Shown: in pieces, positions 1 through 64,000 of the stretch
Layout: each line of letters opens with the position of its first letter
How positions within the stretch are numbered: position 1 is the stretch's first letter
NCBI GenBank assembly: GCA_027563935.2
Contig: CM050447.1
Coordinates: forward strand, 78,663,461 to 78,727,460
Length of the DNA: 64,000 nt
DNA from: Costus lasius
Taxonomy: Eukaryota; Streptophyta; Magnoliopsida; Zingiberales; Costaceae
Direction: 5' to 3'
The notes under the pieces: model-generated
Told to the model about the DNA's origin: nothing
Seen by the model: only the letters and a program-made list of their open reading frames with translations
The model's database searches: none
Position numbers and translations under genes: made by a program

Positions 1-512
1 CATATTTAAAGAAAACCAAACCTAATCTATTTAGGCAACTTATTTAACTAATATGGACTAATCAACCTATGTGGTAGCTAATACTCTAATTAATGCTACA
101 TAGATATGGTAACACATTACGTGTTTACCAATTTCAACAGCGTCATCTCCATCTCCAGTGGCGGTGACGTCTTCAGAGTCTAGCACCAGCAGTTTTTCTA
201 TTGGGAAACCCCGGGGATTTTAAAATTTTACAGACAAGCACAACGGAAGCAATCCCCGAAACAGGCCAGTCCCAAAAACCCAGAAGATTGAGTCTTGCGA
301 GGAGATCGACACGGTGAGTAGGAGATGATACCTTGATGCAAATTAAGTGATGCGATGCAGGCGCCCAAATGTGCGCCCTCTGCAGTCTCGCACACAACCG
401 AACCTCGAATCCTCTTCTTCCACGCCCGGTGCTAGCCTCGGGAAGAAGATCCACGCCTTTGGGAAACTTCCTCAATCACTTGCGCCAACTCTAGAGGAGA
501 TGCCTAGGAGAG
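1..512. other. Unassigned sequence left of the Copia-1 3' LTR
   Basis: This stretch has no gene I can recognise. It is AT-rich up to about 170 and then more mixed. It lies where the rest of the 3' LTR would be expected, but it does not match the corresponding sequence beside the other LTR (5457-5692). A minus-strand open frame at 173-475 shows no family features. It may be the LTR's own terminal part, lost or replaced in the other copy, or sequence brought in by another insertion. Confidence 0.3.
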
Positions 513-1746
513 GAGGTGGAGCTTTGTCGGAGTCCAACTCTTGAAGCACTCCACCAAGATCCGAACCGGAATCAACCGAAGCCAAAGTCCAACTTTGGAG
601 AGGAGGGCGCCAAGGAACTTCCAAAGTTCCAAACTCCAAGTAGCTTGCGCCATTCCATTTGGCCCATTGGCCCAAATGGCTTATTGAACCCATTTGGCCT
701 ATTAGCCCAACTTGGTCTATTGGGCTCATTTGGCCCAAATGGCCCATTGGGCCCATTTGGCCTACTAGGCCCAAAAACAAGTTAGCTCCAAATGATTCCT
801 TTCATCTCTTCTAGCACAGTGGTGCTGATGGATTCTCCCAAACAGATCTGAGTTATCCAATAACTCAATCAATAGGATACTCGATCAATACGAGAATCCG
901 AGTTTCAAGTTGTGCGACCCTGTAGGTTCCTCAGACGTTGGCAGTGATGAACCGAGTCATCACAAGCAGTGATTGGCACCTAGCAGTGCATCGCTGCTAC
1001 CTAAGTCATCGGAATGAATATCAACATCGACATCCCCATCATCGCAACAAGGTACCGATGCATTACAGTCTCTTTGCCGAACTGATATCCGATTGGACAA
1101 AGTGTGTCACCACTTTATTTTCACCCAATCTCATGGTTATGACTAAATCAGGCTTTCACCTGGGTATGGCCATACACTTTCAGTCATGCAACCATGGGGG
1201 GGCCCCGTGGATATCAAGCTTCCCGTAGGAAGGGGCAAATCCTATGTCTGTCCATTGATCTTCTCATATGGGTCGTGACATACCCAATGACAACCGTTAT
1301 GACCTCCCTGCTACGACGAGGCGTTAGGTTGTATCAAAGTATGCCCCTAACCATATAGAAGAGTCAATGACCTCAAGTCAAGGGATCAATGCATCTCCTG
1401 TCACATGTGAGCTTAACTCATGACACCAAGTTAAAGCCTCACAGCGGGTCGGTCCAGTATGTCCACCACTGATATACCCATATGCCTGCGTTAGCACCCC
1501 GTGCGTAACCAGCCCATATACCAGTCTCACATGTACCAGAACTGTCCCTTATCCACTCAGGTACTCGACTGGGGACACACCGTTTGAGCACAGATACAAT
1601 CTGTCTCTAGGGACATTATTATCCATGTACATAATCACAGATGTAAACATAGCATAATAACGACAATGCCAAAATGATATATTAAATATCAATGTCAAGT
1701 AGTACAAGATGGACCAACAACGGGTCCAAGGGCATATACACCAACA
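513..1746 (-). repeat. 3' LTR of Copia-1 (internally deleted copy)
   Basis: This matches 5693-7235 at high identity over its whole length, except that it lacks about 330 bases present at roughly 5816-6148. It begins, read on the minus strand, with TGTTGG at 1746 directly after a purine-rich tract. Near 658-775 it holds a cluster of TGGGCC/GGCCCA words in an 18-20 bp rhythm. The left edge is set by loss of similarity, not by a CA end or target duplication, so the true LTR end is unknown. Open frames inside it (for example 938-1228) recur in both LTRs and are not genes. Confidence 0.8.
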
Positions 1747-1758
1747 ATCTCCCACTTG
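1747..1758 (-). other. Polypurine tract of Copia-1
   Basis: On the minus strand the sequence CAAGTGGGAGAT lies directly against the TGTTGG start of the 3' LTR. Copia elements typically have such a purine-rich plus-strand primer here. Its position fixes the element's orientation as minus. Confidence 0.8.
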
Positions 1759-1821
1759 CACTTAGACTTAGTTGTTGAGAAATCTCAACCCTATGTCCCT
1801 CGCATGACCATCACGCTTCTG

Positions 1822-4800
1822 CTATGCCAAAGCCTTGGTCAGTGGGTCTACCAGATTATTGTCTGTGTCAACTCTGCTTATCCTGACATCACCTCTATCA
1901 ATGATCTCCCAGATCAGGTGAAATCTACTGAGAATGTGTTTGGATTTTTGATGAGATTGTGGTTCCTTTGCCTGTGCCATCGCTTTAATGTTATCACAAT
2001 AGAGCTGAATCGGATCCACAACAGTTGGAACCACCTGAAGTTCAGAAATGAACTTCCGAATCCAAACGGCTTCTTTGGCTGCCTCAGAAGCAACGACATA
2101 CTCAGCCTCGGTCGTAGAATCAGTTACAATGGATTGCTTAGAGCTCTCTCAGCTCATAGCACCTCCACTCAATCTGAACACATAGCCTGTCTGCGATCTG
2201 AAGTCATTAGGGTCAGACTGGAACGATGCCTCAGTGTAGCCCTGAACACTGAGCTCTTCCTGTCCCCCATAGACCAAGAACCATTCTTTAGTTCTTCTCA
2301 TAAACATAGAATGTTCTTTACAGCCACCTAGTGCTGCAGACCTGGATTGGATTGGTATCGGCTGGTTATGCTCACAACATAAGCCACGTCTGGTCTAGTG
2401 CATAACATCGCATACATGATCGAACCTACTGCCGAAGCATAGGGCACTCGACTCATGTCGTCCCTCTCAGCCTGTGTGACGGGACACTAGCTCTTGGAGA
2501 GAATAAGGTCATGTCTCACTGGAAGGTATCCTTTCTTAGATTGCTCTAAGCTGAACCTCTCCAAGACCTTATCAATGTAAGTACTCTGACTAAGGGTCAG
2601 GAGCTTCTTGGATCTATCCCGATAGATCCTCACACCTAGGATATAGGCGGCCTCCCCTAAGTCTTTCATCTCGAAACACTTCCCCAACCATGTCTTCACA
2701 GCTTGAAGACTAGGGATGTCGTTTCTGATGAGTAGTATGTCGTCGACATACAGGACCAGAAATGTCACCAAGCTCCCACTGAATTTACTATAAACACAGG
2801 CGTCATCTTCGCTCTTGATAAAGCTGTAATCTCTTACCACTTCATCAAATCGAAGATTCCAACTTCGAGAGGCTTGCTTTAATCCATAAATGGATCTTTT
2901 TAGCCTGCAGACCTTATTGGCCTCTACAGGATGGATGAAACCATTAGGTTGTGTCATAAACACATCCTCTGTCAGCTTCCCGTTAAGGAACGCTATCTTT
3001 ACATCCATCTGTCATATCTCATAATCGTGATATGCAGCTATAGCAAGCAGGATTCGAATGGATTTGAACATGGCAATTGGCGAGAAGGTTTCATCATAGT
3101 CCACCCCGTGAACTTGTCTGAATCCTTTAGCCACAAGTCTACCCTTATAGGTAACTAGGTTTCCATTCATGTTAGTCTTCCTCTTGAAGACCCATTTACA
3201 CCTTATAGGTTTTACCCCATCAGGTAGCTCAACCAAATCCCAGACTTGGTTAGCCGACATGGAATCCATCTCGGATCTCATGGCCTCAAGCCATTTCTCG
3301 GAGTCCGGTCCAGCGACCGCCTCATCATAGGTCCTAGGTTCATCCTTAATGATGAAGATCCCATCGTGTTGAGTCGGCAACGACCCGTACCTCTCAGGTG
3401 CACGACGAATCCTCCCAGACCTACGCAGGGACTGTGTTTGAGGCTTTGGTTGCCCAGCAACCGGTGCAAGTGGCTCAGGTTCCACCTCAGTGTCTTGTGG
3501 TTGCACATGGACCTCATCCAAGTCAAACTTACTCCCACTGACTTCTTTCATGAGAAATTCTTTCTCTAGAAAGACAGCACCTCGAGCAACAAAAACTTTG
3601 TTCTCGCCGGGAATATAGAAGTAATATCCTTTAGTTTCCTTAGGATATCCCACAAACACGCATTTATCAGATCTGGGTTCTAGTTTGCTAGAATCCTGAC
3701 GTTTGACATAAGCCTCACATCCCCAGACTCTAAAAAAAAGAGATTCAGGCGTCTCCCACTCCATACCTCGTACGGAATCTTGGAGACACTCTTAGATGGA
3801 ACATTATTCAGTATGAGAGAAGCTGTCTCAAGTGCATGACCCCAGAATGAGGGTGGTAGAGTTGCATCACTCATCATAGATCGAACCATGTCCAACAAGG
3901 TACGATTTCTCCTTTCAGATACACCATTCCATTGAGGTGTTCCAGGAGGAGTGAGTTGGGATAGAATCCCACACTCTCTAAGATAGTTAAAGAACTCACC
4001 GCTCAGGTACTCTCCATCACGATCTGATCGAAGAGCCTTAATAGATCTACCAAGTTGGTTCTCTACTTCATGTCTGAACTCCTTAAATTTCTCAAAGGAT
4101 TCGGACTTATGTCTCATCAAATAGACATAACTGTATCTACTAAAGTCATCAGTAAATGTGGTGAAGTGGTTGTACCCTCCTCTGGCTTGTTTACTGAATG
4201 GCCCACACACATCACTATGTATGAGATCCAACAAACCTCCTGCCCTCTCACCAATCTTGGTGAAGGGTGCTTTTGTCATTTTCCCTAATAAACATGGCTC
4301 GCAAGTATCAAACTCCTCCAAGGAGGTTGAATCTAACAATCCATTTGCATGGAGTTGTTGAATGCGATTCTTATTTATATGGGCTAATCGACAATGCCAA
4401 AGGTACGTACCAACTGAACCACTCAGTTTGATCCTTTTATTATTTATGTTATAAATAGAGTTATCCATGTCCAGGACATATAATCCATTGCACAAGGTAC
4501 CCTTCCAATAAAACACATTTGCAAATGAAAAAGAACAAAAGTCCTCTTTTATTTCAAATTTAAACCCTTTCCTTGCCAAGCAAGGAATAGATACAATGTT
4601 TTTGGTAAGAGAAGGTACATAATAACAATGATCTAACTCCAACTGAAGTCCAGTAGGCAGGGAGAGCATCAAAAATCCTACGGCAACAGCAGCAACCTGT
4701 GCTCCGTTTCCAACACGTAGGTCAATCTCTCTAGGCCGCACCGCTCTACTTTTCTTGAGCCCCTGCATATTTGTACAAATATGAGCTCCGCATGCGGTAT

Positions 4801-5371
4801 CCAATACCCATGACATAGAAGTAGAAAGGTTGACTTCGGTAACATAAATACCTGAGCCAGAAGACAAAGCCTTGCTTCTCTTCTCCTCGTTTTGAAGTCG
4901 CACCATGTCCTTCAACATGTGAGGTGGCCCTCCACATGAATAGCACCTGTTATTCCTGATCCTTTCCATCTTTAGTTTTAGTTCCTTGGTTAAACCTTTC
5001 GGTTCACCACACTGAATGACTACTTTGGGAGGGTTGAGCTCAACCAATTCATTGAAGAGCTGCCTTAGATTATAAATAATCTCAAAAGCACTCTTAGATT
5101 CATATTGCCCTCTAAATTCAAGCGACATGTTGGTTGGCATCAAATTAGCAACCTCTAAAGTATCAGCCTGATGCTTATCAAAAGCATCCTTCTCAGCCGC
5201 TGAGGCCGAGCATGGAAGTGGCTCTAGAATAGGCTGCTCAAGAACATAAAGCTTCCTCTCGAGCTTAAGGATAATCCTCAAGTTCCGATACCAGTCCATC
5301 AAGTTGGATCCAACCAACTTGTCCTTTTCCAGGATAGATTGTAGTGACCATCTGCTATTGTCCGTAGCCAT
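1822..5371 (-). pseudogene. Broken Copia gag-pol polyprotein (Copia-1)
   Basis: The gene encodes the structural and enzymatic polyprotein of a Ty1/Copia retrotransposon, in the order gag, protease, integrase, reverse transcriptase, RNase H. It starts at ATG 5371 (MATDNSRWSLQS). The protease has the unusual active site WVLDTACGAH. The integrase shows the H/H-C/C finger, then HSDVCGPF, RSDRDGEY and NGVSERRNRT. The reverse transcriptase shows GRLVAKGF, IYGLKQASRSW and LYVDD, and RNase H ends in DPLTKALA. Breaks are a frameshift in a homopolymer run near 3735-3745, a TGA stop at about 3012 where the family has Trp, a stop at about 2487, and further frameshifts plus a small deletion between 2340 and 2050. 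The gag core is also short and atypical (see findings). It cannot make a full polyprotein. Confidence 0.9.
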
Positions 5372-5692
5372 TGATCTACAACAACCAAGAAAGCAGATTA
5401 GTACTACTTCGAATCATTTAATCTGGACTTGCATTAAATGATTATGGCTCCCACTATTTTTAATCGAATTGACAACCCACAAAGTCAATCCGAAAATTTG
5501 AGATTTCCTAGTGAGATGGGATCCTTATTCCACATGAGGCTTCGCGTCCCACGAGGGTGGGATGAGATGCACAAAGTGACCCATGCTTCTTAAGGTGGGC
5601 ACGCCGGCCGATTGCACCCTAGCAATTCCCCTTCTCAAGACAGTTCAGGCATTTTGTGCCCAGCTAGGGCTGGAACAACACAAAACCTTAAG
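5372..5692 (-). other. Copia-1 leader with an eroded primer-binding site
   Basis: This lies between the gag start and the part of the right-hand LTR shared with the left one. At about 5446-5455 the minus strand reads GTGGGAGCC, which looks like the tRNA-Met primer site TGGTATCAGAGCC with about five bases lost; that reading is an inference. If right, the 5' LTR really reaches to about 5457 and the stretch 5457-5692 is LTR sequence missing from the left copy. Nothing else was recognised. Confidence 0.45.
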
Positions 5693-7235
5693 AAGGTGGA
5701 GCTTTGTCAGAGTCCAACTCTTGAAGCACTCCACCAAGATCCGAACCGGAATCAACCGAAGCCAAAGTCCAACTTTGGAGAGGAGGGCACTAAGGAACTT
5801 CCAAAGTTCCGAACTCACTAAAGGGAAGAGGAAAGGCAATGGGTGAACATCCCTCTCTCTTTTTCTAGGAGTGGCGACAAGGGGACAAAGGGGGCAAGAG
5901 TTCAAGAGTTGCGACGAGGGGGAGGAAGGGGGTTTATATACCCATGAATAGGTGCACCTCTTCACTAGTGAAAAGGCACACCTCTTCATGAAGAGACACA
6001 CCTCTTCAAGAGGTAAAACTCATTTCGCCCACTCCAAGTGCCATGCGCCCAAGTACATTCACCCACTCCAAGTGAGAAGCTCCAAGCTTCTCACCTTAAG
6101 AAGATATCCAACTTGGATTTGTCCACCCCAAGGAAATGCGCCAAGCTCACTCCAAGTAGCTTGCGCCATTCCATTTGGCCCATTGGCCCAAATGGCTTAT
6201 TGAGCCCATTTGGCCTATTAGCCCAACTTGATCTATTGGGCCAATTTGGCCTACTAGGCCCAAAAATAAGTTAGCTCCAAATGATTCCTTTCATCTCATC
6301 TAGCACAGTGGTGCTGATGGATTCTCTCAAATAGATCTGAGTTATCCAATAACTCAATCAATAGGTTACCCGATCAATACGAGAACCCGAGTTTCAAGTT
6401 GTGCGACCCTGTAGGTTCCTCAGACGTTGGCAGTGATGAACCGAGTCATCACAAGCAGTGATTGGCACCTAGCAGTGCATCGCTGCTACCCAAGTCATCG
6501 AAATGGATATCAACATCGACATCCCCATCATCGCAACAAGGTACCGATGCATTACAGTCTCTTTTCCGAACTGATATCTGATTGGACAAAGTGTGTCACC
6601 ACTTTATTTTCACCCAATCTCATGGTCATGACTAAATCAGGCTTTCACCTGGGTATGGTCATACACTTTCAGTCATGCAACCATAGGGGGGCCCCGTGGA
6701 TATCAAGCTTCCCGTAGGAAGGGGCAAATCCTATGTCTGTCCATTGATCTTCTCATATGGGTCGTGACATACCCAATGACAACCGTTATGACCTCCCTGC
6801 TACGACGAGGCGTTAGGTTGTATCAAAGTATGCCCCTAACCATATAGAAGAGTCAATGACCTCAAGTCAAGGGATCAATGCATCTCCTGTCACATGTGAG
6901 CTTAACTCATGACACCAAGTTAAAGCCTCACAGCGGGTCGGTCCAGTATGTCCACCACTGATATACCCATATGCCTGCGTTAGCACCCCGTGCGTAACCA
7001 GCCCATATACCAGTCTCACATGTACCAGAACTGTCCCTTATCCACTCAGGTACTCGACTGGGGACACACCGTTTGAGCACAGATACAATCTGTCTCTAGG
7101 GACATTATTATCCATGTACATAATCACAGATGTAAACATAGCATAATAACAACAATGCCAAAATGATATATTAAATATCAATGTCAAGTAGTACAAGATG
7201 GACCAACAACGGGTCCAAGGGCATATACACCAACA
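5693..7235 (-). repeat. 5' LTR of Copia-1
   Basis: This is the partner of 513-1746, and starts on the minus strand with TGTTGG at 7235. It retains the ~330-base segment that the left LTR has lost; short shared words at the joint (aactc) point to a slippage-type deletion. A TGGGCC/GGCCCA cluster lies at 6173-6262. Substitutions between the copies are scattered and few, but the structural differences suggest an old element. No 5-bp target duplication could be identified because the opposite edge is unclear. Confidence 0.8.
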
Positions 7236-8910
7236 TTTTCCTCTCAACCTCTTTCTCCCAGCGACAGTTGCAAGCTTCTTCCCTCTCGGCGGTTGTCCTC
7301 TCTCTCGGTAGTAGCTTCTTCCTCTGTTCGTATTAGTGGTTGTCTTCCCTCATCGGTAGCGACAGTTTCTTCCTTTCTCACTGTTGGCAACCCATCCTCC
7401 TTTTGGCGCTACCCCTTCCAGCGAGCGTCGATGACCCCTTCCTGCAATGCAAGCGAACGCAGCGTTCGCGTGCGGTGTGTAGCGTGCGTTGAGCTTTCGA
7501 CAGAGGTAAGTTTCGATTTATTTTATTTATTATTCATTTTAAACAATTTCTACCCTAGACATTAAGTTAGTGAACCCTAATTATATTTCTATTTTCTCTT
7601 TAGGGTAGATTTGGGGAATTTAGTCTCCTAAAACCTAATTGCGATTAACGGCCGCCGGTGGAGTTTTTTTTCGATAAGAGTCTAAGATACATATTAAAAT
7701 TGTTATTAGGGGTTAGAGACATGATTAGGAGTTGATGCATGCTGTATAGAAATCACAAATGTTTATAGGTTCATGGGTAATAACATAGATGTTATTTAAC
7801 TTATTCAATTGAGAAGAGAAGGTAATTGACTTTCAAAGAGAATTCAGGAATATCAGCACTCGAGGTAGGAATCTTTCCCCTACCTTTGTTACGGTGTCAA
7901 ATTCATGTATTAGGATAGACATTGACAACTTATCTTTGTAACCCTTCTAATTGATTTGTTTTAATTTCAATTAATCTCGTTACCTGATTACTTGTGCATA
8001 TTTGTCTTTAATATCACATAATTGTCATAGATGCATTATGAATAGCTTGATAAGTTTCTGGTATATTTGTTGGAAAGTTGTGAGTAATTATGGATCATGC
8101 AAATAATTTGAGATGTTATACCAATATTGTGTCATGATATGCATATGACCTCTGACCTGGTGATTTATCACCAATGGCCTATATGTGTGAGATATAGTTT
8201 TCGATTATATGAGACTATATGGTTGCTGGTTAGGGTACCGCTAGTTGTCTTCGGACAATACTTCAGATGCTAGGTGTTGGACGCAACACCACCGAGCTCT
8301 TTAACGTAGTCGTTCCACTGTATAAGCTGACGGTGGAAATACTCTAAAAATAAGTGTGGCTCATTATTGAGATCTGTTGGCCAAGCTTGATGATTTACAC
8401 GACATTTTGTGTTCAGTTTTTGTTTGTATTATCTCTTTCTGACATGTAGTATAGCTTCAGTTAATTGCAATTATCATATTGATTGAACATGCATTATCTT
8501 TTGATTCCTACTTAGCACTTTTCACTAACTCCTATTGCTTCTCTTCCAGGTACAGAGTTAGCGTCTAAGAGGGATAGAATAGATAGCTAGCTACCCACCC
8601 GAGTCGAGATGTCATCAAGTGTTTTTTTCTAATATTTCTCTGATTTATTTTTATTCTTTTAGTTGATTTAATTGCATCTTAGATAGTATATTTTTAAGAG
8701 TGTGGTTTATAAGTTTTGTATTTATTATTTGAGTTGGATTTAGTTGATCTTAAAAGATTGTGTTATAAATTTTGGATGTTAAGTTTGAGATTATTTATTT
8801 AATAAAATTTTCATAGTGTTATGTGTTTATAGTTCTTTGGTACCTATCAAATTGTCTACTCTCTGGGGAACCCTCAGCTAGGGTTAGCTGGATTCCGCTA
8901 GGGCATGACA
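7236..8910 (+). mobile_element. Diverged Gypsy LTR without interior (solo or truncated)
   Basis: From about 7740 to 8910 this follows the LTRs at 36611-38951 and 40539-42867 in order: the GAGGTAGGAATCTT box, GACCTCTGACCTGG, the GGACAATACT and GTTGGACGCAACA boxes, GAGATCTGTTGGCCA, CTTCCAGGTACAGAGTTAGC, and the terminal GGGCATGACA. No primer-binding site follows the end, so this is a solo or truncated LTR of an older relative. The 5' third (7236-7740) is pyrimidine-rich and not clearly alignable. Copia-1 abuts it at 7235 and may have inserted into it. Confidence 0.75.
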
Positions 8911-10756
8911 TTACTTACGGTGCCAATAGCAGGTATAGTTAGTGAAAACCTTTCTATTGCTGCTCATTATTATTGATTTTTATTTAATTACTATTGACCT
9001 AGGACTTGAGGTCTCAAATTTTATTGTCACATCGATAGTCACTTCGATGCAATGGGTTGAGTGAGTGTAGGACACTACACTAGTGGGCTCTTGATAGACA
9101 GTTGTCTCTATTGCTCGGAGAGCTGTCAATAGAGACTACTCTATCATAGAGTTGCGAGTCTCGGAGCATCTTATATTAGTTCCTAGATTTTATATTCTGT
9201 GTGACACTTATATTGATGACGTATTTTAGATTTGTTATATGCTATGTCGATCATATAGATTTATGGTGATATTAAATTAGAACTTCAGTGCTTCGACCAT
9301 GCATCATATTTCTTTCGTTTCTTACTTAGCCCTTTTGGCTAACCCTTTTGCTTTGCCTCTAGGTTTGGACATAACTCCATCTAAAATAAAGTAGATAAAT
9401 AGACTTAGTGACCACGATGAATTGGTTTTTTATTTATTCATGCTGTTGCGGTATTATGTTATTTGACGATCCAGCTAACTTTGTTATTCACTCTGCCGGT
9501 CTTATATTTGTTATTTTATATTTCAAATATGTGGTGGCTGTCTAGTCAGCCTTTTGTTTTATTGCATCTCGAAAGTAGGATTCCCGGTTTGGACCGGATA
9601 GCTCTCTGGGGTAACACTTATAATTTCTCTCTTTTTTTTAATCAAATTTATTCTCCATTATGTTGATTTTCTTGCTAGTATTTTCTCTCCATCATGTTAA
9701 CTTTTTAAGCAGAGTTCACTCTTTATCGTGTTGATTTTCTTACGGAAGTTTATAATGCAACAATAATTAGATTGAGAGGAAGAAAAAAAAAAAGAAGAGA
9801 TATTACCTTGCTAATTATTTCTTCTTTTCCTTAACTCTCGACCAGTAATGCTAAACATTTCTCTCCTTTCTGTACGAAGCATCTAGCCTTTTTTTTTTTA
9901 TTTTCTCCTCCTATTTATATAGCCTTTCTTTGGCTATTTTAATCAGTCTTCGATCAAAATTTTAATTACTTTACTGTTTTATTAAGGTCCGTTCGACCAC
10001 GTTTTTGCACTATTTTCTTTTTAATTGTCGACACCACGAATTTTTCTTGTCCATTTACTATTCGGAGAGGTCCAATATTAACTATTTGGAGCATCCCTAG
10101 CTTGGGCAACATGTAAAGTGTTGTTATTATTAACGCTTTTAAGTACTTGAAAGGCCAAAGTCCTTTGGTCTATACTTTCTAATATTTGAAATATTATCGC
10201 TTTTTAGTTTTTTAGCATGACCACATTGTTGTTTCTATTTTAATAAATGAATTATTATTATTATAGTTTAATTACTATCCATATAATATAAATAAACATA
10301 ATAATATATTCCTTGAATAATATGACTATTATTAAATATCTCTAAGTCAAGTATTATTATGAATTAAGACAATAATAATATGATGAGACTAAAATGTATA
10401 GTGGCTGATGATAATAAATTATCAATATCAAGTCAACATATAGACACACATTAGAAAATAATATATACTCTATATGTTAAAAGAATAATATTTGGATTAT
10501 AATGCATGTCATCAGTATCACAGTGCCTTATAATCCAAAATATTACACAATTATTAAGCATTTATATTTAATCCATATGCATAATTGCATATCACAATCT
10601 TGATCAAAATAGTCGATCTCATTCACAATTAACTAAGCATTGTGATGCTTAATATGTATATACTATAAGTATAATGAGGCGCATGGATCAATGGAAATAA
10701 CCCTTGCACATTAATCCCCTATGGCAAGCAGCCAATAGGTACACTACCTAATGGTT
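8911..10756. other. AT-rich intergenic sequence with a faint LTR-like echo
   Basis: No gene is visible. Around 9290-9620 the order 'tacttagc - ttttggctaaccc - gcctctaggt - agtagataaatag - ctctctggggtaac' loosely repeats the 3' end of the preceding Gypsy LTR, so it is probably a still older copy. From 9780 to 10700 the sequence is strongly AT-rich with short A/T runs. It ends with GTCCT, the left target duplication of Copia-2. Confidence 0.5.
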
Positions 10757-10761
10757 GTCCT

Positions 10762-11580
10762 TGTTGGAAAACAATTAAGCCAACTTGATTCTAATCGACA
10801 CGGCCAGGGCGAGACGGTCTCGTCACGGCCGTAATGGCTGCCACGGCCGGACCGTAACAGGCTCGTAATCTTTTTTGTTGATCGCGATAAATTTTCCCTG
10901 TATGTGGCTCACATGTTTTTGAGGTTTAATTAAGCCAACTTGATTCTAATCGACATCTGATTCGCTGATAGAATGGGCCCGACCCGTGATGATGGGGTGG
11001 GTATAAAAGTGGGTCAGCGAATGGGTTAGTCAACCCTCTCCTCTTCCTTATTTGGAATTAAAGTTTATTTGGAAATCAAATTAGTTTGGATGGATGAGAT
11101 TAATTGGGATTGATCGTGTGGTTAGAATTAATTGATAATGAATTGTTTATTAATTAATTCTAAATAAACCTAAGAGAGATTAAGGAATTGGTTAACCTAA
11201 ATTGTTTTGCATGAAAAACAATTCAACTCATCCTCTCCTCTCTCGTGCGACGAACGGCGGCGGCAATTGTTTAATCTTCTCCTTTGATCACTGTTAACAA
11301 AGGGAAGATTAAGCTTAAGAATTAATTGCTTACGCCTTCAAGCTCTCCGATTTCCATCTCCTGATCATCGAGGAGAAACTGAAAGACAAAGGAAAGAGGC
11401 GAAAAGGCATACTCTTTCAATCCCCACAAGAATCGTCTGCGATGGAGAAAGGTACGCAGTTTAATTTCAGTTTGAATCCTAGAACGCATGATAGTTGATT
11501 AATTATTGTGTTAAAAGATCTGTTGCGTTTATTCCGCTGCGCATCAATGATATCTGATCTGCATGTTTTAAATTCCAACA
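10762..11580 (+). repeat. 5' LTR of Copia-2
   Basis: It has TGTTGG/CCAACA ends and a TATA box (TATAAAA) at 11002-11008, which would start the transcript inside the LTR. A 28-bp direct repeat (10773-10800 and 10928-10955) brackets a GC-rich block with ACGGCCGTAA-type palindromes. Downstream of the TATA box is ATGGAGAAAG followed by GTACGC (11442-11457), which appears to be a tiny first coding exon and splice donor. Confidence 0.95.
11002..11008 (+). promoter_or_regulatory. TATA box of the Copia-2 5' LTR
   Basis: TATAAAA sits mid-LTR, in the usual place for the end of U3. The same box is at 17381-17387 in the 3' LTR, where it could drive transcription outward toward the SOSEKI side. Confidence 0.7.
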
Positions 11581-11582
11581 AT

Positions 11583-11594
11583 TGGTATCAGAGG
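11583..11594 (+). other. Primer-binding site of Copia-2
   Basis: TGGTATCAGAGG begins two bases after the LTR end and is complementary to the 3' end of initiator tRNA-Met. A run of G follows it. Confidence 0.9.
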
Positions 11595-12048
11595 GGGGGG
11601 GGGTTTTAACACCTAATTAATTGCTATGCATGCTTGGATTCAGTAATAGCATGTTTTTCATCATTGTAAAATTAGGGTTCATGCTAGAATTGTGTTAATT
11701 GCATGTTTTAATGTTTTAATTTTACAATGATGAAACTTAGGGTGCATGCTAGTGCAAACGAACATTGTATGCAAATTTACTGATTGAATAATTTTGTCGT
11801 CGAGACGGTCACGGCCGTGATGTACATCACGGTCTGGCCGTAACGGCCTCGGCAATTGCATGTATCGATACCTAGCGCGACACGGCCGTGATGACTGTAA
11901 CGGCCTGGCCATAATGTGCTTAATAAATTGGAAATTGCATGAAACAAAATTATTCTGTATAGGCATTTGCGTGGAAAAGATGTATGGAATTGAAGTATAT
12001 TCCATAATTAATGTCTTTGTTTAAAATTAAATTGTTTATTGAATAGGA

Positions 12049-12295
12049 AGCATGTTAGTCTCCACAGAGGCCTTGCTTCAAATGATTATAAACACTAATT
12101 TTAAACTTAGAAATTAATAGCTCATACTTAGATTAAATATTTATTGAAAAGAGAGCATGTTAGTCTCCACAGAGGCCTTGCTCTATTGTTATAAATATTA
12201 AATCTAAGTATACATAATTGTAACCCGTACATAGATTAAATATTTATTGTAATGAGAGCATGTTAGTCTCCACAGAGGCCTTGCTCTAATGTTAT
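12049..12295 (+). repeat. Three ~104-bp tandem leader repeats in Copia-2
   Basis: The phrase GCATGTTAGTCTCCACAGAG recurs at 12050, 12155 and 12258, each time followed by GCCTTGCT, a TATAAA word and an AT-rich spacer. Further downstream GCCCACAGGT recurs three times (about 12391, 12469, 12563). They lie between the primer site and gag, where packaging signals usually sit, and inside the putative leader intron. No function is known to me. Confidence 0.8.
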
Positions 12296-12654
12296 AAATA
12301 TTAAATCTTTGTACACACAACTGTTTAAAATTAATAGAATGACAGTAAGGTATTTGAACAGTTAAGTTTGCTGATTATAAGCTAGGAGGTTGCCCACAGG
12401 TGAACCATTGCTTATAATCACAAACAATTAGAGAGATTAACCATTATGTTCACTTGGTGTGATGCTAGCCCACAGGTGACATTCACATCAAGTTGTGGCA
12501 TAATTGGTTATCTATAAAAGATAAAAGTTCTGGTATCTCAATAGTTATGTATTAAAGTGTTGCCCACAGGTCATTTTAATACATGTTATAAAATCTGAAT
12601 CTAAATTAATGTTAACTCAAAGAATTAATGTTGAGCATGTTTTATGGTTTGCAG

Positions 12655-15600
12655 CTTCTTCTACCTTGTATACATTGGGGAATGCCTCAGTAAAGTTCAA
12701 TGGTTTGAACTATGCCGAGTGGTCTGATCAGATCCAATTTCACCTGTGTGTATTGGATGTAGACCAGGCATTGTCCGAACCACAGCCTCAACCTATAACT
12801 GATTCGAGTACAGAGGCAGAGAAAGCTACTTTCAAAGCCTGGGAAAGATCGAATAAATTATGCCTGATGCTGATGAGAATGACGATGGCAGAAAATGTTA
12901 AACCCTCAATACCCAAGACTTTGAATGCAAGGGAATTACTTACTTTTATTAGAGAGCATTCACAATCGGACTTGGCTGATAAGTCCATTGTGGGATCCCT
13001 CATGACTGAGCTTACCACTAAGAGATTTGATTGGTCTAAGCCCATTCATGAGCATGTAACTGAGATGTCAAACTTGGCTGCAAAGCTTAAAGTTTTAGAT
13101 ATGGAGGTGTCAGAAAGTATGCTTGTACAGTTTATTATGATATCTCTTCCTACTGAATTTGGCCAGTTCCAGGTAAATTATAATACCATTAAAGATAAGT
13201 GGACACTAAAAGAATTAAAGGGCATGTTAGTTCAGGAGGAAGGGAGACTCAGAAAAGCTAAAGGGCACTCCATACACTTTGCACAGTTTGATAGTGGCAA
13301 TAGCAGTAAAGGTCAACCATCAAGGAAAAATAAGGGTAAAAAGAAAGGAAAGGGCATTGCTAAAGTTTCCAATGCTCCTAACTTCAAAGGACCCAGATGC
13401 CATTTCTGCAGGAAGGAAGGGCATATAAAGGTGGACTGTCCTAAAAGGAAGGCTTGGTTTGAAAAGAAAGGTATTTATTACATTTCTGTATGTTTAGAAA
13501 CCAACCTTGTTGAAGTTCCTTATAATACTTGGTGGTTAGATTCTGGTGCATCTACTCATGTGTCTCATATTAAACAGGGATTTCTTTCGATCCAGCCCAT
13601 AAGAGGAGCTGAACAGTATCTGCTCATGGGAAACAGGATGAAGGCACCTATTGAAGGAATTGGGACTTACAGGATGATCTTGGACACTGGGTGTCATCTA
13701 GATCTGGAAAAGTGTCTTTATGTTCCTTCTTGTGCTAGAAATCTTGTATCTCTAGGGAAACTGGATGTATTGAATTTTAATTTTGAAATTGGACATGGTG
13801 TATTTTCATTATTCAGAAATAAGTACTATTATGGTTCTGGTACTTTAATTGATGATTTATACCGTTTCAATCTCGATGTTAATTATGCTGAATCCCTGTT
13901 TGTTGTTGAACATAGTTCTGGTTTAAAACGTAGTGCATCTGATGAACGGTCTGCATACTTGTGGCATAGACGACTAGGTCACATATCCAAAGAAAGGATA
14001 ATGAGGTTGATGAAATGTAATATCATACCTCAATTGGATTTAAGTGACTTAGGTGTGTGTGTTGATTGTATTAAGGGTAAACAATCAAAGCACACAGCAA
14101 AGGGCCCTACCACAAGAAGCAGTCAACTTTTAGAGTTGATACACACTGATATATGTGGTCCTTTCGATATCCCGTCATGGGGTGGAGAAAGATACTTTAT
14201 CACCTTTATAGATAATTTCTCACGGTTTGGTTATGTATATCTTCTCCATGAAAAGTCTCAATCTGTGGATGTCCTAAAGACATTTATAGATGAGGTGGAA
14301 AGGCAACTAGACAGAAAGGTAAAAGTGGTGAGATCAGATAGAGGTGGTGAGTTTTATGGTAAGGTTGGTTCAAGCGGGCAGATTCCTGGCCCGTTTGCAA
14401 AGTTCCTCGAAAGTCGAGGCATTTGTGCGCAATACACAATGCCTTATACACCGCAGCAAAACGGTGTAGCTGAAAGGCGTAATCGTACTCTTATGGATAT
14501 GGTTAGGAGCATGTTTATAAATAGTAACTTACCCCAGTCCTTGTGGATGTATGCATTAAGGACTGCTGTGTACCTCTTAAACCGGGTTCCTAGTAAAACA
14601 GTTCCTGAGACTCCTTATGAACTGTGGAATGGAAGGAAACCCAGTTTAAGACATCTCCATGTTTGGGGATGCCCAGCAGAAGTAAAGGTATACAACCCAC
14701 ATGAAAAGAAATTAGATTCTAGGACAGTCAGTGGATTTTTCATTGGCTATCCTGAAAAATCTAAAGGGTATAGATTCTATTGTCCTAACCATAGTACGAT
14801 GATTGTTGAGTCTGGTAATGCTAGGTTCATTGAGATTGGAGAGGTCAGTGGGAGTGGGAAACCACAGACATTGGACATTCAAGAGGTTCAGGTGGACTTA
14901 GTTCCATCTGACATCCCGAATGAAATAGTTGTCCCAAGTGTTGTAGTACAGTCCCACAACACACAGGAACAACCTGAAAATGATCCAGTGCCACTGAATG
15001 AAAGTGAATCCAATGAACCAGTCACAGGTAATGACAACGTGAGTGAACCACAGGAAATAGTATTGAGGAGGTCTGTAAGGCAAAGACGCTCCGCTATTCC
15101 AGATGACTTTGTGGTATACTCAGTTGAGAATGAATGTGACTTAAGCATTGACAAAGATCCAGTCTCAGTCCATGAGGCCATGGAAAGTGACAATTCAATA
15201 AAGTGGATTGATGCTATGAATGATGAGTTAAAATCTATGGCAGATAATCAAGTATGGGACCTTGTTGAATTGCCTGAAGGGTGTAAAAGAGTCGGCTGTA
15301 AGTGGATCTTTAAGACCAAGCGTGACTCTAAAGGCAATATTGAAAGGTACAAGGCCCGGCTTGTTGCCAAAGGTTTTACTCAGAAAGATGGCATTGATTA
15401 CAAAGAGACCTTCTCTCCAGTATCTAGAAAGGACTCTTTGAGGATTGTTTTGGCTTTGGTGGCTCATTATGACCTTGAGCTTCACCAGATGGATGTAAAG
15501 ACTGCTTTTCTGAACGGGGACTTAGAGGAAGAAGTGTACATGAACCAACCTGAAGGGTTTGAGACCACAGGAAAAGAGAATATGGTGTGTAAATTAAAGA

Positions 15601-16722
15601 AATCAATATATGGACTAAAACAAGCTTCCAGGCAATGGTATCTAAAGTTTAATAATATCATCACTGCTTATGGTTTTGTAGAGAACCCTGTTGACAGGTG
15701 TATCTACATGAAAGTTCAGGGAAGCAAGTTTATGATTGTTGTTCTATATGTTGATGATCTATTGCTAGCCACTAATGATAAATCTATGTTACATGATGTA
15801 AAGAAGTTTCTCTCAAATAACTTTGAAATGAAAGATATGGGTGAGGCATCCTTTGTGATAGGAATAGAAATATTCCGAGATAGATCACAAGGACTGTTAG
15901 GATTGTCTCAGAAAAGTTACATATCTAAAGTTTTAGAGAGATACAATATGTCAAATTGCTCTGCAGGGTTAGCTCCTATTTAGAAGGGTGACAAATTCAG
16001 TGGAAAGCAATGTCCCCAGTCTGAATTGGAGTAGAAAGGTATGAATGGTATTCCCTATGCATCAGTGGTCGGGAGTCTTATGTATGCTCAGACGTGTACT
16101 CGGCCGGATATCAGTTTTGCTGTTGGTATGCTCGGCCGATATCAGAGTAACCCCGGTATGTCCCACTGGCAAGCTGCAAAGAAGGTCCTTAGGTATTTAC
16201 AAGGCACCAAGGACCACATGCTCTTGTATAGAAGATCTCAGAAAGAACTTGAGGTGATCGGCTACTCAGATTCAGATTTCGCCGTCCAGAAAATCCACAT
16301 TTGGGTATGTGTTCCTTCTAGCAGGGGGAGCAATATCCTGGAGAAGCGGCAAGCAGTCAGTCATTGCTGCATCTACTATGGAAGCCGAATTTGTGGCATG
16401 CTTTGAGGCCACAGTTCAATGTAAGTGGCTGCGGAACTTTATCTCAGGACTTGGGCTTGTCGACAGCATAGCCAAGCCGCTGAGAATGTATTGTGATAAT
16501 ACCGCAGCAGTCTTCTTTGCAAAGAATGATAGATACACTAAGGGTGCCAAGCATATGGACCTTAAGTATCTAGCAGTAGAAGAAGAAGTCCAAAAGCAAG
16601 TTGTATCAATTGAGCATATAAGCACTGAGCTTATGATAGCGGATCCGTTAACTAAGGGATTATCGCCCAAGACATTTTCTAGACATGTTGTAGAGATGGG
16701 CATAATTGAAAAGCCTTGTTAA
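12655..16722 (+). pseudogene. Copia-2 gag-pol polyprotein, broken in the RT/RNase H part
   Basis: This encodes gag, protease, integrase, reverse transcriptase and RNase H in one frame. Residues are numbered from the in-frame ATG at 12609. Gag ends in one zinc knuckle, C-X2-C-X4-H-X4-C (264-277, CHFCRKEGHIKVDC). The protease active site is DSGA (311-314). The integrase has an HHCC finger (LWHRRLGH ... CVDC) and the catalytic D514, D577, E622. Reverse transcriptase has YVDD at 1047-1050. RNase H follows with YSDSDFA and TMEAEFVA. Breaks: TAG at 15981-15983 where the family has Gln, TAG at 16032-16034, and a small deletion near 16281 that shifts frame, after which 16309-16722 resumes the correct frame and ends in DPLTKGLS...IIEKPC. 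Gag, protease and integrase are intact. Confidence 0.93.
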
Positions 16723-17129
16723 CCTTATTGTTGATCTTATATGCATATGTAATGGAATGCTCATGTACAAGGTTTTGATACATTAATTTTATTTTATTAT
16801 GGAATTCCAATAAAATTGTTGCTTTTGTTGAAATCTTGTTTCACAGTATTGTTTGTGCATATTAATGTTTTGTGAAAAAACAAGTTATAGAGGAATGCAG
16901 TATTTTCTCTTGTAAAGTTGTATTGAGAACTGATGTATCTTCTCAATATTTAATGTTTTGTTGAGTTGATTCTACTGTGATACATGGAAGGAAGCATGTC
17001 GATATTAAGTGGTGTGTGCCCGCCATGATTCGGTAGAGTTAATTCAATGAAAGTTTTTTGGTTGATTAGATGTATTGTTTTGATCAATAATTGTTAAGTT
17101 GCATTAAACCTGTATTGTACATATGAGCC

Positions 17130-17140
17130 AAGTGGGAGAC
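17130..17140 (+). other. Polypurine tract of Copia-2
   Basis: AAGTGGGAGAC lies directly before the TGTTGG start of the 3' LTR. It is nearly the same as the tract of Copia-1. Confidence 0.85.
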
Positions 17141-17959
17141 TGTTGGAAAACAATTAAGCCAACTTGATTCTAATCGACACGGCCAGGGCGAGACGGTCTC
17201 GTCACGGCCGTAATGGCTGCCACGGCCGGACCGTAACAGGCTCGTAATCTTTTTTGTTGATCGCGATAAATTTTCCCTGTATGTGGCTCACATGTTTTTG
17301 AGGTTTAATTAAGCCAACTTGATTCTAATCGACATCTGATTCGCTGATAGAATGGGCCCGACCCGTGATGATGGGGTGGGTATAAAAGTGGGTCAGCGAA
17401 TGGGTTAGTCAACCCTCTCCTCTTCCTTATTTGGAATTAAAGTTTATTTGGAAATCAAATTAGTTTGGATGGATGAGATTAATTGGGATTGATCGTGTGG
17501 TTAGAATTAATTGATAATGAATTGTTTATTAATTAATTCTAAATAAACCTAAGAGAGATTAAGGAATTGGTTAACCTAAATTGTTTTGCATGAAAAACAA
17601 TTCAACTCATCCTCTCCTCTCTCGTGCGACGAACGGCGGCGGCAATTGTTTAATCTTCTCCTTTGATCACTGTTAACAAAGGGAAGATTAAGCTTAAGAA
17701 TTAATTGCTTACGCCTTCAAGCTCTCCGATTTCCATCTCCTGATCATCGAGGAGAAACTGAAAGACAAAGGAAAGAGGCGAAAAGGCATACTCTTTCAAT
17801 CCCCACAAGAATCGTCTGCGATGGAGAAAGGTACGCAGTTTAATTTCAGTTTGAATCCTAGAACGCATGATAGTTGATTAATTATTGTGTTAAAAGATCT
17901 GTTGCGTTTATTCCGTTGCGCATCAATGATATCTGATCTGCATGTTTTAAATTCCAACA
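17141..17959 (+). repeat. 3' LTR of Copia-2
   Basis: It has the same length and sequence as the 5' LTR apart from one C/T difference found by eye. It carries its own TATA box and a second copy of the ATGGAGAAAG/GTACGC start exon and donor at about 17821, which could in principle splice into flanking sequence. It is followed by the target duplication GTCCT at 17960-17964. Confidence 0.95.
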
Positions 17960-17964
17960 GTCCT

Positions 17965-18848
17965 GTCCAATAATGTTAAGAGGATCGTATGATTTTGATA
18001 GATAGGTGATGAACCATCTAAACTAAAGAAAAATTTGCAACCCTAGTAGAAAAATCTATAGTTTGTATTTGTATTGTGTTTGATCTACACATCTGCCAAA
18101 CCATATTGGACAAATCCTATGTTGGCACATTAGAAGCCACAAAACCCAAGTCGTGCATTACAACCCACCATCGCACATTGGCTATGTAAAGACTTAAGAC
18201 CATGCCTTGAAGACGAAAAATCCAGTTACTCATTGCTACCTACATACCATTGTTGCGTCATGCATGCTGCATATAGATGCCACCTGCAGCATAACACACA
18301 CTTAAGTCTATTGCACAGGGTTGCTTGTCATAGTTTGCCATTACTGTTTGAGAGCAGCTGCTCTGACAAGCTCAAATAAGTACTTTGAGTACTCATTTAC
18401 CATCATACACTACGAAATGGCTAGTTATGTGTACAATATGAACACTAGCTGATAATTACCATCGGTGAAAGAAATATTATGATGCCCTATTTCAACAAAT
18501 GACACATTGCAATAAAAGCTGCACATATCACCTACATACTCTGTCGTTGACAGCTCTTTTAAATTCATATGCCAACACGAGCATTTGTTTCTTTCTGAGA
18601 CACTGCAACTGCAAGTGAAAGTTCTCTAATATCTTTTACATTATATGCACAACTACTATTTCCAGTTTTCAAGAACCAACTCACTAACAAAAATGATACT
18701 CAATGCTAGATGGACCAAAATACTATTAGAGAAAGACAGTCACAAAGCAGCAAATAAGTCAACAGAGTTGTCACTACAAGTAAAAAAAAAAACAAAAAGA
18801 TGAAGATCAGTGTCATATCTTTATCAACAGATTATGGAGAGTCGAACA
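17965..18848. other. Non-coding flank, 3' side of SOSEKI
   Basis: The sequence is AT-rich without convincing open frames. It must contain the SOSEKI 3' untranslated region and polyadenylation region on the minus strand. A run of A with short interruptions lies at 18780-18800. No repeats were recognised. Confidence 0.5.
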
Positions 18849-21800
18849 CTACTCCTCTTGGGGCTCATTGTTAATCCGCTTGCTTCCATGAGTGCTGCGC
18901 GAGATTGGTGCGTTCGCCTCCCTCCTCTCCAAGGCCTTGTGCATTCTGGGGATGCATTTGGCACGGACGCCCTCGATTTCCTTCTCCACAAGCTCCTGTT
19001 TCGAGCTCCTGTTCACATTTTAGGAGCATTTACCTTTTCATAGCTTTGTAGTGTAAAGACTACTATCTTTCCAAGAAACCAATATTTTTTCATCATTTCC
19101 TGAGTTACTTTCTATTCAATCATGCATAAACAGGGAAAAAAAACATGGGAAATATCATCACTGCTATTCAAGATGAGCGCATCTGCATTGATTCTTATAC
19201 GGAACAAAGACTATAAATATTCTGCAAAACAAGAGGTTAAACTTTGCATCACTAGACACTAGGCGCATTTGCAATGATACTTGAGCGAAACAAAGACTAT
19301 ATTAATTCTACAAAACAAGCCTATTTGAAATGATGCCTCTACGGAATAAAGACTAACAATTCTGCAACACAAGAGGTTAAACTTTGCATCTCTCGGTATA
19401 AGATGAGCGGTTTAGTAAATTGAAGAGTAAATTGGCATTCACAAGCATGCATGATTGTCGATGATATAGTACTAATTCAAAGCCAAATAAAGATTTTTTG
19501 CATACATTCTTTTCTTATCCGTTCATGTGCAATTAGGATTTGGATCATCCAAAATTTTCATGTTGTAGTTTGTTATCAGGAATATTAAAACTTGATGAAC
19601 GATGAGGAATAGAACAGAGCAGATAAGATGAGCTTACAAGCGAGCTATATCTCTTGCTAAATTTCTGCAGACTCGGTAAAGTGGATTAATTATGTCCAAA
19701 AAATAAAAATAAAAAGATTCATTGAAGATAAGTGATGAGTTCTATTTGTAGGCTCAGTGTGGTCCATTTCAATATCTGCTACGACATCTCTTAACATAGA
19801 AGACAAATTTATAAAGAAGAAAAGGCTCAAAGAGGAGCCTACCCTGCTAGAGATCAAGACAAAGGCAATCACTGAATAAGCAAGTTTTCAAAGGAGGGGA
19901 AAGATGGTTGAGAGCTGAGAGATGTTTAAGGAAGTGGATAGCTACAGTAGAGAGTAAAGACAAGGGTGGACAGAGATTGATAAGGGAATCCAGCTAGATG
20001 AGGAGTAGTAGCTCCAGCACTTGTCCATCAAATAGAGCAAAAAGGCTCTTCTTCACCAAGCAGAAGCTGCTTAAAGGAATTCCTGACACCACCTAATGTG
20101 TCCAAGGGAATCACTTCAGTTCTCATTTGCCTAACAGAGCATAAGGCTGTTGTTCTCCCCGGGAAGCAGAAGATGGTGTAAGGGAATGACTGGCACCACC
20201 TCGTGTCCAAGAGAAAAAGGGATTAAAACACTTTCTAGGCTGCATAGCCCGAGAGGTCAGCATCAGCATTTTACCACTTGAGCAGTAATTTAGTTGCCAT
20301 GCTGCATAATTCACAAGCCTTCTACAATGTCCAAACAAAAATACTATTTAGAATTGCTAATGAACAACACAAGTCAGCATCGATTCCACAGAGCCAAGGT
20401 TGTATTGATTTTGTTACTTGTATTCACAGTTTTTACGTGGAGCAAAAACCAAGGATGAACATTAGGTTTATGCAATTATGTGTCATTTCCCTTAAACAAA
20501 GAATCAAAACATCCAAGATCACATTTCAAAGTTAGAAATAAATTATTCTAATTATCATACCATGCACCATATACTAGGTTATTGTGAATGTCTAATTAGC
20601 AAACTTAATGTAATCGGAAATGCCACATAAAACCTCAAGTTAAAAAAAATTTACCGGTCGGCGTTGTATGAGGATGACCTCTTGAGTCCGGAAAACTCAG
20701 CACGACCGTCGTCAGCCTTCTGCTTCGTCTCGATCAAGCTCCCGCTAAAGTATTCCTTGTCCTCCAGCCTAACCGCCGAGAAGCTGCTCCCATCCAACAA
20801 GCCGTCTGCTATCTTGGCCCCGCCCAAATCCGACGCGCCACGTGCCACCATCCTCTCCTTGCACTGCCGTGGTTGCGTTGGCGGCGACGGCGACACCGAG
20901 AGGCCATGGTGATCCTTCACATTAATAGAACCGCAGGAGAGGAGGTGCATCAGCACCGCGGACGCCCGCATCCGACCGCTCGCATAGCTCGCCACCGTCT
21001 GTTCCTGCTGCTCAGGCCCGGCGGCCACGGCTTCCGTACAGCCGCCTTCTGCCTTGATCAGCGTCTCCAGGGTCTCCGTGCTGGATGACGACGGCGGCGG
21101 TGGCGAGATATCCTCCCTCTCCAGTTCGTTGGTCGGTGGGTCCGCTACCGCCGGGTGCGGGATCGCCGCACGACCGTCGTCTTTCCTGATCGTGGCCAGC
21201 GGACGCTTGCTCCTCCCGTCGTCCGTCTGAGTCGACGCGTCCGCCGCCCTGGCGCCTGTCCCGGCTTTGAGGTCGGTCCTGTAGACCTTGTACTCATTGA
21301 GGTCGAAGGAGCTCCAAGGCGCCCTCTTTTTTCTATTCTGCAAGTTGTCGAAATCATCATGCACAGATTTGGAGAGCTTCAGCGGCTTCTCGGACGGGTA
21401 AAAGGCTGCATTGGAGTCCTCGGAGCCGGGGGATGAAGAAATTGGTTGGACAAGTTCCGACCCCTTGAGGACGTACTCATAGCCGTGCGCCGGGTGGATC
21501 AGATCGTCCTCCGCCAGATCATGCCACACAAATCCATTCTTGTAGCACCTGGGTCGCTTCCAATCCAGTGAGAAGAGGAAATTGGAACAAAAAGATAAGA
21601 AAAAAAAATAGGAAAAAATCGTCGGAATAGTGCCTTTTGGAAGACCAAGAATACAAATCGGCCATTCCCTTGCCTCTAAGATAATTGAGGCGATTGATCA
21701 CATCTGGAGATGGGGATCGAAATCAACATGTCAATAACCAGAAGAAAGAAGAAATGGGGGTGCTTAGCATACACCTATGACCTACCCCTAAGGTAGAGAC

Positions 21801-21990
21801 CCTCCAGGGAGGAGAGGGTGACTTCCATGAAATGGGGGTGCTCCAAATGGCCGTTGCGGGAGAGGTAGTAGACGACGGGGACTTTTCTGGGCTTGGGCTC
21901 CTTCCACACCTTGGTCCTCTCCGGGCTTGTCTCCCGGTCTCTCCATTGCCGCAGCGGCTCTACCCTCCCGTGCGAGGGAGCCACCGCCAT
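18849..21990 (-). CDS. SOK: SOSEKI-family protein (DUF966), four exons
   Basis: SOSEKI proteins are plant polarity proteins that polymerise through an N-terminal DIX-like domain at cell corners. By splice signals and frame the exons are 21786-21990, 21634-21703, 20655-21548 and 18849-19008, about 442 residues. The DIX-like domain (roughly residues 35-125) runs from VPVVYYLSRNGHLEHPHFME through LYLRDVINRLNYLRGKGM and GFVWHDLAEDDLIHPAHG to YVLKGSEL. Later family motifs are RASAVLMHLLSCGSINVKDH, FSGSLIETK, LKRSSSYNADR, and in the last exon RAKCIPR. The frame at 20651 would run into a stop, but CG/GTAAAT is a donor and the acceptor at 19009 restores SSKQELVEKEIEG. Intron 2 has a GC donor (AAAG/GCACTA). 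I see no inactivating mutation. Which SOSEKI paralogue it is cannot be told. Confidence 0.9.
19163..20235. repeat. Two short tandem-repeat patches in SOSEKI intron 3
   Basis: At about 19163-19405 a ~70-bp unit with 'acggaacaaagacta' and 'ctgcaaaacaagaggtta' occurs about three times with decay. At about 20040-20235 a ~115-bp unit containing 'aagcagaag' and 'caccacct..tgtccaag' occurs twice. Between them is ordinary AT-rich intron sequence. These are probably local duplications. Confidence 0.6.
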
Positions 21991-22169
21991 GGAAGCAGAT
22001 GGCCAGACGGTTACTGTGGTTGAGCAGCAGGAGGTCGAAGGAACAATTTCTATCTACTATACTGGTGATGGATGCGCAGGCAGGGCGGATTCAAATGTCC
22101 CGCGGAGAAGAGCTACTACAGCTACCACCAAACGTGTGCCCAATCCTATCCTTGCTACGCCGGAGCTAA

Positions 22170-23105
22170 GGCCGTGTTTCTTTGAAAGGAAAACCAGAGG
22201 GGGCGAATGGATAACTATATTTTCTGTAGTTTCCTTAAAAGGAGGGAATTAAGGGAGGGAGAAAGAGGCGGACACAGTACCCTTTTTTCGGCCCCTCCGA
22301 AAGAGGCGGAAAAGAGAACGGAGCAAGCGCTCCGCCTCTCGTCTCTGCCCAAATCGTACGCCCGAGTCCCCCCTCCCCCTGGTGGCGTCACCCTCCGACG
22401 ATGTCTCCCCCTACGGCGTCCCCCTTCGATGACGCCCTCCGACGATGCCCCCTCCCCCGGCGTCCACCTCCCTCCCTCCCTATCAGAGCCGCTACTCGCG
22501 CCTTCCCTCTAAGAAGAAATCGACGAAGCTTGGAAGAGGCGGCAGGTGAGAGCTTGAGACCAAGCAGCACGCGGGAGCTCGGGAGCGGTGGCAGCACACG
22601 GGAGTCCAAGAGCGGCAGTAGGCGGGAGCTTGGGAGCGAAGGCGGAAGGCGGGAGCTTAGGAGCGGAGGCGGCAGGCGAGAGCTTGCAAGCATTGGAGCC
22701 GGTGGTGGGCCGTCCCCTTCGTCCGCCACTGCTCCTCCCTCATCACCGAGCCGGAGCTGCCTGAGTCTCCCCCCACCAGCAGCCTGAGTCGGAGCCCCAG
22801 AGCCACTCTGCTCGCCCGAGCTCGCTGCTGGAGCCGCCTGCCTCGACGGCCGGCGAAGAAGCCCTCTGCCCTCGCCGCTAGGGCCACCAGCCTCGCCGAC
22901 GGCCGGCGAAGAACCCCCCTGCCGGAGACGCCGACGTCCGCTGCAGCGCCCTCCGCCGTTGCCCCCTTTCGCGTTCGTGCACAGAGCATCAGCAGCGGAT
23001 GGAGTCACGTGACTCTCACGTGACTCCATCTCCTTCCCTATGGATTTGGTATTCTCTCCCTAAATATTTCCCTCGTGTTTTTCATCCGTGTAAGGAAACA
23101 TAGCC
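22170..23105. mobile_element. Harbinger/Tourist-like non-autonomous DNA element with GC-rich interior
   Basis: The ends are inverted and similar: GGCCGTGTTTCTTT on the left and, reverse-complemented, GGCTATGTTTCCTT on the right. Both are flanked by TAA (22167-22169 and 23106-23108), the 3-bp duplication type of PIF/Harbinger elements. The ends are AT-balanced while the interior (about 22320-22990) is very GC-rich, with long fortuitous open frames on both strands, such as 22388-23029. No transposase is present. The sharp composition change suggests captured host sequence. It sits about 180 bp upstream of the SOSEKI start. Confidence 0.65.
22999..23029. promoter_or_regulatory. Perfect 14-bp inverted repeat with two CACGTG boxes
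   Basis: ATGGAGTCACGTGA, three bases, then TCACGTGACTCCAT form a perfect hairpin-capable palindrome. Each arm holds a G-box (CACGTG), the core recognised by plant bHLH and bZIP regulators. It lies near the distal end of the Harbinger-like element, about 1 kb upstream of SOSEKI. Function is unproven. Confidence 0.6.
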
Positions 23106-23108
23106 TAA

Positions 23109-23826
23109 AGGGAAGGAAAGAGCAAGTCACAAGCGTGTCAGACTCGGAGTCCAAAATTTCCACAAACTGAACATGCAATTTCAGTTCTTCCCTGCCCTCA
23201 AATTAATTTGAAAACTTTTACTGAATGAATGAATAATCAATCATTGTGACGACTTTTTTTAGCTTAGAAACAAATCGAAAGGCATGGGAAGATCATAATC
23301 ATAGTGATAATGATCCAACGTTGACTTTTAATCCAACTTTATTTGTTTCAATTGAAGCGTGAAAAATTTTTTTAATGCATATGCATATAGGTACAAAATA
23401 TGGTGGTCTCATGCGTGCACCACCTGCTGCGGAGTAATTGCCAACTTTGTCACTTTTCCCTTCCATTTGAACAAGTATTATAGATTTTAAAAGATTGTGT
23501 ATTCAGAATGTAAAGAAGATGAACTGTAGGTAAATATCTGGATTTCATAAAAAGAACAAAAAAAAAACCAACTGTTTGACTCTCGGTCTCTCAGCTGAGT
23601 CCACACGGAATTAATTACCTGAGACAGGAGTGTTTTGTAGGTAGTGGCGATTGCTGGGGCCAAAATCTTGTTTCTTGCAGCAGCAGCAGCAGCAGCTCGA
23701 GCCAAGAAGAGGTCGCTGCAGTTTGAGTACTTTGATGTGTGTCTGTAGCATATTATTTTATGCCATTTTTCTGTTGTAATTTTATCGATCGAACAGAGGG
23801 TGAGAAAGCAGTCAAATCTCAATACA
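23109..23826. other. Intergenic sequence with a CAG microsatellite
   Basis: No gene was recognised. A short (GCA)n tract lies at about 23676-23696. The sequence ends at the candidate target duplication CATGAAAAA (23827-23835) of the giant transposon. Confidence 0.5.
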
Positions 23827-23835
23827 CATGAAAAA

Positions 23836-23980
23836 GGGGGCGCGGGGCCTGTGAAGGGTCCCTTCCTTCCAATCAAAGGAAGGGGTCGGCTATCGGGTGC
23901 GCACGAATCGTAAAGTGTGTTAAACGCACGCGAATCTTGAAGAGGGAGTAACCAGGGTTACCGTATAGAGTTAAGGATTT
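23836..23980 (+). repeat. Left terminal inverted repeat of the giant transposon
   Basis: The core GAAGGGTCCCTTCCTTCC is followed by a block through GGGTGCGCACGAATC and ACCGTATA that matches the right end in reverse. The outermost bases are a G-rich run here and a T-run at the right end, so they have diverged. The repeat contains its own small inverted pair, CCTTCC ... GGAAGG. Confidence 0.85.
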
Positions 23981-24358
23981 GTCGCGTTTTCGCCGCTCGC
24001 ATTCCCGTCGGAACACGTAAACCTTTTTCCTCGTCTCTTCGTCTTCCCGCCGGATTGCAACCCTTTCTGCCGCCGTCGACTCCGGGGAGCGAAGCCATTG
24101 AACCCTGCCGTCGACATTCCTTTATGTGTAGGAGATAAGGAAGGATCAGGTACCAGAAGTGTAGGAGATAAGGATTTGTCGTGTTTTCGCCTCTCGCATT
24201 CCTGCCGGAACGCGTAAACCCTTTTCCTCGTCTCTTCGTCTTCCCGCCGGATTGCAAACCTTTCTGCCACTGTCGACTCCGGGGAGCGAAGCCATTGAAC
24301 CCTGTCGTCGACATTCCTTTATGTGTAGGAGATAAGGAAGGATCAGCTACCAGAAGTG
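23971..24358 (+). repeat. 197-bp tandem duplication next to the left terminus
   Basis: The block beginning AAGGATTTGTCG at about 23973 recurs at about 24170 and runs to the phrase CCAGAAGTGT. Both copies contain TTCCCGCCGGATTGCAA and GGAGCGAAGCCATTGAACC with scattered substitutions. The right terminus has only a short counterpart (TTCCCGCCGGAACGCAA reversed near 44740), so the duplication is one-sided. Confidence 0.85.
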
Positions 24359-24529
24359 TTTAGGGATCATCTGCCAAGTTCTCTCGTCGACCTGATTCTT
24401 GGTTTCCAACGCGTTCTCGTCGTCGACCTTGCCTTAACGAACTCTTGGTGAGAAATATTATTTGTATGTATGCTTGGATAGTCTGCTATTGCGTATATGA
24501 GTACACCATCCATTTTTTGTTGATTCTAC

Positions 24530-25035
24530 TAACTTGTAAGGGTAAATCTACTAACTTGTAAGGGTGATTCTAGTAACTTGTAAGTATTATTCTACTATAA
24601 TCTATATAGATTTTACTAACTTGTAAGGGGATTCTATTAACTTGTAAGTATGATTCTACTATAATCTATATCGATTCTACTAACTTGTAAGGGTGATTCT
24701 ACTATATTCTAGATCGATTCTACTAACTTGTAAGGGTGATTCTACTAACTTGTAAGTATGATTCTACTATAATCTATATCGATTCTACTAACTTGTAAGG
24801 GTGATTCTACTATAATCTATATCGATTCTACTAACTTGTAAGTATTATTCTACTATAATCTATATCGATTCTACTAACTTGTAAGAGTGATTCTACTAAC
24901 TTGTAAGTATGATCCTACTATAATGTATATAGATTCTACTAACTTGTAAGGGTGATTCTACTAACTTGTAGGGGTAATTCTACTAACATGTAAGTATGAT
25001 TCTACTATAATGTATATAGATTCTACTAACTTAAG
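24530..25035 (+). repeat. Minisatellite block 1 (TACTAAC type)
   Basis: Units GATTCTACTAACTTGTAAGG alternate with units containing TCTACTATAATCTATAT, about two dozen in all with decay toward the ends. The core is the same as in the big array at 30035-32520 and in the same direction. Past 25030 it passes into three ~55-bp units containing GTGATTCTTTAACTTA and TGATATTTATCACA. Confidence 0.9.
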
Positions 25036-25194
25036 GGAACAGAAAGAAACACGGGCTGGGTATGATATTTATCACACCAGTGATTCTTTAACTTAAGGGA
25101 ACAGAAATAATCATACTTACAGTGATTCTTTTACTTAAAGGAAGAGAAAGAATCACGAGCTGGTTGTGATATTTATCACAGTCGTGATTCTTTA

Positions 25195-25350
25195 ACATCG
25201 TGGTGGATTAAGGCTGCAACAACGTGGGTTAGGCATGTAACATCGTGGATTAAGGCTGTAACATCGTGGACAAAGGGTATAATATCGTGGATTAAGGCAG
25301 TAACATCGTGGATTAAGGATATAACATGGTGGATTAGTCATGTAACATCA
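25195..25350 (+). repeat. 21-bp ATCGTGGATTA repeats, block 1 (forward)
   Basis: About seven units of the type AACATCGTGGATTAAGGCTGT lie head to tail. This is the first of four blocks of this family in the transposon; blocks 1 and 2 read forward, blocks 3 and 4 reverse. Confidence 0.85.
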
Positions 25351-25658
25351 TGGTTTTAATTTGTTTTAGTACAATTTCAATTCCTTTTAGTAGAAGTCGC
25401 CTACTATTGCTTAGAATATGTGTATACCATGCAATTTTTGTTGGTTTAGTAGAATTTAATTCGTTTTTTGTTGGTTATGTGTTGAATATGAGTATAATGT
25501 TAAATGTTGTAGTTGGTAAAGTAGAATTTAATATGTTTTTAGTAGAATAGAGTAGGTTTTGTGTTGTATGGTGATTCTACCATAGAATATGAGTATACCA
25601 TATGGTACCATAGAATTTGAGTTATTTTTTGTAGTAGCTAATAATTTTACTGTAGACT

Positions 25659-28204
25659 ATGAGTCGATCAAGCTCAGATTCAGAATCTAGTTCAAGCAAT
25701 AAAGTAGAAAAAGAAGCGGCCCAAATGCCTCATTTAGAAAGAAAAGCAAAGTCTATACAAGGGACCCGTCCTATTCTTAGTAGATGTTCGTTGAAGAGGT
25801 TGCATAATTGTATAGACAACCTAGTTATTGGTAATGCAATAAAGGAGCGGTTGTCGGATACCCCGTTTGGGATTTTATTCACGGGATCTTCTGTAGCATT
25901 GGATATGCTAGCAGTTGAATTCTTGATACCGAGATGGGATGAAGAAAGGCAGGGATTCCTGATAAATGGTAATTTTATTGGTTTTACCGTTCAGGATGTA
26001 TCAATCATCCTTGGTTTGCCCGAACGAGGGGAGTTGGTGAACTTTGAACTAGAGAAACTGAGTTCAGTCTTCTTCGATGAGGAATTTAGTGGCCAAACAA
26101 TAACAAGAGGCCTAATTGAGTCAAAGCTAAGTCAAGTTAGTGCTGAGGGAGATGGAGTGGAACGGTGACCGAGTGCTCCAGCTTGCTATTTTGTATATAT
26201 TTTGTACTTTTCTATTCTCCAGGCTGAACTATAGTGTGGATATATCCTTGGTTCCGTACGTGGATGATTTATCAAAAATCAATAACTATAACTGGTCTGA
26301 AGTCGTTCACCGGTTTCTAAGGCAAGAGTTGTCACGCAGTAGCAAGAAGAAAAAATTGAGTGGCGTTGGTGGATGTGCGATTGTACTTTCTGTGAGTATT
26401 ATCCTTAATGGCATTAGTTTATTCTATCAGAATTATTATAATTTGTTAATATTTGCTTACTTTGTGATAGGTTTGGCTATATGAGCATACCCGACTTTTT
26501 CTATCTAGTCGGATCGACAGTGTTTACCCACAGCTTTTCCGGTGGATAAATGTCAAGAATCAGCGGCGGGCAACCTATTTTAAAAACCTTGAAAGCATAT
26601 CAAGGACTTCGGTATGGTATATTGTATTCCTCCAATTAGAAATATTAGTTAATTTAGTTGTTATTCTAATTCCATTTTATTATTATTCTATTATTTGTTG
26701 TAGTTGATATTCAATGTTGTATTGGATGATATGGAACATGACCGAATTGATCATGTTCCTCATGTTGAGATTGAAAGTGGACCAAGTGTGCAGCGTCCCA
26801 TTTTGGAGGACAAGGAGGTTGCTTATAGGAAAACGATTGAGGAGCTTGAGGCTCAGCTCAGTCAGATTATATCAGAGAATAAAAATCTTATTGCTGATAA
26901 CCAGAGGCTCCAGATGGATTTGGGGAAAGTGAATAAGGAGAAAGATGATATTGGAACTGCTTGCACAAGCCTTCAGGCGAATGTAAGTAGGATACAATGT
27001 GAATTTGCATGCCACACAGAGGAGCTTGAAAGGAGAAATGCTGAGCTTGTAGTAGAGAATCAACAGCCGCAATTGAATTTGTTGGAAACTGCTAGGGATA
27101 ATACTGAAGTAAATTGGGTCATTAATAAGATGAATGCAGAGTTGATTGAAGAGAATAATAAGTTCAAAGAGGAGATTGATAAAGTGAGCAAGGATTCCAA
27201 AGGTAAAGGGAAGGAAGGAATAGAAGATAGTAGATCAATTGATGAAGGCTCTACTGATATATCGGATACAGCGTTGGTCTTATGTACACCTAGGGAGAAA
27301 AGAAAGAAGCGCATCCGAAAATCTTCATGGGCAATAGTTAGCCCATACACACAAGAGAAGAAACGTGTGAGGTCATCTGCAGATGTAAATGTATGTCTTC
27401 TGAAGTTGTCATATTACTAGGTTGCATAGACTATTCTGATCATTTTTGCTGAAATTGTTGGCAGGTGCTAACTATAGATGAGGATGCCGAAGACATTCCG
27501 GTGGAGGACAAGGTAAGGGAGAATTATTTGTTAAACTTCATGTGATTTCTAATTAACGGTTATGTTTCCTATACAGTTAAAGGGTATTCAGGATTATGTT
27601 GGGAGAGACACTCTTTCAGAAGAACAACGAAGCCAATTAGAGGAATACATGTCACGGGACATGGAAGTTTGGCATGAGCATAAGCCAATGAGGTTTCAGA
27701 AATGTCATTTATATAATGTCTTGATCGGAACAATGATTGTTGGAGATGTGAGTATCCACAAACTTAGTAGTAACTTTTTACATATAATGTCATTTATATA
27801 ATGTCTTTGAATTCAAGTGCAACTCACAAGTCAGCATTGCTAGATTATGTAAGCATGAATTTCGTTTGTTGGTATTGTTGGTAGAAATAAAAGATTGGTA
27901 CACATTATCTATTCACTACTTAAAATGCAAAAACCCTCTATATGTGCAGTTTGCTGTTCTCTGAGGCCATATCTACTGTCAAAGTAGTGGAAAAATTGAT
28001 ATTGGCAAGTGGCCGGTCGTTTTTGATGAAAGTTGCCCGAAGCAATATGCTAGTGTAGATTGCGATTTTTTTGTAATGAAGTATGTGGAATGTATAACAA
28101 GTGATAGAGAATTTGACTTCTCTCAAGATGATATGCCCAAATTACGGGCAACTATTTCATTGGATATGTTTAGAGGGTTTATAGAGTATTCGGGAATGGT
28201 GTGA
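25659..28204 (+). pseudogene. Decayed multi-exon gene: mobile-domain-like N-terminus, coiled coil, Ulp1 C-terminus
   Basis: ATG 25659 starts a Ser-rich head, then a domain resembling those found ahead of transposon-borne Ulp1 proteases (GFTVQDVSIILGLPERGE; after a frame change near 26140, PYVDDLSKINNYNWSEVVHR; after an intron with GTGAGT donor, VWLYEHTRLFLSSRIDSVYP). An exon from about 26704 to 27390 is Lys/Glu/Asn-rich and likely a coiled coil (EELEAQLSQIISENKNL). A short exon near 27465-27511 follows. The next exon (27577-27744, GIQDYVGRDTLSEEQRSQLE) and the last (to 28204) match the minus-strand gene at 29054-29947. The last has the catalytic-Cys region DCDFFVMKYVE. The exon with the catalytic His is missing and an in-frame TGA precedes the Cys exon, so the protease is dead. 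Exon edges are approximate. Confidence 0.7.
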
Positions 28205-28389
28205 ACATATTTCTAATGGGTTTTGTTTGATTTTGTACATTATTGTATTGGATTGTAAATGATTTTGTATAACCTTGGACTAATGTACAGTGTACATATT
28301 CATGAATTTTTAATTTAATGCTATGTACCGTTTAGAGATTATAGCACCCTTTAGAGCATTTTAGTAGTATTGTGTAATTGAATGAAAAT

Positions 28390-28910
28390 GTTTGCAACTT
28401 CGTGGACAAAGGCTACAACATCGTGGATCAGGGACTTAGCATCGTGGACATGGCCAGCAACATCGTGGATCAGGGACTTTGCATCGTGGACATGGCATGC
28501 AACATCTGTAAGGGTGAATCTACTACTTTGTAAAGTTGATTCTAGTAACTTGAAATTATTTTGTACAATCGTGGATTAAGCTGTAACATCGTGGATTCGG
28601 ATGTAACATCGTGGATCTGGGACTTATCAGTGTGGACTCGGACTGACACATCGTGGATCAAGCCCGTAACATCGTTAATTAGGCACTTAGCATCATGGAC
28701 TTGGCCTTCCACATCGTGGATCAGGGAATTTGAGTCGTGGACGAGTCGTGGACTTGGATGTCCATCATCGTGGATCTGCCCTGTAACATCGTGGATCGAT
28801 CTGTAAGATCGTGGATCATGGTTGCAACATCATGGACCAAGATTATAACATTGTGTATCAGGCCTGTAACATCGTGGACAATCTGTGTAATATCGTGGAT
28901 TCGACAATAA
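28390..28910 (+). repeat. 21-bp ATCGTGGATTA repeats, block 2 (forward)
   Basis: Around 24 units of the AACATCGTGGATCAGGGACTT/GTAACATCGTGGAT type follow, interrupted near 28505-28560 by two units of the TACT..CTTGTAA family. The two minisatellite families are therefore interspersed here. Confidence 0.85.
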
Positions 28911-29053
28911 TACGTCACTATACACATTGAAGACATTAAAACAGGATTAAAGTGTACAATGAAACCACTAAACCATTGAACATTGAGGTTACAAAATTGA
29001 ACAATGTGTATAGTTGCGCATTGAACAGCTTACTATACAATAATGTGACGTAA

Positions 29054-29947
29054 CTATACCCAGTTAGATTGTAAAACCCCCTTAAAAAGTTCAAGGCTGA
29101 CTATAGCCCTAATGTTTTGCATTTGAGACTGGGAGTAATCTAAGGGACGATCATATATTAAACATTCTATACACTTTAATACAAATAGTGCACAATCTTT
29201 GTGGTCTGGATCCTGGATCGGCCAATCTTGCTGCCACTCTACTGGAAAAGGCCGCATGTCTACCTTCCCATTTGTCTCAGAGGCATAATGATCCCCTAAA
29301 TAAAGTGCCTGCAAAATATTACAAAATTGCAGAGGATGAGCATCAATGTATTAACAGCAAGTAAAAAAACCAAATTTGATACGTACATATTTTTTAATTA
29401 ATTGTTTGTCAGATTGGGAGGTGCGTAATGAATTATACACGCACATCTGTTTCTCCTTGAAATCAAAATAAATGAGGAACCAGTGCTCATTGTTTATTAC
29501 GGGGCAGAATAATCTCTCTATGCGTCTAATCCGGCTTCCATCCAAATGCTCTAGTTCGGCTCCAGCTGCGGCGTGCATTTTCTTTGCCTTATAATAGCAG
29601 CACAATGGTGAAATAAAGCTAAAAGCACGAATCTTTTGCTTTCTTTTCTCTTTGTATGTAGTCACCTGGAGACTCAGGAGGGCTGCATATGCATTAATAA
29701 CTTACATAGACAGGAATTAATTAGACATTCTACTCGTGATACTTACAAAATGCATCAAGACTGAAATGATACTTACAGGGTCGCTCACTAGTTCATTGAA
29801 CAACACCTCGCAAATTGTCGCTTTTGGTAGTTTCCATGGATATGATTCATTGAAAAGCTTTATGTGTCACGACAAGTAGGTTTCAATCTCTTCTTTCATT
29901 GCTGGTGTTAATAGATCGCATCCAGCATAATCTTTTCTCCCTATGTA
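29054..29947 (-). pseudogene. Ulp1-type cysteine protease gene, 3' exons
   Basis: Ulp1 (peptidase C48) proteins cleave SUMO-like modifiers; copies are often carried by plant transposons. Exons by splice signals are 29777-29947, 29387-29665 and 29054-29308. The middle exon has the His motif NNEHWFLIYFD followed by MCVYNSL, where the family normally has Asp in the 'YDSL' position, here Asn. The last exon has the Cys motif HKDCALFVLKCIE and ends SLELFKGVLQSNWV. The first of these exons contains a TGA (EIETYLS then stop), so it is broken. Upstream exons are not visible: the minisatellite begins about 90 bp away. The three exons are diverged counterparts of the plus-strand gene ending at 28204, and the two genes converge. 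Confidence 0.75.
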
Positions 29948-30034
29948 CTGAAGAGACAAAACTCATATGTGAACATAAGTAACTGGAAATAACATAATAA
30001 ACATACTGTGTAAATGTTACTTCAGAGTTACCTC

Positions 30035-32520
30035 ATCTTCTACTAACTTGTGGGGTGATTATACTAACTTGTATGGTGATTCTACTAACTTGTCTAGTGA
30101 TTCTACTAAATTGTCGGGGTGATTCTACTAACTTGTCTAGTGATTCTACTAACTTGTCGGGGTGATTCTACTAACTTGTCTAGTGATTCTACTAACTTGT
30201 CGGGGTGATTCTACTAACTTGTCTAGTGATTCTACTAACTTGTCAGGGTGATTCTACTAACTTGTCTAGTGATTCTACTAACTTGTATGGTGATTCTACT
30301 AACTTGTCGAGGTGATTCTACTAACTTGTATGGTGATTCTACTAACTTGTGGGGTGATTCTACTAACTTGTATGGTGATTCTACTAACTTATGGGGTGAT
30401 TCTACTAACTTGTATGGTGATTCTACTAACTTGTATGGTGATTCTACTAACTTGTCTAGTGATTCTACTAACTTGTCGGGGTGATTCTACTAACTTGTGG
30501 GGTGATTCTACTAACTTGTATGGTGATTCTACTAACTTGTCGGGGTGATTCTACTAACTTGTCCAGTGATTCTACTAACTTGTCGGGGTGATTCTACTAA
30601 CTTGTCAAGTGATTCTACTAACTTGTATGGTGATTCTACTAACTTGTCGGGGTGATTCTACTAACTTGTATAGTGATTCTACTAACTTGTGGGGTGATTC
30701 TACTAACTTGTATGGTGATTCTACTAACTTGTGGGGTGATTCTACTAACTTGTATGGTGATTCTACTAACTTGTCTAGTGATTCTACTAACTTGTCGGGG
30801 TGATTCTACTAACTTGTCTAGTGATTCTACTAACTTGTGGGGTGATTCTACTAACTTGTATGGTGATTCTACTAACTTGTCTAGTGATTCTACTAACTTG
30901 TCTAGTGATTCTACTAACTTGTCGGGGTGATTCTACTAACTTGTCTAGTGATTCTACTAACTTGTATGGTGATTCTACTAACTTGTCGGGGTGATTCTAC
31001 TAACTTGTATGGTAATTCTACTAACTTGTGGGGTGATTCTACAAACTTGTATGGTGATTCTACTAACTTGTGGGGTGATTCTACTAACTTGTATGGTGAT
31101 TCTACTAACTTGTCTAGTGATTCTACTAACTTATCGGGGTGATTCTACTTACTTGTCTAGTGATTCTACTAACTTGTCGGGGTGATTCTACTAACTTGTA
31201 TGTTGATTCTACTAACTTGTGGGGTGATTCTACTAACTTGTATGGTGATTCTACTAACTTGTGGGGTGATTCTACTAACTTGTATGGTGATTCTACAAAC
31301 TTGTCTAGTGATTCTACTAACTTGTCGGGGTGATTCTACTAACTTGTCTAGTGATTCTACTAACTTGTCTAGTGATTCTACTAACTTGTCGGGGTGATTC
31401 TACTAACTTGTCTAGTGATTCTACTAAATTGTCGCGGTGATTCTACTAACTTGTCTAGTGATTCTACTAACTTGTATGGTGATTCTACTAACTTGTCGGG
31501 GTGATTCTACTAACTTGTATGGTGATTCTACTAACTTGTATGGTGGATCTACTAACTTGTGGGGTGATTCTACTAACTTGTATGGTGATTCTACTAACTT
31601 GTATGGTGATTCTACTAACTTGTCTAGTGATTCTACTAACTTGTCGGGGTGATTCTACTAACTTGTCTAGTGATTCTACTAACTTGTCAGGGGTGATTCT
31701 ACTAACTTGTCGGGGTGATTCTATTAACTTGTCTAGTGATTCTACTAACTTGTCGGGGTGATTCTACTAACTTGTCTAGTGATTCTACTAACTTGTATGG
31801 TGATTCTACTAACTTGTCAGGGTAATTCTACTAACTTGTCTAGTGATTCTACTAACTTGTATGGTGATTCTACTAACTTGTAGGGTGATTCTACTAACTT
31901 GTATGGTGATTCTACTAACTTGTCTAGTGATTCTACTAACTTGTCGGGGTGATTCTACTAACTTGTGGGGTGATTCTACTAACTTGTATGGTGATTCTAC
32001 TAACTTGTGGGGTGATTCTACTAACTTGTATGGTGATTCTACTAACTTGTCTAGTGATTCTACTAACTTGTCGGGGTGATTCTACTAACTTGTCTAGTGA
32101 TTCTACTAACTTGTCGGAGTGATTCTACTAACTTGTATGGTGATTCTACTAACTTGTCGGGGTGATTCTACTAACTTGTCGGGGTGATTCTACTAACTTG
32201 TCTAGTGATTCTACTAACTTGTCGGGGTGATTCTACTAACTTATATGGTGATTCTACTAACTTGTCTAGTGATTCTACTAACTTGTCTAGTGATTCTACT
32301 AACTTGTATGGTGATTCTACTAACTTGTCGGGGTGATTCTAACTTGTGTAGTGATTCTTCTACTAAGTTGTCGGGGTGTTTCTACTAACTTGTCTCGTGA
32401 TTCTACTAACTTGTCGGGGTGATTCTACTAAGTCGTCGGGGGGATGTTTAATAGTTATATGGTGATTCTACTAACTTGTATGGTGATTTTACTAACTCAT
32501 CGGGTTGATTCTACTAACTC
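30035..32520 (+). repeat. Large 21-22 bp minisatellite (TACTAAC array)
   Basis: About 115 head-to-tail units of TGATTCTACTAACTTGT plus a variable 4-5 base tail: ATGG, CTAG, CGGGG or GGGG. The tails are not random. Runs such as CGGGG-ATGG-GGGG-ATGG-GGGG-ATGG-CTAG recur (about 30300, 30650, 30990, 31180, 31940), which shows multi-unit duplication. Most units are multiples of three, so long open frames appear on the plus strand; these are artefacts. Sequence decays at both edges, most visibly after 32330. Confidence 0.97.
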
Positions 32521-32599
32521 GTCGGTTTGTTCTTCTATTCAGCCTTAGTGTTCCCTGTCTATGCTGGTTACATTGTAAACTTTATTCAACATAAAATAA

Positions 32600-32890
32600 T
32601 GTCTGATCCTCGATCTTGCTGACTTAATCCACGATAATGTATCCAGATTCACGATGTTACAGCCAGGTTGCACTGTGAATCCATCTTAATCCACGATGTT
32701 GCAAATTAATCGAGGATTAATAATTCCATATCCACGATCAAGGGCCTTAATCCGCCCTGTTACAGCCAGATCCACGATGATGCAGTCTTAATCCACAATG
32801 TTACAGCATGTTCCACGATGTTACAGGCTAATCCTCGAACTTACAGCCTAGTCCAGCGTGTTACAGTTTTCTTATTCACGGCATATTGCC
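32600..32890 (-). repeat. 21-bp ATCGTGGATTA repeats, block 3 (reverse)
   Basis: About ten degenerate units read TTAATCCACGATGTTACAGCC, which is the reverse complement of the units in blocks 1 and 2. Confidence 0.85.
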
Positions 32891-33984
32891 ATCAATGAGT
32901 ATGCAGCCACTAATTAAAAATATAATAAATACAGATGTCTATCCTTTTTACAAACAACATTTCTTTTGAAATAACATCGTGGACAGATGGGACACCTATA
33001 CCATGCGCCTGACATGCCTACAAAATTCAACTGCCAACTTATCCTCCTAATCCTCCTGGCTTTGTATGTATGATCAATTTTATCCTATTGCATAGCTATG
33101 TCTCCTGTACGCTCATGGGTTAGGACTAAATTTGACCAGACTACCATCTATCAAGATTCACGGGTGGTGATATAAACTAAACAGACGACCTCCTATACCA
33201 CGCGGCTGACATGCCTACAAATCACAGTTCACGCGTTTCACGTGTGTACAATTGGACATTTTATAGTTTCACTATAAAATCCCAATAACATACATAATCT
33301 TCTCATTCGTAGTGAAGTGAGTCGAGTTCCGAGATGTTACTCCAATGCTCTTGTCATTCGTATTGATACTATGGCAATATCCTCCCTTATCGTGGATTAT
33401 GGTTGGTCTTATAGGCAAATGCGTGCATTCTACTTGGACGTGCTATGGCAAGCTCATAAATTGACCATGACAGAAAATCCTTTCCAGTTCTGCCGAAGTA
33501 TAATTGTGGCCAGCATATGATGGCCACAATTCTGGGCCCGATTTGTTCATCAGACTCGGAGTTTGGGCAAGTCGGATGGGTTGACAAAATGGACGGGCTA
33601 TACCTTCCTCAGTCCTGTGGGTGATTCCGGATGTGCTATGGCAAGCTTATAAGTATCGAGAGCGTGCCCGATGAGAAAGTTGGACGGCAGGATACAACAG
33701 TCTCTTGTGATGCGTGTATGCCGGCATCCCGGATTGCAGTCTCATGGTATAGTTTTTGGAGGAATTGGACGGACTATGGTAAGCTTATGATCTAAATATT
33801 GCCTACCGCACTGGGATATGACAATATTTTGATTATAAGCTTGTCATAGTACGTCCGTTTTCTCAAAATCTAAACACGAGACCTCCCTCTGGTTAATAAT
33901 TGCATGTTACGATGTGAATAAGTGAGGTGTATATATGAAACTTCTTTATACAAATTATATGCTGGTTGGATTTTACCCTAAACC
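32891..33984. other. Unassigned interior of the giant transposon
   Basis: I see no gene here. A word close to CTATGGCAAGCTTATAA recurs near 33440, 33640 and 33777, and once reversed near 33836, each beside a 'ttggac(g)g' word, suggesting old local duplications. CACGCGGCTGACATGCCTACAAA occurs twice with small changes (near 33004 and 33200). Confidence 0.5.
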
Positions 33985-34560
33985 CTCAACATAAATTAAT
34001 GTCTAATCCACGATGTTACAACCTTATACCACGATATTGCATACTTAATCCACGATGTTAGAACCTTATTCCACGATGTTGAAGCCTTAATACACGATGT
34101 TGCTGTCTTACTCCACGATGTTGAAGCCTTAATCCACGAGGTTACAAAGTTACTCCACGATGATACATGACTAATCCACGATGTTAAAGCCTTCATCCAG
34201 ATGTTATAGCCTTCATCCATGATGTTAAAGCCTTAATCCATGATGTTACATGACTAATCCACGATGTTACATGACTAATCCACGATGTCACAGCCTTAAT
34301 CCAAGATGTTATAGACTTAATCCACGATGTTAAGCCTTAATCCACGATGTTATAGCCATAATCACAATGTTACAGCCTTAATCCACGATGTTTAAGGCTT
34401 AGTCTACGAAGTTACAGCCTTAATCTACATAATGAAGACTTAATCCACGATGTTACATGACTAATCCACGCTGTCACAGCCTTAATCCACGAGGTTTAAG
34501 GCTTAATCCACGATGTTACATGCCTAACCCACTTTGTTGCAGATTTAATCCACAATGTTT
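33985..34560 (-). repeat. 21-bp ATCGTGGATTA repeats, block 4 (reverse)
   Basis: Roughly 25 units of TTAATCCACGATGTTACAGCC and variants, on the opposite strand to blocks 1 and 2. The block ends just downstream of the transposase gene's 3' end. Confidence 0.9.
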
Positions 34561-34957
34561 TTCGAGCCTTTGCCTACTGACAAATCGACAAAACCTGTGT
34601 AAAGACATTGTGTAAATATCCAACCCTCAACCAAGATAAAGACAAATTTTATAAATATCATAAACTCATCCAATATAAAGAATCCCCTTTCAAACAACAT
34701 CAACCAATATACATACAAATAAGTTTAATCGCCATAAACTCAACCTCTACATACACAATGTATATACGGCATCCGTTACAGGTTAAAAGAATGGTTCACA
34801 TTGTCTAATAATACAATCAGATTATACTATGAATTCTGTTCGTTTGGCACATTGGGAACAAACTGTGACGGAGCATAGCGAGAGCCTGCATCGGAACACT
34901 ACACGATGAAAAATAATGTTAGTACCAACTTTAAAAGGCATATCATTACTGTATATA

Positions 34958-35504
34958 TCAGGTAAACATATTTACGTAATAAGAAGTTGATCCCATCATC
35001 ATCATGGCTGTATACATATCCGGTGCAGAAGAACTCGCACATGGTGTAGGAGTCTGTGGTACAATAGAACATTAATATTCGTCAAAATCTTTCAAATTTG
35101 ACATTATGTAAAATAGCATACATATCCGGTAGTTGCAAATGGATGTGGATGTGTAGATGGCATGAGAACATGACCCTGAACACAAATTATAAATACAACA
35201 TTAATATTGTTAAAAATCTATAAATTTACATATTATTGACATTGTAAGTACATATCCAGAGGTAGCAAATGGTTGCGGAGGCATGGCCACAGTAGCCTGT
35301 TAACACATTACAAGTAAAACATTAATATTGGTACAAATCTAAAAAAATGTAATATAAGGAACATGCCCCCCCCCCCTTACATGTCTAGCAGAAAATGGAT
35401 GTATAGGAGACATGGGTGCATGAGCCTGAACACAAGTTACAAGTATAACATTAGTATTGTTACAACTGTATAAAGGTTAACATAAACTGAACAATGTAAG
35501 TACA
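34958..35504 (-). repeat. Tandem mini-exons at the 3' end of the FAR1-type gene
   Basis: After the long exon ends at 35504 (..THPFAASQY/GTACTT) come exons 35381-35425 (45 nt, AHAPMSPIHPFSARH), 35252-35296 (45 nt, ATVAMPPQPFATSGY), 35122-35175 (54 nt, GHVLMPSTHPHPFATTGY) and a last exon 34958-35053. Each repeated exon is flanked by a CAG acceptor and a GTA donor and is a multiple of three. The introns between them are also alike ('aacattaatattg', 'gaacacaa'), so whole exon-intron units of about 110-130 bp were duplicated. Confidence 0.75.
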
Positions 35505-36610
35505 TATTGTGAAGCAGCAAATGGATGTGTAAGAGGCATGGGAACAGGAGGCTGTGTAAATCTCCCACTATTTCTGTTTGCCTTGGACGCACTAGTCTTT
35601 TTGGGTCATTTTTCTAGGACACTTTTCTTCCTTTTCTCTCTTGGACCTTTCTTCACAGCCGGGGTCTTTATGGTGATATTTCTGTCTAGACCAATGTCAT
35701 TGCTGTCACTATCTACCTCACATTGCTCATCAACATGCAGTATCTTCTGCACATCTGCCCTCAATTTATCAACGGCTATTTCAATCTTCTCGAGGGCTTG
35801 CCTGGAATGTTGACTTAGTGTTGCAAGATAGTATTGTTTCTGGCATATGCGCTTATACAAGGAAGTTAATATCTCTTTTTCATTCCCATCGGAAGCAGGT
35901 AGACAACTATTCGAACCATTGTCATCTCTTGCATACTTTGTCCACCTTTTCAATATATATATATACTGTTGGGGTAGTGAACACACATCGTTAACTGTCA
36001 ATACCTTGAACGCATGCCTACACAAAATTCCACTGCGCTCAAATAATTGGCACGTGCAATTCACATTAATGGAAGCAGAGTTGTAAGTCACGGTTTTAGA
36101 TCTACGCATGGTAGCACATATTAATGTATATGTCTTTACATTAGAATGACAATCAACACTCATTGAATCTACACACCAATCCACATGATTCATGAATTGC
36201 TCAGCCACCTCCTCATATATTACTCTGGTGTAGACTGCAGCAGCTTCTTTCAAAATATTCCCAAATACCGCGAATGGTGTACTATTCCTGCTCTTGAAGT
36301 CAGATTTGGTTTCCTTCTCACGAAAAAATGTAAGAGCCTTATCATATTGATCAAAAAATTCAAACAAAGATAGTTTTTTCCAAAAAAATCTCTTAAAGTG
36401 AGCATTCATGCTCTCACTACGTTGTGTGGTGGTCATATCAGCTGAGAATGTTTCCACTCGATAGCATGCTGCCCATTTCTCACGAAGTTGATAAAAATTA
36501 ATGATCCACGAATTTTCAGATAGATTATACTTACGTATTAGATCCTCCCATAGTTTTTCAAATGTTTCAACGGTGTAATTCTCATAAATACAGTGTCTGA
36601 AATCTTGGAC

Positions 36611-38951
36611 TGTTATAACCTAAATTTTATAAATTTAATTTTTGGAAATTCAGAAATTTTATTTTGGATTTTTCTGATTTTTCTAGAATTTTTTTGGAAT
36701 TTTTAAAAGGTTAAAATTTTGATTTTTATAAAAAAGGTTGATTTTGCGCTCGCGGGGGATCGAAACCGCGTCGCGCGGCGCGCGATTGACGCCGTCTAAC
36801 CAACGCGTCGATTTGTGTTTTTAATATAATATCGGATTTGATATTTTTGTATTAGATTTAAATTTTGATTTTGGGGACCGAGTCAACCCGTCGTCTTACC
36901 CGCGGATCTCGGCGATTTACTCGACGCCGCGTTCTCGCCGTATGGAACGCGTCTTGCCTCTATATTAGAGGGCTTTTGTTTGAATTGAGGATTTTCGAAA
37001 CCTAACCTGTCTTCAAGCCTCGAAGCGCCGCCAGGAAGGAGAAATCGCGCTCGAACCAGTCGCCGGAGTTCTAGCGGCGCCGCCTCGTGTTCCAACCATC
37101 CAGCGCCTCCATCGACGGCGATCTCTGTGTTCTGGGCTACGATACATCATCGTAGCAAGGCATGTAGGCTTCTGTGAAGTTTTAGTGAAGTTCCGTTTGG
37201 GTTTGGGTATGTTTTGTGTATCGACGGCGGGGCGCCACCGTCGATACCTTCTGTCGCTTCGGATGCTTCGACCGTGGGTCAAAAACTCGACGGAGCTGGT
37301 CGTAGAGCCTCGCTTCGTCGTCGGGAGTCTACTGGCGAAGTTTGGTGGTGATCCGATCTTCGACGCGCCCTCGGGAGCTCGCCGGCGCAAGCAGCGGACG
37401 CAAGTCCGGCGGCCTTGCGCGGCGGCCGTCGGGCGGCGCGGGCGACGAACGATTCGAGTTTTTATTTAAGTTTTGGGTTCGGTTTATTTTGAAATAAACC
37501 GTCGGCTATGTTGAAATCGATTTAAACCGGTTCAATTGGATTGAGCGGTTCAATTCTGTTTCGGGTCAGTACTTGAATTTCGACCGGTTCGACCATGATT
37601 CGGTCGAATCCGGGCCGGTTCAGGTAGCCGTTGGAAAGATAATTAAATTTCCTATCTAATGGTAGTCTGTATAGCTTTAGATGAGGTTTATATTTTGTGT
37701 AATTGAAGTTAGAAGTCTCGGTTTAACTTGGTTCAGGGTGAATTTGATCGGTTCAGTGCAATTCTGTCCGGTTCAGTGGGTTTTAGGTTCGGTTCATATG
37801 ATCTGAGACTGGTTCTCTAGGTTTAGGGTTATGTTCTACTTGTTGGTGGTTTTGGTTTTCAAATTAGAATGTTTATTGATAGAGTTCATGTACAAATTTA
37901 TGTTATAGAGTGGTTAATCCAATAATCAGCCTGCATCGTGTGATAAACAATTATTGGCTTTTCAAAAGGACTCAGAGATAACATCGTTTGAGGTAGGAAT
38001 CTTACCCTACTCCTTTTGTCACAGTGTCAAGAACTTATAAGATTTGTCACTTATTCCTTTGATTAGATATATGATGCATATATGATAGAATTGACTGACA
38101 CTGATATCTAATTGCTTCATCTGCTTGAGTTGTTTCTGAATTCCTATTGACCTCAATTTATCTTATTTATTTGGTCATATTCTGCTTCTATATAAATGGT
38201 TAACAAATCTGTTTTGAGATACCTGATATATTGGCTTATGAGCCTGGTTGAACAATTGTGTATCTGAGATATTGAAATGTATGGAACCGTTGTAAATCTG
38301 TGATGACAAAGTCGTGATTTATATTGACCTCTGACCTGGATGATTTATTCTCCAGTGGCCTGTTTATCTGAGTTATAGTTCTGATTATATCAGACTATCT
38401 GAGTTACCGGTTAGGGCACCGCCAGTTGTCCTCGGACAATACTACGGATGTCAGATGTTGGACGCAACATTCACCGGACTGTTTAGGACAGTCGTTCCAT
38501 TGCATGAGCAACAGTGGAAACACTCTGAAAATGAGTGCGGCTCTTGATTGAGATCTGTTGGCCAGCTTGATGATTTGCACGACATTCCTATATTATTTGT
38601 ATATCATTGTTTCAGTTATTGTGTTATCCTGTTATTTGATTCCCTCACCATGTTTGTTGGTTCCTACTTAGCATTTCTGCTAACTCCCTTTGTTTCTCTT
38701 CCAGGTACAGAGTTAGCTTCTGGGAGGGATAGAGTAGATAGCAGATACCAGCCGAGTTAAGATAGTTGTCTTTCGTATTTTATTCAGTTGATAATTTGGA
38801 TAGTTGTATTCAGATATTGTGTTGATATTAAATTTGGATTGTTTATTAAATAAAGGTTATGTGATTATTGTAGTTCTCTGGTTCCTATCAATATTGTTAC
38901 TCCCTAGGGAACCCTGAGCTAGAAATAGCCGGCTTCCGCAGGGGCATGACA
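36611..38951 (+). repeat. 5' LTR of the gag-only Gypsy element
   Basis: This 2.34-kb LTR runs from TGTTATAACC to GGGGCATGACA. It contains repeated CCGGTTCA/GGTTCAAT words (37520-37800) and the conserved boxes shared with the solo LTR at 7236-8910. Its first 200 bp include an antisense tRNA-like sequence. Confidence 0.95.
36746..36808 (-). other. Antisense tRNA-like sequence in the 5' LTR
   Basis: On the minus strand GCGTTGGTTAGACGGCG resembles a tRNA D-arm (A box region), and CGGTTTCGATCCCC resembles a T-arm/B box. The 40674-40736 copy is better preserved. The acceptor stem does not close, so it is not a functional tRNA gene. Confidence 0.5.
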
Positions 38952-38958
38952 ATTTAAA

Positions 38959-38970
38959 TGGTATCAGAGG
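38959..38970 (+). other. Primer-binding site of the gag-only Gypsy element
   Basis: TGGTATCAGAGG lies seven bases after the LTR end and fits the 3' end of initiator tRNA-Met. Confidence 0.9.
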
Positions 38971-39134
38971 AATAGGTTTAGAGGTATAAGTTTCTGTGGG
39001 CCCATAACCCACAGGTCAGAGCTATAGGTTCAGTAAGAAAACCTAAGGGCATAGGAACCTCAGGACTGGGTTTGGGTTAAGGTTAAAATAAATAGGTAAA
39101 CAATTATTATATAACATGTTATTTTGTTGGCAGG

Positions 39135-40460
39135 ATGGCACCAAGAACTAGAGGCAGAGCAATCCCAAGTCAAGGAAGTAGAGGCCGTGGAGGTGGAAGT
39201 CAGAGGGTGAGTGCCCACAGCATTGGAGAAGCTAGAAATCCTCCTGAAGCTGAGGTACAGTTACCTCCAAACCTACCTAGGGCCCCTACAAGAAGAAGAA
39301 GTGGGTATGAAGCCTCAGTACCCTTAGAAGCAGCACCACATGCTTCCCCTGAAGTACAAGCAGCAGTAAGGGATGAGGGTGAATCTTCTTCTCCATCGTT
39401 AGTACCTCAACCGGTAGTAAACCAACTAGTTAGGTCAGCTAATATGCTGATGCAGTTCTCACAGTTAGGAAAAGATCGATTTCGTGATTTTGGAGGAACT
39501 ACTGACCCTTGAGCAGCTAGAGATTGGTTACTAAAAGTAGAGCAAACCTTTAGAGCATTAGGTTGTCCAGATGAGCAGAAGGTAGAATTGGCCACATATT
39601 TCTTATCTGATAGAGCTGGGACATGGTGGTCTGGAATGAGAGTTACTTTTGGAAATGACCCTATCTCTTGGACCGATTTTAAAGAAGCATTCTTTGGGAA
39701 ATACTTTCCAGAATCTTTTCAGGATAGCCAGATGCAAGAATTTCTAAATCTGAAACAAGGAAAAAGGTCAGTGAATATCTATGTAACTGACTTTGAGAGA
39801 TTATCATATTTATTTCCAGAGTTGGTAACCACTGAAAGGAGAAAGTGCCAACTTTTTATTAAGGGATTACACCACACAATAAAGGAACAGATGAATACTA
39901 TCCCCTTAGATAGTTTTCAAGCAGTGGTAAATACAGCATTCAGGATAGAGGCTTCTTTAATGGATGTGGCTAAAGAAAAACAAATTGAAGAGATACAAGA
40001 ATTAGCAGAAAAGAAGAAAGTAAGCCAGACAACTAGATCAGAAGAGGAAAGAACTTATGATAATAGAGGAAAAAGATCAAGAGCAGTATTTAATAGCCAT
40101 CAGAGACCTGTACATTCTTCATATGCACCAAGCTTTAATTCAGTAGGGTCTGTGAGAAAATGCTTTAAGTGTAATCAAGAAGGACATTTGGCTAATGTAT
40201 GCCCTTCCAATGAGATTCAGTGCAACTATTGCAAAGGTTGGGGTCATTATAAGGTAGATTGCCCACGAAGAGGATTTCAACCCCCACAACAAAGTTATCA
40301 GCAGAGCTCTAGACCTAGGACTTATCAGGAGAGAACTAGTCAGATTAATCAGATGCCACAGAGAGGATTTCAGCAGCAATCTACAGCTCCAGCAAGAGTT
40401 TATGCAGTGACTCAGCAGACTCAACAGGAAACTCAAGAGGAGACTCCGGACTTGGTGTAA
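39135..40460 (+). pseudogene. Gypsy gag protein with one premature stop
   Basis: The capsid protein begins at ATG 39135 with a basic, disordered head (MAPRTRGRAIPSQGSRGRG). A TGA at 39510-39512 interrupts it at GTTDP/AARDW, where relatives have Ser or another residue. The same frame continues through the gag core (TYFLSDRAGTWWSGMR; FGKYFPESFQ; YVTDFERLSYLFPELV; FIKGLHHTIKEQM). Two zinc knuckles follow, CFKCNQEGHLANVC and CNYCKGWGHYKVDC, both C-X2-C-X4-H-X4-C. It ends at ETPDLV and stop 40460, where autonomous relatives run on into protease. The ATG at 39588 could start a product lacking the head. Length is about 440 codons. Confidence 0.9.
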
Positions 40461-40538
40461 TTCTTAGTTTTCATAGTTATGCTATTATTTTGTGTATTCT
40501 GAATTTGGAGGACCAAATTTTTTTTAATGGGTGGATAA

Positions 40539-42867
40539 TGTTATAACCTAAATTTTATAAATTTAATTTTTGGAAATTCAGAAATTTTATTTTGGATTTT
40601 TCTGATTTTTCTAGAATTTTTTTGGAATTTTTAAAAGGTTAAAATTTTGATTTTTATAAAAAAGGTTGATTTTGCGCTCGCGGGGGATCGAACCCGCGTC
40701 GCGCGCGCGCGATCGACGCCGTCTAACCAACGCATCGATTTGTGTTTTTAATATAATATCGGATTTGATATTTTTGTATTAGATTTAAATTTTGATTTTG
40801 GGGACCGAGTCAACCCGTCGTCTTCCCCGCGGATCTCGGCAATTTACTCGCCGCCGCGTTCTCGCCGTATGGAACGCGTCTTGCCTCTATATTAGAGGGC
40901 TTTTGTTCGAATTGAGGAGTTTCGAAACCTAACCTGTCTTCAAGCCTCGAAGCGCCGCCAGGAAAGAGAAATCGCGCTCGAACCAGTCGCCGGAGTTCTA
41001 GCGGCGCCGCCTCGTGTTCCAACCATCCAGCGCCTCCATCGACGGCGATCTCTGTGTTCTGGGCTACGATACATCATCGTAGCAAGGTATGTAGGCTTCT
41101 GTGAAGTTTTAGTGAAGTTCCGTTTGGGTTTGGGTATGTTTTGTGTATCGACGGCGGCGGCGCCACCGTCGATACCTTCTGTCGCTTCGGATGCTTCGAC
41201 CGTGGGTCAAAAACTCGACGGAGCTGGTCGTAGAGCCTCGCTTCATCGTCGGGAGTCTACTGGCGAAGTTTGGTGGTGATCCGATCTTCGACGCGCCCTC
41301 AGGAGCTCGCCGGACGCAAGTCCGGCGGCCTTGCGCGGCGGCCGTCGGGCGGCGCGGGCGACGAACGGTTCGAGTTTTTATTTAAGTTTTGGGTTCGGTT
41401 TATTTTGAAATAAACCGTCGGCTATGTTGAAATCGATTTAAACCGGTTCAATTGGATTGAGCGGTTCAATTCTGTTTCGGGTCAGTACTTGAATTTCGAC
41501 CGGTTCGACCATGATTCGGTCGAATCCGGGCCGGTTCAGGTAGCCGTTGGAAAGATAATTAAATTTCCTATCTAATGGTAGTCTGTATAGCTTTAGATGA
41601 GGTTTATATTTTGTGTAATTGAAGTTAGAAGTCTCGGTTTAACTTGGTTCAGGGTGAATTTGATCGGTTCAGTGCAATTCTGTCCGGTTCAGTGGGTTTT
41701 AGGTTCGGTTCATATGATCTGAGACTGGTTCTCTAGGTTTAGGGTTATGTTCTACTTGTTGGTGGTTTTGGTTTTCAAATTAGAATGTTTATTGATAGAG
41801 TTCATGTACAAATTTATGTTACAGAGTGGTTAATCCAATAATCAGCCTGCATCGTGTGATAAACAATTATTGGCTTTTCAAAAGGACTCAGAGATAACAT
41901 CGTTTGAGGTAGGAATCTTACCCTACTCCTTTTGTCACAGTGTCAAGAACTTATAAGATTTGTCACTTATTCCTTTGATTAGATATATGATGCATATATG
42001 ATAGAATTGACTGACACTGATATCTAATTGCTTCATCTGCTTGAGTTATTTCTGAATTCCTGTTGACCTCAATTTATCTTATTTATTTGGTCATATTCTG
42101 CTTCTGTATAAATGGTTAACAAATCTGTTTTGAGATACCTGATATATTGGCTTATGAGCCTGGTTGAACAATTGTGTATCTGAGATATTGAAATGTATGG
42201 AACCGTTGTAAATCTGTGATGACAAAGTCGTGATTTATATTGACCTCTGACCTGGATGATTTATTCTCCAGTGGCCTATTTATCTGAGTTATAGTTCTGA
42301 TTATATCAGACTATCTGAGTTACCGGTTAGGGCACCGCCAGTTGTCCTCGGACAATACTACGGATGTCAGATGTTGGACGCAACATTCACCGGACTGTTT
42401 AGGACAGTTGTTCCATTGCATGAGCAACAGTGGAAACACTCTGAAAATGAGTGCGGCTCTTGATTGAGATCTGTTGGCCAGCTTGATGATTTGCACGACA
42501 TTCCTATATTATTTGTATATCATTGTTTCAGTTATTGTGCTATCCTGTTATTTGCTTCCCTCACCTTGTTTGTTGATTCCTACTTAGCATTTCTGCTAAC
42601 TCCCTTTGTTTCTCTTCCAGGTACAGAGTTAGCTTCTGGGAGGGATAGAGTAGATAGCAGATACCAGCCGAGTTAAGATAGTTGTCTTTCGTATTTTATT
42701 CAGTTGATAATTTGGATAGTTGTATTCAGATATTGTGTTGATATTAAATTTGGATTGTTTATTAAATAAAGGTTATGTGATTATTGTAGTTCTCTGGTTC
42801 CTATCAATATTGTTACTCCCTGGGGAACCCTGAGCTAGAAATAGCTGGCTTCCGCCGGGGCGTGACA
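40539..42867 (+). repeat. 3' LTR of the gag-only Gypsy element
   Basis: This 2.33-kb LTR is nearly identical to 36611-38951; the clearest differences are around the GCGC-rich stretch near 40695 and a few bases lost near 41160 and 41310. A purine-leaning tract (ATGGGTGGATAA) precedes it. It is followed by TGGAC. Confidence 0.95.
40674..40736 (-). other. Antisense tRNA-like sequence in the 3' LTR
   Basis: Minus strand: GTTGGTTAGACGGCG (D-arm-like), and 34 bases from GGTTAG a perfect B box GGTTCGATCC within a 6-bp T-stem-like CGCGGG/CCCGCG. The 34-base spacing equals that of a normal tRNA. The anticodon region is a GC dinucleotide run, and the 5' acceptor strand is missing. It is probably a relic of tRNA-derived sequence (tRNA or SINE head) fixed in the LTR family. 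Confidence 0.55.
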
Positions 42868-44215
42868 TGGACAAATCTAGGAAACGTGTGAATCACCTGA
42901 GATAGGTGCGTAGCAGCATTTTGAAATATGTGCCATAGGCAAAGTCGATGGGTTGTAGTTGGCATCACATTTTGTATAGCTTTGGTAATAGCAGCTGATT
43001 GATCTGTGAATCTGGTGAGAGGTGGGCGCCCGGACATTGATTGTAAGAAGGTCTCAAATAACCAAATAAAAGATTCAGCTGACTCATCATATAATAAAGC
43101 AGCACCAAGAATAATTGTTTGCTTGTGGTGATTCAACCCAACAATAGGAGCAAATGGCATATCATACTCATTTGTCTGAAATGTGGTATCAAAACATATT
43201 ACATCGCCAAAATATGCATAATCTATAATAGATTTACCATCTGCCCAGAAAAAGTTTGCAATCTCTCCTGTTTCATTAGCTTCAATAGCATAAAAAAAAA
43301 TGAAGGATCAGCTAATCGTCGTTCCTTCAAATACTTAAGTTTACCACGCATTTCTTTACCATCCAATGTTTTCTTTCTACGTTTTTTAATATAGTTTGTG
43401 CTATCGTCTCTTAAAAACTCGACTTCATTGTTCTTTGCCACAGACTGAAGATAATTGTAAACATGTGGCCTTTTATACCAGAATCTGTCATTTGATCAAT
43501 AAGAGCACACTGAAAAGGTAGAATCTTTCTGTGCGATCTAAGCATGTGAACCTTATTTGGTGATGTCATCGGATGATTATGATTAATCTCTACTTTTGAT
43601 AAGGTTCAAACCTTATTCAAGTCAATTTTGAATTCAACCCGAGCCATACAATTGGTTCTTATCTTAGGTTGAGGTTTCTTCATTCTTTGGGTATCACGCA
43701 CTTCCCTCAACCCTTGTTTACTACAAACAAATTTACGGAATCTTAAACTCCCATCTTTTCTACGTTCCAAATGGTATTTCTTAATACTAAAACCCAATCT
43801 TTTCGCATATTCATTATAAAAATAATAAGCTTCAATTTCACCATAAAAAGTCATACCGACTGTTGGGATAATAGATGATGTTTCAGAATTCTCATTTACT
43901 GTATAATCTTCCTCGATGTTCTCAACTTTCACTGATACATGTGTTGCAGTGTCATCATCTTCCTGTTAACATATCACATATTCATCATATAGATTTCACC
44001 TAAATTGAATCATTGAATATAGATTTCACATGCTCGTTCATATCTATTCTTACCAATTTTACTTCATTCACGTCATGTTTAGGTTGAGATACCATATCTT
44101 GTTCTTCATCTGAATCTTCTGACAACTCCCATCCAAGTAGATCATTGCATGTCAATGGCTCCTCACCCTTCTCCATACCCTTCTCTATATTCTCTAAGAG
44201 TGTTCTTAGCCACAA

Positions 44216-44764
44216 TAGAATTATAATTTCTAGAAATTTAAATTAGGGCAAATAACTAACATAATCAGGAACAACACACATAAGTTTAATAAACTTTCAT
44301 ATTCTACGCAATCATGTTTCAGTATTCTCATCTACAATATAAAATTAAGAATAAGTACAAACTTTCACATGCAGAGGAAAATTGGAAGATAAGAGATAAC
44401 AACATTGAAGAAGATTGCGTTTACAATGGGAAACAGATATGTTACTTATCTAAACGCATAATATTAGTGCCAGCACAAAGAAGGCGGGGAGGCCGTTACC
44501 TCGATAAGGAGGAAGAGTCCGCGAAGCTAGACCGGGTGGTCGGACGAAGAACACTTGGTATGGTAAGGCGCTAGACGAGCAAGCAAAGTCGCCGACGGGA
44601 GAAGACGATAGAGCGCCCTTTTCTACCGATCAGGATGAAAAATCGACGATGGGTTAGTACATATTCGACGACAATTTCGTCTGTGTCGGCGAGAGGTGGA
44701 GATGAGAAAAGGGAAAGAGGGCTTGTACAGGGTTTTGCGTTCCGGCGGGAAGACGAGGAGACAT
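44216..44764. other. Upstream region of the FAR1-type gene
   Basis: This is the space between the gene's 5' coding part and the right terminus, so it should contain its promoter. It turns GC-rich from about 44480. No clear TATA box or further coding exon was recognised. Confidence 0.4.
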
Positions 44765-44906
44765 GAAAAATCTTAACTTATACGGTAACTCTAGTTACGC
44801 CATCTTCAAGATTCACGTGCGTTTAACGTGCTTTATGATTCGTGCGCACCCGATAGCCGACCCCTTCCTTTGATTGGAAGGAAGGGACCCTTCGCAGGTT
44901 TTTTTT
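44765..44906 (-). repeat. Right terminal inverted repeat of the giant transposon
   Basis: Read in reverse this matches the left end from CGAAGGGTCCCTTCC through ACCGTATA with about a dozen differences. It is followed at 44907 by CATGAAAAA, the candidate right-hand target duplication. Confidence 0.85.
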
Positions 44907-44915
44907 CATGAAAAA

Positions 44916-45762
44916 AAAGGATGATCGTACAATAAATAGTCAATGATATCGACAGAAAGGCTGACCCCATTTGGGTCGTCTCTCTTTCTCTCTCTTCCGC
45001 CTCCGATGGCGCGAGACACGGAATGAACGTACGTGCAACAGACATTATATACAGTTGATTGCGCGGCAAGCATTTTAAATATTTTTGAGAAACACGCGAG
45101 TCTCAGACGAATGTCTTTTTGAGATTGTAAATAAAAATTGGAATTTGGGCGAAAGCAAGTCAAGCCAATCCTTCTTTAAATTAATTTGATCGATTTAAGA
45201 GGCAATCCATCCATTCCACAAATAAAGCAATAACTATCCTACGTTCAACATGAATCGCAAGATGCCGATAAATAGAAATTGACATTATGACTACTGTAAT
45301 TGTGCAGCGACAAATTGACATATGCCGATTACTACAAATTGACATATGCCGATTACTACAAATTGACGCATCATTTTGTGTGCTGCAAAGCCAATATCCA
45401 CAATTAACATCCTCCAATCGGATACTCATGATGCGTCAGATTTGCTCCTACAGCAACGGGTTAGACTTATCTATCCCACCTGGTCTAATACATGATACAA
45501 TAAACAAGTTCCTGGAGTTTTAAGAATAAATAAAATTTAAAAGGCATAATCTGTGCACACACATAATATGCAAATTAACCATATTTATTAAAATGCTATC
45601 AACTATGATGGAAAGTAAATTCTTGACCAAATCACACAAGGATACATTCTGAGTCTACAAAAGAGTACAGCCGAACACCAACGCTTGCATTTATCATATT
45701 TATTTATCTACATTCACCAGTACCACATCTTGTGTCACTATATTGTACTAGTGGAAATTTCG
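44916..45762. other. Intergenic sequence with a short tandem repeat
   Basis: No gene is visible. At about 45300-45366 a 24-bp unit, ACAAATTGACATATGCCGAT with tail TACT, occurs two to three times. The right part presumably holds the 3' untranslated region of the next gene. Confidence 0.5.
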
Positions 45763-48600
45763 TCACGTAGCCTCTGCTATGGATATATTGACTTTGGCAA
45801 TCGCTTCTCTCAAGAAGCTGCTTCCGCATTTCGAATCTGTGTTGGCGACTGCATACTCTTTGCCATGCAGCCTGGATTTGCAATAACCGCTCTGAAGCAA
45901 AGAGTTTGTGGTTTGCAAGCTGAAAAATAAATTCAAACAAGTTTCCATCTTGATATCGAATGTGCAACAATGGAAGAAAACGAATATTGCCAAAATGTTA
46001 TATACAAGATATAATCCAAAATAAACCTCATATCCACTGTTGTAGTCATACAGCTGATTCCACTCTTATCTGAGAATCTCCTCTGGGGATTATTTCCCCG
46101 CGTGGACTTGCTCTTCAGCTTGTTTCTATTGTCATCCTTTTTCTTTGCTTTGTAGCGCTGTACGTAGCGTTTCTTCACAGTGTGAGAAATTATGGTGCAA
46201 GGTGGATCATAAACCTCAGGAGCCCATTTCACATGTAACTTACGATTTGAAGGTAATCCATTCTGTGCACGGCTTCCCTTCAAGGCAGAAATGAGCTCTG
46301 GATATGCCTGCAGAATACCAGTCCAAAATCTAATGAACCAAAAAAGTAGGGAGATAATTTATACTGTGAAAGTAATGAACAATTTAGTTTAGGATCTTGC
46401 ACAAAATTTCTTGCTACATCAAATACAATATAAGATAAATAAATGAAGATAATCTATAAATGCGAATTCTGTATATTTACATTATACAATATCTTACCTC
46501 AGGGGCTGGAAGTAGGAAAGAATTTCAGTTATGATTTTATCACCATATTGCATTTTTATTTTTAGAAAGCAGGGTTCATATATTTAAAAATAAAGGTGAA
46601 TTCCCAATGCATATTTACATTATTTAATGGACTCGTGCTTCATTGTGGCATTTAGAATGTTTTACTTAGAACTAACAATTTCTATTTGCTCCTTCAACAA
46701 GAAAAATCTGCAAGTTATAAGAATCCAACTAAAACAATTGGCATAAACTAAGGCAAGTTGGTACTCACAGGGAGTGAAATTGATCGAGCATACGTAGGAT
46801 TAGTCGATACAAAAGAAGCTTGTTCTCCAAAATCAGTGCTTTCTGCTGTGCAAACACCAATGCCAGAGAGGTCAATGACATCCATCGCCACCGATGAAGG
46901 AAATGTTGAAGATTTGATCAGTGCTTTCTGTTTCCTTGTCTCCTGGGGAGAAGATAGGCAAAAATCATGATAATTCTCAGTCTTCTTCGGCTCAAGTCCT
47001 ACTTTCTCACCAGAAGCTGTATCTATATTAGGTAACTGTCCATGAAGATCAGCAGGTTGAATCAAAGCAGGAATACCATCAACCTCTTTATCTGTTAAGA
47101 CATCATGGACAGAAGGAACACTTGGGATCCCCCGCATTGTGACCTCAGTAGTATCACACTCTTCAGTTTCTACATGTGTTCTACCACGCCCTAGTTCACA
47201 TACATGTAAACCATAACTAGTTTCTGTAGAAAGCTCATCAGAATAAGTCAAGGAGTCCATCCAGCTGCTATCGCATCAAGATCTGTCAAGAGGTCATGTT
47301 CAATAATGGTATCAATTTCTATGACTAGCAAGCCATAATAGTTGATCACCTCGTCAAACGATTAATATTATATTTACACAGCAAATGAAAAGAATCTCAC
47401 CTCGTCTGTTGACCAGTATAGTAAGCCAGAATAAGCTGATATTTATCAGCTAGAGGATCAGGGAGAATCAGTACGAGGAGGATTAAATGTGTGGATCAGA
47501 GCCAATCATTCCATTAAATACCATTGAAACCACCTACTTATATGAAACTAGAACACTTAAAACGGAAGCAAGCAAAAGAGAAAAATAACAAACAACCTGA
47601 AATGATCGTGCATCTTACTTCATGGCCAATATATCATGCATGCTACATAATATGATAAGTATAAAACCAACTTGTAATTAAATAAGGAGATGCTGTTCCA
47701 GTTTGCAGAATATGCCTTTTACCACATGTCATGAAAGATACTTTAGTTCAAACTTTTTGAACTTGTTCTAAATAAGCGGGCCAAGTAAGATCACACTAAG
47801 AAAGCAAGAATGAAAAAGACACATAGTACAGTCCCAATATCCACAGACTAGTTACCAGAATGCTGAACTCATCTCTCACCACAGAAAGACAACTCGAAGT
47901 GGAAGACACATGTAAAAGTGTATTTGTCGCTAAAAGAAATAGAAACATTTTAATAAAATAGCTCTAGTGGAATGAAGAAAATTATCTCGTGACCAGATCA
48001 GTTTTTAAGAAATCTAATGGCATAAAGTCATCAAACGACAGTTTAAATAAAATACCTCCAGTGGAATGACGATATCTATCTACATGGTGATTAGGTCAGA
48101 TTTAACAGGTCTGGTAGTAGAGAGTCTAAAGTTTAACGACATAGAGGCGCCTGCTGGTAGGATAAGCCAAACAATAGCAAAGGACAGATCGATTGGGAAG
48201 GAGAAACAAAGAAATTATAAAAAATCAGAGATGAAATCTCTCTAACAAGATAAGCACGTACTAGTGTCAATTACCTCAGACTGAAAAGGGGGAAAAAGAC
48301 GCCAGGCCCTACAGCAATCCTCCAACTCAGGTATCGATTCAGAAAGATCTAATAAACCACTTGAGAATCAGATAAACAAAAGGAGACAGCGTCACGCCGT
48401 AGATGCAGAGAGACAAGAATGGAGAAGGAAAACCCTAAAACGACCACGACGCCAAGCTCCAAGCTGACTATTGGCTCAAGCCAATTTTCGAGTTGTTAAG
48501 GCGATGAGAACAGGAACCACCGTTGAATGAAGCGCACGTTGTAACAATGGCAGCCCGGAGAGGCTAGCGCCATTCGAGGAGCGCAGGCATCTCGGAGCCG
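45763..48600 (-). CDS. Conserved plant protein of unknown function, multi-exon
   Basis: I recognise the family pattern but not a named function. Coding exons by splice signals are about 46769-47260 (from ATG 47260, MDSLTYSDEL), 46027-46307 and 45763-45919. The first is acidic with a DVIDLSGIGVC segment. The second has AYPELISALKGSRA and the hallmark RKLHVKWAPEVYDPP, then a strongly basic KAKKKDDNRNKLKSKSTRG tract, suggesting nuclear localisation. The last ends KCGSSFLREAIAKVNISIAEAT, a typical C-terminus of this plant family. Joins are GTGAGT at 46768 and GTTTAT at 46026 with CAG acceptors. Upstream exons to about 48600 are probably mostly untranslated (a CCCTAAAACG..TTCTCC-type leader near 48430). 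No inactivating mutation was seen. Confidence 0.7.
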
Positions 48601-48640
48601 GTGAAGCGGAGGATTGGACGATCTCTGTTAATTTTATTTT

Positions 48641-49599
48641 AAAAACATATATGTACATATAATTAAGTTTTAGCAACAGACTTCACATATAATTAATTTT
48701 TATAAATTATTTATACGTCATATATTATTTTTTAAAAAAAAATTAATGTGATACATAAGTAACATATACAATATAAACTAATTTGATGATATCATTAAAC
48801 TAAGATTGATCCGATTCAAGCTTCGATGGAGGTAGTGGAAGAGCCACATATAAGCTGTGGGTAGATGTCCTTACTCAATTTTAAATTTTTTTTATTGATT
48901 ATATATAATCATAACCAATTATAGAGAAAGATTAAATATATATTGCTCTCACTTAACATATATATTTTTATCTATTTACCCTTTTAAATATTTTTACTCC
49001 CATATATTTTTGGGTCCTAGATTCGCCACTAATAGAGGGTATAAAAAGTTCAAGTTAGCACCACTTCAACACAACTAGTTTAAGCTCAGCTCGATTTGAG
49101 CTAAGTCGAGCACCACATCAAGCTGGCGTCAGTAGAGCTTGCAGTGTGCATGGTGGCAAAGCTCTCAACAACGTGAGCTCACAGTGCGTTGGTGTGTGTG
49201 AGTAGCACTAGTGAGGCAAGTGGCGAGTAGCTCCAATGTGCTCTTTGGAACAAGAGTTCACGGTGTGCAATGAGCTCGACAATTTATTCTATGCACCTAA
49301 ATTGAAATAAAACGAAGATAACATTGATTATTGTTAAACATTAATATGATATTCTAAAAACCATTATATTTCATAACTACATGTTAACTTTTAGTTATAA
49401 CTTTGAATGCGTACACTATTTTATATATGACCATTTTGGTTACTAAATATAATGTCATCTTCACTGTTAACACACTTCTAAGGAATATATAGAAGCTCCG
49501 GATCTAATGGCAAGGTAATTGTGGATGAAATAGAGCATAACAATTATACGGGTTAATTTATGAATTTTTTTTCATAAAAATCAAGATGCTTAGTGTCAG
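48641..49599. other. AT-rich intergenic sequence
   Basis: No gene or element boundary was recognised. Long A/T tracts alternate with a purine/pyrimidine-mixed patch rich in AGCTC words (49080-49280). Confidence 0.4.
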
Positions 49600-50481
49600 G
49601 CCATGGATCATTGGGCCGGACAAAAATCAAGTGGGCTAAATAATAGCCCAAACCCATGCCGAAGACAGGGGAATACAGCCCGATTTGGTCGGTCAAACAT
49701 GGTCGTTGACGCCAAATCGAGCTTTGCTATTTGTGTCTCTACCGTTTGCCCCACGCACGCACCGAACGAATTGGACAGTGGCGACGAAGGAGGTAGTGCG
49801 GCGAGGATCTCGGAAGGAGGCAGCAACGGCATGGTGGCGCGTACACAAGAATCGGGCGGCAGACGCATGACTTAGGGTTGAAGATGCGGCTCGAGCGGGA
49901 GCGTGGAGGCAAACGCTTCCTCTATAAAGCTCGAGGCGAAGAGAAGTCTGGGCATCGATCATCAAACGCGACTTCATCTTATCCATCTTCAGAAGGCATA
50001 AGGAGGTTTCTGAGAAGAGCTCGACAGGTAGGGAGGCATCGATGAAGGTTTGCGAGAGAGATTTGTAACCGGCAGAGAGGGCGCCACCGGCGAGGGAGGG
50101 ACAGGGGCGACGACGGCCAAGGGGTCGTCGACGAGAGGCTTTGCATGAGGATCTGGGAATAAACGAAGCTTCTCTCTTTATCTTCCCCGTGTTCCCCTAT
50201 TTCGGATCCGACGGCGTGTTCTCGCCATTTCCAGCGACGACAGTGGTCGTTAGGTGGCGGGCATAGGCTGAAAGGGAAGGACGGTGATTTCCTTTCCCTT
50301 TCCTAGCATCGAGGAGCGGCATCGAGAAGACGACGCGAGCGGCGGTAAGCTACGAACGCAGTGGCGTTCGTTCGCGTGCAGGAGACGAAGATCAGGCACG
50401 AGCTTCGAGATGAGTCAATACAGAACGGTCAAAATCAAAATTCAATTTCGGAATCTGATTTCACGATTCGAAGCGGTTGAC
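49600..50481. other. GC-rich unassigned sequence left of the Athila-like element
   Basis: Several overlapping open frames on both strands reflect high GC rather than a gene; none shows a family motif. It contains TGGGCC and GGGCTAAATAATAGCCC words near 49610-49650 and a possible leader-like region from 49900. It may be a degraded first exon or another element's remnant. Confidence 0.3.
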
Positions 50482-51631
50482 TGTTGTGTCCGCAAGTGCA
50501 TGGATACTCGAAGTAATAAAAAATATCAAACCACATAGACCTCGTTTGTTAAGTCCCAAAGAATTAATTTCTTATTAGCTAGGCAATCGAATACGATGTA
50601 AGCAGCAAACAGAAATCACACGAAATATTAGAAAGAAAAGCTGGGACTAGGGTTTCATCCACCTCAATTTCAATGACTAGATATAATTAAATGATCATCA
50701 GTTTACTCTTAATATGATAAAGATATAATTTACTTCAGAACTAAATCATTTCGCTTTCGCGCAGACGATTTACAAAGAACAAATCCTCACTTTTGCATAA
50801 GATTTATTCAATGCTAAAGATAAGTAAATCATTGATAAGAAGATTTAAGATCACTTTTATGCATCCAATCTTTATGTCAATCATCTCAAGTGAAAACTAA
50901 ATACTTTCATACTTTAGATTCACAGGTTCTACTTAAGTTTCTCCAACGATCCGATACTTAATTTCTTACAATATCTTCATATTTATCTCATTAATGTCTC
51001 CTAGGTCAAATTATCAACAAGTCAATAAACTTGTAAAATCTAGAAACAAGAACAAACCTAATTTCTTATGATGAGTTCCCAAATCACTATTCTAGGGTTC
51101 CAAGTTTTTGCAAGTCACATTTCAGTCCATATCACAAAAACTCCAATACATGTTAACAATATGAAACTAGAAGAGATTAAAGACAATCATCACTTAAGTA
51201 GAATTATCATAAGTATTCTGACGAAATAAAGATCATCTAGTCATTATGAAATTAAGGGGATTACATCCCCCGTCCCAAAAAGTGTTTAAGCTAGCATGAT
51301 GAAGAAATTACAATATGTCATAGTTTAGAACGATCATAAATCTAGAAGAAGGGAGATTTTACTAAACACAGGGTTGTAATGAAAATTACAACCCGTGATT
51401 TCTCGTATGAACTGTGCCGGCGGTGCCTCTTTCGTTGAATTCTCCTTCGATCGGTCTCTTTTCGCTCTGAAACTTATGGTGTATGTTCTTCTCCCTCAAG
51501 CGTAGCTTCCCTTCAAATTTTGCGGCCAGAGATGCTCTGTACGCTTTCCGGTGGCAAAACCTAGGGTGGCGGTGAAGAACTCGATTTCTCTCTGAAACGC
51601 TGATCAAAATTAGGGCTCTTGGTGCGCTGAT
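50482..51631 (-). repeat. 3' LTR of the Athila-like element
   Basis: It aligns along its length with 55856-57022, about 90-93% by eye, including the phrases GGGACTAGGGTTTCATCCACC and CAAGTCACATTTCAGTCCATA. On the minus strand a purine tract AAGGGGAAGA lies just inside its edge. Confidence 0.85.
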
Positions 51632-51979
51632 CTTCCCCTTGTTCTGACGAGTATTCTCCTTTTTACGAATATCAAATTGGTTATCTATAAGGTGCAGGTG
51701 AACTAGGTCCAGGAATATCTGGCTGACATGGCTCATCACCTTTACGTTCATCACCCTAATGAGGTGGCGAACTAGTATGAGACTGCACATGTACAGGAGG
51801 TTCTTCTTGGACTAATTCACTGTTATGTTCAATCTCACGCTCTTTTTCATTATCCTCGAGTCTCCCTCTAGGTTCATCTAATTGCCTCTCACTCCTAGTA
51901 ATTATAGCATTACAATGTTCCGTAGGGTTTGGTTCAGGTTTAGCAGGTAATTTCCCTAGGGGTCTATAAGAAATGCTAG

Positions 51980-52605
51980 TGTGACGCTCGAGTGTCCCTA
52001 GGCCAGGCCGCGAGGCATCGAGTGGGCTTTGCAAGGCCCACGAGCTTGGAAGCTGGATGCGGGCCCACGATCGCAAAGCGCTTCGAAGGAGGATCCGGAC
52101 GACGTGGACGTGACGCTTGCGTGCTGCTGCAGCTGGCATCGGGAAGGGGCGGCGTCCCATCGGCTGGAGTAGATGAAAAGGGGGCGCGGCAGCGGCCGGC
52201 TCCCTCTCTTGGAATCTCTCTTGGGAGCCCTCGAAGCGGAGGCTCGGGCGCGGAGTAGAGGCTCTCCGACGGATAGAGGTCCGCCTCCTCCTCCTCCTCC
52301 TCCTCCACTCAGGCGGGAACCAGCGACCATGCCGACGAAGATTCCGGTGATGGTGGAGTGGAACGTAGAGGGAGGAGTCGAGTTGAGCGAGAGAGCATGT
52401 AAATAGAGAGGAGAGGGGTTTTATGTATCCGGTGGGTTTTGGAGGAATAACATCGGAGAAAATTTCCCCTTCGTTCTGTGTGTTTGATGGTTTTGGGCGG
52501 CGTGCTCCGGCGAGGGTAATCCGGCGACCCTCCGGACGTTGATGAGGCTGAGGGACGAAGGGGTGCGAACGAATGTGGCGGGATTAAACTTAATCGAGGC
52601 TGACA
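51980..52605 (+). repeat. 5' LTR of the nested small element
   Basis: 626 bp, beginning TGTGACGCTCGAG and ending TCGAGGCTGACA. It matches 53681-54356 closely. It contains a CCTCCTCC run near 52283-52305 and a GTAAATAGAGAGGAG word near 52399. Confidence 0.85.
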
Positions 52606-53680
52606 AAGGTATCAGAGGCATGGTTTTGGCGATCCCGCCGGCATGAAGAAGGCTGACGACGAGGAAGTTGACCCAATGGAGGACCTGGATTTGATCTTCC
52701 GTCGTCATGCGTGCGGACGCGAGCTCCTCATGCGAGCGTCTTCTCCTAAGTGAGCGGTCCCGACGAGCTGCGACAAGGAGCCAGAGCCGCGTGCTTCTCC
52801 TGCTCCAGGGTTGTGGCGGCAGGGTTGTCACCACGAGGGCGGGAGACGGCAAGAGGCAAGGGCGCCCCGTCTTCCCCTTTGAGCGGTGGACAATGGCTTC
52901 TTCCCTCGAGCCGGAAGCGAGAACGGCGGCTGGCGCTTCCCACAGACGAGCCAGGGCAAGGTGAGGACACAGAGGAGTCTCCCTTGCGGAACTAGCAGCG
53001 TCGGTGGCGTCCTCTCCCCGAGCAGCGACGCAGGCAGTCGAGCGGCTCCACCTCATATGAAGGGCAGATAGGAGGGTTCCGTCCTTCCATGAGGAGCGGA
53101 CGACACAAGCGGTGAAGCCGGATGGGAGGCGAGCAGCTCCATCCCTTCCTCCAGCAGGTGGCTGGCATCGCGCAGGCGGCGGATGCAGAGCAGGCGGCTG
53201 GCGTCACGTAGGCGGCGGGTGCAGGACCAGCGGCAGAGGCAGCTTCACCCACACACAGTGGACATAGGTCCACCGCCTCATCCTTTCCCCAGGCGGGTGT
53301 CCGATGTGGTCCAATGGAGGAGCCGGACTCGGCCCCGATTTGGCAGACTGCGCGGAGATATTTGGCGACGCGATGGCGGAGGTGGACGAGGTGAGAGACG
53401 CAGTCCCCTTCCCGTCTCTACGCATCTTCCCTTGAGTCGGCGGTGACTCGAGCGCCGGCACAGAGGTGCTGGCAAGCGGACGAAGACTGGGCGAGAGCGC
53501 CCTCCAGAGTGAAGGCCGAGAACAACGAGGAAGACGGTGGCTCTTCCTCCCCGGCGACGTCGATGACGGGCGAGCTCTCTCGGCGACGTGCGCGCGTAGG
53601 CGCGCAGCGCATCTCCGGCCATGGTGGTGGCCGTGGAGAGCCGGACGCCGAGGGCGGCATCCGCTTCAGCCAGGGGAGGG
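52606..53680 (+). other. Interior of the nested small element
   Basis: Primer-site-like GGTATCAGAGGCATGG lies at 52608-52623, and the tract AGGGGAGGG at 53672-53680. Between them are about 1 kb of GC-rich sequence with overlapping open frames on both strands, none with a domain I recognise. A word close to GCGGCTGGCGTCACGTAGGC recurs near 53160-53215, and one near 52930 is similar. The composition suggests captured genomic sequence. Confidence 0.55.
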
Positions 53681-54356
53681 TGTGATGCCTGAGTGTCCCT
53701 GGGCCAGGCCGCGAGGCATCGAGTGGGCTTTGCGAGGCCCACGAGCTTAGAAGCTGGATGCGGGCCCACGATCACGGAGCGCTTCGAAGGAAGATCCGGA
53801 CGACGTGGACGTGATGCTTGCATGCTGCTGCAGTTGACATCGGGAATGGGTGGCATCCCATCGGCTGGAGCAGATGAAAAGGGGGTGCGGCAGCAGCCAG
53901 CTCCCTCTCTTGGAATCTCTCTTGGGAGCCCTCGTAGCGGAGGCTCGGGCACGGAGCAGAGGCTCTCTGGCGGACGGAGTTCCGCCGCCTCCTCCTCCTC
54001 CACTCAAGCGGGAACCAGCGACCGTGCCGACGAATATTCTGGTGATGGCGGGGTGGAACGTAGAGGGAGGAGTCGAGTTGAGCGAGAGAGCGTGTAAATA
54101 GAGAGGAGATGGGTTTTATGTATCCGGTGGGTTTTGGAGGAATAACATCGGAGAAAATTTCCCCTCCGTTCTGTGTGTTTGATGGCTTCCGGCTGGTGTG
54201 TTCCGGTGAGGGTAATCCGGCGTCCCTCTGGACGCTGATGAGGATAAGGGGCGAAGGGGTGTGAACGTCCCCTTTTCTCCTGCTGCAGGGCCGTGTTTTC
54301 CCGATCTGCGCATGAGTTGCTGACATGGTGGGATTAAACTTAATCGAGGCCTGACA
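53681..54356 (+). repeat. 3' LTR of the nested small element
   Basis: 676 bp, partner of 51980-52605, with the extra segment containing CTCCTGCTGCAGGGCC. The divergence between the two is several percent by eye, so this insertion is older than Copia-2. Confidence 0.85.
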
Positions 54357-55831
54357 CTTGTTGTGCTATTTGATTTTCAAGAATTTTATTATGAGCTGTT
54401 AAAGATCCTATCTGAAAAGCAAGCTGATTAATCTCATCTCTTTATTGTTTAATTTCTCCTCTAAGATCTCCAAAATCCTTACTGAGTTTTTCAAGTATAG
54501 ATTCTAAATTAGAGTTTTGGGGCTGATTTTGATTTTGTTGTCTCTGTTAGTATCCTCTATCCTCAACCTGTCCCCTTATAGCACTATTATTGTCCTTCCA
54601 AGATAAATTTGGGTGATTTTTCCATCCAGAGTTATATATACTAGAGTAGGGGTCATTATTATGTCTACCTTGATTATATCCCCCTATAGCATTCATATGT
54701 TCTATACCTTGATCAACAATAACCTTACACTCCTCAGAATAGTGTCCATGATTACCACAAATATCACAGATAACAGAAGATGAAACTACAACAATCTGCA
54801 TTTGAAAAGAATCAAACCTGTTGCACAAAGAATCTATCTTTTCAGCCAAGGTGCGCCAGTTATTGTTTTCATTCTTACAATAAGGAGGCCGATATATCAC
54901 TCCTTTCTCTGTAGTCTATTGGTTGTGATTCAAAGCCATGTCCTCAAGCAAGGTGAAAGCATCATCAATAGTCTTGTTCATGAGGGCTCCTCCTATAGCA
55001 GCATCAACGGTCAAGCGGGTATTATAAAGTAAACTATTATAAAATGTATGAATTAAAACCCATTTTTCAAGGCCATGGTGAGGACACTTCCGTTGTAACT
55101 CGTTGAAATGCTCCCATGCCTCGCTAAAAGACTCGCCATCCCGCTGTGCAAAGCTAGTAATCTGGTTTCTTAACTAGATTGTCTTGCTGGGTGGAAAGTA
55201 CCTCATCAAGAAAGCATTAGACAATTGATCCCATGTAGTGAAGGTACCGGTAGGTTGAGAGTGAAGCCAAGAATGTGCTCGGTCCCTGAGAGGAAAATGA
55301 AACAATCTAAGCTTTAATGCATCACTAGAAACACCATTAATTTTAATGGTATCACATAATTCAAGAAATAAAGCAAGATGTTGATTAGGATCTTCAAGTG
55401 GAGTTCCTCCAAACTGATTTTGCTGGATCATAGATAAGAAAGCAGGCTTAATTTCGAAGTTATTAGCCTCTATCGCTGGTCTAGCAATGTTAGAGTGTAT
55501 CTCCTGTGAATTAGGTGCTGCATAGTCTCTAAGTGATTTTCTATCTGCCATGACTATTTCTTCTTCCTATCTTACTTCAAATCTGAGTTTCCTGCGCAGT
55601 CTAAGAGTTTTGTTAATCTCAGGATCTAAGGGAACTAGAGGTCCTGATCTAAGATTCCTACGCATGCATAAGTAGATAGATCAAATAAACTCAAAATATG
55701 CAGAAAAGTACAGAAACCAAAATTAATCTCATCTTCAGAAAATTCCTAAAGAAAAATAACAAAAACAAAAAATAAAACAAAGCTTAGTCTAGTAATACTA
55801 TTAATTACTTCAATATTAACAAAAACCAAAG

Positions 55832-55849
55832 TCCCCGGCAACGGCGCCA
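55832..55849 (-). other. Primer-binding site of the Athila-like element
   Basis: The minus strand reads TGGCGCCGTTGCCGGGGA a few bases inside the 5' LTR. This is the tRNA-Asp primer site usual for Athila/Tat Gypsy elements. Confidence 0.9.
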
Positions 55850-55855
55850 AAAACT

Positions 55856-57022
55856 TGTTGTGTCAGCAAGTGCATGGATACTCGAAGTAATAACAGATAT
55901 CGAACCACAGATACCTCATTTGTTAAGTACCAAAGAATTAATTTCTTATTAGCTAGGCAATCGAACACGATGTAAACAGCAAATGGAAATCATACGAAAT
56001 ATCAAAGAGAAAAGCTGGGACTAGGGTTTCATCCACCTCAATTTCAATGACTAGATATAATTAAATGATTGTCAATTTACTCTTAATATGATAAAGATAT
56101 AATTTACTTAATAAAGAAATCATTTCGCTTTCACACAGATGATTTATAAAGAACAAATCCTCACTTTCGCACAAGATTTATTCAATGTTAAAGATAAATA
56201 AATCATTAACAAGAAGATTTAAGATCACTTTCATGCATCCAATCTTTATATCAATCATCTCAAGTGAAAACTAAATATTTTCATACTTTAGATTCACAGG
56301 TTCTACTTAAGGTTCTACTTAAGGTTCTCCAACGATTTGATACTTAATTTCTTACAATATCTTCATGTTTAACTCATTAATGTCTCCTAGGTGAAATTAT
56401 CAACAAGTCAATAAACTTGTAAAATCTAGAAACAAGAACAAACATAATTTCTTATGATGAGTTCCTAAATCATGATTCTAGGGTTCCAAGTTTTTGCAAG
56501 TCACCTTTTAGTCCATATCACAAAAACTCAAATACATGTTAACAATATGAAACTAGAAGAGATTAAAGACAATCATCACTTAAGCAGAATTATTATAACA
56601 AGAGTATTCTGACGAAATAAAGATCATCTAGTTATTATGAAATTAAGGGGATTACACCCCCTGTCCCAAAAAGTGTTTAAGCTAGCATAATGAAGAAATT
56701 ACAATATGCCATAGTTTAGAACGATTAGAAATCGAGAAGAATGGAGATTTTACTAAACATAGGGCTATAAATGGAAATTACAGCCCGTGATTTCTCATAT
56801 GAACAGTGCCGGCGACGCCTCCTTCATTGATTTCTCCTTTAATCGGTCTCCTTTCGCTCTAAAACTTTTGGTGTATGTTCTTCTCCCTCAAGCGCAGCTT
56901 CCCTTCCAATTTCACAGCCGAAGATGCCATGTATGCTTCACAGTGGTGAAACCTAGGGTGGTGGTGAAGAATTCAATTTCTCTTTGAAACGCTGATCAAA
57001 ATTAGGGCTTTTGGTGCGCTAA
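55856..57022 (-). repeat. 5' LTR of the Athila-like element
   Basis: Partner of 50482-51631. A small local duplication (GGTTCTACTTAA repeated) near 56298-56325 is private to this copy. Confidence 0.85.
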
Positions 57023-57155
57023 TCTGATGTGATCCGAAAGGACACACTTTTAAATACAAGTAGGTAGACTAATTTAAGGAGTCGCAACCAAAACTTGTTT
57101 GGAGCACAGGGATCTGTCACCCCCTGATACGACTCCAAAAACTTATTGTCCCTAA

Positions 57156-58290
57156 ACTTGTAGTGTCCGCAAGTGCACGGATACTCGAAGTAATAAAGAA
57201 AATATCGATCCCACAGAGACCTACGTGTTAAGTACCAAATAGTTGTATTCTTACTAGCTAAGCAAACCGAGTATGATGCGAATAAACAATAAACACACGG
57301 GAAAATAATCAGAGAGATAAACTGGGACTAGGGTTTCATCCACCTTAATTTCAATGATTAGATATAATAAAAGGTCGTCAATCAAATCCTATCATGATAA
57401 AGACTTAATTTACTTCATAAAAGGATTATCTCACTTTCGTGCAGACAATCATGCAGGGACCAATCCTCGCTTTCGCGCAAGATTTATCCCAACGCTGTAA
57501 ATAAGTAAACCATCAATCAAAGAACTCATGATCACTTTCGTGCATCCGAGTTCTTTGTTGATCATCACAAGTGGAATCTCAAGGATCACTTTCATGCATC
57601 CGAGTCTCAACACAGGTTCTACCTAGGGTTTTCCAACAGACCGATCTTCACTTTCGTGCAAGATCTATCAATGTTTAACACAATAACTCAACCCTAGATT
57701 CATATTATCAAGCATGGCAATAAGACTACCAAAATCAAGAAATAAGATTCTAGGGTTCCAAGTTCTCAAGCAAATCACCTTTCAGTCTCATTGCGAAAAC
57801 TCTAAAACATGCATGACAGTAAAATCTAAGGATAATTAAAGACAATTCATCACATAAGTAGAATTATCGCAACAAGGATTATCATGACGAAAATAATATT
57901 TTATCTAATCATTAAAAATCAAGGGGATTACACCCCCATGTCCCAAAGTATGTTTAAGCGTGCATGGAAGAAGAGGTACAATAATCCATAGTGTAGGAAA
58001 TCAAAACAGAGGTAGAGAACAAATTACGGTACGGCCGTAAAGGTTTTTACGGCCGTAATCTGCGACGAATAGCAGCGGCACACGGTGTTTTGTTGATTTC
58101 TCCTCCGATTGGACTCCTTTTGCTTTGAAACTTCTAGTGTGCCCTCCTCTCCTCCAGGTGAAGCTTCTGCGTGAAAATCATGGCCTGAGGTGCCTTCTAC
58201 GCCTCTCGGCGTGAGGCCAAACCCTAACCGCCTCTCTATTGATTTCTCTCAATACTGGATAAAAATTCCTACTTACACTTCGTGCGTCGT
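57156..58290 (-). repeat. Related but diverged LTR
   Basis: TAGTGTCCGCAAGTGCACGG and the following 1.1 kb follow the two Athila-like LTRs block by block (for example GGGACTAGGGTTTCATCCACC, GGGGATTACACCCCC, GTTTAAGC) with clearly more change. It includes repeated TCACTTTCGTGCA words (57430-57660). On its left is a primer-like CTGATACGACTCCAAAAAC stretch. On its right (58290 on) the DNA is interior-like, so it may be an LTR shared by two tandem copies or a nest remnant. Its 58022-58059 segment holds one double-palindrome module. Confidence 0.7.
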
Positions 58291-58402
58291 CTCCTATTAA
58301 AGACGAGTCTGTAACATCTTTTGGATCCCAATTTGGAGGTCTGGATCAAAAGATATAGTCCACGCAAAATTCAGACCCGTAAAAATCGCGTTTTTGACTT
58401 GG

Positions 58403-58721
58403 AATTACGGCCGTAAAGAAGTTTACGGCAGTGCCATAATCTGGACGGTGAGTTCTCGGCTTCAATATTATCTGGAATTACGGTACCATAAAAGACTTTA
58501 TGGTGCTGCCATAATGTCTGAAATATCTCGGGTTGAAAACCATCCAGAATTACGGTACCGTAAACCTTCTTATGGCAGTACCGTAATCTTCATGAAATCT
58601 CTGGTCGGAAAAATCTCAAAATACGTCACCGTAAAGAGTGTTACGGGGGTACCAAAATTTTGATCTGAGTTTGCAGTCAAATTACGGTACCGTAAAAGTC
58701 ATATTGGGGGTGCCGTAATTT
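58403..58721. repeat. Double-palindrome modules, cluster 1
   Basis: Five modules of about 38-41 bp start at 58403, 58476, 58549, 58620 and 58681, spaced about 61-73 bp. Each has a first palindrome like ATTACGGTACCGTAAA, a 5-10 base gap, then a second like TTACGGCAGTGCCGTAAT. Linkers share a TCTCGGGT-like word. Mutations in one arm are often not matched in the other. Confidence 0.85.
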
Positions 58722-61235
58722 GCTCTGAAGCTCTGATTCTTCTGAAATTTAACGTGTGATCCCCTCTTGACGTTGTGAATTCAATTATGCATCTGGTTTG
58801 CTCGAAATTGATTGAAAAACATGTCTTTTTGCTTGAAAATCATCAAAAACAGAAAAGTGTAGATTCCGCAAATATTGATAAAAAAGACATAAAAATAAGC
58901 AAAGTCTATGAATATGACACAAAAACACTCATGAAATGGCACAAAAATTACTATATATTTTGATGTCATCAAACACATAAGGCTCAAACTTTGCTTGTCC
59001 TCAAGCAAAAATCAAAAATTGATCATAGGCATAGACTTTCTCATGAAGAATAAATTTCTAAAATACAATCATCAATGAAAAATTCCATCAATTGTTTCAC
59101 AAAACTTCAAATAAATATATCATTCTTAGAATTCAACCCTCTAGATCCACAACTCAATCAAATAAAATTTTGCAACTTGTATAATAAATAGAATTTTCAA
59201 TCTCATGATTTCAACCAGTTTTCAGTTCAAATCTATCATGCTTTTATTTACAGGAATTAAGTTTCCAAGATCTTTTTCCACACATAATTTTTTTCTTTTT
59301 TTTATGTATTTTGTAAAGATGGCATGTACCCACTTAGATACACACTTTTTATTTTTGACTTCAACTCTTATCTTCAGTACCACTATCAATTTTTCATAGT
59401 GCCAAGTAGAGGAGTCTTATTCTTTTTATCTCTCATTATTTTTCATGCATAGACTTCAACCCATGTCTTAGGTACCACTATCAATTTTACATAGTTCCAA
59501 GTAGGGGAGTCTCTCACTATTTTTATGGATCTTGGATTCTTATTTCCCAACAAATAGCAAAATAGACTAAACATCTACCAAGTTGATCAATTGATATCAA
59601 TTCAGTAATCATACTCATGTGCTCATTTTATTTAAAGGAGTAGTTTCACCTTTAGATTTTATTCCTCAAATAACATATCTACCCAAAATTTCATGCATCA
59701 ACCAATGTCAAATTTCAAAAGATGGATATGTATTAGAGAAATAAATTCAAAACAATAGGTCTAGTCCTAATCACATGCATGAACATATTCATCATGATAG
59801 AAAAGTCACACATCTCTCATCACATGAATTTGAGTCATAAAAATTTTAAGCATCTCAGTATGTCAAAATCAATGCAAAAGGTGTGAAGCATTAAACTCAA
59901 AAAGTCAAAAGATGTAAAGTGATAGATCTGTGTAAGCACATAAGGCTCAAATAATGCAAATGGTGTAAAGTGATAGATCTAAGAGAAAAAAAGTGTAGAT
60001 AATCATATCAAATCGAATAATCACAAGAGAGTGTAAGCAATAGTCACAAAACTGTATGGCAAGCTCTGACCTAAAATACATAAGGCTCAGACCAAAAATA
60101 GTGTCGGGGCAAATACTGCAAAGTCCAAAGGTGTGCCTTTTGAAAATTTTACCTGCACAATTTAAGATACATAAGGCTCCATCTAAAAATAGCCCCTAAT
60201 AAAAATAAAGATAAAAATAATTTTCTCAAAGAAGAATCAGAGATATCATCGATGGTTCAGAAGATTGCTGGTAGAAAAAGCTGATGCAGCTGAGAAGCAG
60301 AGGTGGAACAGATGCTAGCTGAAAAGCTGCTAGCAATGATGATGATGTGCCGACAGTAGAGTGAGTAATCTCTAGTGGCCTGCTAGAGAATACAGTCCTG
60401 GAGGTGAGATCGTCGGCCGGTGGGTGCGAGAGATAGCACTGCATAGATAAAAAAATCAGTCACTAATAAAGAGTCTGCTGTATAAATAAATCAAATCAAT
60501 GGAATAAGAGGCAGTAGAAGAAGTAAGAGTCTGCAGATGGTATAATCCAATGTCGATGGCTGGAGACAGTGATGTCAGAGGCAGATGCAGTGGTGGCTAG
60601 AGGTGGAAGACAGTTGCTCTTGAAAGCAAACCGAGCAGTTTTTGAATTTTTTATGAAAAGTAGTCATACCCTAGAATAAAATTTAATGATCCAAATGGAG
60701 AATGGACAAAACCAGGTTGTAGAATAAGATATGTTCTTTTCAGATGTATGAAAATCAAAGTATCAAAATTTGTCAGGAATTTAGGGTATCAACAGAAAGA
60801 AGGTTACTCAGATTACAAAACTGCAAAAATTGCACAAAAGTTAATCAGATTCAAAAAGCTGCCATGTGTCCTAAAATGATCAGAAAACATTTTCATGAAA
60901 ACAATTAATCCGCAATATAGAACGACACATGTTCTTTATATTCCAAGTGAAAAATCAAGGTTTCAAGTCATTAAAGTATCTTAAAAAGCTGCAGCAAAAG
61001 TGCTAATCAGATTAGTCAAAAGAAAACTGCTACAAAAATTTATCAGAATCGAAAAGTTGCTATGGGTTTTAGAATGATCCATGGACTTTAAAATTCAGAA
61101 AAAATATCCAGATGATAGACAAAGATGAGTACTTCGTGATGGTGCCAAAGATCAAAAATTTTCGTGACCCAGATTCTTAAAATCGCAGCGAGAAAACACC
61201 TACTCGGATAAGCAGAAAGCAGTTCAAAAATTTCG

Positions 61236-61408
61236 GGCGTAATGTTCTTTACGGCAGTGCCGTAATTGACACAAATTCTCGGGTCAAATTATACAGGAAA
61301 TATGGTACCGTAAACATAGTTACGGTAGTGCCGTAAAACACTAAAACTCTTGGGAAAGAAAACGGTGAAATTACGGCACCGTAACAATTATTACGGCAGT
61401 GCCGTATT
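61236..61408. repeat. Double-palindrome modules, cluster 2
   Basis: Three more modules at about 61236-61268, 61300-61337 and 61368-61408, again with a TTCTCGGGTC or CTCTTGGG linker. The third is best preserved: TTACGGCACCGTAA, then TTACGGCAGTGCCGTA. Confidence 0.85.
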
Positions 61409-62374
61409 TTGCCCAAAAATCAATTTTACCTGCAAAAAAAAAAGAAAAATTAATTCTAAAAATAAACTAAAATATAAGAAACAAAGCTAACTAAAAATGC
61501 TTGGGTTGCCTCCCAAGAAGTGCTGATTTTAGGCCCATAGCTTGACCAAAACTCAAAAATCATGGTGAAGCAGGTGAATCAGTACCAAAGTAAAGAGTAA
61601 ACAATTTTCTGCATTTCCTTTGGCCAAAAATTTTAGCCACTAATCCAAAAATCCAGAATTGCATATAAATCACAATCAAAGTGGCTTTCTCAAGTGTGCA
61701 GAAATTAAAATCATACTTCTCAAATCCACTTGAAGAAATCTTTATGATTTTCCTATGTTTATCAAAAAGCAAAATCATGAGTCATTTCTTCAAATTAATA
61801 TTTTCAATAGCAATAAAAAATGACTTTGATCAAAAGAATCAAACATTGGATCATCAAAATATTTTTTGTCTTTCATTGGATTCCTCAATAAAACATAATT
61901 TTTCAATAAAATCAGAAGAGTGAACAGTAGATATGGGTGTGGGGTCATTTTTGTTACATTTGGAAATGTACTATGACCGTTTCAAATCCACCTTAAACTA
62001 ATAAGGCTTTTGTTTAATGGGTTCTGGCTTCCAATGAGCGCAAGCACTCATTGTTGATTACCCCTAAAATTAGGGAACCTTTGATTAGGAGATCTATAAT
62101 ACGCAACAAAATATGAGAGACAGGGTCAAACAATATCATTTATAAACATGATGAAGATACATGATTTGACATGACATATATGTGATAAAAGAAAAAAAAG
62201 CTTTCATCCACTTAGGCAATTTGTATTCATTGAGTGTTTGGCATTGGAGTGCGTTGTTGGGTAATATCCGGCCTAGGCAGTACAACGTTATATTGAGGAG
62301 CTACGCCCCGATGGTAAACATCGACGTACGCACCTCCCAAACAATATTCCGTTGTAATGTCTTAAGGCATGTTA

Positions 62375-64000
62375 GATATTGGATTTGAAAGATCATCCGG
62401 CCTTGATGGCGTATTGAATAACTTGACTTGGAGATTTATCCGGCCTCGCGGCGTGTTGGATAATTTGACTTGGAGTTTATCCGGCCTTGCGGCGTAATGG
62501 ATAATTGATTTGAAGATTTATCCGGCCTTTGAGCATATTGGATAATTTGACTTGGAGATTTATCCGGCCTTTGAGCGTATTGGATAATTTGACTTGGAGA
62601 TTTATCCGACCCTGCGGCGTAGTGGATAATTTGATTTGGAGATTTATCCGGCCTCGCGGCGTGGTGGATAATTGATTTGGAAATTTATCCGGCCTCGCGG
62701 CGTGGTGGATAATTGATTTGGAAATTTATCCGGCCTTGCGGCGTAGCGGATAATTTGATTTGGAGATTTATCCGGCCTCGCGGCGTGGTGGATAATTGAT
62801 TTGGAAATTTATCCGGCCTCGCGGCGTGGTGGATAATTTGATTTGGAGATTTGTCCGGCCTCGCGGCGTGGTGGATAATTTGATTTGGAAATTTATCCGG
62901 CCTCGCGGCGTGGTGGATAATTGATTTGGAAATTTATCCGGCCTTGCGGCGTAGTGGATAATTTGATTTGGAGATTTATCCGGCCTCGCGGCGTGGTGGA
63001 TAATTGATTTGGAAATTTATCCGGCCTCGCGGCGTGGTGGATAATTGATTTGGAAATTTATCCGGCCTTGCGGCGTAGTGGATAATTTGATTTGGAGATT
63101 TATCCGGCCTCGCGGCGTGGTGGATAATTGATTTGGAAATTTATCCGGCCTTGCGGCGTAGTGGATAATTTGATTTGGAGATTTATCCGGCCTCGCGGCG
63201 TGGTGGATAATTGATTTGGAAATTTATCCGGCCTCGCGGCGTGGTGGATAATTTGATTTGGAGATTTGTCCGGCCTCGCGGCGTGGTGGATAATTTGATT
63301 TGGAAATTTATCCGGCCTCGCGGCGTGGTGGATAATTGATTTGGAAATTTATCCGGCCTTGCGGCGTAGTGGATAATTTGATTTGGAGATTTATCCGGCC
63401 TCGCGGCGTGGTGGATAATTGATTTGGAAATTTATCCGGCCTCGCGGCGTGGTGGATAATTGATTTGGAAATTTATCCGGCCTTGCGGCGTGGTGGATAA
63501 TTGATTTGGAAATTTATCCGGCCTCGCGGCGTAGTGGATAATTTGATTTGGAGATTTATCCGGCCTCGCGGCGTGGTGGATAATTGATTTGGAAATTTAT
63601 CCGGCCTCGCGGCGTGGTGGATAATTGATTTGAGAATTTATCCGGCCTCGCGGCGTGGTGGATAATTGATTTGGAAATTTATCCGGCCTCGCGGCGTGGT
63701 GGATAATTGATTTGGAAATTTATCCGGCCTTGCGACGTAGTGGATAATTTGATTTGGAGATTTATCCGGCCTCGCGGCGTGGTGGATAATTGATTTGGAA
63801 ATTTATCCGGCCTCGCGGCGTGGTGGATAATTGATTTGAGAATTTATCCGGCCTCGCGGCATATTGGATAATTTGATTTGGAAATTTATCCGGCCTTGCG
63901 GCGTGATGGATAATTTGATCTGGAAATTACCCGGCCTCGCGGCGTGGTGGATAATTTAATTCGGAAATTACCCGGCCTTACGGCGTAGTGGATAATTTAA
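62375..64000. repeat. 41/42-bp satellite array, continuing past the window
   Basis: About 39 head-to-tail monomers with core GGCGTGGTGGATAATTGATT and ATTTATCCGGCC. Two lengths occur: ATAATTGATT (41 bp) and ATAATTTGATT (42 bp). Variants CTTGCGGCGTAG versus CTCGCGGCGTGG and GGAGATTT versus GGAAATTT occur in a set order. The rare GATTTGTCCGG variant appears at about 62850 and 63265, and ten monomers from 62735 repeat from 63150, i.e. a ~415-bp higher-order repeat. The left edge decays from 62375 to 62600. Confidence 0.95.

What the first reader, a model, noticed from the sequence alone, without database searches (positions are those of the whole stretch)
23836..44906. A 21-kb Mutator-like transposon combining a FAR1-type transposase, two Ulp1 genes and mirrored minisatellites
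Seen: inverted ends, a candidate 9-bp direct repeat CATGAAAAA outside them, a FAR1/MULE gene on one side, two Ulp1-type genes on the other, and kilobases of ordered minisatellite between. Known: plant Mutator-like elements of the Kaonashi group carry Ulp1-like genes. Inferred: this is a distinct, very large family in which repeat arrays are a built-in part of the element. This is the best candidate for an undescribed system in the window.
Basis: partly seen in the sequence, partly recalled or inferred. Interest (0 to 1): 0.78.

Follow-up and report, generated by a model that had tools for sequence, protein, structure and literature searches.

The report
Giant Mutator transposon with own repeat arrays
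A broken copy of a large plant jumping gene was found; relatives elsewhere in the same genome carry the same ends, related genes and ordered short-repeat arrays, and the arrays look like docking sites for the element's own proteins, perhaps to escape silencing by the plant.

Summary
Positions 23836-44906 hold a Mutator-superfamily transposon with 120-bp inverted ends (92%) and a 9-bp target duplication. The host genome shows a family: 13 convergent end pairs 6-38 kb apart; in ten the flanks share a 9-mer at 8 or 9 of 9 (swapped flanks: 3 of 156). All 13 have FAR1, MULE and SWIM transposase matches. Seven carry two convergent paralogues, each plant mobile domain (PMD) to Ulp1-like domain. Nine of 13 hold all six minisatellite arrays, in one orientation except in one copy. 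The window copy is a wreck: a gag-only LTR element splits its transposase, gene 1 is frameshifted and lacks its His exon, gene 2 has lost its PMD half.

The arrays look like protein-binding sites. In array A2 a 17-bp core has the same consensus in 12 of 12 copies (98.3% over 811 units) while spacers turn over; in B arrays an 11-bp core beats the rest in 43 of 43. One relative with 72% PMD identity has a different array around the B dyad.

Best explanation: PMD-Ulp1 proteins bind the element's own arrays to counter silencing, as VANC does in VANDALs; inferred, untested. It is not Kaonashi and, by FAR1 and TIRs, not a typical VANDAL.

The parts
23827..23835 (.). left copy of the 9-bp target duplication CATGAAAAA
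23836..24014 (+). left terminal inverted repeat (homology from 23848; outer GGGGGCGCGGGG resembles the family's left tip)
23968..24359 (+). two 197-bp subterminal direct repeats; also reported in 7 of the 12 other copies (C3a, C3b, C6, C2b, C9, C5, C5s)
24521..25032 (+). array A1, about 24 units of 21-22 bp, core GATTCTACTA
25196..25356 (+). array B1, about 7 units of 21 bp, core AACATCGTGGA
25659..28204 (+). gene 1: PMD (PF10536, E 5.6e-12 on the joined pieces), coiled-coil-like region, Ulp1 C-terminal piece with the Cys; frameshift near 26131, in-frame stop in the last exon as I modelled it, His exon absent in this copy
28393..28905 (+). array B2, about 25 units
29057..30032 (-). gene 2 remnant: Ulp1 domain (joined E 2.6e-15) with His and Cys, Asn for Asp; the PMD half found in other copies is absent here
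30038..32525 (+). array A2, about 117 units of 21-22 bp, core TGATTCTACTAACTTGT, spacers mostly ATGG/CTAG/CGGGG/GGGG
32620..32875 (-). array B3, about 12 units
34004..34562 (-). array B4, about 27 units
35609..36605 (-). 3' part of the transposase, SWIM zinc finger
36606..42872 (+). nested gag-only LTR element 36611-42867 (LTRs 36611-38951 and 40539-42867, 98.8% identical ungapped; gag pieces between, interior 1.6 kb) with TSD TGGAC; splits the transposase
42873..44242 (-). 5' part of the transposase: MULE domain in 42873-43307 and FAR1 domain in 43609-43965
44739..44906 (-). right terminal inverted repeat
44907..44915 (.). right copy of the target duplication CATGAAAAA

Best explanation
Shown: a family of large TIR Mutator elements with a FAR1/MULE/SWIM (Jittery-type) transposase, two convergent PMD-to-Ulp1-like genes in the fuller copies and six ordered minisatellite arrays, with 9-bp duplications at the ends. 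Shown: within the arrays a short core is kept while the spacers change, at a spacing of about 21 bp (two helical turns). Inferred: the arrays are clusters of binding sites for the element's own PMD-Ulp1 proteins, which, like VANC in Arabidopsis VANDALs, bind their own non-coding arrays and relieve silencing so that the transposase can be expressed. Further inferred: motif A and the B dyad may serve two different proteins, and the Ulp1-like domains (Cys-His-Asn instead of Cys-His-Asp) may act on SUMO marks of silencing factors or only as binding domains. The window copy itself can do none of this; it is an inactivated member.
For: Family: 13 convergent TIR pairs; flanks share a 9-mer at 9/9 in 8 and at 8/9 in 2 of 13 elements against 0 and 3 of 156 swapped flank pairs. 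Genes: transposase domains matched in 13 of 13, both PMD-bearing paralogues in 7 of 13. Arrays: A1, B1, B2, A2, B3, B4 all present in 9 of 13, same orientations in 8 of those 9. Core constraint: A2 site, 12 copies, 811 units, same 17-bp core consensus in 12 of 12, 13549 of 13787 core bases, although spacers differ within copies (ATGG, CTAG, CGGGG, GGGG) and between groups (C1: AAGGG/CAGGG/TAGGG; C2d: AGGGC, ATAG beside CGGGG). B arrays: core better kept than the rest in 43 of 43 arrays. Motif-A dimers: 1133 in the genome, 0 for the reversed control. Cross-family: upstream of a PMD gene 72% identical to gene 2, a 1.05-kb array of 84-bp units with 12 exact ATCGTGGA cores (shuffles: mean 0.10, largest 2), whose two dyads match those upstream of gene 2 at 31 or 32 of 34 positions against 26 of 50 and 33 of 55 in the linker columns. 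[quoted passage not shown] PMC10398659, abstract and introduction); Ulp1-bearing VANCs are said to do the same (PMC13317346, passages, citing Sasaki 2022, not held). Ikeda et al. speculated that PMDs captured by MULEs serve anti-silencing (PMC5418596, passages).
Against: No binding, methylation or expression data. DUF1985, the VANC domain, is below Pfam's cut-off in both proteins (24.4 and 18.7 against 35.1 bits); PMD passes in gene 1 (45.9 against 34.9) but not in the single gene-2 exon tested (23.9). Pairwise dN/dS is only mildly below 1: 0.81 transposase, 0.45-0.73 gene 1, 0.60-0.70 gene 2, with in-frame stops in many copies, so coding constraint is weak evidence at this depth. In the neutral-array simulation the free 10-column window was unusual only in B2 (2 of 60 runs as large), not in B4, B3 or B1 (16, 56 and 54 of 60); the fixed 11-column core gave 1 (B2), 0 (B4), 6 (B3) and 13 (B1) of 60, and that core had been picked on these arrays. 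Copies are related, so the 43 arrays are not 43 independent tests. Single core columns of A2 fall to 0.62 in C1 and 0.72 in C2d; C3a has 3 units only. The dyad blocks were set by eye. Which protein binds which motif is unknown.
Confidence: 0.55

Rival explanations
1. The arrays are neutral minisatellites that grew by slippage or unequal exchange inside the element and have no function.
For: Array length varies widely between copies (A2: 3 to 124 cut units); four copies retain only part (C2b, C5s, C3c, C2e). The neutral simulation reproduces the free-window contrast for B1, B3 and B4.
Against: Homogenisation acts on whole units, yet within the window's A2 four unlike spacers share one core with 18 mismatches in 1887 core bases; core kept over spacer in the other copies too, and the B dyad is kept in another family's unlike array.
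Confidence: 0.2
2. The arrays are binding sites of the transposase (FAR1 domain) that help bring the ends together, as subterminal repeats do in some other DNA transposons (recalled).
For: A1 and B1 lie within 1.6 kb of the left end; C5s, a 6-kb element whose flanks share a 9-mer exactly, keeps A1 and B4 but neither PMD gene.
Against: On the right the nearest array (B4) ends 10.3 kb from the end, or about 4.1 kb without the nested element; arrays sit beside genes, not symmetrically at the ends.
Confidence: 0.15
3. The arrays act in cis as promoters or enhancers through host factors, or as siRNA sources.
For: In the window A1 and B1 lie 5' of gene 1, A2 abuts the 5' side of gene 2, and B4 lies downstream of the transposase.
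Against: Nothing decisive; the exact 8-mers were found at 0 and 1 places in the rest of the window, and five of the six motif-A groups listed lie within 35 kb of a TIR or PMD match.
Confidence: 0.1
4. The 21-kb span is a chance chimera of unrelated repeats.
For: The outer 8-12 bases of the two ends differ and the TSD is A-rich.
Against: Twelve other pairs with the same ends, the transposase and at least part of the arrays.
Confidence: 0.01

Closest known systems
Jittery-group MULEs (group 36 of PMC6446971, table passages) and ULP-bearing Jittery-like families of melon and grapevine (PMC2528002, passages)
   Same: FAR1 N-terminal, MULE and SWIM domains; TIRs of 39-292 bp listed; ULP sequences beside the transposase are reported for Jittery-like families.
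   Different: The group-36 plant row lists one ORF, no PMD and TSD 'not indicated/8 bp'; here two PMD-Ulp1 paralogues, 9-bp TSDs, six ordered arrays.
VANDAL elements and their VANC anti-silencing proteins (PMC5735166, PMC10398659)
   Same: Non-coding arrays of a short motif in one orientation, built of tandem repeats with fast turnover; an accessory gene with a DUF1985-like N-terminus.
   Different: Long TIRs, FAR1-type transposase, PMD scores above DUF1985, two paralogues, two motif families; no binding or methylation data.
Kaonashi (KI) MULEs of Arabidopsis
   Same: MULE with an Ulp1-like gene in reverse orientation to the transposase (true of gene 1).
   Different: KI-MULEs are non-TIR (PMC2528002, passage); gene 2 here has the transposase's orientation.
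PMD-bearing MuDR-type groups 46-50 (PMC6446971, table passages) and MULE-captured PMD-C (PMC5418596, passages)
   Same: MULE that carries a PMD, often antisense.
   Different: Those rows are of other MULE clades, and the captured PMD-C are described as transposase fusions; here a FAR1-type transposase and separate PMD-Ulp1 genes.

Membership tests
Mutator superfamily (MULE) | MULE transposase domain | tested here: met
   PF10551 E 8.3e-31
Mutator superfamily (MULE) | 9-bp target duplication | tested here: met
   10 of 13 elements at 8 or 9 of 9, against 3 of 156 swapped pairs; C3b, C2b and C5 not (7, 7, 6 of 9); the C6 match is A-rich
Mutator superfamily (MULE) | terminal inverted repeats (many families) | tested here: met
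   120 bp, 92%; 13 pairs
Jittery group (FAR1 type) | FAR1 N-terminal and SWIM C-terminal domains | tested here: met
   PF03101 3.2e-15, PF04434 1.1e-5
Jittery group (FAR1 type) | clusters with Jittery in a transposase tree | not tested
   no tree was built; best named protein hits are FAR1-RELATED SEQUENCE proteins
Kaonashi MULE | no terminal inverted repeats | tested here: not met
   long TIRs
Kaonashi MULE | Ulp1-like gene | tested here: met
   PF02902 in genes 1 and 2
VANDAL | absent or short degenerate TIRs (original description) | tested here: not met
   TIR 120-167 bp; not decisive, since the group-45 row of PMC6446971 lists TIRs of 46-174 bp for some members
VANDAL | transposase of the VANDAL clade | not tested
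   no tree; the FAR1 domain is not among the motifs listed for group 45 in PMC6446971
VANDAL | accessory protein with DUF1985 | tested here: inconclusive
   DUF1985 E 3.1e-5, 24.4 bits, under the 35.1-bit cut-off; PMD scores higher
VANDAL | dense short motif arrays in non-coding DNA | tested here: met
VANDAL | protein binds motif and removes methylation | not testable with these tools
   needs binding assay and methylome
Active Ulp1 peptidase | Cys-His-Asp triad | tested here: not met
   Asn at the Asp position in every copy where the exon was read: gene 1 11 of 11, gene 2 9 of 9; His kept in all of these; the Cys is Tyr in one of 10 gene-1 copies read (C6) and kept in 10 of 10 gene-2 copies read. 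A Cys-His-Asn enzyme is not excluded.

The most novel reading that the evidence does not exclude
A second, PMD-based sequence-specific anti-silencing system in plants, independent of VANDAL: each full element encodes two paralogous PMD-Ulp1 proteins and carries two kinds of 21-bp-spaced target arrays, with the B dyad as an old target shared across families and motif A as a recent one private to this family.
Probability: 0.35. Interest if true: 0.78.

Novelty: new variant of a known kind. Interest (0 to 1): 0.62.

Why it matters
What the plant mobile domain and the Ulp1 domains do in transposons is open; that MULE-borne PMDs serve anti-silencing has been put forward as a speculation (PMC5418596, passages). 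This family supplies candidate proteins, candidate target motifs with defined cores, and diverged relatives in one genome (1615 candidates of the PMD exon at first look, 150 scored), which makes the idea directly testable. It would also show that minisatellites inside transposons can be functional target arrays and not debris.

Tried and rejected
Protein search with the gene-1 coiled coil: no match at E 0.01. Gene-1 PMD region: one match, Rosa rugosa, 23%. Viral contigs for the TIR core: none. A and B units as one family: alignment no better than shuffles (1305 of 2000 as good), so treated as unrelated. In copy C1 the right-hand arrays run the other way; I first thought of independent rebirth, but the spacer between B3 and B4 is inverted with them, so inversion explains that block. 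Methylation reading from CpG content: A arrays are poor in CG and CHG sites, B cores keep CG in 67 of 85 units matched; not decisive, not used. Genome-wide count of the B dyad: not completed. Empty site: not searched. Structure prediction and trees: not run. Papers: Sasaki 2022 (EMBO J) is not held; the melon and original Kaonashi papers are known only through citing papers. PMC7156037 was seen in passages and added nothing on MULEs.
Full report
WHAT IS THERE. The window is plant nuclear DNA (G000:C2:78663461-78727460 of a 1.279-Gb assembly). The reported span has inverted ends, 23848-23967 against 44779-44898, 92% over 120 nt, and CATGAAAAA on both sides. On the - strand lie a FAR1 domain, a MULE domain and a SWIM finger, in that order. 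The last two are separated by a nested LTR element, 36611-42867, with LTRs of 2341 and 2329 bp that differ at 27 of 2328 ungapped sites and TSD TGGAC; its interior is 1.6 kb with gag capsid and zinc-knuckle matches, too short for a pol gene. At a recalled rate of 1.3e-8 per site and year this is about 0.45 million years, so the host element is older than that.

THE TWO OTHER GENES. Gene 1 (+) joins a plant mobile domain (PF10536, E 5.6e-12, 45.9 bits against a cut-off of 34.9; DUF1985 on overlapping residues, 3.1e-5, under its cut-off), a coiled-coil-like region with weak matches only, and an Ulp1 C-terminal piece. In the window it has a frameshift near 26131, an in-frame stop in the last exon as I modelled it, and lacks the exon with the catalytic His, which 11 of the 13 copies keep. 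Gene 2 (-) is Ulp1 only in the window, but in 8 of 13 copies a second PMD lies beside it, 43-56% identical to gene-1 PMD pieces (in 7 of these gene 1 has its PMD too). In both genes the Asp of the triad reads Asn wherever the exon was read (11 of 11 and 9 of 9); alignment of gene 2 to SENP1 shows the position.

THE FAMILY. The 125-bp terminus has 40 scored matches (of 109 candidates) in the host genome; 26 of them form 13 convergent pairs 6-38 kb apart, the window's among them. I fetched all 12 others. Tested with fixed rules, the flanks of 8 of 13 share a 9-mer exactly and 2 more at 8 of 9; two reach 7 and one 6; 156 swapped pairs give 8 in three cases and never 9. The rule lets the tip be 6-16 bp long, and the C6 match (AAAAAAGGG) is of low complexity. 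The usual tips are GGGCGCGGGG (left) and, reversed, GGGAAAAAAAGG (right), which explains why the window's two outermost stretches differ; C1 has them the other way round. Transposase domains are matched in 13 of 13; both PMD-bearing genes in C3a, C4, C3b, C6, C2d, C5 and C1; gene 2 is not found in C2b, C9 and C5s and is without PMD in the window and C3c; C2e lacks the gene-1 PMD and coiled coil, C3c most of the gene-1 PMD; C5s is a 6-kb form with the transposase only.

THE ARRAYS. From left to right: A1 (+), B1 (+), gene 1, B2 (+), gene 2, A2 (+), B3 (-), B4 (-), transposase. All six are present in 9 of 13 copies (C3a, C4, C3b, C6, C9, C2d, C5, C1, window; B3 of C3a and C2d is short); 8 of these agree in orientation, C1 has A2 and the B3-spacer-B4 block inverted. 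C2b, C5s, C3c and C2e keep a subset. Both motif families, unrelated in sequence, have a unit of about 21 bp, that is two turns of the helix. Seven copies (C3a, C4, C3b, C6, C2d, C5, C2e) have a further array on the 5' side of gene 2 with 74- or 85-bp units that hold the B core as a dyad.

CORE AGAINST SPACER. In the window's A2, 111 cut units hold a 17-bp core with 18 mismatches in 1887 bases, while the 4-5-bp spacer is ATGG, CTAG, CGGGG or GGGG in 98 of them (31, 29, 25, 13). Across 12 copies and 811 units the core consensus is the same in all 12, 13549 of 13787 bases, but C1 and C2d have other spacer sets; single core columns fall to 0.62 in C1 and 0.72 in C2d, and C3a has three units. Units were cut at the core with up to two mismatches allowed and by length, so strongly decayed units are merged or dropped. 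In the B arrays, aligned cyclically to one consensus, the 11-bp core AACATCGTGGA, picked on the window's arrays, is better kept than the other ten columns in 43 of 43 arrays of four positions (0.83-0.92 against 0.61-0.83 pooled). These arrays are related by descent, so the number is not 43 independent tests. A neutral birth-and-death simulation of the window's four arrays, 60 runs each, reached the fixed-core contrast in 1 (B2), 0 (B4), 6 (B3) and 13 (B1) runs, and the free-window contrast in 2, 16, 56 and 54: clear support from B2, partial from B4, none from B1 and B3 alone.

A RELATIVE. The gene-2 PMD exon has 150 scored relatives in the genome (1615 candidates), from 100% to 41%. Exact dimers of motif A occur 1133 times, reversed control 0. 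Only the first places are listed; they appear sorted and run through C1 and C2 to 45.4 Mb, in six groups, five of them within 35 kb of a TIR or PMD match. On C1 they lie only in the C1 element, although one search lists 21 PMD places on C1. So motif A seems to belong to this family, not to PMD genes at large. Of one relative (72%, C1:17926561), chosen because C1 showed no other motif-A dimer, I could read 2.4 kb upstream: no motif A even at one mismatch, but a 1.05-kb array of 84-bp units with 12 exact ATCGTGGA cores (shuffles: largest 2), homologous to the 74-bp unit here (alignment score 104, best of 500 shuffles 34), with the two dyads kept at 31 and 32 of 34 positions and the linker at 26 of 50 and 33 of 55 (74- and 85-bp units). 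This is one locus. A copy with an 85% TIR (L039, 8 kb read) keeps A1 and B1.

MECHANISM. Constant short cores, variable spacers, helical spacing, one orientation per array and places beside the genes are what arrays of binding sites look like. VANC proteins of Arabidopsis VANDALs bind such arrays in their own elements and induce loss of methylation (PMC5735166, passages and section 10; PMC10398659, abstract and introduction), and Ulp1-bearing VANCs are reported to do so too (PMC13317346, passages). I therefore infer anti-silencing by PMD-Ulp1 proteins. What is shown is the anatomy and the constraint on the cores; binding and its effect are not shown. Selection on the proteins is only weakly visible between these decayed copies (dN/dS 0.45-0.81).

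NOVELTY. ULP sequences in Jittery-like MULEs (PMC2528002, passages and section 8) and PMDs in other MULE groups (PMC6446971, table passages; PMC5418596, passages) are known. I found no description of a FAR1-type MULE with paired PMD-Ulp1 genes and ordered arrays in the listings of paper searches, which cover open-licence papers only.

Noticed in passing
window 36606-42872: Gag-only LTR element with 98.8% identical LTRs, like the TR-GAG elements known to me from memory; stretches 75-77% alike to its LTR lie at 8131-8911.
   Followed up: partly
window 10762-17959: Copia element with a 1152-aa open frame (12525-15980) and flanking repeats 99.9% identical over 819 bp, so probably very young.
   Followed up: no
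window 610-7241: Second Copia element, pol on the - strand in several frames, repeats 610-1752 / 6128-7241 95% identical.
   Followed up: no
window 20654-21697: SOSEKI (DIX-like) match on the - strand left of the element, so the insertion may lie upstream of that gene.
   Followed up: no
window 62395-63998 and L033 7839-8766: A 41-42-bp satellite; a similar array sits within the span of element copy C2e.
   Followed up: no
window 55070-55176: Plant snoRNA R71.
   Followed up: no
window 50482-57996: Local duplications: 50482-51633 / 55856-57025 (90%), with a 70% third copy, and 51979-52571 / 53680-54267 (90%).
   Followed up: no
L039 1635-1949: A 62-bp tandem unit with an inner palindrome (TGATATTTATCACA) between A1 and B1, about five copies; similar pieces seen by eye at window 25040-25190.
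   Followed up: no
G000:C2:25451061-25453751: Motif-A dimers at a place with no TIR match among the 40 scored nearby.
   Followed up: no
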